A stretch of 64,000 nt of DNA from Chamaelirium japonicum (taxonomy: Eukaryota; Streptophyta; Magnoliopsida; Liliales; Melanthiaceae): the NCBI GenBank assembly GCA_947650365.1, contig OX393549.1, positions 27,433,209 through 27,497,208 of the forward strand, given 5' to 3'. This document shows positions 1 to 64,000 of the stretch, one piece after another. The number at the start of each line of letters is the position of its first letter. The first letter of the stretch is position 1. The notes under the pieces are model-generated. The model worked only from the letters and a program-made list of their open reading frames with translations, was not told the DNA's origin and ran no database searches. Made by a program: the position numbers and the translations under genes.

Positions 1-829
1 CTGGCTCCCTTCGGAGCGCAGACCCTCCGACGCTCAAGTCAATCTCAGTTGCACAACGGCGAGCTGTGGTGGACGAAAGTGGAAGGGAATAGGTTTTCGA
101 ACCTCTACTATGGAGCCTGGGGTTGAGCATTTATAGCAATAGGCGGCCTACCATGGCCCGACACGTGGAGATTCTTCCAGGGCCTTCTAGACCCCCACGA
201 TCCGGCTCGCGTGGGTCTCTGACAGTCCTTGGTACTCACGCCCTGACATTCTGTCGTCAAGCCTGCCAGGCGGTTTGAGTGGGGGAGAGCATCTTTCTTG
301 TCGCTGCCAGGTGGCTGTTCTGGAATGTTCAAGTCTGGGAGATCTTCGGACACTGTGGGCGACCTCCGATGGGAAGCCAGGGCGAGCTTGCCCTCCATTG
401 CTCCGCCTTCTCTTCCACATCTATCAAGAGTCGGACCTCGCGGGAGCGACCTCTTCGATAAACTGGGGAGTTCTGGCGAGCTTGGGCGAGCTCCTGAGCG
501 AGCTTAATCGAGCTCATGAGCGAGCTTGGGCGAGCTCCTGAGCGCTTGGGCGAGCTCCTGAACGAGCTTGGGGCGAGCTCCTGAGCGAGCTTGGGGCGAG
601 CTCCTTCATGAGCTAGGGGCGTTTGTGGTGCCGGTATCTTTATATGCATGACGGTCTAACTCCCGCTGCCATCTCCAGCGAACGCCTGCGCGAGATTGGG
701 CGAGCTCCTGAGCGAGCTTTTAGCCTAAGGCCCCTTCAGCCCAATGTGGATCTCGCTCCCCGATAAGGTGATTTGGTGAGCGCTGAGGGGGGGTGCGAAC
801 TCCAGGGCAGATTTCAGCTACCCCCAACA
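1..829 (-). repeat. 3' LTR of Element 1 (partial)
   Basis: Position 1 corresponds to position 5546 of the right LTR, so 67 bp of this LTR lie beyond the window start. It ends at 829 in CCCCCAACA, the same terminus as the partner LTR, and is followed directly by the polypurine tract on the minus strand. It is 66 bp shorter than the matching part of its partner, exactly three units of the internal 22-bp minisatellite. The TATAAATG candidate is at 128-135 (minus). Confidence 0.9.
479..613. repeat. 22-bp GAGCTC-rich minisatellite inside the 3' LTR of Element 1
   Basis: Imperfect 22-bp units of the form GAGCTTGGGCGAGCTCCTGA plus GC, each containing the palindrome GAGCTC. The array lies in the U3 side of the LTR. 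The same array is longer in the partner LTR (6024-6219), so its unit number changed after or during insertion. Confidence 0.8.
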
Positions 830-845
830 TTACCCCCTCCTGAGG
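830..845 (-). promoter_or_regulatory. Polypurine tract of Element 1
   Basis: Read on the minus strand this is a purine run containing GGAGGGGGTAA, ending directly at the TGTTGGGGG start of the 3' LTR. It fits the plus-strand primer of reverse transcription. Element 3 has nearly the same tract (43135-43148), which ties the two families together. Confidence 0.8.
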
Positions 846-939
846 GAGCGACCAAGGAGACTTTGGCGCTTGCTTTGGAGTCTTATTGCACACGACGGTC
901 GAATTGGGAATTCTAATCATTTTCGACCTCCACCTGGTG

Positions 940-1985
940 GGATGCGGGCACCAACCGTGGGCGGTCTGCGCCGAGAGCTTTGACTGCCAGTATTTCACAA
1001 ACGCTGGGCGGGCCGGGAGCGTCAGCCACGAGCGATCTCCTTCCGGCGCGATCTCATCACGCGCGGTCAGGGTCTACCTCGGGCGAGCTGCGGGCACCTG
1101 CCGTGGGCGATCTGCGCCGAGAGCTTTGACTGCCAGTGTTTCACAGACGCTGGGCGGGCCGCGAGCATCAGCCGTGAGCGATCTCCTTCCGGTGCGAGCT
1201 TGTCACACGCGGTCAGGGTCTGCTTCGGGCGAGCTTGGGCACCAGCCGTGGGCGATCTGCGTCGAGAGTTTTGACTCCCAGTATTTCACAAACGTTGGGC
1301 GGGCCGCGAGCATCAGCCACGAGCGATTTCCTTCCGGTGCGAGCTTGCCACACACGGCCAGGGTCTGCCTCGGGCGAGCTTGGGCACCAGTCGTGGGCGA
1401 TCTGCGCCGAGAGCTTTGACTGTCAGTGTTTCACAGACGCTGGGCGGGCCGCGAGCATCAGCTGCGAGCGATTTCCTTTCGGTGCGAGCTTGTCACACGC
1501 GGTCAGGGTCTGCTTCGGGCGAGCTTGGGCACCAGCCGTGGGCGATCTGCGTCGAGAGTTTTGACTCCCAGTATTTCACAAATGCTGGGCGGGCCGGGAG
1601 CGTCAGCCGCGAGCGATCTCCTTCCGGCGCGAGCTCATCACGCACGGTCAGGGTCTGCCTCGGGCGAGCTGAGGGCACCAGCCTTGGGCGATCTGCGCCG
1701 AGAGCTTTGACTGCCAGTATTTCACAAACGCTGGGCGGGCCGGGAGCATCAGCCGCGAGCGATCTCCTTCCGGCGCGAGCTCATCACGCGCGGTCAGGGT
1801 CTGCCTCGGGCGAGCTGCGGGCACCTGCCGCGAGCGGTCTGCGTCGAGAGTTGACTCCCAGTATTTCACAAACGCTGGGCGGGCCGAGAGCGTCAGCCGC
1901 GAGCGATCTCCTTCCGGCGCGAGCTCATCACGCGCGGTCAGGGTCTGCCTCGGGCGAGCTGCGGGCACCAGCCTTGGGCGATCTT
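940..1985. repeat. 145-bp tandem repeat, about 7 copies, in the 3' region of Element 1
   Basis: The motif GGGCACC with its flanks recurs near 945, 1090, 1235, 1380, 1525, 1670, 1815 and 1960, giving a period of 145 bp. The unit is GC-rich and contains GAGAGCTTTGACTGCCAGTA or close variants and GTCAGGGTCTGC. Long apparent ORFs across it on both strands are translations of the repeat. A shortened 107-bp form occupies the same place in Element 2. Tandem repeats between pol and the 3' LTR are a known feature of Tat elements. Confidence 0.9.
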
Positions 1986-2031
1986 GTGGCTCGGGTATCG
2001 CTCCAAATCTCCAACGGTCGCTTCATCTTAA

Positions 2032-2529
2032 ATGCGGCGCGAGGCTCGATGCACATCCACGAGCTCCAGCGGGCTTCAGCAGGCCGGGGCCCTGAAAGAG
2101 ACGGGGCTCGAGCACATCCACGAGCTCCAGCGGGCTTCGCAGGCCGGGGCCCTGAAAGAGACGGAGGAGCTCCGCCTGAGGGTCGCGACCCTAGTATCGG
2201 GCATGGCCGAGCTGGAGACGGCCCAGCTCAAGACCTCCGACGACATCAAAAAGGCCGCGGCGGAGCGGGACGAGGCCGTCACTGCCAGAGAGGCCGCTAG
2301 GAAGGAGGCGGCTCAACTTCAAGGCGAGGTCGCTGCTCTGAAGACAGAGATCGCCGCCCTGAAGGAGACGCACACCGAAGGCCTTCGGGCTCAACAAGGT
2401 CGCCTCCAAGCCCAGCTGGACGATCTCCTCAAGAAGGGCGCCCTGGCCGCTGTGGAAAGGTACAAGACCGAGAGGTCGAAGAAGCGGCGCCGAGGGGACG
2501 ACAGTGGGGCGGAGCCTAGCAAGCCTTGA
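2032..2529 (+). CDS. Coiled-coil ORF antisense to gag, next to the 3' LTR (possible Tat 'additional ORF' remnant)
   Basis: A 165-codon ORF on the plus strand, opposite to gag of its element. From about residue 55 to 145 it is rich in A, E, K, L, Q and R with heptad-like spacing (for example AQLQGEVAALKTEIAALKET), typical of a long coiled coil. The C-terminus is basic (KKRRRGDD), like a nuclear localisation signal. Tat elements are known to carry extra ORFs in antisense between pol and the 3' LTR, and position and strand fit. The start is uncertain: a 60-bp segment (about 2049-2167) is duplicated, and a 1-bp indel puts the first copy in another frame, so the ORF is probably the surviving C-terminal part of a longer protein. 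Upstream is the 145-bp repeat. Function unknown. Confidence 0.5.
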   Translation: MRREARCTSTSSSGLQQAGALKETGLEHIHELQRASQAGALKETEELRLRVATLVSGMAELETAQLKTSDDIKKAAAERDEAVTAREAARKEAAQLQGEVAALKTEIAALKETHTEGLRAQQGRLQAQLDDLLKKGALAAVERYKTERSKKRRRGDDSGAEPSKP

Positions 2530-3030
2530 GCATGCAGCCTTGTAACTGTTCTTATAATTTTTTGCCAATCAATGAAATTTTCATCTTTTTGAGCTCGTCT
2601 ATGCGTTTCTTTCTCTCTCTGTGTTGCTCATGAGTCCACTTTTGGAGTTTCGCAGCGATCTCGAGAGTGATACCCCGGGCGAGGTAACTAATTCGATTCA
2701 ACCATTTTATTTTAAAACACATGCAAACGAAAAGCTCGGTATGCTCGCTAAACCTCAATATAGTCTCTGAGCCCGGAAAAAACGATAAGCGAACCAAAAG
2801 ACTAAAAACTTCCCTACACTCAGAGACTTAAACCATTTTTATTTTAAAAGGAAACTAATAAGTGCTAGCTGCCTCCTGCCCGGTTAATTTCTCTCGATGA
2901 TCCTGTTCGGTGGGCTCGCCCTTCGAGGGGTATGCCAACGCCAGGATGCTTCCGTTCATGGCAGGTGAACGCGAAGGATCCCGGTTAGGTTTAGAGTCCA
3001 CTAGGCGGCGGACTTCCCCAGGATTCTCAA
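2530..3030. other. AT-rich spacer in Element 1, no gene seen
   Basis: No convincing coding sequence. Short motifs (ATACCCCGGGCGAGGTAACT; CGAACCAAAA; GCTAGCTGCC) have counterparts in Element 2 at about 28530-28750, in the same order before the 78-bp repeat, so this is a conserved part of the family's 3' region. Confidence 0.6.
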
Positions 3031-3795
3031 GGTCGCCCACTGGCTGCCTCTGAGGACCCCGGTCTTGCTTTAAGTTCGCTCGACGGCGGACTGCCCCGGG
3101 AAGCTCAAGGTCGCCCACTGGCTGCCTCTGAGGATCTCGGTCTTGCTTTAAGTCCGCACAACGGCGGACTGCCCCGGGAAGCTCAAGGTCGCCCACTGGC
3201 TGCCTCTGAGGATCCCGGTCTTGCTTTAAGTCCGCTCAACGGCGGACTGCCCCGGGAAGCTCAAGGTCGCCCACTGGCTGCCTCTGAGGATCCCGGTCTT
3301 GCTTTAAGTCCGCACAACGGTGGACTGCCCCGGGAAGCTCAAGGTCGCCCACTGGCTGCCTCTGAGGATCCCGGTCTTGCTTTAAGTCCGCTCAACGGCG
3401 GACTACCCCGGGAAGCTCAAGGTCGCCCACTGGCTGCCTCTGAGGATCCCGGTCTTGCTTTAAGTCCGTACAACGGTGGACTGCCCCGGGAAGCTCAAGG
3501 TCGCCCACTGGCTGCCTCTGAGGATACCGGTCTTGCTTTAAGTCCGCTCAACGGCGGACTGCCCCGGGAAGCTCAAGGTCGCCCACTGGCTGCCTCTGAG
3601 GATCCCGGTCTTGCTTTAAGTCCGCACAACGGCGGACTACCCCGGGAAGCTCAAGGTCGCCCACTGGCTGCCTCTGAGGATCCCGGTCTTGTTTTAAGTC
3701 CGCACAACGGCGGACTGCCCCGGGAAGCTCAAGGTCGCCCACTGGCTGCCTCTGAGGATCCCGGTCTTGCTTTAAGTCCGCACAACGGCGGACTA
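3031..3795. repeat. 78-bp tandem repeat, about 10 copies, 3' of gag in Element 1
   Basis: GCCCACTGGCTGCCTCTGAG recurs every 78 bp from about 3034 to 3735. Units alternate between forms with CTCAACGG and CACAACGG over the first seven copies, giving a 156-bp dimer pattern that breaks down at the right end. Many units hold a small inverted repeat (GTCCGC ... GCGGAC). Element 2 has only 3 copies at the same place (28784-29022). Confidence 0.92.
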
Positions 3796-4034
3796 CACTT
3801 TATAGATCATGCGGGCTCTTGCTGCGCCGAGCTTCCGAGCTAACTTATTTGTTGAAACCTTCATCGTTCGGTGAAATCCCGCTCCCCGGGTCCCGGAGGC
3901 AGGCGCCAGTTCGCCGGCCTTCCAGCGACCACCGGGGGGGCTTCCGCGGGCTGTACGGTAGGAGCTGCGGGCGGTCCGGGCAAAGGTGCCACCTGTGGCA
4001 CCTCCCGCCTCTCCACGGCCTTAACGACGAGAGG
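3796..4034. other. Non-repetitive spacer between the 78-bp array and the gag stop, nothing recognised
   Basis: This is where the gag C-terminus and pol of an autonomous element would begin. I see no zinc knuckle and no protease motif. Confidence 0.5.
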
Positions 4035-5387
4035 TCACAGAGCCGGAGGAGGTCGCTGCTCGACTGCCTTTCCCTTCCGGTCTAACACCGCATCCTCGAG
4101 CTTGATGTGCTGCTGGACAAGGGTGAATAGCTCGACGATCGTGCGGGGATCCTTGATTACCAGGGCGTCATGAAGCTTGCTTCCCTCGGGGAGGGCGTTC
4201 CGGAACGCGCTCACCGTCGTGCGATCTTGACCGACAGCGTCCTCCAGAGCGAGGTAGGCGCTTCGGAAGCGCATCGCGAAGCTTCGAAGAGTTTCGCGGG
4301 CTCCCATGGTCAAAGTGAAAAGGGACTCGATCCTCTTAGGGGGCTGTCTGTTGCACCGGTACTGCTCCAGAAACAACCTGGAAAGAGTTGGGAAGTCTGG
4401 AATGGTGCCCGACGGCAATTTGTGGAACCAATTTAACGTCGAGCCCGTCAAGCTGCTCGGGAAAGCCCGGCACAAAACATGATCTTGGTCCCGAAAGAAT
4501 AACAGCTTCCGGTAAGCCAATAGGTGGTCGACTGGATCTTGTGATCCATCGAACAGTACAAACTTAGGCGGGGTCCAATGATGAGGGAACCCTCCTTGGT
4601 GCACCTCGCTTGTGAAGGGCGAGCTACCCCCGTGGGCGGCGAGGTCCTCCAGCAGGTCTACCTTCGCGTTAGGTCGCTGCCAGTGCCCGGGGAGAACCCC
4701 CAGAGGCTGCTGCGCAGGTCCTAGGCGGCCGTGCACGCTCCCTCGAGGGATGTTCGGATCCGCCCCGCGGCGACCCTCGGGGGCTACCGCTCGGCGGCCT
4801 CCTCGCTGTTCGCCCGTGGATTCCTTCATCGTGGCGGTTGGTCTGTGGGAGGCGGTTGCCTCTCGAGCTTCGGAAGGTATAGCCACCGCGGGCTCTTTCC
4901 CACGTTGCCGATAACGCGGGTCACGATCCCGCTCTAGAGACCTCGCCTCCGACTCGTTAGAGTCGACGCTCCGGCTACGGCGGCGAGGGATGGTCGCTCG
5001 TGAGGTCGCCTGGTTGCTAGACCGTTGGGTTACTAGCTCCTGCAGCCTCGTAAGCGGGGTTTCTGGCACCCCGCGCACGGCCGCTCTCTCGACCGGGGGT
5101 TCCGGGCGGGAAACCTGCCGCGCCGGAACGGTCGTGGGCGGATGCGATGTTGATGCCGGTGGTCGCACCGGAGACGCCGTCTCGGCCGGCCCAGACCGTC
5201 GGTTGGCCGCCGGAGCCTGATGCAATCACGTCAGTTCCTCCATCATGGCCCGTTGGGTGGCCAACATCTTCAACAAGAGCTGGTCACTGAGCAGGACCTG
5301 GGGCTGAGGGGTCTCAACATGAGGTTCGCTGTGCGCAGATCTCACACGGGTCCTTGGTCGCCTGCGTCCCCTTGTCGCCGGAGCCAT
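4035..5387 (-). pseudogene. gag: gag of Element 1, interrupted by one in-frame stop
   Basis: Capsid-like gag protein. The reading frame runs from an ATG at 5385-5387 to a TGA at 4035-4037, 451 codons in all. Codon 54 (5226-5228) is TGA where Element 2 has CGA (arginine), so the frame is open only downstream of it. Counting from the codon after that stop, residues about 1-160 are low-complexity and rich in P, R, S and T. Residues about 215-345 resemble the retrotransposon gag domain (PF03732-like): KFVLFDGSQDPVDHLLAY, the LCRAFPSSL block, the NWFHKL block and the LEQYRC block. No CCHC knuckle follows. The product would form virus-like particles packaging the element RNA. Element 2 carries the closest copy; this one has about 44 extra residues before the conserved domain. 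Confidence 0.85.
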
Positions 5388-5460
5388 CTTTGGGGTCACG
5401 AGAGCCGACGGCGTTCAACCGCATGGTCGTGGGCGTTCTCGCCGGAACCAGTCGAAAGAT

Positions 5461-5478
5461 CCCACAGACGGCGCCAAA
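5461..5478 (-). promoter_or_regulatory. Primer-binding site of Element 1
   Basis: On the minus strand, two bases after the CA end of the 5' LTR, lies TGGCGCCGTCTGTGGG. TGG at the start matches the CCA end of a tRNA. The identical site sits in Elements 2 and 3. TGGCGCC-type sites are typical of Tat elements. I did not assign the tRNA. Confidence 0.85.
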
Positions 5479-5672
5479 TGTTCGGGGGATTTTTTTGCTG
5501 GTCCGTGCGGGCTACCTGCAAGACAAAGAAAAAGTGTGAGAATGGCTGGCTCCCTTCGGAGCGCAGACCCTCCGACACTCAAGTCAGTCTCAGTTGCATA
5601 ACGGCGAGCTGTGGTGGACGAAAGTGGAAGGGAATAGGTTTTCGAACCTCTACTATGGAGCCTGGGGGTGAG

Positions 5673-5680
5673 CATTTATA
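5673..5680 (-). promoter_or_regulatory. Candidate TATA box of the Element 1 5' LTR
   Basis: TATAAATG on the minus strand, about 195 bp before the LTR's U5 end. The equivalent site in both LTRs of Element 2 is TATAAATA, so it is conserved in the family. A second candidate, CATATAAAGA, lies at 6249-6258. Confidence 0.55.
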
Positions 5681-6023
5681 GCAATAGGCAGCCTACCGTG
5701 GCCCGACACGTGGAGATTCTTCCAGGGCCTTCTAGACCCCCACGATCCGGCTCGCGTGGGTCTCTGACAGTCCTTGGTACTCACGCCCTGACATTCTGTC
5801 GTCAAGCCTGCCAGGCGGTTTGAGTGGGGGAGAGCATCTTTCTTGTCGCTGCCAGGTGGCTGTTCTGGAATGTTCAAGTCTGGGAGATCTTCGGACACTG
5901 TGGGCGACCTCCGGTGGGAAGCCAGGGCGAGCTTGCCCTCCATTGCTCCGCCTTCTCTTCCATATCTATCAAGAGTCGGACCTCGCGAGAGTGACCTCTT
6001 CGATAAACTGGGGAGTTCTGGCG

Positions 6024-6219
6024 AGCTTGGGCGAGCTCCTGAGCGAGCTTGGGCGAGCTCCTGAGCGAGCTTGGCCGAGCTCCTGAGCGAGCTTAATCGA
6101 GCTCCTGAGCGAGCTTGGGCGAGCTCCTGAGCGAGCTTGGGCGAGCTCCTGAGCGCTTGGGCGAGCTCCTGAACGAGCTTGGGGCGAGCTCCTGAGCGAG
6201 CTTGGGGCGAGCTCCTTCA
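6024..6219. repeat. 22-bp minisatellite inside the 5' LTR of Element 1
   Basis: Same 22-bp units as in the partner LTR, with three more copies. It includes variants with TTAATC and GGGGCG, in the same order at both ends, so the extra units lie in the left half of the array. Confidence 0.8.
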
Positions 6220-9200
6220 TGAGCTAGGGGCGTTTGTGGTGCCGGTATCTTTATATGCATGACGGTCTAACTCCCGCTGCCATCTCCAGCGAACGCCTGC
6301 GCGAGATTGGGCGAGCTCCTGAGCGAGCTTTTAGCCTAAGGCCCCTTCAGCCCAATGTGGATCTCGCTCCCCGATAAGGTGATTTGGTGAGCGCTGAGGG
6401 GGGGTGCGAACTTCAGGGCAGATTTCAGCTACCCCCAACAGTATCCATTCTAATTCATTCATACGATCCATTCTAATTCATTCGTACGATCCATTCTAAT
6501 TCCTTCGTACGATCCATTCTAATTCATTCGTACGATCTATTCTAATTCATTCGTACGATCCATTCTAATTCATTCGTACGATCCATTCTAATTCCTTCAT
6601 ACGATCCATTCTAATTCATTCGTACGATCCATTCTAATTCATTCATACAATCCATTCTAATTCTTTCACACGATCCATTCTAATTCATTCGTACGATCCA
6701 TTCTAATTCATTCGTGCAATCCATTCTATTTCATTCGTACGATCCATTCTTACTCATTCGTACGATCCATTCTAATTCATTCACACGAATGTATCCATTC
6801 GTACGAATGAATTAGAATAGATTGTACGAATGAATTAGAATGGATCGTATGAATGAATTAGAATTGATCGTACGAAGGAATTAGAATGGATCGTACGAAT
6901 GAATTAGAATGGATCGTACGAATGAATTAGAATAGATCGTACGAATGAATTAGAATGGATCGTACGAAGGAATTAGAATGGATCGTATGAATGAATTAGA
7001 ATGGATATATTCGTGCAAATGAATTAGAATGGATCGTATGAATGTATTAGAATGGATTGTATGAGTGCATTAGAATGGATCGTACGAATGAATTAGAATG
7101 AATTGTATGAATGAATTAGAATGGATACATTCATGTGAATGAATTAGAATGGATCGTATGAATGAATTAGAATAGATTTTGTGAATGAATTAGAACTGAT
7201 CGTACGAATGAATTAGAATGGATACATTCGTGCGAATGAATTAGAATGGATTGTATGAATGAATTAGAATGGATCCTATGAATGAATTAGAATGGATCGT
7301 ACGAATGAATTAGAATGGATACATTCGTGCGAATGAATTAGAATTGATCGTACGAATGAATTAGAATGGATCGTGCGAATGAATTAGAATGGATCGTACG
7401 AATGAATTAGAATGGATACATTCGTGTGAATGAATTAGAATGGATACATTCGTGCGAAAGAATTAGAATAGATCGTATGAATGAATTAGAATGGATCCTA
7501 TGAATGAATTAGAATGGATCGTGCGAATGAATTAGAATGGATCGTACGAATGAATTAGAATGGATCATGCTAATGAATTAGAATTGATCAAACGAATGAA
7601 TTAGCATGGATCGTGCTAATGAATTAGAATGGATCGTACGAATGAATTAGAATGGATCAAATGAATGAATTAGAATGGTTACATTCATGCGAATGAATTA
7701 GAATGGATCGTACGAATGGATTAGAATGGATCGTACGAATGGATTAGAATGGATACATTCGAGCGAATGAATTAGAATGGATCGTACGAATGAATTAGAA
7801 TGGATCGTACGAATAAATTGGAATGGATACATTCGTCCGAATGAATTAGAATGGATCATACGAATGAGTAAGAATGGATCGTACGAATGAAATAGAATAG
7901 ATTGTACGAATGAATTAGAATGGATCCTACGAATGAATTAGAATGGATCGTGTGAAAGAATTAGAATGGATTGTATGAATGAATTAGAATGGATCATATG
8001 AATTAATTAGAATGGATCGTGCGAATGAATTTGAATGGATCGTACAAATTCATTCTAATTCATTCATACAATCCATTCTAATTCTTTCGCACGATCCATT
8101 CTAATTCATTCGTACGTTCCATTCTAATACATTAGGACGATCCATGCTAATTCATTCGTTCGATCAATTCTAATTCATTAGCACGATCCATTCTAATTCA
8201 TTCGTACGATCCATTCTAATTCATTCGCACGATCCATTCTAATTCATTCATAGGATCCATTATCATTCATTCATATGATCTATTCTAATTCTTTCACACG
8301 AATGTATCCATTCTAATTCATTTGCACGAATATATCCATTCTAATTCATTCGTACGATCCATTCGAATTCATTCGCACGATCCATTCTAATTCATTCATA
8401 TGATCCATTCTAATTCATTCATACAATCCATTCTAATTCTTTCACACGATCCATGCTAATTCATTCGTACGATCCATTCTAATTCATTCGTACAATCCAT
8501 TCTATTTCATTTGTACGTTCCATTCTTACTCATTCGTATGATCCATTCTAATTCATTCGTATGATCCATTCTAATTCATTCGTACGATCCATTCTAATTC
8601 ATTCGCTCGAATGTATCCATTCTAATCCATTCGTACGATCCATTCTAATCCATTCGTACGATCCATTCTAATTCATTCGCATGAATGTAACCATTCTAAT
8701 TCATTCATTTGATCCATTCTAATTCATTCGTACGATCCATTCTAATTCATTCGTCCGATCCATTCTAATTCATTCGCACGAATGTATCCATTCTAATTCA
8801 TTCATACGATCCATTCTAATTCATTAATATGATCCATTCTAATTCATTCGTAAGATCCATTCTAATTCTTTCACACGATCCATTCTAATTCATTCGTACG
8901 ATCCATTCTAATTCATTCGCACAATCCATTCTATTTCATTTGTACGATCCATTCTTACTCATTGGTACGATCCATTCTAATTCATTCGCACGAATGTATC
9001 CATTCTAATTCATTCGTACGAATCCATTCTAATTCATTCGTACAATCCATTCTATTTCATCCGTACGATCCATTCTTACTCATTCGTATGATCCATTCTA
9101 ATTCATTCGCACGAATGTATCCATTCTAAATCATTCGTACGATCCATTCTAATTCATTCGTACGATCCATTCTAAATCATTCGTACAATCCATTCTATTT

Positions 9201-12200
9201 CATTCGTACGATCAATTCTAATTCATTAGCACGATCCATTCTAATTCATTCGTACGATCCATTCAAATTCGTTCGCACGATCCATTCTAATTCATTCGTA
9301 CAATCCATTCTATTTCATTCGTACGATCCATTCTTACTCATTCGTATGATCCATTCTAATTCATTCGCACGAATGTATCCATTCTAATCCATTCGTACGA
9401 TCCATTCTAATCCATTCGTACGATCCATTCTAATTCATTCGCATGAATGTAACCATTCTAATTCATTCATTTGATCCATTCTAATTCATTCGTACGATCC
9501 ATTCTAATTCATTCGTCCGATCCATTCTAATTCATTCGCACAAATGTATCCATTCTAAACCATTCGTACGATCCATTCTAATTTATTCGTATGATCCATT
9601 CTAATTCATTCGTAAGATCCATTCTAATTCATTCGTACGATCCATTCTAATTCATTCGTATGATCCATTCTAATTCATTCGCACGAATGTATCCATTCTA
9701 GTTCTTTCGTACGATCCATTCTAATTCTTTCGTACGATCCATTCTAATTCATTCGCACGATCCATTCTAATTCACTCGTACGATCCATTCTAATTCATTC
9801 GTACGATCCATTCTAATTCACTCGTACAATCCATTCTAATTCATTCGTATGATCCATTCTAATTCATTCGCACTATCCATTCTAATTCATTTGTACGATC
9901 CATTCTAATTCATTCGTATGATCCATTCTAATTTATTCGTTCAAATATATCCATTCTAATTCATTCGTACGATCCATTCTAATTCATTCGCACGATCCAT
10001 TCTAATTCATTCGCACGAATGTATCCATTCTAATTCATTTGCACGATCCATTCTAATTCATTCCTATGATCTATTCTAATTCATTCGTACGATCCATTCT
10101 AATTCATTCGCTCGAATGTATCCATTCTAATTCATTCGTACGATCCATTCTAATTCGTTCATATGATCCATTCTAGTTCGTTCGTACGATCCATTCTAAT
10201 TTGTTCGTACGATCCATTCTAATTCATTCGTATGATCCATTCTAATTCATTCCTACGAAATATTCTAATTCATTCGCTCGAATATATCCATTCTAATTCA
10301 TTCGTTCGATCCATTCTAATTCATTCGCACGATCCATTCTAATTCATTCGTATGATCCATTCTAATCCATTCGTACGATCCATTCTAATTCATTCGTACG
10401 ATCCATTCTAATTCATTCGTACGATCCATTCTAATTCATTCGCACGAATGTATCCATTTTAGTTCATTCGTACGATCCATTCTAATTCATTCGTACGATC
10501 CATTCTAATTCATTCGTTCGATCCATTCTAATTCATTCGTACGATCAATTCTAATTCATGCATACGATCCATTTTAATTCATTCGTACGATCCATTCTAA
10601 TTCATTCATACAATCCATTCTAATTCATTCGTAGGATCCATTCTAATTCACTCATACGATCCATTCTAATACATTCATACGATACATTCTAATTCATTTG
10701 CACGAATATATCCATTCTAAGTCATTCGTACGATCCATTCTAATTCCTTCGTACGATCCATTCTAATTCCTTCGTACGATCTATTCTAATTCATTCGTAC
10801 GATCCATTCTAATTCATTCGTACGATCCATTCTAATTCATTCGTACAATCCATTCTAATTCATTCGTACGAATGGATACATTCGTGTGAATGAATTAGAA
10901 TGGATCGTAGGAATGAGTAAGAATGGATCGTACGAATGAAATAGAATGGATTGCACGAATGAATTAGAATGGATCGTACGAATGAATTAGAATGGATTGT
11001 GTGAAAGAATTAGAATGGATTGTATGAATGAATTAGAATAGATCGTACGAAGGAATTAGAATGGATACATTTGTCCGAATGAATTAGAATGGATCGTACG
11101 AATGAATTAGAATGGATCGTATGAATGAATTAGAATGGATCGTACGAATGAATTAGAATGGATCGTGCGAATGAATTAGAATGGACCGTACGAATGAATT
11201 AGAATGAATCGTACGAATAAACTAGAATGGATACATTCGTGCGAATGAATTAGAATGGATTGTATGAATGAATTAGAATGGATCGTACGAATGAATTAGA
11301 ATGGATCGTATGAGTGAATTAGAATGGATACGAAGGAATTAGAATGGATCGTACGAAGGAATTAGAATGGATCATACGAATGAAAAAGAATGGATCGTAC
11401 GAAGGAATTAGAATGGATCGTACGAAGGAATTAGAATGGATCGTACGAAGGAATTAGAATGGATCGTACGAATGAATTAGAATGGATATATTCGTGCAAA
11501 TGAATTAGAATGGATCGTATGAATGAATTAGAATGGATCGTATGAGTGAATTAGAACGGATAGTACGAATGAAGTAGAATGGATCGTATGAATGAATTAG
11601 AATGGATACATTCGTGCGAAGGAATTAGAAAGGATCGTATGAATGAATTATAATAGTTTGTGCGAATGAATTAGAATGGATCGTACGAATGAATTAGAAT
11701 GGATACATTCGTGCGAATAAATTAGAATGGATCGTACGAATGAATTAGAATGGATCGTACGAATAAATTAGAATGGATACATTCGTCCGAATGAATTAGA
11801 ATGGATCATACGAATGAGTAAGAATGGATCGTACGAATAAAATAGAATAGATTATACGAATGAATTAGAATGGATCCTACGAATGAATTAGAATGGATCG
11901 TGTGAAAGAATTAGAATGGATTGTATGAATGAATTAGAATGGATCATATGAATGAATTAGAATGGATCGTGCGAATGAATTCGAATGGATCGTACGAATT
12001 CATTCTAATTCATTCATACAATCCATTCTAATTCTTTCACACGATCTATTCTAATTCATTCGTACGATCCATTCTAATTCATTCGTATGATCCATTCTAA
12101 TTTATTCTTACTCATTCGTGCACGATCCATTCTAATTCATTCGCACGAATGTATCCATTCTAATTCATTCGTACGATCCATCCTAATTCATTAATAAGAT

Positions 12201-13738
12201 CCATTCTAATTCATTCGTACGATCAATTCTAATTCATTCGGATGAATGTATCCATTCTAATTTATTCGTACGATCCATTCTAATTCATTCGTACGATCCA
12301 CTCTAATTTAATCGTACGATCCATTCTTACTCATTCGTATGATCCATTCTAATTCATTCGTACGATCCATTCTAATTCATTCGTACGATCGATTCTAATT
12401 CATTCGCACTATCGATTCTAATTCATTCGTATGATCCGTTCTAATTCATTCGTATGATCCATTCATTCATACGATCCATTCTAATTCATTCGTACGATCC
12501 ATTCTAATTCATTCATACAATCCATTCTAATTCATTTGTACGATCCATTCTAATTCACTCATACGATCCATTCTAATACATTCATACGATCCATTCTAAT
12601 TCATTTGCACGAATATATCCATTCTAATTCATTTGCATGTTCCATTCTAATTCCTTCCTATGATCTATTCTAATTCATTCGTACGATCCATTCTAATTAA
12701 TTCTAATTCATTCGTACGATCCATTCTAATTCATTCGTATATTCCATTCTAATTCATTAGCACGATCCATGCTAATGAATTAGAATGGATCATACGATCC
12801 AATCTAATTCATTCATACGATCCATTCTTACTCATTCGTATGATCCATTCTAATTCAATCATACGATCCATTCTAATTCATTCGTACGATCCATTCTAAT
12901 TCCTTTGTACGATCCATTCTAATTCATTCGTACGATCCATTCTAATTCATTCGTACGATCCATTCTAATTCCTTCGTACGATCCATTCTAATTCATTCGT
13001 ACGATCCATTCTAATTCATTCGCGCAATCTATTCTAATTCATTCGTACGATCCATTCTAATTCATTCGTACGATCCATTCTAATTCATTCATACTATCCA
13101 TTCTAATTTATTCGCACGAATGTATCAATTCTAATTCATTCGTACGATCCATTCAAATTCATTAATATGATCCATTCTAATTCATTCGTACGATCCATTC
13201 TAATTCATTCGTAGGATCCATTCTAATTCATTCGTACGATCCATTCTAATTCATTCGCACAATCTATTCTAATTCATTCATACGATCCATTCTAATTCAT
13301 TCGCACGAATGTATCCATTCTAATTCATTCATACGATCCATTCTACTTCATTCGTACTATCCGTTCTAATTCACTCATACGATCCATTCTAATTCATTCG
13401 TACGATCCATTCTAATTCATTCACACGAATATATCCATTCTAATTCTTTCATTCGATGCATTCTAATTCATTCGTACGATCCATTCTAATTCATTCATTT
13501 GGTCCATTCTAATTCATTCGTACGATCCATTCTAATTCATTCGTCCGATCCATTCTAATTCATTCGCACGAATGTATCCATTCTAATTCATTCGTACGAT
13601 CCATTCTAATTCATTCGTACGATCCATTCTAATTCATTCGTAAGATCCATTCTAATTCATTCGTACGATCCATTCTAATTCATTCGCACGAATGTATCCA
13701 TTCTAGTTCATTCGTACGATCCATTCTAATTCATTCGC

Positions 13739-13792
13739 ACGATCCATTCTAATTCATTCGTACGATCGTACGAATGAATTAGAATGGATCGT
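13739..13792. repeat. Perfect 54-bp palindrome at an orientation switch
   Basis: At the F-to-R switch centred on 13765/13766 the two blocks meet head to head with no spacer. Arms of 27 bp (centre CGTACGA/TCGTACG) are exact reverse complements; after a single mismatch the pairing continues through further units. Confidence 0.85.
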
Positions 13793-16700
13793 ACGAATGA
13801 ATTAGAATAGATTGTGCGAATAAATTAGAATGGATCGTACGAATGAATTAGAATAGATCGTACGAATGAATTAGAATGGATCATACGAATGAGTAAGAAT
13901 GGATCGTACGAATGAATTAGAATGGATCGTACGAATGAATTAAAATGGATCGTACGAATAAATTAGAATGGATACATTCGTCCGAATGAATTAGAATGGA
14001 TCATACGAATGAGTAAGAATGGATCATACGAATGAAATAGAATAGATTGTACGAATGAATTAGAATGGATCCTACGAATGAATTAGAATGGATCGTGTGA
14101 AAGAATTAGAATGGATTGTATGAATGAATTAGAATGGATCGTATGAATGAATTAGAATGGATCGTGCGAATGAATTCGAATGGATCGTACGAATTCATTC
14201 TAATTCATTCATACAATCCATTCTAATTCTTTCACACGATCCATTCTAATGGATCGTGCGAATGAATTAGCATGAATCGTACGAATGTATTAGAATGGAT
14301 CGTACGAATGAATTAGAATGAATCGTATGATCCATTCTAATTCATTCGTACGATCCATTCTAATTCATTCGCACGAATGTATCCATTCTAGTTCATTCGT
14401 ACGATCCACTATAGTTCATTCGTACGATCCATTCTAATTCATTCGTACGATCCATTCTAATTCATTTGTATGATCCATTCTAATTAATTCGTATGATCCA
14501 TTCTAATTCATTCGTACGATCCATTCTAATTCATTCATACAATCCATTCTAATTCATTCGCACGAATGTATCCATTCTAATTAATTCGTACGATCCATTC
14601 TAATTCATTCGTATGATCCATTCTTATTCATTCGCACGATCCAGTCTAATGGATTCGCACGATCCATTCTAATTCATTCGCACGAATGTATCCATTCTAA
14701 TTAATTCATACGATCCATTCTAATTCATTCGTACGATCCATTCTAATTCATTCGCACAAATGTATCCATTCTAATTCATTCGTACGATCCATTCTAATTC
14801 ATTCGTACGATCAGTTCTAATTCATTCACAAAATCTATTCTAATTCATTCATACGATCCATTCTGATTCATTCGCACGATCCATTCTAATTCATTCGTAC
14901 GATACATTCTAATTCTTTCACACGATCCATTCTAATTCATTCGTACGATCCATTCTAATTCATTCGCACGATCCATTCTAATTCATTCGTACGATCCATT
15001 CTAATTCATTCATACGATCCATTCTAATTCATTCGTACGATCCATTCTAATTCATTCGCACAAATGTATCCATTCTAATTCATTCGTACGATCCATTCTA
15101 ATTCATTCGCACGATCTATCCTAATTCATTCGTACGATCCATTCTAATTCATTCGTACGATCCATTCTAATTCATTCGTATGATCCTTTCTAATTAATTC
15201 GTATGATCCATTCTAATTCATTCGTACGATCCATTCTAATTCATTCATACAATCCATTCTAATTTATTCGCACGAATGTATCCATTCTAATTAATTCGTA
15301 CGATCCATTCTAATTCATTCGTATGATCTATTCTTATTCATTCGCACGATCCAGTCTAAATGATTCGCACGATCCATTCTAATTCATTCGCACGAATGTA
15401 TCCATTCTAATTCAATCGTACGATCCATTCTAATTCATTAATATGATCCATTCTAATTCATTCGTACGATCCATTCTAATTCATATGCACAAAGGTATCC
15501 ATTCTAATTCATTCGCACGAAAGAATTAGAATGGATTGTATGAAAGAATTAGAATGGATCGTGCGAATGAATTAGAATGGATCGTACGAAGGAATTAGAA
15601 TGGATCGTACGAAGGAATTAGAATGGATCGTACGAATGAGTAAGAATGGATCGTACGAATGAATTAGAATGGATCGTACGAATAAATTAGAATGGATACA
15701 TTCGTCCGAATGAATTAGAATGGATCATACGAATGAGTAAGAATGGATCGTACGAATGAAATAGAATAGATTGTACGAATGAATTAGAATAAATCCTACG
15801 AATGAATTAGAATGGATCATACGAATGAATTAGAATGGATCGTACGAATGAATTAGAATGGATCGTGCGAATGAATTAGAATGGATACATTCGTGCGACT
15901 GAATTAGAATGGATCGGACGAATGAATTAGAATGGATCGTACGAATGAATTAGAATGGATAAAATGAATGAATTAGAATGGTTACATTCATGCGAATGAA
16001 TTAGAATGGATCGTACGAATGGATTAGAATGGATCGTACGAATGGATTAGAATGGATACATTCGAGCGAATGAATTAAAATGGATCGTACGAATGAATTA
16101 GAATGGATCGTACGAATGGATTAGAATGGATCGTGCGAATGAATTAGAATGGATCGTACGAATGAATTAGAATGGATACATTCGTGCGAATGAATTAGAA
16201 TGGATCGGACGAATGAATTAGAATGGATCGTACAAATGAATTAGAATGGATCAAATGAATGAATTAGAACGGTTACATTCATGCGAATGAATTAGAATGG
16301 ATCGTACGAATAAATTAGAATGGATACATTCGTCCGAATGAATTAGAATGGATCATACGATTGAGTAAGAATGGATCGTACGAATGAAATTGAATAGATT
16401 GTACGAATGAATTAGAATCGATTCGTACGAATGAATTAGAATGGATTAGAATAGATCGTGTGAAAGAATTAGAATGGATCGTACGAATGAAATAGAATGG
16501 ATCATGCGAATGAATTAGAATGGATCGTACGAATGAATTAGAATGGATACATTTGTGCGAATGAATTAGAATGGATCGTACGAATGAATTAGAATGGATC
16601 GTATGAATGAATTAGAATGGATCGTACGAATTAATTAGAATGGATCGTGCGAATGAATTAGAATGGATCGTACGAAAGAATTAGAATGGATCGTGTGAAA

Positions 16701-19700
16701 GAATTAGAATGGGTCGTACGAATGAATTAGAATGGATCGTACGAATGAATGAGAATGTATACCTTTGTGCATATGCATTAGAATGGATCGTACGAATGAA
16801 TTAGAATGGATCATATTAATAAATTAGAATGGATCGTACGAATGAATTAGAATGGATACATTCGTGCGAATGAATTAGAATGGATCGTGCGAATCAATTA
16901 GACTGGATCGTGCGATTGAATAAGAATAGATCATACAAATGAATTAGAATGGATCGTACGAATTAATTAGAATGGATACATTCGTGCGAATGAATTAGAA
17001 TGGATTGAATGAATGAATTAGAATGGATCATACGAATGAATTAGAATGGATCATACGAATTAATTAGAATGGATCGTACGAATGAATTTGAATGGATCGT
17101 ACGAACGAATTAGAATGGATCGTACGAATGAATTAGAATGGATCGTGCGAATGAATTAGAATGGATCGTACGAATGAATTAGAATGGATACATTTGTGCG
17201 AATGACTTAGAATGGATCGTACGAATGAATTAGAATGGATCGTATGAATGAATTAGAATGGATCGTACGAATGAATTAGAATGGATCGAGTGAATGAATT
17301 AGAATGGGTCGTACGAATGAATTAGAATGGATCGTGTGAAAGAATTAGAATGGATCGTACGAATGAATTAGAATGGATACATTCGTGCGAATGAATTAGA
17401 ATGGATCGGACGAATGAATTACAATGGATCGTACGAATGAATTAGAATGGATCGTGCGAATGAATTAGAATGGATCGTACGAATGAATTAGAATGGATCG
17501 TACGAATGAACTAGAATGGATACATTCATGCGAATGAATTAGAATGGATCGTACGAATGAATTAGAATGGATCGTACGAATGAATTAGAATGAATCTTAC
17601 AAATGAATTAGAATGGATCGTACGAATGAATTAGAATGGATCGTACGAATGAATTAGAATGGATACATTCGTGCGAATGAATTAGAATGGATCGGACGAA
17701 TGAATTAGAATGGATCGTACGAATGAATTAGAATGGATCGTACGAATGAATTAGAATGGATCGTACGAATAAATTAGAATGGATACATTCGTCCGAATGA
17801 ATTAGAATGGATCATACGAATGAGTAAGAATGGATCGTACGAATGAAATAGAATAGATCGTATGAGTGAATTAGAATGGATTGTATGAATGAATTAGAAT
17901 GGATCGTATGAATGAATTAGAATGGATCGTGCGAATGAATTCGATAGGATCGTACGAATTCATTCTAATTCATTCATACAATCCATTCTAATTCTTTCAC
18001 ACGATCTATTCTAATTCATTCGTAGGATCCATTCTAATTCATTCGTACAATCCATTCTATTTCATTTGTACGATCCATTCTTACTCTTTCGTATGATCCA
18101 TTCTAATTCATTCGTACGATCCATTCTAATTCATTCGTACGATCGATTCTAATTCATTCGCACTATCCATTCTAATTCATTCGTACGATCCATTCTAATT
18201 CATTCGTATGATCCATTCTAATTTATTCGTTCAAATATATCCATTCTAATTCATTCCGTACGATCCATTCTAATTCATTCGTACGATCCATTCTAATTCA
18301 TTCGTACGATCCATTCAAATTCATTCGTACGATCCATTCTAATTCATTCGTATGATCCATTCTAATTCATTCGTACGATCCATTCTAATTCATTCGTACG
18401 ATCCAATCTAATTCATTCGCACGAATGTATCCATTCTAGTTCATTCGTACGATCCATTCTAATTCATTCGTACGATCCATTCTAATTCATTCGCACGATC
18501 CATTCTAATTCATTCGTACGATCAATTCCAATTCATTCGCACGAATGTATCCATTGTAATTCATTCGTACGATCCATTCTAATTCATTCATACGATCCAT
18601 TCTAATTCATTCATACAATCCATTCTAATTCTTTCACACGATCCATTCTAATTCATTCGTAGGATCCATTCTAATTCATTCGTACAAAGAGTAAGAATGG
18701 ATCGTACGAATGAAATAGAATGGATTGTACGAATGATTTAGAATGGATACATTCGTGCGAATGAATTAGAATGGATTGTGCGAATGAATTAGAATGGATC
18801 GTACGAATGAATTAGAATGGTTCGTGTGAAAGAATTAGAATGGATTGTATGAATGAATTAGAATAGATTGTATGAATGAATTAGAATGGATCGTACGAAG
18901 GAATTAGAATGGATCGTACGAATGAATTAGAATGGATCGTACGAATGAATTAGAATAGATCGTACGAATGAATTAGAATGGATCGTACGAATGAATTAGA
19001 ATGGATCGTGTGAAAGAATTAGAATGGATCGTACGAATGAATTAGAATGGATCGTGCGAATGAATTAGAATGGATCATACGAATGAATTAGAATGGATCG
19101 TGCTAATGAATTAGAATTGATCGAACGAATGAATTAGCATGGATCGTGCATTCGTACGATCCATTCTAATTCATTCGTAAGATCCATTCTAATTCATTCG
19201 TACGATCCATTCTAATTCATTCGTACGATCCATTCTAATTCATTCGCATGAATGTATCCATTCTAGTTCATTCATACGATCCATTCTAATTCATTCGTAC
19301 GATCCATTCTAATTCGTTCATACGATCTATTCTAATTCATTCATACAATCCATTCTAATTCTTTCCCACGATCCATTCTAATTCATTCGTACGATCCATT
19401 CTAATTCATTCGCACAATCCATTCTACTTCATTCGTACGATCCATTCTAATTCCTTCGTACGATCCATTCTAATTCATTCGTACGATCCATTCTAATTCA
19501 TTCATACAATCCATTCTAATTCTTTCACACGATCCATTCTAATTCATTCGTACGATCCATTCTAATTCATTCGTGCAATCCATTCTATTTCATTCGTACG
19601 ATACATTCTTACTCATTCGTACGATCCATTCTAATTCATTCATATGAATGTATCCATTCGTACGAATGAATTAGAATAGATTGTACGAATGAATTAGAAT

Positions 19701-22069
19701 GGATCGTACGAATGAATTAGAATGGATCGTACGAAGGAATTAGAATGGATCGTACGAATGAATTAGAATGGATCGTACGAATGAATTAGAATAGATCGTA
19801 CGAATGAATTAGAATGGATCGTACGAATGAATTAGACTGGATCGTACAAATGAATTTGAATGGATACATTTGTGCGAATGAATCTAAATGGATTGTATGA
19901 ATGAATTACAATGGATCGTACGAATGAATTAGAATGGATCGTACGAATGAAATAGAATAGCTCATACGAATGAATTAGAATGAATCGTATGAATGAATTA
20001 GAATGGTTACATTCGTGCGAATGAATTAGAATAGATCGTACGAATGAATTAGAATGGATCGTACGAATAAATTAGAATGGATCGTGGGAATGAATTAGAA
20101 TGGATCGTACGAATGAATTAGAATGGATCCAACGAATGAGTTAGAATGGATCATACGAATGAATTAGAATGGATTGTACGAATGAATTAGAATGGATTGT
20201 GCGAATGAATTAGAATGGATCGTATGAATGAATAAGAATGGATCGTACGAATGAATTAGAATGGATTGTGCGAATGAATTAGCATGAATCGTACGAATGT
20301 ATTAGAATGGATCGTACGAATGAATTAGAATGAATCGTACGATCCATTCTAATTCAATCGTCCGATCCATTCTAATTCATTCGCATGAATGTATCCATTC
20401 TAATTCATTCGTACAATCCATTCTATTTCATTCGTACGATCCATTCTTACTCATTCGTATGATCCATTCTAATTCATTCGTATGATCCATTCTAATTCAT
20501 TCGTACGATCCATTCTAATTCATTCGTACGATCCATTCTAATTCATTCGCACGATCCATTCTAATTCATTCATACGATCCATTCTAATTCATTCATATGA
20601 TCCATTCTAATTCATTCCTACAATCCATTCTAATTCATTCGCCCGATCCATTCTAATTCATTCATACGATCCATTCTATTCGAATGGATCATGCGATCCA
20701 TTCGAATTCATTCACACGATCCATTCTAATTCATTCATACGATCCATTCTAATTCATTCATACAATGCATTCTAATTCTTTCGCACGATCCATTCTAATT
20801 CATTCATACGATCCATTCTAATTCATTCGTACGATCCATTCTAATTCACTCATACGATCCATTCTAATACATTCATACGATCCATTCTAATTCATTTGCA
20901 CGAATATATCCATTCTAATTCATTCGTACGATCCATTCTAATTCCTTCATACGATCCATTCTAATTCATTCGTACGATCTATTCTAATTCATTCGTACGA
21001 TCCATTCTAATTCATTCGTACGATCCATTCTAATTCCTTCGTATGATCCATTCTAATTCATTCGTACGATCCATTTTAATTCATTCATACAATCCATTCT
21101 AATTCTTTCACACGATCCATTCTAATTCATTCAGACGATCCATTCGTACTATCCGTTCTAATTCACTAATACGATCCATTCTAATTCATTCATACGATCC
21201 ATTCTAATTCATTTGCACAAAGGTATCCATTCTAATTCATTCGTACGATCCATTCGTACTATCCGTTCTAATTCACTCATACGATCCATTCTAATTCATT
21301 CATACGATCCATTCTAATTCATTTGCACAAAGGTATCCATTATAATTCATTCGTACGATCCATTCTAATTCATTCACACGAATGTATCCATTCGTACGAA
21401 TGAATTAGAATAGATTATACGAATGAATTAGAATGGATCGTACGAATGAATTAGAATGGATCGTACGAAGGAATTAGAATGGATCGTAGGAATGAATTAG
21501 AATGGATCGTACGAATGAATTAGAATAGATCGTACGAATGAATTAGAATGGATCGTACGAAGGAATTAGAATGGATCGTGCGAATGAATTAGAATGGATC
21601 GTACGAATGAATTAGAATAGATCGTACGAATGAACTAGAATGGATACATTCGTGCGAATGAATTAGAATGGATCGTACGAATGAATTAGAATGGATCGTA
21701 CGAATGAATTAGAATGGATCGTACGAATGGATTAGAATGAATCATACGAATGAATGAGAATGGATCGTGCGAATGAATTAGAATGGATCGAAAGAATGAA
21801 TTAGAATGGATATATTCGAGCGAATGAATTAGAATAGATCGTAGGAATGAATTAGAATGGATCATATGAATGAATTAGAATGGATCGTACGAACGAATTA
21901 GAATGGATCATACGAACGAATAAGAATGGATCATATGAACGAATTAGAATGGATCGTACGAATGAATTAGAATGGATACATTCGAGCGAATGAATTAGAA
22001 TGGATCGTACGAATGAATTAGAATAGATCATAGGAATGAATTAGAATGGATCATGCAAATGAATTAGAA

Positions 22070-24260
22070 TGGATACATTCGTGCGAATGAATTAGAATGG
22101 ATCGTGCGAATGAATTAGAATGGATCGTACGAATGAATTAGAATGGATATATTTGAACGAATAAATTAGAATGGATCATACGAATGAATTAGAATGGATC
22201 GTACGAATGAATTAGAATGGATAGTGCGAATGAATTAGAATGGATCGTACAAATGAATTAGAATGGATACATTCGTGCGAATGAATTAGAATGGATCATA
22301 CGAATGAGTAAGAATGGATCGTACGAATGAAATAGAATGGATTATACAAATGAATTAGAATGGATACATTCGTGCGAATGAATTAGAATGGATCGTATGT
22401 ACGAATGAATTAGAATGGATACATTCGTGTGAATGAATTAGAATGGATCGTACGAATGAATTAGAATGGATCGTGCGAATGAATTAGAATGGATCGTACG
22501 AATGAATTAGAATGGATCGTACGAATGAACTAGAATGGATACATTCGTGCGAATGAATTAGAATGGATCGTACGAATGAATTAGAATGGATCTTACGAAT
22601 GAATTAGAATGGATCATACGAATAAATTAGAATGGATCGTATGAATGCTTTAGAATGGATACATTCGTGCGAATGAATTAGAATGGATCGGACGAATGAA
22701 TTAGAATGGATCGTACGAATGAATTAGAATGGATCAAATGAATGAATTAGAATGGTTACATTCATGCGAATGAATTAGAATGGATCGTACGAATGGATTA
22801 GAATGGATCGTACGAATGGATTAGAATGGATACATTCGTGCGAATGAATTAGAATGGATCATACGAATGAGTAATAATGGATCGTACGAATGCAATAGAA
22901 TGGATTGTACGAATTAATTAGAATGGATCGTGCGAATGAATTTGAATGGATCGTACGAATGAATTAGAATGGATCGTGCTAATGAATTAGAATTGATCGT
23001 ACGAATGAAATAGAATGGATTGTACGAATGATTTAGAATGGATCGTACGAATGAATTAGAATGGATCGTACGAATGATTTAGAATGGATACATTCGTGCG
23101 AATGAATTAGAATGGATCATACGAATGAGTAAGAATGGATCGTACGAATGAAATAGAATGGATTGTACGAATGAATTAGAATGGATTCGCACGTATGAAT
23201 TAGAATGGATACATTCGTGCGAATGAATTAGAATGGATCGTGCGAATGAATTAGAATGGATCGTACGAATGAATTAGAATGGATATATTTGAACGAATAA
23301 ATTAGAATGGATCATATGAATGAATTAGAATGGATCGTACGAATGAATTAGAATGGATAGTGCGAATGAATTAGAATGGATCGTACAAATGAATTAGAAT
23401 GGATACATTCGTGCGAATGAATTAGAATGGATCATACGAATGAGTAAGAATGGATCGTACGAATGAAATAGAATGGATTATACAAATGAATTAGAATGGA
23501 TACATTCGTGCGAATGAATTAGAATGGATCGTATGTACGAATGAATTAGAATGGATACATTCGTGTGAATGAATTAGAATGGATCGTACGAATGAATTAG
23601 AATGGATCGTGCGAATGAATTAGAATGGATCGTACGAATGAATTAGAATGGATCGTACGAATGAACTAGAATGGATACATTCATGCGAATGAATTAGAAT
23701 GGATCGTACGAATGAATTAGAATGGATCTTACGAATGAATTAGAATGGATCATACGAATAAATTAGAATGGATCGTATGAATGCTTTAGAATGGATACAT
23801 TCGTGCGAATGAATTAGAATGGATCGGACGAATGAATTAGAATGGATCGTACGAATGAATTAGAATGGATCAAATGAATGAATTAGAATGGTTACATTCA
23901 TGCGAATGAATTAGAATGGATCGTACGAATGGATTAGAATGGATCGTACGAATGGATTAGAATGGATACATTCGTGCGAATGAATTAGAATGGATCATAC
24001 GAATGAGTAAGAATGGATCGTACGAATGAAATAGAATGGATTGTACGAATTAATTAGAATGGATCGTGCGAATGAATTTGAATGGATCGTACGAATGAAT
24101 TAGAATGGATCGTGCTAATGAATTAGAATTAATCGTACGAATGAAATAGAATGGATTGTACGAATGATTTAGAATGGATCGTACGAATGAATTAGAATGG
24201 ATCGTACGAATGATTTAGAATGGATACATTCGTGCGAATGAATTAGAATGGATCGTATGA
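22070..24260 (-). repeat. Large tandem duplication within the satellite, period 1136 bp
   Basis: About 1055 bp at 22070-23125 recurs at 23206-24260 with only a handful of differences seen by eye. Rare variants line up: GGATATATTTGAACG at 22145 and 23281, and GATCGTATGTACG at 22391 and 23527, both 1136 bp apart. Neighbouring 23-mers differ far more than these two copies do, so the duplication is recent. Confidence 0.88.
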
Positions 24261-25754
24261 ATGGATTAGAATGGATACATTCGAGCGAATGAATTAGAAT
24301 GGATCGTACGGAATGAATTAGAATGGATTGTATGAATGAATTAGAATGGATCGTGCGAATGAATTAGAATGGATCGTACGAATGAATTAGAATGGATCTT
24401 ACGAATGAATTAGAATGGATCGTACGAATGAGTAAGAATGGATCGTACGAATGAAATAGAATGGATTGTACGAATGAATTAGAATGGATTCGCACGAATG
24501 AATTAGAATGGATACAATCGTGCGAATTAATTAGAATGGATTGTACCAATGAGTAAGAATGGGTCGTACGAATGAAATAGAATGGATTGTGCGAATGAAT
24601 TAGAATGGATCGTACGAATGAATTAGAATGGATCGTGTGAAAGAATTAGAATGGATTGTATGAATGAATTAGAATAGATCGTATAAATGAATTAGAATGG
24701 ATCGTACGAATGAATTAGAATGGATCGTACGAATGAATTTGAATGGATCGTATGAATGAATTAGAATGGATACATTTGTGCGAATGAATTAGAATGGATA
24801 CATTCGTGCGAAAGAATTAGAATAGATCGTATGAATGAATTAGAATGGATCCTATGAATGAATTAGAATGGATCATGCGAATGAATTAGAATGGATCATA
24901 CGAATGGATTAGAATGGATCGTGCTAATGAATTAGAATTGATCGAACGAATGAATTAGCATGGATCGTGCTAATGAATTAGAATGGAACGTACGAATGAA
25001 TTAGATTGGATCGTGTGAAAGAATTAGAATGGATTGTATGAATGAATTAGAATGAATTCGTACGATCCATTCGAATTCATTCGCACGATCCATTCTAATT
25101 CATTCATACGATCCATTCTAATTCATTCATACAATCCATTCTAATTCTTTCACACGATCCATTCTAATTCATTCGTAGGATCCATTCTAATTCATTCGTA
25201 CAATCTATTCTATTTCATTCGTACGATCCATTCTTACTCATTCGTATGATCCATTCTAATTCATTCGGACGAATGTATCCATTCTAATTTATTCGTACGA
25301 TCAATTCTAATTCATTCGTACGATCCATTCTAATTCATTCGTACGATCCATTCTAATTCATTCGTCCGATCCATTCTAATTCATTTGCACGAATGTATCC
25401 ATTCTAATTCATTCGTGCGATACATTCTAATTCATTCGTATGATCCATTCTAATTCATTCGTAAGATCCATTCTAATTTATTCATACGGTCCATTCTAAT
25501 TCATTCGTACGATCCATTCTAATTCATTCGCACGAATGTATCCATTCTAGTTCATTCGTACGATCCATTCTAATTCATTCATACAATCCATTCTAATTCA
25601 TTCGCACGAATGTATCCATTCTAATTCATTTGTACAATCAGTTCTAATTCATTCACAAAATATATTCTAATTCATTCATATGATCCATTCTAATTCATTC
25701 ACACGAATGTATCCATTCTAATTCATTCATACGATCCATTCTAATTCATTCGTA

Positions 25755-25759
25755 CGATC
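25755..25759. repeat. Target-site duplication of Element 2, left copy
   Basis: CGATC directly before the TG of the left LTR, identical to 31459-31463. Confidence 0.93.
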
Positions 25760-26740
25760 TGTTCGGGGGATTTTTCGCTGGTCCGTGCGGGCCGCCTGCA
25801 AGACAAAGAAAAGAGAACGTGAGAACGGCTGGCTCCCTTAGGAGCGCAGACCCTCCGACGCTCAAGTCAGTCACGGTGGCACAACGGCAAGCTGTAGTAT
25901 ACCAAAGTGGTAGGGAAAGGGATTTCGAACCTGTACTTTGGAGCCTGGGGGTATGTATTTATAGACAGTGGCTACCTATCGGGGTGTGACGTGTGGCAGC
26001 TCTTTCCAGAGCCTTCTAGACCCCCACGTTCTGGCTCGCGTGGGTCTGACAGTCCTTGGTACTCACGCCCTGACATTCTGTCGTCAAGCCTGCCAGGCGG
26101 TTTGAGTGGGGGAGAGCATCTTTCTTGTCGCGGCCAGGTGGCTATTCTGGAATGTTCAAGTCTGGGAGGTCTCAGCACCGACTCGGGCGGGCTTCCGTGG
26201 ACTACAATCGCCCACGTAGCTTCAGTGGGGTTTCGACACCTGGCAGTTCTTTAGGCTGCTCTACTGGGGCGATCTCAAGGGGGAAGCGAGGGCGAGCTCG
26301 CCCTCCGTTGCTCCGTCTTCTCCTCCATATCTATCAAGAGTCGGACCTCGTAGGAGCGACCTCTTCGATAAACAGGGGAAGCTTGGCGAGCTCGAGCGAG
26401 CTCCTGGGCGAGCTCGAGCGAGCTCCTGGGCGAGCTTGGGCGAGCTCCTGGGCGAGCTTGGGCGAACTCCTGAGCGAGCTTGGGCGAGCTCCTGTACGAG
26501 CTTGGACGACTCCTGAGCGAGTTCGGGCGAGCTCATGAGAGAGCTTAGGCGAGCTCATGAGAGAGCTTAGGCGAGCTCCTGAACGAGCTTGGCGAGCTCC
26601 TGAGCGAGCTTTAGGCGAGCTCCTGAGCGAGCTCTTTACCTAGGGCCCCTTCAGCCCAATGTGGATCTCGCTCCCTGTCAAGATGATTTGGTGAGCTCGG
26701 GAGGAGCGAACTCCTGTGCGAGTTTCAGCCACCCCCAATA
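25760..26740 (-). repeat. 3' LTR of Element 2 (981 bp)
   Basis: Starts TGTTCGGGGG on the plus strand. Its other end is AATA rather than the canonical AACA of the partner LTR, a single C-to-T change at the terminal CA. Contains the TATAAATA equivalent at 25956-25963 (minus) and the 22-bp minisatellite at about 26380-26636, one unit longer than in the partner. Confidence 0.92.
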
Positions 26741-26756
26741 TTACCCCCTCCTGAGG
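26741..26756 (-). promoter_or_regulatory. Polypurine tract of Element 2
   Basis: Minus-strand purine run with GGAGGGGGTAA directly beside the 3' LTR; the same tract as in Element 1. Confidence 0.8.
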
Positions 26757-26879
26757 GAGCGACCAAGGAGACTTTGGCGCTTGCTCAGGAGTCTTAGCGA
26801 GCTCCTATCCCTTGTAATGTGCCTGATATCAATGTCTGCTGCAACAGTTTCCTGGCGGGCTGGAGATAGTAGGCACGGG

Positions 26880-27475
26880 CGGTCTGCGCCGAGAGCTTTG
26901 ACTGCCAGTATTTCACAAGCGTCGGGCGGGCCGGGAGCATCAGCCACGAGCGCGGTCAGGGTCTGCGTCGGGCGAGCTGCGGGCACCTGCCGTGGGCGAT
27001 CTGGGCGGGCCGGGAGCGTCAACCACGAGCGATCTCCTTCCTGTGCGAGCTTGTCACACGCAGTCAGGGTCTGCGTCGGGCGAGCTGCGGGCACCTGCCG
27101 TGGGCAATCTGGGCGGGCCGGGAGCGTCAACCACGAGCGATCTCCTTCCGGTGCGAGCTTGTCACACGCGGTCAGGGTCTGCGTCGGGCGAGCTGCGGGC
27201 ACCTGCCGTAGGCAATCTGGGTGGGCCGGGAGCGTCAGCCGCGAGCGATCACCTTCCGGTGCGAGCTTGTCACACGCGGTCAGGGTCTGCGTCGGGCGAG
27301 CTGCGGGCACCTGCCGTGGGCGGTCTGTGCCGAGAGTTTTGACTCCCAGTACTCTACAAACGCTGGGCGGGCCGGGTGCGTCAGCCACGAGCGATCTCCT
27401 TCCGGTGCGAGCTTGTCACACGCGGTCAGGGTCTGCGTCGGGCGAGCTGCGGGCGCCAGCCGTGAGTGATCTGGG
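26880..27475. repeat. 107-bp tandem repeat, about 5 copies, in the 3' region of Element 2
   Basis: GCGGGCACC recurs near 26979, 27087, 27193 and 27300, a period of about 107 bp. The unit is the Element 1 145-bp repeat without the roughly 38-bp part containing GAGAGCTTTGACTGCC; flanking partial units at both ends keep that part. The spread of a shortened unit shows turnover of the array. Confidence 0.88.
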
Positions 27476-27842
27476 CGGCGTGGAATTTGGCTCGGCGTCT
27501 CATGGGTGAGACCTCGAGGACGATGCTGCTATGTCTAAGGAACGCAGCTATCCGCTACTGCAAGCGTCGGGTGGGCCGGGAGCACCTTCCACGGGTGGCC
27601 TCCTTCTGGTGCGAACTAGCCGCGCACAGTCGGGGTCCACACCGGGTGGGCTGCAGATACCTGTCGCAAGCGACCTCGCGTAGGGTCTCCGGGCGATTTA
27701 CGAGCCACAGCCACGGGTTGGTCCCGGGCGGGCTGTGAGCCATGGCCACTGGTGCTTCTTCTCTCTGTGTTCTGCTCAAACTGCTTCCCGCTACTGCCAC
27801 GTGGACAACAAACTAGTGTGGCCTTGTGCCAAAAGTTGTGCC
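27476..27842. other. Non-repetitive spacer in Element 2, nothing recognised
   Basis: GC-rich, no convincing ORF and no match by eye to Element 1. It lies between the 107-bp and 76-bp arrays. Confidence 0.5.
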
Positions 27843-28515
27843 GTGTCTGCCCGTGATGTCACCAGATCGCTCAACGAGCTAAGCTGCGTGGCATCAGGCC
27901 GCGTAAGGTGTCTCTGCCGCGTCTGCCCGTGATGTCACCAGATCGCTCAACGAGCTAAGCTGCGTGGCATCAGGCCGCGTAAGGTGTTTCTGCCGCGTCT
28001 GCCTGTGATGTCACCAGGTCGCTCAACGAGCTAAGCTGCGTGGCATCAGGCCGCGTAAGGTGTCTCTGCCGCGTCTGCCCGTGATGTCACCAGGTCGCTC
28101 AACGAGCTAAGTTGCGTGGCATCAGGCCGCGTAAGGTGTCTCTGCCGCGTCTGCCCGTAATGTCACCAGGTCGCTCAACGAGCTAAGCTGCGTGGCATCA
28201 GGCCGCGTATGGTGTCTCTGCCGCGTCTGCCCGTGATGTCACCAAGTCGCTCAACGAGCTAAGCTGCGTGGCATCAGGCCGCGTAAGGTGTCTCTGCCGC
28301 GTCTGCCCGTGATGTCACCAGGTCGCTCAACGAGCTAAGCTGCGTGGCATCAGGCCGCGTAAGGTGTCTCTGCCGCGTCTGCCCGTGATGTCACCAGGTC
28401 GCTCAACGAGCTAAGCTGCGTGGCATCAGGCCGCGTAACGTGTCTCTGCCGCGTCTGCCCGTGATGTCACCAGGTCGCTCAACGAGCTAAGCTGCGTGGC
28501 ATCAGGCCGCGTATG
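27843..28515. repeat. 76-bp tandem repeat, about 9 copies, only in Element 2
   Basis: GTGATGTCACC (with single-base variants) recurs at 27853, 27929, 28005, 28081, 28157, 28233, 28309, 28385 and 28461, exactly 76 bp apart. Copies are almost identical, so the expansion is recent. The array occupies the place of the coiled-coil ORF of Element 1. Confidence 0.95.
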
Positions 28516-28783
28516 GTGTTCTCCCCGACGATCCGAGGACCATACCCCGGACGAGGTAGCTAAATCGATAAAAAATAAATGACATCGCAAAAAGATCGAT
28601 ATGCATGAAAAATTCGATATGTGCGAAATAGTGGGGCCCTATAGATCGACAAAAATACAAAATGATAGAAATCGAACCAAAACAGAGCGTAAGGTCCAAA
28701 GGGTGGAAGTCCAACGAGCGATGAAAGAATCAAAAAGCTAGCTACCCCCTGACCGGTTAAGGATCCTCAGAACCTCGGTTTAG
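28516..28783. other. AT-rich spacer of Element 2, counterpart of 2530-3030 in Element 1
   Basis: Shares the ordered motifs ATACCCCGG, CGAGGTA, CGAACCAAAA and AGCTAGCTACC with Element 1. No gene seen. Confidence 0.6.
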
Positions 28784-29022
28784 GACTGCCCCGGGAAGCT
28801 CAAGGTCGCCCACTGGCTGCCTCTGAGGATCCCGGTCTTGCTTTAAGTCCGCACAACGGCGGACTACCCCGGGAAGCTCAAGGTCGCCCACTGGCTGCCT
28901 CTGAGGATCCCGGTCTTGCTTTAAGTCCGCACAACGGCGGACTGCCCCGGGAAGCTCAAGGTCGCCCACTAGCTGCCTCTGAGGATCCCGGTCTTGCTTT
29001 AAGTCCGCGCAACGGTGGACTG
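28784..29022. repeat. 78-bp tandem repeat, about 3 copies, in Element 2
   Basis: The same unit as the 10-copy array in Element 1. GGTCGCCCACTGGCTGCC (third copy CTAGCTGCC) recurs 78 bp apart near 28803, 28881 and 28959. Confidence 0.92.
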
Positions 29023-29129
29023 TTCTTTGAGGACGCTGTATGTGAGCTGATCGCGTGCGAGCTGTTCGCTGTAGATTTCTATCGAGCACAGATTTGAACT
29101 TGTCCAAACACACTATCACACAAAATGGT

Positions 29130-30410
29130 TTACAAGAGGGCGCCTACGCGCAAGGTAGGAGGCTGCTGCTGCTCGGCCATCCTCCCTCGACGATCCAGCA
29201 CCATATCTTCGAGCTTAATGTGTTGTTGGACCAAGGCAAAGAGTTCGATCATGGTGCGGGGATCAGAAATGACTATCGCGTCATGAAGCTCACCTCCTTC
29301 GGGGAGCGCGCTCCGAAAGGCACTCACGGCCGTCCGGTCTCGCCCTGCTGAGTCCTCAAGAGCGAGATAGGCGTTTCGGAATCGCATCGAGAAGCACCGA
29401 AGGGTCTCCCTTGCGCCCATGGTAAGACCGAACAGTGATTCGATCTGCTTCGGAGGTCGCCGATTGCACCGGTACTGTTCCAGGAACAGCCCGGATAGAG
29501 CAGTGAAGTTCGGGACCGAGCCCGGAGGTAACTTATGAAACCAGTCGAGGGCCGAACCCGCCAAGCTGCTCGGGAAGGCGCGGCACAGAACGTGGTCCTG
29601 ATCCCGAAAGAATAACAACTTTCGGTAGGCCAAAAGGTGGTCCACGGGGTCTTGCGACCCGTTGAACAAAACAAACTTTGGTGGGGTCCAGTGCTGAGGG
29701 AAACCTCCCTGATGAACCTCGTTGGTGAAGGGCGAGCTCCCTCCCCGGACGGCGAGCTCTTCTATGAGGTCGACGGGCGTGCTAAGTAGCTGCCAGCGCT
29801 CGGGGTGATTTCCCAAAGACAGCTGCGCAGGTACCAAGCAATCATGCACGCTTCCTCAAAACCGGTTCGCAGCTTTGCTACGGTTATGCTCGGGGGCGAC
29901 GTCCTCTGACTCGCCCGAGTCCGCACCGAGGCTTCGTCGGCGAGGAGGGGCCATCGGCAGGGTTGACTTGTTGCTGGAGCGCTGGGTGCCGAGTTGCTGC
30001 GGCCGCTCGAGCGCGGTCCCTCTCGTCCGGCGCGCCACTGCGTCCTCCACAGGGGGCTCCTGCTGGGATGCCCGCCATGTGGGCGCCATAGTGGGCTGAT
30101 GCGATGCTGGGACAAGGGGAGGTCGCACAGGGAAAATAACCCCCGCCGACACTCCTGGACGCTTGGACGGGATCACTGACTCTTCCCTCCGCGGGGTGAG
30201 CCCGGGGGAGAGTTCAGTGATCCGGTTCGTCATCGGAACCTGGCGCAGTCGCACTATCTCGCCCACCATGGCCCGCTGAGTGGCCAACACCTTCAAAAGG
30301 AGATGGCCGTTGAGCGGGACAGGGGGTTGTGATGCTTCAGCGAGCAGCTCGCTTTGTGCAGACTCGGCGTGGGCTTTCACCCGTGTCTGCCTCCGCGTGA
30401 CCGGAGCCAT
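29130..30410 (-). pseudogene. gag: gag of Element 2, interrupted by one in-frame stop
   Basis: Reading frame from ATG at 30408-30410 (MAPVTRRQ) to TAA at 29130-29132, 427 codons. Codon 185 (29856-29858) is TGA where Element 1 has an arginine codon (CGA), so two in-frame halves remain. The first half is proline- and arginine-rich; the second carries the gag domain with FNGSQDPVDHLLAYRKLL, the LCRAFPSSL block, the WFHKL block, LEQYRCNRRPPKQIESL and the FSMRFRNAYLALED block. No CCHC knuckle or protease follows. The stop is at a different codon from the one in Element 1, so each copy is broken independently. Confidence 0.87.
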
Positions 30411-30481
30411 CCGGGTGTCTGGAGATGCACGGCTTTCAACCGCGTGATCGTGGGCGTTCTCGCAGGAACCAGTCGATAGAT

Positions 30482-30499
30482 CCCACAGACGGCGCCAAA
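30482..30499 (-). promoter_or_regulatory. Primer-binding site of Element 2
   Basis: Minus-strand TGGCGCCGTCTGTGGG two bases inside the 5' LTR, identical to the other elements. Confidence 0.85.
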
Positions 30500-31458
30500 T
30501 GTTCGGGGGATTTTTCGCTGGTCCGTGCGGGCCGCCTACAAGACAAAGAAAAGAGAACGTGAGAACGGCTGGCTCCCTTAGGAGCGCAGACCCTCCGACG
30601 CTCAAGTCAGTCACGGTGGCACAACGGCGAGCTGTAGTATACCAAAGTGGTAGGGAAAGGGATTTCAAACCTGTACTTTGGAGCCTGGGGGTATGTATTT
30701 ATAGACAGTTGCTACCTATCGGGGTGTGACGTGTGGCAGCTCTTTCCAGAGCCTTCTAGACCCCCACGTTCTGGCTCGCGTGGGTCTGACAGTCCTTGGT
30801 ACTCGCGCCCTGACATTCTGTCGTCAAGCCTGCCAGGCGGTTTGAGTGGGGGAGAGCATCTTTCTTGTCGCGGCCAGGTGGCTATTCTGGAATGTTCAAG
30901 TCTGGGAGGTCTCAGCACCGACTCGGGCGGGCTTCCGCGGACTACAATCGCCCACGTAGCTTCAGTGGGGTTTCGATACCTGGCAGTTCTTTAGGCTGCT
31001 CTACTTGGGCGATCTCAAGGGGGAAGCGAGGGTGAGCTCGCCCTCCGTTGCTCCGTCTTCTCCTCCATATCTATCAAGAGTCGGACCTCGTAGGAGGGAC
31101 CTCTTCGATAAACAGGGGAAGCTTGGCGAGCTCGAGCGAGCTCCTGGGCGAGCTTGGGCGAGCTCCTGGGCGAGCTTGGGCGAACTCCTGAGCGAGCTTG
31201 GGCGAGCTCCTGTACGAGCTTGGACGACTCCTGAGCGAGTTCGGGCGAGCTCATGAGAGAGCTTAGGCGAGCTCATGAGAGAGCTTAGGCGAGCTCCTGA
31301 ACGAGCTTGGCGAGCTCCTGAGCGAGCTTTAGGCGAGCTCCTGAGCGAGCTCTTTACCTAGGGCCCCTTTAGCCCAATGTGGATCTCGCTCCCTGTCAAG
31401 ATGATTTGGTGAGCTCGGGAGGAGCGAACTCCTGTGCGAGTTTCAGCCACCCCCAACA
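30500..31458 (-). repeat. 5' LTR of Element 2 (959 bp)
   Basis: TGTTCGGGGG ... CCCCCAACA on the plus strand. Candidate TATA box TATAAATA at 30696-30703 (minus). Minisatellite of GAGCTC units at about 31122-31356. Confidence 0.93.
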
Positions 31459-31463
31459 CGATC
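31459..31463. repeat. Target-site duplication of Element 2, right copy
   Basis: CGATC, identical to 25755-25759 and followed by CATTCTAATT of the satellite unit. Confidence 0.93.
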
Positions 31464-34400
31464 CATTCTAATTCACTCATACGATCCATTCTAATACATT
31501 CATACGATCCATTCTAATTCATTTGCACGAATATATCCATTCTAATTCATTCGTATGATCCATTCTAATTCCTTCGTACGATCCATTCAAATTCATTCGT
31601 ACGATCCATTCTAATTCATTCGTACGATCCATTCTAATTCATTCGAACGATCCATTCTAATTCCTTCGTACGATCCATTCTAATTCATTCGTACGATCCA
31701 TTCTAATTCATTCATACAATCCATTCTAATTCTTTCACACGATCCATTCTAATTCATTCGTACGATCCATTCTAATTCATTCGTGCAATCCATTCTATTT
31801 CGCTCGTACGATCCATTCTTACTCATTCGTATGATCCATTCTAATTCATTCACACGAATGTATCCATTCGTACGAATGAATAAGAATAGATTGTACGAAT
31901 GAATTAGAATGGATCGTACGAATGAATTAGAATGGATCGTACGAAGGAATTAGAATGGATCGTACGAATGACTTAGAATGGATCGTACGAATGAATTAGA
32001 ATAGATCGTACGAATGAATTAGAATGGATCGTACGAAGGAATTAGAATGGATCGTACGAATGAATTAGACTGGATCGTACGAATGAATTTGAATGGATAC
32101 ATTTGTGCGAATGAATCTAAATGGATTGTATGAATGAATTACAATGGATCGTACGAATGAATTAGATTGGATCGTACGAATGAATTAGAATAGCTCATAC
32201 GAATGAATTAGAATGAATCGTATGAATGAATTAGAATGGTTACATTCGTGCGAATGAATTAGAATAGATCGTACGAATGGATTAGAATGGATCGTAAGAA
32301 TAAATTAGAATGGATCGTGGGAATGAATTAGAATGGATCATACGAATGAATTAGAATGGATCCATCGAATGAGTTAGAATGGATCATACGAATGAATTAG
32401 AATGGATTGTACGAATGAATTAGAATGGATTGTGCGAATGAATTAGAATTGATCGTATGAATGAATAAGAATGGATCGTACGAATGAATTAGAATGGATC
32501 GTGCGAATGAATTAGCATGAATCGTACAAATGTATTAGAATGGATCGTACGAATGAATTAGAATGAATCGTACGATCCGTTCTAATTCAATCGTCCGATC
32601 CATTCTAATTCATTCGCATGAATGTATCCATTCTTATTCATTCGTACAATCCATTCTATTTCATTCGTACGATCCATTCTTACTCATTCGTATGATCCAT
32701 TCTGATTCATTCGTATGATCCATTCTAATTCATTCGTACGATCCATTCTAATTCATTCGTACGATCCATTCTAATTCATTTGCACGATCTATTCTAATTC
32801 ATTCATACGATCCATTCTAATTCATTCATACGATCCATTCGAATTCATTCCTACAATCCATTCTAATTCATTCGCCCGATCCATTCTAATTCATTCATAC
32901 GATCCATTCTATTCGAATGGATCATGCGATCCATTCGAATTCATTCGCACGATCCATTCTAATTCATTCATACGATCCATTCTAATTCATTCATACAATG
33001 CATTCTAATTCTTTCGCACGATCCATTCTAATTCATTCATACGATCCATTCTAATTCATTCGTACGATCCATTCTAATTCGCTCATACGATCCATTCTAA
33101 TACATTCATACGATCCATTCTAATTCATTTGCACGAATATATCCATTCTAATTCATTTGTACGATCCATTCTAATTCCTTCGTACGATCCATTCTAATTC
33201 CTTCGTACGATCTATTCTAATTCATTCGTACGATCCATTCTAATTCATTCGTACGATCTATTCTAATTCCTTCGTACGATCCATTCTAATTCATTCGTAC
33301 GATCTATTCTAATTCATTCATACAATCCATTCTAATTCTTTCACACGATCCATTCTAATTCATTCGTACGATCCATTCTAATTCATTCGTGCAATCCATT
33401 CTATTTCATTCGTACGATCCATTCTTACTCATTCGTACTATCCATTCTAATTCATTCGTATGATCCATTCTAATTCATTCATACGATCTATTCTAATTCA
33501 TTCATACAATCCATTCTAATTCTTTCACACGATCCATTCTAATTCATTCGTACGATCCATTCTAATTCATTCGCACAATCCATTCTATTTCATTCGTACG
33601 ATCCATTCTTACTCATTGGTACGATCCATTCTAATTCATTCGCACGAATGTATCCATTCTAATTCATTCATACGAATCCATTCTAATTCATTCGTACAAT
33701 CTATTCTATTTCATTCGTACGATCCATTCTTACTCATTCGTATGATCCATTCTAATTCTTTCGGACGAATGTATCCATTCTAATTTATTCGTACGATCCA
33801 TTCTAATTCATTCGTACGATCCATTCTAATTCATTCGTCCGATCCATTCTAATTCATTCGTCCGATCCATTCTAATTCATTCGCACGAATGTATCCATTC
33901 TAATTCATTCGTACGATCCATTCTAATTCATTCGTATGATCCATTCTAATTCATTCGTAAGATCCATTCTAATTCATTCGTACGATCCATTCTAATTCAT
34001 TCGTACTATCCATTCTAATTCATTCGCACGACTGTATCCATTCTAGTTCATTCGTACGATCCATTCTAATTCATTCGTATGATCCATTCTAATTCATTCG
34101 CACGATCCATTCAAATTCATTCGTACGATCCATTCTAATTCATTCATACGATCCATTCTAATTCATTCGTACGATCCATTCTAATTCATTCGTACGATCC
34201 ATTCTAATTCATTCGCACGATCCATTCTAATTCATTCGTACTATCCATTCTAATTCTTTCACACGATCCATTCTAATTCATTCGTACGATCCATTCTAAT
34301 TCATTCGTACGATCCATTCTAATTCATTCGCACAAATGTATCCATTCTAATTCATTCGTACGATCCATTCTAATTCATTCGCACGATCCATTCTAATTCA

Positions 34401-36161
34401 TTCGTACGATCCATTCTAATTCTTTCACATGATCCATTCTAATTCATTCGTACGATCCATTCTAATTCATTCATACAATGCATTCTAATTCATTCGTACG
34501 ATCCATTCTAATTCATTCGCACAAATATATCCATTCTAATTCATTCGTACGATCCATTCTAATTCATTCGTACGATCTATTCTAATTCATTCGTACGATC
34601 CATTCTAATTCATTCGTATGATCCATTCTAATTAATTCGTATGATCCATTCTAATTCATTCGTACGATCCAATCTAATTCATTCATACAATCCATTCTAA
34701 TTCATTCGCACGAATGTATCCATTCTAATTAATTCGTACGATCCATTCTAATTCATTCGTATGATCTATTCTTATTCATTCGCACGATCCAGTCTAATTC
34801 ATTCGCACGATCCATTCTAATTCATTCGCACGATCCATTCTAATTCATTCATACGATCCATTCTAATTCATTCGTACGATCCATTCTAATTCCTTCGTAC
34901 GATCCATTCTAATTCATTCGTACGATCTATTCTAATTCATTCGTACGATCCATTCTAATTCATTCGCACGATCCATTCTAATTCATTCATAGGATCCATT
35001 CTAATTCATTCATACGATCTATTCTAATTCTTTCGCAGGAATGTATCCATTCTAATTCATTCGCACGAATGTATCCATTCTAATTCATTCGTACGATCCA
35101 TTCTAATTCATTCGTACGATCCATTCTTATTCATTCGTACGATCCATTCTAATTCATTCATACGATCTATTCTAATTCATTCATACAATCCATTCTAATT
35201 CTTTCACACGATCCATTCTAATTCATTCGTAGGATCCATTCTAATTCATTCGTACGATCCATTCTAATTCATTTGTACGATCCATTCTAATTCATTCATA
35301 CAATCCATTCTAATTCATTCATACAGTCCATTCTAATTCATTTGCACGAATGTATCCATTCTAATTAATTCGTACGATCCATTCTAATTCATTCGTATGA
35401 TCCATTCTTATACATTCGCACGATCCAGTCTAATGGATTCGCACGATCCATTCTAATTCATTCGCACGAATGTATCCATTCTAATTCATACGATCGTGTG
35501 AATGAATTAGAATGGATACATTCGTGCGAATGAATTAGAATGGATCATACGAATGAGTAAGAATGGATCGTACGAATGAAATAGAATGGATTGTACGAAT
35601 GAATTTGAATGGATCGTACAAATGAATTAGAATGGATCGTACGAATGAATTAGAATGGATCCTACGAATGAATTAGAATGGATCGTGTGAAAGAATTAGA
35701 ATGGATTGTATGAATGAATTAGAATAGATCGTATGAATGAATTAGAATGGATCGTACGAATGAATTAGAATGGATCGTACGAATGAATTAGAATGGATCA
35801 TACGAATGAATTAGAATGGATACATTCGTGCGAATGAATTAGAATGGATACATTCGTGCGAAAGAATTAGAATAGATCGTATGACTGAATTAGAATGGAT
35901 CCTATGAATGAATTAGAATGGATCGTGCGAATGAATTAGAATGGATCGTAGGAATGAATTAGAATAGATCGTACGAGTAAATTAGAATGGATCGTACGAA
36001 GAAATTAGAATGGATCGTACGAATGAATTAGAATTAGAATGGATCGTACGAATGAATCAGAATGGATCTTACGAATGAATTAGAATGGATCGTACGAATG
36101 AATTAGAATGGATCGTACGAATAAATTAGAATGGATACATTCGTCCAAATGAATTAGAATG

Positions 36162-36166
36162 GATCA
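36162..36166. repeat. Target-site duplication of Element 3, left copy
   Basis: GATCA before the TG of the left LTR, identical to 44015-44019. Confidence 0.94.
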
Positions 36167-36203
36167 TGTGGGTGCAAATTTTGGCAAGAAGTCTGCAAAC
36201 AGC

Positions 36204-36590
36204 GGGACCCACCGGCCCTGCCTGGTGCGCCCCCGAGTACCACAACGGGACCCACCGGCCCTGCCTGGTGGGCCCCCGAAGACTACAGCGGGACCCACCG
36301 GCCCTGCCTGGTGGGCCCCCGAGTACCACAGCGGGACCCACCGGCCCTGCCTGGTGGGCCCTCGAAGACTACAGCGGGACCCACCGGCCCTGCCTGGTGG
36401 GCCCCCGAAGACTACAGCGGGACCCACCGGCCCTGCCTGGTGGGCCCCCGAGTACCACAGCGGGACCCACCGGCCCTGCCTGGTGGGCCCCCGAGTTCCA
36501 CAGCGGGACCCACCAGTCCTGCCTGGTGGGCCCACGAGGACTACCACGGGACCCACCTGCCCTGCCTGGAGGACCCCCAGATACGACAGC
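36204..36590. repeat. 43-bp tandem repeat, about 9 copies, in U3 of the Element 3 5' LTR
   Basis: GGGACCCACCGGCCCTGCCT recurs every 43 bp from 36204. Units differ mainly in the tail (GAGTACCAC or GAAGACTAC). The same array is at about 43186-43572 in the 3' LTR. Apparent ORFs here on both strands are products of the repeat. Confidence 0.92.
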
Positions 36591-36630
36591 AGAAACCGCC
36601 ATTTACCCCAAAATTCCTCCCAGAGAATCC

Positions 36631-36638
36631 TATAAATA
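36631..36638 (+). promoter_or_regulatory. TATA box of the Element 3 5' LTR
   Basis: TATAAATA in context ATCCTATAAATAGCAGAG, just after the 43-bp repeats and about 400 bp before the LTR end. Repeated at 43613-43620 in the 3' LTR. Confidence 0.75.
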
Positions 36639-37035
36639 GCAGAGCCTTCGAATGTAAAAGGATGGAACTCTGAATTCTAAAAACCAGAGCTCTGGGATTT
36701 CCAACTTCTGATCTACCATCTCTCTTTGATCTTCTTTTCTCCTTCGAAGAGATCAGAGGGTTTTCAGTGGCACTCGGCCTGTTGAGGTCACTTCAACTAA
36801 AGTGTTAGTGAATTCGGGTTGCTCCCTATAGCACGGAGACGTAGGCTTCGGCTGAACTCCGAGATCACATCTCGTGTCACAATCTCTCTGATTACATATC
36901 ACTTTCAATTCACATATCAAAAGGCTTCAACTTCAATCAACAGATCGGACAACGATCTTCGACGTCAACTCGAACCTTCAATTGACTGGTGCTGCGAGAG
37001 TCTTCGGGTCGGCACGAAGATTTTCCCCCACAGTT

Positions 37036-37052
37036 TGGCGCCGTCTGTGGGA
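37036..37052 (+). promoter_or_regulatory. Primer-binding site of Element 3
   Basis: TGGCGCCGTCTGTGGGA three bases after the CA end of the 5' LTR; matches the site in Elements 1 and 2. Confidence 0.87.
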
Positions 37053-37177
37053 TCCGAGCGAGAAGCCGTGTCCTCTCTACTTCGACTACCAGATCAATAG
37101 CCAAACTTCCTCGCCCCCTCGGTTGATCAGACAACTGATCGGACGTCGGCAATCTCGTTGTACCCTTCGCACTCTGA

Positions 37178-38344
37178 ATGGCGAGAACCAAACACCAGGG
37201 TCAACCAGAAGGAAGTTATACTCAACAACAAGCTCGTCCTGAGACTCGATCAATGAGTCAAAGGCTCAATTTCGGACAGCCCCTTGCTGTCCCAGAGATG
37301 GGGGTTCATTCAGGGAGTGGAAGATCTGTCGATCGACCGATCATCCACCCTGCGCGACAATCAATTGGTCAAACAACCCCCACTCCTGCTAAAGACCCTC
37401 CTTCGACATATCAAATTTCAGCGGTCGACTTTCAACTGCTTCAATTTGCAAAGCAAAACGCCACCCTCACCGCTGAGAGGGATGCTCTCAAGAGGGCAGC
37501 TTCTGAGGCTGGGATCGCTCTTCCTATCCCCTCTATAAATGAGAGGGTCGATCTTCCGCAACATTCAATCCACTCTGAGCAACAGAGGTCAATGGGCACT
37601 ACTACCCTCGAAAGGGTTCGACGCGATCCAACTCCCTCTGCTGCCCTGTGGAAGCAGAGTGTTTGGGACCGCCTCGACGACGAATCCTCTCAATCCACTC
37701 CTGGTCGCAACTTCAACAAAAGAGTCCCTTCAAAGCAAGATGACTCGAGAAGATGTCAGATGAAAGGTGCGCCCTCGAAGAATAGAGTTTCACCATCCGA
37801 TCCGCTTCAACGTGGGCTCGGATCGGACCTTCGTCATCGACTCCAACCTGCCGAACAGGACCTCTCGATCTTACCCCTCGATCTCCATCTAAGTCGAGGG
37901 CAGGGTCGTAGGGATGGATACTCCTCCGTCGGACCCCTCCATCGAAGCTTATTCGAGTCAGCATTTCCAAGGGGATGGAGAACACCCACTCTACCCAAAT
38001 TCAATTGCGTCAAAGGAGATCCAACTCTCCATATACTCTCTTTCAAACAATCCCTGACACCGCATGAAGAAGAGAACAACGTGCTCTGCCGCACCTTCGC
38101 CGGGAGCCTCGATGAGCCATCCCTCGATTGGTACCACAACCTTCGAGCTGGATCCATTACTCAGTTCAGCGTCTTAGCCAATCTCTTTGTGCAACATTAT
38201 CAACTTAATTTGAAGCCGGAGAAGAAGCTCGATTCCCTCTATCGGCTAAGGATGGGTTCGGATGAGAGGCCACTGCAGACAAAACCGTCTACTGTGATTT
38301 CCATCGCAGTCATGGTCATTCAACTGATCAGTGCCACCGGCTAA
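37178..38344 (+). pseudogene. gag: gag of Element 3, deleted and frameshifted at its C-terminal end
   Basis: 388-codon ORF starting MARTKHQGQP, 125 bp after the primer site. Residues about 80-115 look like a short coiled coil; residues about 150-260 are basic and polar. Residues about 268-362 resemble the retrotransposon gag domain (PTLPKFNCVKGDP, NVLCRTFAGSLDEPSLDWYH, FVQHYQLN). After about residue 362 the frame departs from the family pattern. In another frame, 38287-38400 reads YCDFHRSHGHSTDQC, then a LEDLLRVGHLQEFL block. That is the knuckle-like segment which in Tat gags follows the capsid domain. So a deletion with a frame change has removed the end of the capsid region. The product may still be made as a shortened gag. 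Confidence 0.82.
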
Positions 38345-38400
38345 GGCATCATTTGGAAGATCTGCTACGTGTAGGACATCTCCAAGAGTTTCTCAAAGGC
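38287..38400 (+). pseudogene. Out-of-frame remnant of the gag zinc-knuckle-like C-terminus
   Basis: Translation in a frame different from the gag ORF gives Y-C-D-F-H-R-S-H-G-H-S-T-D-Q-C followed by an amphipathic L-rich helix. Cysteine and histidine spacing resembles the nucleic-acid-binding segment common in Tat gag proteins. It overlaps the last 19 codons of the gag ORF. Confidence 0.6.
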
Positions 38401-38514
38401 AGGCAAAATCATTCCTTCGAACATCACTAGTGAAGATCTCCCTCGAGATGGAAAAATCTGGGGGGTTGGAGATGATCAACTTTCAAGCGACCATTTGTAT
38501 CGTCAGAGAACGCA

Positions 38515-38636
38515 GCAGCTGGAAACTAGATCCCAACTGGGAAGGTCTATACAAAGTCAAATCAGAAGGAGGCCAAGGATTCTATCGATTGCCACGGGCT
38601 TGGAATGCTCGAAATCTTAAATTGTTCTATCTATGA
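38515..38636 (+). pseudogene. Remnant of the integrase C-terminal tail (end of pol)
   Basis: The frame ending at TGA 38634-38636 contains KLDPNWEGLYKV and, 22 residues later, PRAWNARNLKLFYL. This pair (L-x-PNWEGPY-x-V ... PR-x-WN-x-x-x-L-K-x-Y) is the usual end of pol in Tat-type and related Ty3/gypsy integrases. No catalytic DDE core is upstream; gag lies about 170 bp before it, so nearly all of pol is deleted. There is no chromodomain after the tail. The extent to the left is uncertain: the open frame goes back to 38331, but its start shows no likeness to integrase. Confidence 0.72.
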
Positions 38637-38763
38637 TGTAAATTCTATGTTGAATAAAGATTGCTTTCAAACGTCTACTTGTCCGTTCAAATTCTGAGTT
38701 ATGAGACAGCGCAATATTCAGTTTCAAACCTTCAAGCAAATTCAAGTTGAGCCAGCTCAACCT
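38637..38763. other. Start of the 3' noncoding region of Element 3
   Basis: AT-rich, no ORF; leads into the 107-bp repeat. Confidence 0.5.
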
Positions 38764-38990
38764 TCAAGCTACCAGGTCGTTTAACAAGTTTAGGGCCTCG
38801 TGTTGCGACACGACCCTTTACGTGCAAATGTTAAACGATTTTGGGTTGTGAAACAGCACAACTCTCAATTTCAAGCTACCAGGTCGTTTAACAAGTTTAG
38901 GGCCTCGTGTTGCGACACGACCCTTTACGTGCAAATGTTAAACGGTTTCGGGTTGTGAAACAGTACAACTCTCAATTTCAAGCTACCAGA
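38764..38990. repeat. 107-bp tandem repeat, 2 copies plus a partial third, in Element 3
   Basis: TCAAGCTACC recurs at 38764, 38871 and 38978. The unit holds an inverted repeat in TCGTGTTGCGACACGA (TCGTGT ... ACACGA). Copies differ at only a few positions. Not related by eye to the 107-bp repeat of Element 2. Confidence 0.9.
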
Positions 38991-39625
38991 ATATCAACAC
39001 TCAGATACATAATCCAAGACACCTTCGCTGCCTCGACGTGCAGCAAGTCCAAAATCCGAGACCTGCTCTCGGCACCCTAGCAAAGCCTAAAGCTCTTTGC
39101 CCCAACACATCTCGACATGAAGATCAAGGTCCCACGCGTCGAGCAGCATTCAGCCAATGTCACTCCAGAGGCAGGACATCTCTCAAACTTACCAAGTCAC
39201 TACAGAAGACTTCTACCATTCGACACTCATAAGAGAGCATCACGTGCTCTCATGCTCGAGGAAGACTCGTTCTGGAAATCCACCATCGATGAGGGGGTGA
39301 ATCTACAATCTTCTATAGCCAGCATCAACATACAAAGACGTGCTCCACGCTCCAAATTAGTTGAGAGAACGTTTCGGCCTAATTTCTGTCAAACTAAGGA
39401 GATCGGAGAAACAATCCTCCAACAACTTACAGACGGACTCATCAACCATTCAAGGGCAAAGTCTGAGGCATGAACCGCAGCATTCGAACAAAGTCCAAAT
39501 TTAGTCAAAGTCTGAGACCGACATCTGGGCATTTGGTCGAAAGTCCAAGCTCGCAACCTTGGCACGAGGCAGCAAGTCCGAGACCTGAGTCTCAGCATTC
39601 AAATCGAAGTCTTCGCTCGTGGCCT
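38991..39625. other. 3' noncoding stretch of Element 3 with degenerate short repeats
   Basis: The phrases CAGCAAGTCC(A/G)A, GAGACC and CGAAAGTCC recur irregularly, as in an eroded repeat. Short ORFs on both strands resemble nothing I recognise. Confidence 0.45.
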
Positions 39626-40720
39626 CACTCGAACCTTGACCGGATAATTTTTTACCGATCGGACAAACTTGTCCGATCGGCTAAAATCATTTGATCGGTC
39701 GATTATCTACTAGATCTGGCAAAAAACCGAGGTTTTTTGCCGATCACTCGAACCTTGACCGGATAATTTTTTACCGATCGGACAAACTTGTCCGATCGGC
39801 TAAAATCATTCGATCGGTCGATTTTTTACTGGATCTGGCAAAAAACTGAGGTTTTTTGCCGATCACGCGAACCTTGACCGGATAATTTTTTACCGATCGG
39901 ACAAACTTGTCCGATCGGCTAAAATCATTCGATCGGTCGATCTTCTACTGGATCTGGCAAAAAACCGAGGTTTTTTGCCGATCACTCGAACCTTGACCGG
40001 ATAATTTTTTACCGATCGGACAAACTTGTCCGATCGGCTAAAATCATTCGATCGGTCGATTTTCTACTGGATCTGGCAAAAAACCGAGGGTTTTTGCCGA
40101 TCACGCGAACCTTGACCGGATAATTTTTTACCGATCGGACAAACTTGTCCGATCGGCTAAAATCATTCGATCGGTCGATTATCTACTAGATCTGGCAAAA
40201 AACCGAGGTTTTTTGCCGATCACTCGAACCTTGACCGGATAATTTTTTACCGATCGGACAAACTTGTCCGATCGGCTAAAATCATTCGATCGGTCGATTT
40301 TCTACTGCATCTGGCAAAAAACCGAGGTTTTTTGCCGATCACGTGAACCTTGACCGGATAATTTTTTACCGATCGGACAAACTTGTCCGATCGGCTAAAA
40401 TCATTCGATCGGTCGATTTTCTACTGGATCTGGCAAAAAACCGAGGTTTTTTGCCGATCACGCGAACCTTGACCGGATAATTTTTTACCGTTCGGACAAA
40501 CTTGTCCGATCGGCTAAAATCATTCGATCGGTCGATTTTCTACTAGATCTGGCAAAAAACCGAGGTTTTTTGCCGATCACTCGAACCTTGACAGGATAAT
40601 TTTTTACCGATCGGACAAACTTGTCCGATCGGCTAAAATCATTCGATCGGTCGATTTTTTACTGGATCTGGCAAAAAACCAAGGTTTTTTGCCGATCACT
40701 CGAACCTTGACCGGATAATT
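39626..40720. repeat. 119-bp tandem repeat, 9 copies plus a partial, each with two perfect hairpins
   Basis: CAC(T/G)CGAACCTTGACCGG (one copy CACGTG) recurs every 119 bp at 39626, 39745, 39864, 39983, 40102, 40221, 40340, 40459, 40578 and 40697. In the first unit, CCGATCGGACAA at 39655-39666 pairs perfectly with TTGTCCGATCGG at 39669-39680 (12-bp stem, 2-nt loop). GGCAAAAAACC at 39718-39728 pairs with GGTTTTTTGCC at 39731-39741 (11-bp stem, 2-nt loop). Both stems are kept in most copies; occasional changes on one arm break single pairs. Confidence 0.95.
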
Positions 40721-41364
40721 TGGCCTCAACACTATTCAGTAGCAAGGCATTCAATTGCTTTCCTAAAGTTAGCAGGCACCAACAACTGTGATAGGGATCT
40801 TGTCACAACATCCAGGAGCGCTACATTATCGAACATTATCCATGCTCGCAAATAACGGGAGCTTGGTCTATTAATTCCACAATCCCGGTAGCATGTCATC
40901 AACGAGCGGGATTCGCATTGGTAGCGGGACCCAATTTCAGTGCAGAAGATTCCTCCAACTAGAAAGAGGAAATCCAAGTTTGACCGATCTGGGTGTTCAG
41001 TCCATTTGAAATACCTTTTGGTTGTATGGTGTTTGATCAAGAATAATTCAAATCAAACGACCATAGCGTGCCGGGCTGGGAGCACGCGTGGTGTATACAC
41101 CAAACGTTTACATAGCCTTCACCTGAGTTGTCAACTTTTGACCCTTGAAGCAAGCATCAAAGGTGTGAATCAATGGCCATAATCAATGCCATCATTTGTG
41201 CATCAAGCTATCACAGCCTTCCCTTCCATCATGCATGGAACTTCCATGCATGCATTCATGCATGTGCGCCGATCCACCCAACACTCCGCCTCTCATTCCC
41301 ACTTGATCACAGCCTTCATTGCATCAAGCTGTCACGGCCTTCCCTTAAAGACCAGCACCAAATA
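40721..41364. other. Non-tandem island in the 3' region of Element 3
   Basis: About 640 bp with few tandem repeats. A 102-codon ORF lies on the minus strand at 40732-41040; I do not recognise its product and its coding status is doubtful. A perfect inverted repeat, CATGCATGGAA / TTCCATGCATG, with a one-base centre sits at 41230-41252. The region could be captured host sequence or old element sequence. Confidence 0.4.
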
Positions 41365-41518
41365 TCCAGACCACATGTTGCCCCCACGTGGGTGACAAGC
41401 TGGCGTCCACCAACCCGTGATCAACCAACCCGTGAGCCAAGTCCAGACCACATGTTGCCCCCACGTGGGTGACAAGCTGGCGTCCACCAACCCGTGATCA
41501 ACCAACCCGTGAGCCAAC
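41365..41518. repeat. 77-bp tandem duplication in Element 3
   Basis: TCCAGACCACATGTTGCCCC at 41365 is repeated at 41442. The two 77-bp copies look identical apart from their edges, and each contains CCCACGTGGG, a perfect palindrome. Confidence 0.9.
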
Positions 41519-41799
41519 CCGTGATCAACCAACCCGTACTCCACTCAGATCAAGAAAGCAGAGGAACTCTAAACCCCTCGTCTCCCTCGGCTCCAACCTC
41601 AGCTCCGCCGCTCCCGATCTCATCACCGATCGGCCGCAACTCCCCGGCAACCGACGGATCGAAGTCCCTCTACCAATCGCCATCTCCCACTGCACCGAGA
41701 ACGGCGACTCCGCCTCAGATCGGCTGCTGGCGACCGATCGGGCATATTCAGCCGGTCAAGATTTCAGCGATCGGTCGCGGAGGGGGTTTTTTCTCCAGA

Positions 41800-42500
41800 T
41801 TTAGTACAAAATTACCCGATCAGTGCCTCCGATCGGTCAAATTTGACCGATCGGTCAAATTTGACCGATCGGCAAACTCGATCCCCTTCTTCCCCTTCGT
41901 TTTCTATCTGATCGGCGAAAAATACTACTGGATCTGGCGCCAAACGGGGGTATTTTGCCGATCAACCCTTCTTTGACCGGCTGTTTTTTGCCCGATCGGT
42001 GAAATTCACCCGATCGGCAAAATGCACCCGATCGGCGATTTGCACCCGATCGGCGATTTGCACCTGATCAGCGATCTGATCTTGATCAGCGATTTGCACC
42101 CGATCGGCGATTTGCACCTGATCAGCGATCTGATCTTGATCAGCGATTTGCACCCGATCGGCGATTTGCACCTGATCAGCGATCTGATCTTGATCAGCGA
42201 TTTGCACCCGATCGGCGATTTGCACCTGATCAGCGATCTGATCTTGATCAGCGATTTGCACCCGATCGACGATTTGCACCCGATCAGCAGCCTGATCATG
42301 ATCGGCGATTTGCACCCAATCGACGATTTGCACCTGATCAATAACCTCCTCCCGATCAATCAAATCTTCTCTCTTGATCTGTTTTTTCCGATCGGTGAAT
42401 TTCACCCGATCGGTGAAATTCACTCGATCAGTGCCTCCGATCGATCGAATTCGATCGATCAATCAAATTCGCCCGATCGGTAAAACCTCGATCCTCTAAT
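41800..42500. repeat. GATC-palindrome-rich tract with a 54-bp tandem repeat
   Basis: Dense (C)CGATCGG and TGATCA palindromes. A strict 54-bp repeat (CACCTGATCAGCGATCTGAT at 42061, 42115, 42169 and 42223) lies in the middle. Because 54 is a multiple of three, open frames run through it on both strands with an 18-residue period; these are not evidence of a gene. Confidence 0.88.
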
Positions 42501-42531
42501 TCTCCCAACCTCCACCTGATCGGCCAAAATC

Positions 42532-43030
42532 CTACTGGATCTGGCGCCAAACGTTGTGTTTTGACCGATCACCAGATCCTTGACCGGTTGAATTTTGACT
42601 GATCAGTCAAAATTTGACCGATCGGTCAAATTTATCCGATCGGTCAAAATTGTCCGATCGGCCAAATTTTAACCGATCGGTCAAAATTTGACTGATCGGT
42701 CAAAATTTGACCGATCGGTCAAAATTTGACCGATCAGTCAAAATTTGTCCGATCGAACAAAAAATCAACCGATCGGTCAAAATCTCTACTGGATCGGTCA
42801 AAAAACCATGTTTTTTGACCGATCACCCGATCCTTGACCGGTTGAATTTTGACTGATCAGTCAAAATTTGACCGATCGGTCAAATTTGTCCGATCGGTCA
42901 AAATTTGTCCGATCGGCCAAATTTTAACCGATCGGTCAAAATTTGACCGATCAGTCAAATTTGTCCGATCGGCCAAATTTTAACCGATCGGTCAAAATTT
43001 GACCGATCGATCAAATTTGACCGATCAGTC
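42532..43030. repeat. 255-bp repeat of TTTGACCGATCGGTCAAA palindromes
   Basis: CTACTGGATC at 42532 recurs at 42787, 255 bp apart, with similar sequence after each (CCTTGACCGGTTGAATTTTG, then runs of CCGATCGGTCAAA). The palindrome TTTGACCGATCGGTCAAA and close forms occur many times. The CTACTGGATC ... CCTTGACCGG module is the same that opens each 119-bp unit at 39626-40720. Confidence 0.85.
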
Positions 43031-43134
43031 TATTTTTTCGCTAAACATTCGACAGAGCTCCTCTGCGTGTGTGGCAGGGGGTCGTTAGCTTTGCACCACT
43101 AGTCCAAGCCAGCCAAGGTGGCCTCTTAGCTAAC

Positions 43135-43148
43135 TTGGAGGGGGTAAT
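43135..43148 (+). promoter_or_regulatory. Polypurine tract of Element 3
   Basis: TTGGAGGGGGTAAT directly before the TG of the 3' LTR. Confidence 0.85.
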
Positions 43149-44014
43149 TGTGGGTGCAAATTTTGGCAAGAAGTCTGCAAACAGCGGGACCCACCGGCCC
43201 TGCCTGGTGCGCCCCCGAGTACCACAGCGGGACCCACCGGCCCTGCCTGGTGGGCCCCCGAAGACTACAGCGGGACCCACCGGCCCTGCCTGTTAGGCCC
43301 CCGAGTACCACAGCGGGACCCACCGGCCCTGCCTGGTGGGCCCTCGAAGACTACAGCGGGACCCACCGGCCCTGCCTGGTGGGCCCCCGAAGACTACAGC
43401 GGGACCCACCGGCCCTGCCTGGTGGGCCCCCGAGTACCACAGCGGGACCCACCGGCCCTGCCTGGTGGGCCCCCGAGTTCCACAGCGGGACCCACCAGTC
43501 CTGCCTGGTGGGCCCACGAGGACTACCACGGGACCCACCTGCCCTGCCTGGAGGACCCCCAGATACGACAGCAGAAACCGCCATTTACCCCAGAATTCCT
43601 CCCAGAGAATCCTATAAATAGCAGAGCCTTCGAATGTAAAAGGATGGAACTCTGAATTCTAAAAACCAGAGCTCTGGGATTTCCAACTTCTGATCTACCA
43701 ACTCTCTTTGATCTTCTTTTCTCCTTCGAAGAGATCAGAGGGTTTTCAGTGGCACTCGGCCTGTCGAGGTCACTTCAACTAAAGTGTTAGTGAATTCGGG
43801 TTGCTCCCTATAGCACGGAGACGTAGGCTTCGGCTGAACTCCGAGATCACATCTCGTGTCACAATCTCTCTGATTGCATATCACTTTCAATTCACATATC
43901 AAAAGGCTTCAACTTCAATCAACAGATCGGACAACGATCTTCGACGTCAACTCGAACCTTCAATTGACTGGTGCTGCGAGAGTCTTCGGGTCGGCACGAA
44001 GATTTTCCCCCACA
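43149..44014 (+). repeat. 3' LTR of Element 3 (866 bp)
   Basis: Same length as the 5' LTR. By eye the differences are one change in the first 43-bp unit, two adjacent ones (CTGTTAGG for CTGGTGGG), and four single changes in the right half. TATA box at 43613-43620. Confidence 0.94.
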
Positions 44015-44019
44015 GATCA
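44015..44019. repeat. Target-site duplication of Element 3, right copy
   Basis: GATCA, identical to 36162-36166, continuing into TACGAATGAG of the satellite. Confidence 0.94.
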
Positions 44020-47000
44020 TACGAATGAGTAAGAATGGATCGTGCGAATTAATTAGAATGGATCGTACGAATGAATTAGAATGGATCATGCGAATGAATT
44101 AGAATGGATCGTACGAATGAATTAGAATGGATCGTACGAATGAACTAGAATGGATACATTCGTGCGAATGAATTAGAATGGATCGTACGAATGAAATAGA
44201 ATAGATCGTACGAATGAATTAGAATGGATCTTACGAATGAATTAGAATGGATCGTACAAATGAATTAGAATGGATCGTACGAATGAATTAGAATGGATAC
44301 ATTCGTGTGAATGAATTAGAATGGATCGGGCGAATGAATTAGAATGGATCGTACGAATGAATTAGAATGGATCGTACGAATGAATTAGAATGGATCGTGC
44401 GAATGAATTAGAATGGATCGTGTGAAAGAATTAGAATGGATTGTATGAATGAATTAGAATGGATCGTACGAATGAATTAGAATGGATCTTACGAACGAAT
44501 TAGAATGGATCGTACGAATGAATTAGAATGGATCGTACGAATAAATTAGAATGGATACATTCGTGCGAATGAATTAGAATGGATCGTGTACGAATGTATC
44601 CATTCTAATTCATTCGTACGATCCATTCTAATTCATTAATATGATCCATTCTAATTCATTCGTATGATCCATTCTAATTTATTCGTACGATCCATTCTAA
44701 TTCATTAATATGATCCATTCTAATTCATTCGTACGATCCATTCTAATTCATATGCACAAAGGTATCCATTCTAATCCATTCGTAGGATCCATTCTAATCC
44801 ATTCGTACGATTCATTCTAATTCATTCGTACGATCCATTCTAATTCATTCGCTCGAATGTATCCATTCTAATCCATTCGTACGATCCATTCTAATCCATT
44901 CGTATGATCAATTCTAATTCATTCGCATGAATGTAACCATTCTAATTCATTCATTTGATCCATTCTAATTCATTTGTACGATCCATTCTAATTCATTCGT
45001 CCGATCCATTCTAATTCATTCGCACGAATGTATCCATTCTAATTCATTCATACGATCCATTCTAATTCATTCGTACGATCCATTCTAATTCATTCGCACA
45101 AATGTATCCATTCTAATTCATTCGTACGATCCATTCTAATTCATTCGCACGATCCATTCTAATTCATTCGTACGATCTATTCTAATTCTTTCACACGATC
45201 CATTCTAATTCATTCGTACGATCCATTCTAATACATTCATACGATCCATTCTAATTCATTTGCACGAATATATCCATTCTAATTCATTCGTATGATCCAT
45301 TCTAATTCCTTCGTACGATCCATTCTAATTCATTCGTACGATCTATTCTAATTCATTCGTACGATCCATTCTAATTCATTCGCACGATCCATTCTAATTC
45401 CTTCGTACGATCCATTCTAATTCATTCATACAATCCATTCTAATTCTTTCACACGATCTATTCTAATCCATTCGTAGGATCCATTCTAATTCATTCGTAC
45501 AATCTATTCTATTTCATTCGTACGATCCATTCTTACTCATTCGTATGATCCATTCTAATTCATTTGCACGAATATATCCATTCTAATTCATTCGTACGAT
45601 CCATTCTAATTCCTTCGTACGTTCCATTCTAATTCATTCGTACGATCTATTCTAATTCATTCGCACGATCCATTCTAATTCATTCGTACGATCCATTCTA
45701 ATTCTTTCACACGATCCATTCTAATTCATTCGTACGATCCATTCTAATTCATTCGTGCAATTTATTCTATTTCATTCGTACGATCCATTCTTACTCATTC
45801 GCACGATCCATTCTAATTCATTCACACGAATGTATCCATTCGTACGAATGAATTAGAATAGATTGTACAAATGAATTAGAATGGATCGTACGAATGAATT
45901 AGAATGGATCGTACGAAGGAATTAGAATGGATCATACGAATGAATTAGAATGGATCGTATGAATGAATTAGAATAGATCGTACGAATGAATTAGAATGGA
46001 TCGTACGAATGAATTAGAATGGATATATTCGTGCAAATGAATTAGAATGGATCGTATGAATGTATTAGAATCGATCGTATGAGTGAATTAGAATGGATCG
46101 TACGAATGAATTAGAATTGATTGTATGAATGAATTAGAATGGATCTTACGAATGAATTAGAATGGATTATACGAATTAATTAGAATGGATCATACGAATG
46201 AATTAGAATGGATCGTACGAATGAATTAGAATGGATCGTACGAATGAATTAGAATGGATACATTCGTGCGAATGAATTAGAATGGATTGTGCGAATGAAT
46301 AAGAACAGATCATGCGAATGAATTAGAATGGATCGTACGAATGAATTAGAATGGATACATTTGTGCGAATGAATTAGAATGGATCGTACGAATGAATTAG
46401 AATGGATCATATGAATGAATTAGAATGGATCGTACGAATGAAATAGAATGGATCGTGCGAATGAATTAGAATGGATCGTACGAATGAATTAGAATGGATC
46501 GTACGAATGAACTAGAATGGATACATTCGTGCGAATGAATTAGAATGGATCGTACGAATGAATTAGAATGGATCGTACGAATGAATTAGAATGGATCTTA
46601 CGAATGAATTAGAATGGATCGTACGAATGAATTAGAATGGATCGTACGAATGAAATAGAATGGATCTTACGAATGAATTAGAATGGATCGTACAAATAAA
46701 TTAGAATGGGTCGTATGAATGGTTTAGAATGGATACATTCGTGCGAATGAATTAGAATGGATCGGACGAATGAATTAGAATGGATCGTACGAATGAATTA
46801 GAATGGATCAAATGAATGAATTAGAATGGTTACATTCATGCGAATGAATTAGAATGGATCGTACGAATGGATTAGAATGGATCGTAAGAATAGATTAGAA
46901 TGGATACATTCGTGCGAATGAATTAGAATGGATACATTCGTGCGAAAGAATTAGAATAGATCGTATGAATGAATTAGAATGGATCCTATGAATGAATTAG

Positions 47001-50000
47001 AATGGATCGTGCGAATGAATTAGAATGGATCGTACGAATGAATTAGAATGGATCGTGCTAATGAATTAGAATTGATCGAACGAATGAATTAGCATGGATC
47101 GTGCTAATGAATTAGAATGGAACGTACGAATGAATTAGAATGGATCGTGTGAAAGAATTAGAATGGATTGTATGAATGAATTAGAATGAATTCGTACGAT
47201 CCATTCGAATTCATTCGCACGATCCATTCTAATTCATTCATACGATCCATTCTAATTCATTCATACAATCCATTCTAATTCATTCACACGATCCATTCTA
47301 ATTCATTCGTATGATCCATTCTAATTCATTCGTACAATCTATTCTATTTCATTCGTACGATCCATTCTTACTCATTCGTATGATCCATTCTAATTCATTC
47401 GGACGAATGTATCCATTCTAATTTATTCGTACGATCCATTCTAATTCATTCGTACGATCCATTCTAATTCATTCGTACGATCCATTCTAATTCATTCGTC
47501 CGATCCATTCTAATTCATTCGCACGAATGTATCCATTCTAATTCATTCGTACGATCCATTCTAATTCATTTGTACGATCCATTCTAATTCATTCGTAAGA
47601 TCCATTCTAATTCATTCGTACGATCCATTCTATTTCATTCGCACGATCCATTCGTACGATCCATTCTAATTCATTCGTACGATCCATTCGTACGATCCAT
47701 TCTAATTCATTCGCACGATCCATTCTAATTCATTCGTACGATCCATTCTAATTCATTCATAGGATCCATTCTAATTCATTCATACAATCCATTCTAATTC
47801 ATTCGCACGAATGTATCCATTCTAATTCATTTGTACAATCAGTTCTAATTCATTCACAAAATCTATTCTAATTCATTCATACGATCCATTCTAATTCATT
47901 CACACGAATGTATCCATTCTAATTCATTCATACGATCCATTCTAATTCATTCGTACGATCCATTCTAATTCCTTCGTACGATCCATTCTAATTCATTCGT
48001 ACGATCCATTCTAATTCATTCATACAATCCATTCTAATTCTTTCACACGATCCATTCTAATTCATTCGTACGATCCATTCTAATTTATTCGTGCAATCCA
48101 TTCTATTTCATTCGTACGATCCATTCTTACTCATTCGTACGATCCATTCTAATTCATTCACACGAATGTATCCATTCGTACGAATGAATTAGAATAGATT
48201 GTACGAATGAATTAGAATGGATCGTACGAATGAATTAGAATGGATCGTACGAAGGAATTAGAATGGATCGTACGAATGAATTAGAATGGATCGTACGAAT
48301 GAATTAGAATAGATTGTACGAATGAATTAGAATGGATCATACGAAGGAATTAGAATGGATCGTACGAATGAATTAGAATGGATATATTCGTGCAAATGAA
48401 TTAGAATGGATCGTATGAATGTATTAGAATGGATCGTATGAGTGAATTAGAATGGATCGTACGAATGAATTAGAATGGATCGTATGAATGAATTAGAATG
48501 GATAAATTCGTGTGAATGAATTAGAATGGATCGTATGAATGAATTAGAATAGATTTTGTGAATGAATTAGAACTGATCGTACGAATGAATTAGAATGGAT
48601 ACATTCGTGCGAATGAATTAGAATGGATTGTATGAATGAATTAGAATGGATCCTATGAATGAATTAGAATGGATCGTACGAATGAATTAGAATGGATACA
48701 TTCGTGCGAATGAATTAGAATTGATCGTACGAATGAATTAGAATGGATCGTACGAATGAAATAGAATGGATTGCACGAATGAATTAGAATGGATCGTACG
48801 AATGAATTAGAATAGATCGTGTGAAAGAATTAGAATGGATCGTATGAATGAATTAGAATGGATCGTACGAATGAATTAGAATGGATCGTAGGAAGGAATT
48901 AGAATGGATCGTACGAATGAATTAGAATGGATCGTATGAATGAATTAGATTGGATCGTATTAATGAATTAGAATGGATCGTGCGAATGAATTAGAATGGA
49001 TTGTACGAATGAATTAGAATGGATCAAATGAATGAATTAGAATGGTTACATTCATGCGAATGAATTAGAATGGATCGTACAATGGATTAGATTGGATCGT
49101 ACGAATGGATTAGAATGGATACATTCGAGCGAATGAATTAGAATGGATCGTACGAATGAATTAGAATGGATCGTACGAATGGATTAGAATGGATCCTTCG
49201 AATGGATTAGAATGGATACCTTTGTGCATATGAATTAGAATGGATCGTACGAATGAATTAGAATGGATCATATTAATGAATTAGAATGGGTCGTACGAAT
49301 GAATTAGAATGGATCGTGTGAAAGAATTAGAATGCATTGTATGAATGAATTAGAATGGATCGTATGAATGAATTAGAATGGATCGTGCGAATGAATTCGA
49401 ATGGATCGCATGATCCATTCGAATAGAATGGATCGTATGAATGAATTAGAATGGATCGGGCGAATGAATTAGAATGGATCGGGCGAATGAATTAGAATGG
49501 ATCGTATGAATGAATTAGAATGGATCGTGCGAATGAATTAGAATGGATCGTACGAATGAATTAGAATGGATCGTACGGATGAATTAGAATGGATCATACG
49601 AATGAATTAGAATGGATCATACGAATGAGTAAGAATGGATCGTACGAATGAAATAGAATGGATTGTTCGAATGAATTAGAATGGATACATTCGTGCGAAT
49701 GAATTAGAATGGATCGTACGAATGAATTAGAATGGATCGTACGAATGAATTAGAATGGATCGTACGAATGAATTAGAATGCATCGTACGAAAGAATTAGA
49801 ATGGATATATTTGTGCGAATGAATTAGAATGAATCGTACGAATGAATTAGACTGGATCGTACGAATGAATTTGAATGGATACATTTGTGCGAATGAATCT
49901 AAATGGATTGTATGAATGAATTACAATGGATCGTACGAATGAATTAGAATGGATCGTACGAATGAATTAGAATGGATCAAATGAATGAATTAGAGTGGTT

Positions 50001-53000
50001 ACATTCATGCGAATGAATTAGAATGGATCGTACGAATGGATTAGAATGGATCGTATGAGTGAATTAGAATGGATACGAAGGAATTAGAATGGATCGTACG
50101 AAGGAATTAGAATGCATCATATGAATGAAATAGAATGGATCGTACGAAGGAATTAGAATGGATCGTACGAAGGAATTAGAATGCATTCGTATGATCCATT
50201 CTAATTCATTCGGACGAATGTATCCATTCTAATTTATTCGTACGATCCATTCTAATTCATTCGTCCGATCCATTCTAATTCATTCGTACTATCCATTCTT
50301 ACTCATTCGTATGATCCATTCTAATTCATTCGTACGATCCATTCTAATTCATTCGCACGAATGTATCCATTCCATTCGTACGATCCATTCATACGATCCA
50401 TTCTAATTCATTCATACAATCCATTCTAATTCTTTCACACGATCCATTCTAATTCATTCGTACGATCCATTCTAATTCATTAGCATGGATCGTGCTAATG
50501 AATTAGAGTGGTATATACGAATGAATTAGAATGGATCGTAGAATGGATCGTACGAATGAATTAGAATGGATCGTACGAATGAATTAGAATGGATTGTACG
50601 AATGAAATAGAATGGATCGTGTGAAAAAATAAAAATGGATTGTATGAATGAATTAGAATGGATCGTATGAATGGATCGTACGAATGGAATGGATACATTC
50701 GTGCGAATGAATTAGAATGGATCGTACGAATGAATTAGAATGGATCATACGAATGAGTAAGAATGGATCGTATGAATGAATTAGAATGGATCGTACGAAT
50801 GAATTAGAATGGATCGTACGAATAAATTAGAATGGATACATTCGTCCGAATGAATTAGAATGGATCATACGAATGCATTCTAATTCCTTCGTACGATCCA
50901 TTCTAATTCCTTCGTACGATCCATTCTATTTCATTCGTACGATCAATTCTAATTCATTCGTACGATCCATTCTAATTCATTCGTACGATCCATTCTAATT
51001 CATTCGTACGATCCATTCTAATTCATTCGGACGAATGTATCCATTCTAATTCATTCGTACGATCCATTCTAATTCATTCGTACGATCCATTCTAATTCCT
51101 TCGTACGATCCATTCTAATTCATTCGTACGATCTATTCTAATTCATTTGTACGATCCATTATAATTCATTCGTACGATCCATTCTAATTCCTTCATACGA
51201 TCCATTCTAATTCATTCGTACGATCCATTCTAATTCATTCGTACGATCCATTCTAATTCATTCGCACAAATGTATCCATTCTAATTCATTCGTACGATCC
51301 ATTCTAATTCATTCGTACGATCCATTCTAATTCATTCGTAAGATCCATTCTAATTCATTCGTACGATCCATTCTAATTCATTCGTACGATCCATTCTAAT
51401 TCATTCGCGAATGTATCCATTCTAATTCATTCGTACGATCCATTCTAATTCATTCGTACGATCCATTCTAATTCATTCGTACGATCCATTCTAATTCCTT
51501 CGTACGATCCATTCTAATTCATTCGTAAGATCCATTCTAATTCATTCGTACGATCCATTCTAATTCGTTCGTACGAATTCTATTTCATTCTAATCCATTC
51601 TAATTCATTCGTACAATCTATTCTAATTCATTCGTGCAATCCATTCTATTTCATTCGTACGATCCATTCTAATTCATTTGTACGATCCATTCTAATTCAT
51701 TCGTACAATCCATTCTATTTCATTCGTACGATCCATTCTTACTCATTCGTATTATCCATTCTAATTCATTAGCACGATCCATTCTAATTCATTCGTACGA
51801 TCCATTCTAATTCATTCGCACGATCCATTCTAATTCATTCGTACGATCCATTCTAATTTTTTCACACGATCCATTCTAATTCATTCGTACGATCCATTCT
51901 AATTCATTCGTACAATCTATTCTAATTCATTCGTACGATCCATTCTAATTCATTCGTACGATCCATTCTAATTCATTCGCATGATCCATTCTAATTCATT
52001 CATAAGATCCATTCTAATTCATTCCTACGATCTATTCTAATTCTTTCGCATGTATGTATCCATTCTAATTCATTCGCACGAATGTATCCATTCTAATTCA
52101 TTCTTACGATCCATTCTAATTCATTCGTAAGATCCATTCTAATTCATTCGTACGATCCATTCTAATTCATTCGTACGATCTATTCTAATTCATTCGCACG
52201 AATGTATCCATTCTAGTTCATTCGTACGATCCATTCTAATTTATTCGTACGATCCATTCTAATTCCTTCGTACGATCCATTCTAATTCATTCGTACGATC
52301 TATTCTAATTCATTCGTACGATCCATTCTAATTCATTCGTACGATCCATTCTAATTCCTTCGTACGATCTATTCTAATTCATTCGCACAATCCATTCTAA
52401 TTCATTCGTACAATCCATTCTAATTCATTCGTATGATCCATTCTAACTCATTCGGTGGATCCATTCTAATTCATTCGTACGATCCATTCTAATTCATTCC
52501 CACGATCCATTCTAATTTATTCGTACAATCCATTCTAATTCATTCATACGATCCATTCTAATTCATTCGTAAGATCCATTCTAATTCATTCGTACGATCC
52601 ATTCTAATTCATTCGTACGATCCATTCTAATTCATTCGCACGAATGTATCCATTCTAGTTCATTCGTACGATCCATTCTAATTCATTCGTACGAACCATT
52701 CTAATTCATTCGCACGATCCATTCTAATACATTCGTACAATCCATTCTATTTCATTCGTACAATCCATTCTTACTCATTCGTATGATCCATTATGGATAC
52801 ATTCATGCGAATGAATTAGAATGGATCATACGAATGAGTAAGAATGGATCGTACGAATGAAATAGAATGGATTGTGCGAATGAATTAGAATGGATCGTAG
52901 AATGGATCAGAATAGATCGTGTGTAAGAATTAGAATGGATCGTATGAATAAATTAGAATAGATCGTGTGAATGAATTCGAATGAATCATACGAATTCATT

Positions 53001-56000
53001 CTAATTCATTCATACAATCCATTCTAATTCTTTCACACGATCTATTCTGATCCATTCTATGATCTATTCTAATTCATTCGCACAATCCATTCTATTTCAT
53101 TCGTACGATCCATTCTTACTCATTCGTATGATCCATTCTAATTCATTGGCACGAATGTATCCATAATGGATCATACGAATGAGTAAGAATGGATCATACG
53201 AATGAAATACGTACGAATGAATTAGAATGGATCGTACGAATGAACTAGAATGGATCGTACGAATGAAATAGAATAGATTGTACGAATGAATTAGAATGGA
53301 TTCGCACAAATGAATTAGAATGGATACATTCGTGCGAATGAATTAGAATGGATACATTCGTGCGAAAGAATTAGAATAGATCGTATGAATGAATTAGAAT
53401 GGATCCTATGAATGAATTAGAATGGATCGTGCGAATGAATTAGAATGGATCGTAGGAATGAATTAGAATAGATCGTACGAATGAATTAGAATGGATCGTA
53501 CGAAGGAATTAGAATGGATCGTACGAATGAATTAGAATGAATATATACGTGCAAATGAATTAGAATGGATCGTGCGAATGAATTAGAATGGATCGTACGA
53601 ATGAATTAGAATGGATCGTACGAATGAATTAGAATGGATACATTCGTGCGAATGAATTAGAATGGATCGGACGAATGAATTAGAATGGATCATACGAATG
53701 AATTAGAATGGATCAAATGAATGAATTAGAATGGTTACATTCATGATAATGAATTAGAATGAATCGTACGAATGAATTAGAATGGATCGTATGAATGAAT
53801 TAGAATGGATCGTACGAATGAATTAGAATGGATCAAATGAATGAATTAGAATGGTTACATTCATGCGAATGAATTAGAATGGATCGTACGAATGGATTCG
53901 AATGGATCGTACGAATGGATTAGAATCGATACATTCGAGCGTACGATCCATTCTAATTCATTCGTCCGATCCATTCTAATTCATTCGCACGAATGTATCC
54001 ATTCTAATTCAATCGTACGATCCATTCTAATTCATTCGTACGATCCATTCTAATTCATTCGTAAGATCCATTCTAATTCATTCGTACGATCCATTCTAAT
54101 TCATTCGTACGATCCATTCTAATTCATTCGCACGAATGTATCCATTCCAGTTCATTCGTACGATCCATTCTAATTCATTCGTACGATCCATTCTAATTCA
54201 TTCGCACGATCCATTCTAATTCTTTCGTACGATCCATTCTAATTCATTCATACAATCCATTCTAATTCATTCGTACGATCCATTCTAATTCATTCGCACA
54301 AATGTATCCATTCTAATTCATTCGTACGATCCATTCTAATTCATTCGCACGATCCATTCTAATTCATTCGTACGATCCATTCTAATTCTTTCACACGATC
54401 CATTCTAATTCATTCGTACGATCCATTCTAATTCATTCGCATGATCCATTCTAATTCATTCGTACGATCCATTCTAATTCATTCATACGATCCATTCTAA
54501 TTCATTCGTACGATCCGTTCTAATTCATTCGCACAAATGTATCCATTCTAATTCATTCGTACGATCCATTCTAATTCATTCGCACGATCCATTCTAATTC
54601 ATTCGTACGATCCATTCTAATTCATTCGTATGATCCATTCTAGTTAATTCGTATGATCCATTCTAATTCATTCGTACGATCCATTCTAATTCATTCATAC
54701 AATCTATTCTAATTCATTCGCACAAATGTATCCATTCTAATTAATTCGTACGATCCATTCTAATTCATTTATATGATCTATTCTTATTCATTCGCACGAT
54801 CCAGTCTAATTGATTCTTACGATCCATTCTAATTCATTCGCACGAATGTATCCATTCTAATTCATTCGTACGATCCATTCTAATTCATTAATATGATCCA
54901 TTCTAATTCATTCGTACGATCCATTCTAATTCATATGCACAAAGGTATCCATTCTAATTCATTCGCACGAAAGAATTAGAATGGATTGTATGAAAGAATA
55001 GATCGTATGAATGAATTAGAATGGATCGTACGAAATGAATTAGAATGGATCATACGAATGAGTAAGAATTGATCATACGAATGAATTAGAATGGATCATA
55101 CGAATAAATTAGCATGGATCGTACGAATTAATTAGAATGGATCATACGAATGAAATAGAATGGATCGTACGAAGGAATTAGAATGGATCGTACGAAGGAA
55201 TTAGAATGGATCGTACGAAGGAATTAGAATGGATATATTCATGCAAATGAATTAGAATGGATCGTATGAATGAATTAGAATGGATCGTATGAGTGAATTA
55301 GAACGGATAGTACGAATGAAGTAGAATGGATCGTATGAATGAATTAGAATGGATTCATTCGTGCGAATGAATTAGAATGTATCGTATGAATGAATTAGAA
55401 TGGATCGTACGAATGAATTAGAATGGATCGTGCGAATGAATTAGAATGGATCGTACGAATGAATTAGAATGGATCGTACGAATGAACTAGAATGGATACA
55501 TTCGTGCGAATGAATTAGAATGGATCGTACGAATGAATTAGAATGGATCGTACGAATGAATTAGAATGGATCTTACGAATGAATTAGAATGGATCGTACG
55601 AATGAATTAAAATGGATCGTACGAATGAATTAGAATGGATACATTCGTGCGAATGAATTAGAATGGATCGGACGAATGAATTAGAATGGATCGTACGAAT
55701 GAATTAGAATGGATCAAATGAATGAATTAGAATGGATCGTACGAATAAATTAGAATGGATCCATTCGTCCGAATGAATTAGAATGGATCGTACGAATGAA
55801 TTAGAATGGATCGTACGAATGAATTAGAATGGATCGTACGAATGAATTAGAATGGATACATTTGTACGAATGAATTAGAAAGGATCGTACGAATGAATTA
55901 GAATGGATCGTACGGAATGAATTAGAATGGATATATTTGAACGAATAAATTAGAATGAATCATACGAATGAATTAGAATGGATCGTACGAATGAATTAGA

Positions 56001-59000
56001 ATGGATAGTTCGAATGAATTAAAATCGATCGTATGAATGAATTAGAATGGATCGTACGAATGAATTAGAATGGATCATACGAATGAGTAAGAATGGATCG
56101 TACGAATGAATTAGAATGGATCGTACGAATGAATTAGAATGGATCGTACGAATAAATTAGAATGGATACATTCGTCCGAATGAATTAGAATGGATCATAC
56201 GAATGAGTAAGAATGGATCGTATGAATGAAATAGAATAGATTGTACGAATAAATTAGAATGGATCCTACGAATGAATTAGAATGGATCGTGTGAAAGAAT
56301 TAGAATGGATTGTATGAATGAATTATAATGGATCGTATGAATGAATTAGAATGGATCGTACAAATGGATTAGAATGGATCGTACGAATAAATTAGAATGG
56401 ATCGTACGAATGAACTAGAATGGATACATTCGTGCGAATGAATTAGAATGGATCGTACGAATGAATTATAATGGATCGTACGAATGAATTAGAATGGATC
56501 TTACGAATGAATTAGAATGGATCGTATGAATGAATTAGAATGGATCGTACGAATGAATTAGAATGGATCGTACGAATGAATTAGAATGGATCGTACGAAA
56601 GAATTAGAATGGATCGTACGAATGAATTAGAATGGATCGTATGAATGAATTAGAATGGATACATTCGTGCGAATGAATTAGAATGGATTGTACGAATGAA
56701 TTAGAATGGATCGTACGAATGAATTAGAATGGATCGTGTGAAAGAATTAGAATGGATTGTATGAATGAATTAGAATGGATCATATGAATGAATTAGAATG
56801 GATACATTCGTGCGAATGAATTAGAATGGATCGTACGAATGAATTAGAATGGATCGTACGAATGAATTAGAATGGATCGTACGAATGAATTAGAATGGAT
56901 CGTATGAATGAATTAGAATGGTTACATTCATGCGAATGAATTAGAATGGATCGTACGAATGGATTAGAATGGATCGTACGAATGGATTAGAATGAATACA
57001 TTCGAGCGAATGAATTAGAATGGATCGTACGAATGAATTAGAATGGATCGTACGAATGGATTAGAATGGATCCTACGAATGGATTAGAATGGATACCTTT
57101 GTGCATATGAATTAGAATGGATCGTACGAATGAATTAGAATGGATCATATGAATGAATTAGAATGGATCGTGTGAAAGAATTAGAATGGATTGTATGAAT
57201 GAATTAGAATAGATCGTATGAATGAATTAGAATGGATCGTACAAATGAATTAGAATGGATCGTACGAATGAATTAGAATGGATCGTACGAATGAATTAGA
57301 ATGGATACATTCGTGCGAATGAATTAGAATGGATCCATTCGTGCGAAAGAATTAGAATAGATCGTATGAATGAATTAGAATGGATCCTATGAATGAATTA
57401 GAATGGATCGTGCAAATGAATTAGAATGGATCGTACGAATGAATTAGAATAGATCGTACTAATGAATTAGAATGGATCGTACGAATGGATCGTACAAATG
57501 GATTAGAATGGATCGTACGAATGGATTAGAATGGATACATTTGAGCGAATGAATTAGAATGGATCGTACGAATGAATTAGAATGGATCGTACGAATAAAT
57601 TAGAATGGATACATTCGTCCGAATGAATTAGAATGGATCATACGAATGAGTAAGAATGGATCATACGAATGAAATAGAATAGATTGTACGAATGAATTAG
57701 AATGGATCCTACGAATGAATTAGAATGGATCGTGTGAAAGAATTACAATGGATTGTATGAATGAATTAGAATGGATCTTATGAATGAATTAGAATGGATC
57801 GTGCGAATGAATTCGAATGGATTATACGAATTCATTCTAATTCATTCATACAATCCATTCTAAATCTTTCACACGATCCATTCTAATTCATTCGTACGTT
57901 CCATTCTAATTCATTAGCACGATCCATGCTAATTCATTCGTTCGATCAATTCTAATTCATTAGCACGATCCATTCTAATTCATTCGTACGATCCATTCTA
58001 ATTCATTCGCACGATCCATTCTAATTCATTCATAGGATCCATTCTAATTCATTCATACGATCTATTCTAATTCCTTCGCACGAATGTATCCATTCTAATT
58101 CATTCGCACAAATGTATCCATTCTAATTCATTCGTACGATCCATTCTAATTCATTCGCACAAATGTATCCATTCTAATTCATTCGTACGATCCATTCTAA
58201 TTCATTCGAACGATCCATTCTAATTTATTCGTACGATCCATTCTAATTCTTTCACACGATCTATTCTAATCCATTCTAATTCATTCGTACGAATCCATTC
58301 TAATTCATTCGTACAATCTATTCTATTTCATTCGTACGATCCATTCTAATTTATTCGTACGATCCATTCTAATTCTTTCACACGATCTATTCTAATCCAT
58401 TCTAATTCATTCGTACGAATCCATTCTAATTCATTCGTACGATCCATTCTAATTCATTCGCTCGAATGTATCCATTCTAATCCATTCGTACGATCAATTC
58501 TAATCCATTCGTACGATCCATTCTAATTCATTTGCATGAATGTAACCATTCTAATTCATTCATTTGATCCATTCTAATTCATTCGTACGATCCATTCTAA
58601 TTCATTAGCACGATCCATGCTAATTCATTCATTCGATCAATTCTAATTCATTAGCACGATCCATTCTAATTCATTCGTACGATCCATTCTAATTCGTTCG
58701 CACGATTCATTCTAATTCATTCATAGGATCCATTCTAATTCATTCATACGATCTATTCTAATTCTTTTGCACGAATGTATCCATTCTAATTCATTCGCAC
58801 GAATGTATCCATTCTAATTCATTCGTACGATCCATTCTAATTCATTCGTACGATCCATTCTAATTCATTCATATGATCTATTTTAATTCATTCATACAAT
58901 CCATTCTAATTCTTTCACACGATCCATTCTAATTCATTCGTACGATCCATTCTAATTCATTCACACAATCCATTCTATTTCATTCGTACGATCCATTCTT

Positions 59001-62000
59001 ACTCATTCGTATGATCCATTCTAATTCATTCGCACGAATGTATCCATAATAGATCATACGAATGAGTAAGAATGGATCGTACGAATGAAATAGAATGGAT
59101 TGTGTGAATGAATTAGAATGGACCGTACGAATGAATTAGACGTACGAATGAATTAGAATGGATACATTCGTGCGAATAAATTAGAATGGATCATACGAAT
59201 GAGTAAGAATAGATCGTCATTCTAATTCATTCGTATGATCCATTCTAATTCATTTGTATCCATTCTGTTTCATTCGCACGATCCATTCTAATTCATTCGC
59301 GCAATCTATTCTAATTCATTCGTACGATCCATTCTAATTCATTCATACGATCCATTCTAATTCATTCATACAATCCATTCTAATTTATTCGCACGAATGT
59401 ATCCATTCTAATTCATTCGTACGATCCATTCTAATTCATTCGCACAATCTATTCTAATTCATTCATACGATCCATTCTAATTCATTCGCACGAATGTATC
59501 CATTCTAATTCATTCATACGATCCATTCTACTTCATTCGTACTATCCGTTCTAATTCACTCATACGATCCATTCTAATTCATTGATACGATCCATTCTAA
59601 TTCATTTGCACGAATATATCCATTCTAATTCATTCGTACGATCCTGAATTAGAATGGATCGTACGAATGAATTAGAATGGATACCTTTGTGCATATGAAT
59701 TAGAATGGATCGTACGAATAAATTAGAATGGATCATATTAATAAATTAGAATGGATCGTACGAATGAATTAGAATGGATACATTCGTGCGAATGAATTAG
59801 AATGGATCGTATGAATGAATTAGAATAGATTTTGTGAATGAATTAGAACTGATCGTACGAATGAATTAGAATGGATACATTCGTGCGAATGAATTAGAAT
59901 GGATTGTATGAATGAATTAGAATGGATCCTATGAATGAATTAGAATGGATCGTACGAATGAGTAAGAATGGATTGTACGAATGAATTAGAATAGATTAAG
60001 AGAATGAATTAGAATGGATCGTGCGAATGAAATAGAATGGATACAAATGAATTAGAATGGATCATACGAATGAATTAGAATGACGATCCATTCTTACTCA
60101 TTCGTATGATCCATTCTAATTTATTCGCACGAATGTATCCATTCTAATTCATTCGTACGTCTAATTCATTCGTACGGTCCATTCTAATTCATTCGTACAA
60201 TCCATTCTATTTCATTCGTACGATCCATTCTTACTCATTCGTATGATCCATTATGGATACATTCGTGCGAATGAATTAGAATGGATCATACGAATGAGTA
60301 AGAATGGATCGTACGAATGAAATAGAATGGATTGTGCGAATGAATTAGAATGGATCGTACGAATGAATTAGAATGGATCGTGTGAAAGAATTAGAATGGA
60401 TTGTATGAATGAATTAGAATAGATCGTATGAATGAATTAGAATGGATCGTACGAATGAATTAGAATGGATCGTACGAATGAATTAGAATGGATCGTACGA
60501 ATGAATTAGAATGGATACATTTGCTAATGAATTAGAATGGATCGTACGAATGAATTAGAATGGATCGTACGAATGAATTAGAATGGATCGTACAAATGAA
60601 TTAGAATGGATCGTACGAATGAATTAGAATGGATTGTACAAATGAATTAGAATGGATACATTTGTGCGAATGAATTAGAATGGATCGTACGAATGAATTA
60701 GAATGGATCATATGAATGAATTAGAATAGATCGTACGAATGAATTAGAATGGATCGTACGAAGGATTTAGAATGGATCGTACGAATGAATTAGAATGGAT
60801 ATTTTCATGCAAATGAATTAGAATGGATCGTATGAATGTATTTGAATGGATCGTATGAGTGAATTAGAATGGATCGTGCGAATGAATTAGAATGGATTGT
60901 ATGAATGAATTAGAATGGATCGTACGAATGAATTAGAATTAGAATGGATATATTCGTGCGAATGAATTAGAATGGATACATTCGTGCGAAAGAATTAGAA
61001 TAGATCGTATGAATGAATTAGAATGGATTCTATGAATGAATTAGAATGGATCGTGCGAATGAATTAGAATGGATCGTACGAATGGATTAGAATGGATAAT
61101 ACGAATAGATTAGAATGGATACATTCGAGCGAATGAATTAGAATGGATCGTACGAATGAATTAGAATGGACCGTACGAATGAATTAGAATGGATCGTACG
61201 AATCAATTAGAATGGATCGTGTGAAAGAATTAGAATGGATTGTATGAATGAATTAGAATAGATCGTATGAATGAATTAGAATGGATCGTACGAATGAATT
61301 AGAATGGATCGTACGAATGAATTAGAATGGATCGTACGAATGAATTAGAATGGATATATTCGTGCGAATGAATTAGAATGGATACATTCGTGCGAAAGAA
61401 TTAGAATAGATCGTATGAATGATTTAGAATGGATCCTATGAATGAATTAGAATGGATCGTGCGAATGAATTAGAACGGATCGTACGAATGAATTAGAATG
61501 GATCATGTGAAAGAATTAGAATGGATCGTACGAATGAATTAGAATGGATCGTGCGAATGAATTAGAATGGATCGTACGAATGAATTAGAATGGATACATT
61601 TGTGCGAATGAATTAGAATGGATCGTACAAATGAATTAGAATGGATCGTGCTAATGAATTAGAATTGATCGAACGTATGAATTAGCATGGATCGTGCTAA
61701 TGAATTAGAATGGATCGTACGAATGAATTAGAATGGATCGTGCGAATGAATTAGAATGGATTGTACGAATGAATTAGAATGGATACATTTGTGCGAATGA
61801 ATTAGAATGGATCGTACGAATGAATTAGAATGGATCGTATGAATGAATTAGAATGGATTGTGCGAATGAATTCGAATGGATCGTACGAATTCATTCATAT
61901 TCATTCATACAATTCATTCTAATTCTTTCACACGATCCATTCTAATTCATTCGTACATTCCATTCTAATTCATTAGCACGATCCATGCTAATTCATTCGT

Positions 62001-64000
62001 TCGATCAATTCTAATTCATTAGCACGATCCATTCTAATTCATTCGTACGATCCAATCTAATTCATTCGCACGATCTATTCTAATTCATTCGTATGATACA
62101 TTCTAATTCCTTCGTACGATCCATTCTAATTCATTCATATAATCCATTCTAATTCTTTCACACGATCCATTCTAGTTCATTCGTACGATCCATTCTAATT
62201 CATTCTTGCAATCCATTCTATTTCATTCGTACGATCCATTCTTACTCATTCGTATGATCCATACTAATTCATTCGTATGATCCATTCTAATTCATTCGTA
62301 CGATCCATTCTAATTTATTCGTACGATCCATTCGAATTCATTCGCACGATCCATTCGAATTGATCCTACGAATGAATTAGAATGGATCGTGTGAAAGAAT
62401 TAGAATGGATTGTATGAATGAATTAGAATGGATCGTATGAATCAATTAGAATGGATCATGTGAATGAATTCGAATGGATCATACGAATTCATTCTAATTC
62501 ATTCATACAATCCATTCTACTTCTTTCACACGATCCATTCTAATTCATTCTTACGTTCCATTCTAATTCATTAGCACGATCCATGCTAATTCATTCGTTC
62601 GATCAATTCTAATTCATTAGCACGATCCATTCTAATTCATTCGTACGATCCATTCTAATTCATTCGCACGATCCATTCTAATTCATTCATAGGATCCATT
62701 CTAATTCATTCATACGATCTATTCTAATTCTTTTGCACGAATGTATCCATTCTAATTCATTCGCACGAGTGTATCCATTCTAATTCATTCGTACGATCCA
62801 TTCTAATTCATTCGTACGATCCATTCGAATTCATTCGCACGATCCATTCTAATTCATTCATATGATCCATTCTAATTCATTCATACAATCCATTCTAATT
62901 CTTTCATACGATCCATTCTAATTCATTCGTACGATCCATTCTAATTCATTCGTACAATCGATTCTATTTCATTCGTACGATCCATTCTTACTCATTCGTA
63001 TGATCCATTCTAATTCATTCGTATGATCCATTCTAATTCATTCGTACCATCCATTCTAATTCATTCGTACGATCCATTCTAATTCATTCGTACGATCCAT
63101 TCTAATTCATTCGCACGAATGTATCCATTCTAGTTCATTCGTACAATCCATTCTAATTCATTCGTACGATCCATTCTAATTCATTCGCACGATCCATTCT
63201 AGTTCATTCGTACGATCCATTCTAATTCATTCATACGATCCATTCTAATTCATTCGTACGATCCATTCTAATTCATTCGTACAATCTATTCTAATTCATT
63301 CGTACGAATGGATACATTCGTGTGAATGAATTAGAATGGATCGTACGAATGAGTAAGAATGGATCGTACGAATGAAATAGAATGGATTGCACGAATGAAT
63401 TAGAATGGATCGTACGAATGAATTAGAATGGATCGTGTGAGTGAATTAGAATGGATCGTACGAAGGAATTAGAATGGATCGTACGAAGGAATTAGAATGG
63501 ATCGTACGAATGAATTAGAATGGATCGTACGAATGAATTAGAATAGATCGTACGAATGAATTAGAATGGATCGTACGAATGAATTAGAATGGATCGTGTG
63601 AAAGAATTAGAATGGATCGTACGAATGAATTAGAATGGATCGTGCGAATGAATTAGAATGGATCGTACGAATGAATTAGAATGGATCGTGCTAATGAATT
63701 AGAATTGATCGAACGAATGAATTAGCATGGATCGTGCATTCGTACGATCCATTCTAATTCATTCGTAAGATCCATTCTAATTCATTCGTACGATCCATTC
63801 TAATTCATTCGTTCGATCCATTCTAATTCATTCGCACGAATGTATCCATTCTAGTTCATTCATACGATCCATTCTAATTCATTCGTACGATCCATTCAAA
63901 TTCATTCATACGATCTATTCTAATTCATTCATACAATCCATTCTAATTCTTTCACACGATCCATTCTAATTCATTCGTACGATCCATTTTAATTCATTCG
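44015..64000. repeat. Satellite array, third part, to the window end
   Basis: Same satellite. Blocks: R 44015-44589 (continuing the block split by Element 3), F -45843, R -47190, F -48179, R -50183, F -50486, R -50875, F -52791, R -52994, F -53165, R -53940, F -54966, R -57830, F -59048, R -59217, F -59644, R -60082, F -60251, R -61889, F -62359, R -62487, F -63303, R -63737, F -64000. Blocks are shorter than in the first part, especially 50-54 kb and 59-63.7 kb. Segments repeat distant parts of the array: 46920-47900 matches 24785-25740, and 63530-64000 matches 18940-19412 (offset about 44588). A rare variant near 49395-49490 is the reverse complement of 20640-20700. The array continues beyond the window. 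Confidence 0.95.

What the first reader, a model, noticed from the sequence alone, without database searches (positions are those of the whole stretch)
6436..44019. All three retrotransposons are inserted at the same base of the satellite unit and in the same relative orientation
Written on the element's own strand, the bases just upstream of each 5' LTR are AATTAGAATGGATAC (Element 1), AATTAGAATGGATCG (Element 2) and AATTAGAATGGATCA (Element 3). In satellite F orientation the 5-bp target is GTATC, CGATC and TGATC, each directly before CATTCTAATT. So three insertions from two families share both phase and orientation although satellite blocks point both ways. If the 23 phases and 2 orientations were equally likely, two further matches to the first would have a chance of about (1/46) squared, near 1 in 2000 (my arithmetic). 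Different target duplications in Elements 2 and 3 argue for independent events. The integrase tail remnant in Element 3 ends without a chromodomain, so a classical chromodomain would not explain this. Possible causes are sequence or bend preference of the integrase, nucleosome phasing on the 23-mer, or a satellite-binding host protein.
Basis: partly seen in the sequence, partly recalled or inferred. Interest (0 to 1): 0.88.

Follow-up and report, generated by a model that had tools for sequence, protein, structure and literature searches.

The report
Retrotransposons hitting one satellite base
In a plant whose chromosomes carry many centromere blocks built from a 23-base repeat, two families of jumping elements insert again and again at the same base of that repeat, in either direction, which makes the way such elements find centromeres directly testable.

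Summary
The shared phase is real and holds genome-wide; the shared orientation does not. The window matches Chionographis japonica (my inference), inside a centromere unit of 23-bp Chio1 and 28-bp Chio2 satellite. All three elements carry 5-bp duplications directly before CATTCTAATT; the GTATC predicted left of Element 1 is there.

Family A (Elements 1, 2) has 403 LTR starts with a satellite 10-mer upstream in the window's orientation; 344 (85%) are at exactly this phase, where uniform gives 4%. Family B (Element 3) has 180 of 344 (52%). The opposite orientation is about as common (A 338, B 319), mostly (A) or most often (B) at the same base, so three alike was chance.

Copied insertions exist (20 flanks, 16 distinct strings) but do not explain two orientations and many target variants. 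A mixed third set of LTR starts shows the hotspot more weakly (31 of 100). A longer family A element at this site encodes an integrase with no chromodomain in the stretch read.

Best reading: the integrase complex reads local DNA sequence or shape. Phased chromatin is the main rival.

The parts
1..6440 (-). Element 1 (family A), cut by the window edge; starts 67 bases left of the window; LTR copies about 1-835 and 5546-6440; internally deleted relative of a longer element
6441..6445 (.). 5-bp target duplication GTATC of Element 1; the same five bases lie before its other end (L009)
4035..5225 (-). gag-type open frame of Element 1 (PF03732, E 5.7e-09)
25755..25759 (.). 5-bp target duplication CGATC, left side of Element 2
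25760..31458 (-). Element 2 (family A); LTR copies 25760-26738 and 30500-31458; 11 mismatches and one 22-bp gap between them over 957 aligned bases
29130..29855 (-). gag-type open frame of Element 2 (PF03732, E 1.5e-08)
31459..31463 (.). 5-bp target duplication CGATC, right side of Element 2
36162..36166 (.). 5-bp target duplication GATCA, left side of Element 3
36167..44014 (+). Element 3 (family B); LTR copies 36167-37033 and 43149-44014, 7 mismatches in 867
37178..38344 (+). open frame of Element 3, weak gag match below the Pfam cut-off (E 0.037)
38328..38633 (+). open frame whose end aligns to the integrase tail of a longer family A element; no chromodomain follows in the frame
44015..44019 (.). 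5-bp target duplication GATCA, right side of Element 3
6443..25759 (.). Chio-type 23/28-bp satellite in alternating orientation between Elements 1 and 2; further blocks at about 31459-36166 and 44015-64000

Best explanation
Elements 1-3 are Ty3/gypsy-type LTR retrotransposons for which no chromodomain was found. Their integrase complexes put the element into the centromeric Chio satellite with a 5-bp stagger on the bases directly before CATTCTAATT (NGATC in the 23-bp unit, GTATC in the 28-bp unit), in either orientation. Shown: the shared base, both orientations, two families, many separate events, 5-bp duplications, and a longer family A element with reverse transcriptase and integrase at the same site. 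Inferred: the integrase complex itself reads the local sequence or bendability of this step of the repeat; being two-fold symmetric, it can sit on an asymmetric site in two equal ways, which gives about 1:1 orientation. Also inferred: Elements 1 and 2 are moved by the longer family A element, and segmental copying of satellite later multiplies some insertions.
For: Phase genome-wide, window orientation: A 344 of 403, B 180 of 344, reversed-pattern controls 0. Opposite orientation: 338 and 319; of 100 listed each, 85 (A) and 35 strict (B) at the same site. B's 23-phase profile is mirrored between orientations (r 0.95; 0.73 without the main site). The families differ in sharpness (85% vs 52%), as expected if the enzyme matters. 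Target variants are not used in proportion: GTATC A 43/169, B 22/84 against 326/3270 nearby sites. 20 of 100 flanks fetched: 16 distinct strings. Five-base duplications identical on both sides in 10 of the 11 elements where the 3' end was found, of 15 tried. Integrase core without a chromodomain in the stretch read.
Against: A mixed third set of LTR starts also favours this base (31 of 100; 15 of 56 after removing repeated letters), which fits a target-side cause. Only 7 non-satellite family A flanks were found and show no common motif, so the enzyme's own preference is not shown. The Chio1 site is not palindromic at the duplication centre, unlike the palindromic preferences reported for plant LTR elements (PMC6911290 passages). 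Family A has a small unexplained orientation excess (403 vs 338, p 0.019 uncorrected for copies). No test on naked DNA was possible; the CACTA control did not complete.
Confidence: 0.6

Rival explanations
1. Chromatin sets the site: CENH3 nucleosomes or a satellite-binding host protein are phased on the Chio repeat and leave this step exposed or kinked, and any integrase goes there.
For: The hotspot is shared by families A and B and, more weakly, by a mixed third set of LTR starts (31 of 100). The satellite is CENH3-bound (PMC10264360 section 8).
Against: Families differ in sharpness (85%, 52%, 31%) and in secondary sites. Target variants are used unequally. A nucleosome exposes DNA about every 10 bases, which would spread over several phases of a 23-mer (general knowledge, not computed here).
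Confidence: 0.27
2. Random insertion followed by selective retention in satellite.
For: 48 of 55 family A 5' flanks in the first 100 LTR starts are satellite, against about 16% of the genome; retention could add to that.
Against: Retention does not act on which base of a 23-bp unit is hit; 344 of 403 at one phase.
Confidence: 0.05
3. A few founder insertions were multiplied by segmental duplication of satellite, as described for the tomato TRRT element in 18S rDNA (PMC2679016 passages).
For: Of 20 flanks fetched, four pairs are identical over 75 bases, one pair 2.6 Mb apart; three further pairings differ by only 2-3 bases. Among the 15 satellite flanks read later, several are identical too (L049/L051, L050/L059/L060, L073/L076).
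Against: 16 distinct strings of 20; both orientations; two families; many target variants; collapsing equal letters within 3 Mb leaves 61 of 72 at gap 5. P stays near 1e-100 (A) and 1e-37 (B) if only a quarter of events count.
Confidence: 0.05
4. Oriented targeting: an asymmetric tether fixes both base and direction, as the finding suggested.
For: Three of three in the window; small excess in family A, 403 vs 338 (p 0.019 before allowing for copies).
Against: 338 and 319 insertions in the other orientation; family B shows no bias (344 vs 319, p 0.35).
Confidence: 0.02

Closest known systems
Chio1/Chio2 centromeric satellite of Chionographis japonica (Kuo et al. 2023, PMC10264360; outline, section 8 and passages seen)
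   Same: 23- and 28-bp CENH3-bound monomers in mixed orientation, 12 scaffolds with N50 81.11 Mb; C8 here is 81.1 Mb
   Different: The section and passages seen do not analyse insertion phase; Fig. 4 legend describes LTR elements as uniformly distributed, which is about all LTR elements, not families A and B
Centromere-invading ATHILA of Arabidopsis (as told in PMC12477314 passages; the original paper is not held)
   Same: Gypsy elements in centromeric satellite; integrase recognition of centromeric DNA or chromatin proposed there
   Different: No base-level phase in the passages seen; 178-bp satellite
CRM clade centromeric retrotransposons (PMC3059260 passages)
   Same: Gypsy elements concentrated in centromeres, 5-bp duplications
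   Different: Reported there to have variable duplications and no specific target sequence
Cereba and Quinta of einkorn (PMC11302176 passages)
   Same: Autonomous element plus non-autonomous partner in functional centromeres
   Different: CR domain proposed to bind CENH3; no satellite arrays
RIRE7 and the TrsD tandem repeat of rice (title only, in the reference list of PMC3059260)
   Same: Gypsy element with preferential insertion into a tandem repeat
   Different: Only the title was seen; base-level phase unknown to me
Tos17 of rice (as told in PMC6911290 passages)
   Same: Integrase-level preference around a 5-bp duplication
   Different: Copia element, palindromic flank consensus; the Chio1 site is not palindromic at the duplication centre

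Membership tests
Ty3/gypsy LTR retrotransposon | TG...CA LTR pair with 5-bp target duplication | tested here: met
   Elements 1-3; 10 of 11 further family A elements with both ends found, of 15 tried
Ty3/gypsy LTR retrotransposon | pol order RT - RNase H - integrase | tested here: met
   One longer family A element only (L047), with the frame interrupted by two stops; not present in Elements 1 and 2; only an integrase tail in Element 3
Ty3/gypsy LTR retrotransposon | primer binding site after the 5' LTR and polypurine tract before the 3' LTR | tested here: met
   TTTGGCGCCGTCTGTGGGA in Elements 2 and 3, GGAGGGGGTAA in Elements 1-3; that these are such sites is read by position and recall
Chromovirus / CRM clade | chromodomain or CR motif after the integrase | tested here: not met
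   Pfam finds only rve in the last integrase piece, whose frame ends after the tail; one copy of family A; for B only the tail remnant
Tat lineage (non-chromovirus gypsy) | reverse transcriptase phylogeny | not tested
   No tree was made; the resemblance of the tail is from recall
Site-specific element with fixed orientation (R2-like behaviour) | one base and one orientation | tested here: not met
   One base favoured, but 403 vs 338 and 344 vs 319 in the two orientations
Chio centromeric satellite | 23- and 28-bp monomers with TTCGTACGA, mixed orientation | tested here: met
Chio centromeric satellite | CENH3 binding | not testable with these tools
   Taken from PMC10264360

The most novel reading that the evidence does not exclude
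A chromodomain-free gypsy integrase has become a near sequence-specific enzyme for a centromeric satellite: it aims at one 5-bp step of the repeat DNA rather than at CENH3 or a histone mark, so in this holocentric plant the satellite sequence itself, not the centromere chromatin, is the address.
Probability: 0.4. Interest if true: 0.82.

Novelty: new variant of a known kind. Interest (0 to 1): 0.7.

Why it matters
How retrotransposons find centromeres is open: chromatin-reading domains and DNA recognition have both been proposed. Here the target is a 23-bp repeat, insertions number in the hundreds, and the position is fixed to the base, so DNA reading and chromatin reading predict different outcomes in a simple integration assay. 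The sister genus offers a natural contrast: its centromere satellite shares a 9-bp stretch with Chio, and its arrays are reported free of retrotransposons (PMC12722358 passages).

Tried and rejected
Fixed orientation: rejected by the opposite-orientation counts. Segmental duplication as the main cause: rejected, though copies exist. A palindromic target: at the duplication centre Chio1 has 1 of 8 flanking pairs complementary; Chio2 has 6 of 8 if centred half a base to the right. A target profile from insertions outside the satellite: 7 such flanks, no motif seen, left open. A CACTA-transposon control was sent eleven times and never answered. Six sampled 10-kb satellite stretches held no islands. 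tRNA and Rfam scans of the window found nothing. An LTR-pair scan of other loci gave mostly satellite self-matches. L086 began past the LTR end and was replaced by L088.

Limits: listings show the first 100 places in contig order, so the listed distributions come from C1-C7 (A, both orientations), C1-C5 and C1-C6 (B) and C1-C225 (third set, 100 of 105). Counts need an intact 10-mer and an exact LTR start, so they are lower bounds. Whole-genome exact-phase counts exist for one orientation only. Background variant frequencies come from the window and the few satellite loci held (3270 sites, partly overlapping). The gap of 0-22 covers each phase of a 23-bp unit once, but not each phase of a 28-bp unit.
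Full report
WHERE IT IS. The window lies at C1:27433209-27497208 of a 1.52-Gb assembly with 3253 contigs. Spacings of 23 and 28 bp, alternating block orientation, chromosome-size scaffolds (those looked at up to C12 are 70 Mb or more, C14 is 3.3 Mb, C8 is 81.1 Mb) and the shared TTCGTACGA match the CENH3-bound Chio1/Chio2 satellite of Chionographis japonica (PMC10264360 section 8; PMC12722358 passages). That species name is my inference; the genome handle bears none. The 13-mer AATTAGAATGGAT occurs 4,040,248 and 4,103,635 times on the two strands. The window is therefore most likely inside a centromere unit.

THE OBSERVATION. Borders and duplications were read directly: Element 2 at 25760-31458 with CGATC on both sides; Element 3 at 36167-44014 with GATCA on both sides; Element 1 ending at 6440 with GTATC after it and, 67 bases left of the window, GTATC before its other end. 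All three lie at the same base of the unit and in the same relative orientation.

GENOME-WIDE PHASE. Family A LTR starts preceded within 0-22 bases by AATTAGAATG number 403 (200 + 203; reversed-pattern control 0). With exactly 5 bases between there are 344, 85.4%. The gap range covers every phase of a 23-bp unit once; uniform would give 4.3%. Family B gives 344 and 180, 52.3%. If only a quarter of events counted as independent, P would still be near 1e-100 and 1e-37.

GENOME-WIDE ORIENTATION. With CATTCTAATT upstream, the opposite orientation, family A has 338 and family B 319. Of the 100 listed for A, 85 sit at the same double-stranded 5-bp site, in 23-bp or 28-bp units. For B the strict count is 35 of 100, with 8 more at the CATTC step, so B is less sharp in this orientation than the 49 of 100 listed in the other. 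The B profile over 23 phases is mirrored between orientations (r 0.95; 0.73 without the main site). A's excess has p 0.019 and B's p 0.35, neither corrected for copied insertions. The common orientation in the window is therefore best read as chance.

INDEPENDENCE. Of 20 family A upstream flanks fetched, out of the 100 listed, four pairs were identical over 75 bases, leaving 16 distinct strings; three further pairings differed by only 2-3 bases. Collapsing equal letters within 3 Mb on a scaffold leaves 72 events, 61 at gap 5. Segmental copying is real, up to 2.6 Mb apart, but is the minority in this sample.

WHERE FAMILY A GOES. The 17-mer LTR start occurs 2195 times. I classified the first 100, all on C1: 33 were listed satellite flanks, 30 were scored as 3' LTRs by spacing alone, and 37 were fetched and read. 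Of those 37, 15 were satellite, 15 were 3' LTR starts after the polypurine tract, and 7 were non-satellite. So 48 of 55 5' flanks are in satellite, against about 16% of the genome; by my reading 40 of the 48 are at the main base. Some of these flanks are copies of each other. This is part of one scaffold only, and the published description of LTR elements in general is a uniform distribution.

DUPLICATIONS IN OTHER COPIES. For 15 family A elements I fetched the 3' end. The LTR end was found in 11: 10 carry the same five bases on both sides, one (L096) differs by one base; in four (L087, L093, L097, L098) the end was not found. Two of the 10 (L089, L090) are at the CATTC step, not the main base, and L085, L091 and L094 share their first 25 downstream bases, so they may be copies.

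THE ENZYME. Same-strand pairs of LTR starts about 11.6-12.3 kb apart mark longer family A elements, several of them satellite-flanked. The pol stretch of one (L047) holds RVT_1, RNase H domains, an integrase zinc-binding domain and rve. The frame ends right after the integrase tail, and Pfam finds no chromodomain in the pieces searched. This copy's frame is interrupted by two stops. The 78-bp repeats of Elements 1 and 2 follow the tail at 90-97% identity, so Elements 1 and 2 look like internally deleted relatives. Element 3's tail remnant aligns to the same tail (score 93). No tree was made.

SHARED HOTSPOT. A third pattern, LTR starts TGTMACRHCC (chosen from recall; element identities not established), gave 105 satellite-flanked starts. 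Of 100 listed, 31 are at gap 5, 18 at 9, 15 at 4 and 11 at 8; after removing repeats of the same letters, 15 of 56 are at gap 5. So the site is hot for more than A and B, though less sharply. This is the strongest result against a purely family-specific cause.

TARGET VARIANTS. GTATC, the Chio2-type site, is used by A in 43 of 169 and by B in 22 of 84, against 326 of 3270 nearby sites; CGATC is used less than its share (74 of 169 and 32 of 84 against 1944 of 3270). The preference thus includes sequence inside or beside the duplication. Copies were not removed before this count.

MECHANISM. Best supported: the integrase complex reads local DNA sequence or shape. Near-equal orientation at an asymmetric site is what a two-fold symmetric complex gives (general knowledge of retroviral intasomes). 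Main rival: phased chromatin or a host protein. The shared hotspot favours the rival; family-specific sharpness and variant bias favour the enzyme. Segmental copying, selective retention and oriented tethering do not explain the data.

LITERATURE. No listing or passage that I saw reports base-level phase of LTR insertions in Chio or a comparable satellite. Most subscription papers are not held, the ATHILA original is not held, and RIRE7/TrsD was seen by title only. CRM elements are reported to lack a specific target sequence (PMC3059260 passages).

Noticed in passing
L027/L028, L029/L030, L040/L041, L043/L044: Pairs of family A insertions with identical 75-bp satellite flanks, one pair 2.6 Mb apart: recent segmental copying inside centromere units.
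   Followed up: partly
third LTR-start set, listing: Gaps 4 and 8 are enriched beside 5 and 9; they would place 4-bp staggers on GATC and GTAC, both self-complementary, as if some of these elements make 4-bp duplications.
   Followed up: no
window 943-1984, 3006-3794, 26951-27321, 27839-28519, 39625-40721, 36199-36578: Large internal tandem repeats (145, 78, 108, 76, 119 and 43 bp units) inside the three elements.
   Followed up: no
L098 (C1:51926060-51926760): A 43-bp GGGACCCACC-type repeat like that in the family B LTR lies where the 3' end of a family A element was expected: a possible nested insertion.
   Followed up: no
Chio2 unit, e.g. window 15490-15500 region: The 5 bases by which Chio2 exceeds Chio1 lie right at the insertion hotspot; Chio2 extends a near-palindrome CATTCGYACGAATG there.
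   Followed up: no
family A orientation counts: A slight excess of the window's orientation (403 vs 338, p 0.019 uncorrected) not seen in family B; unexplained.
   Followed up: no
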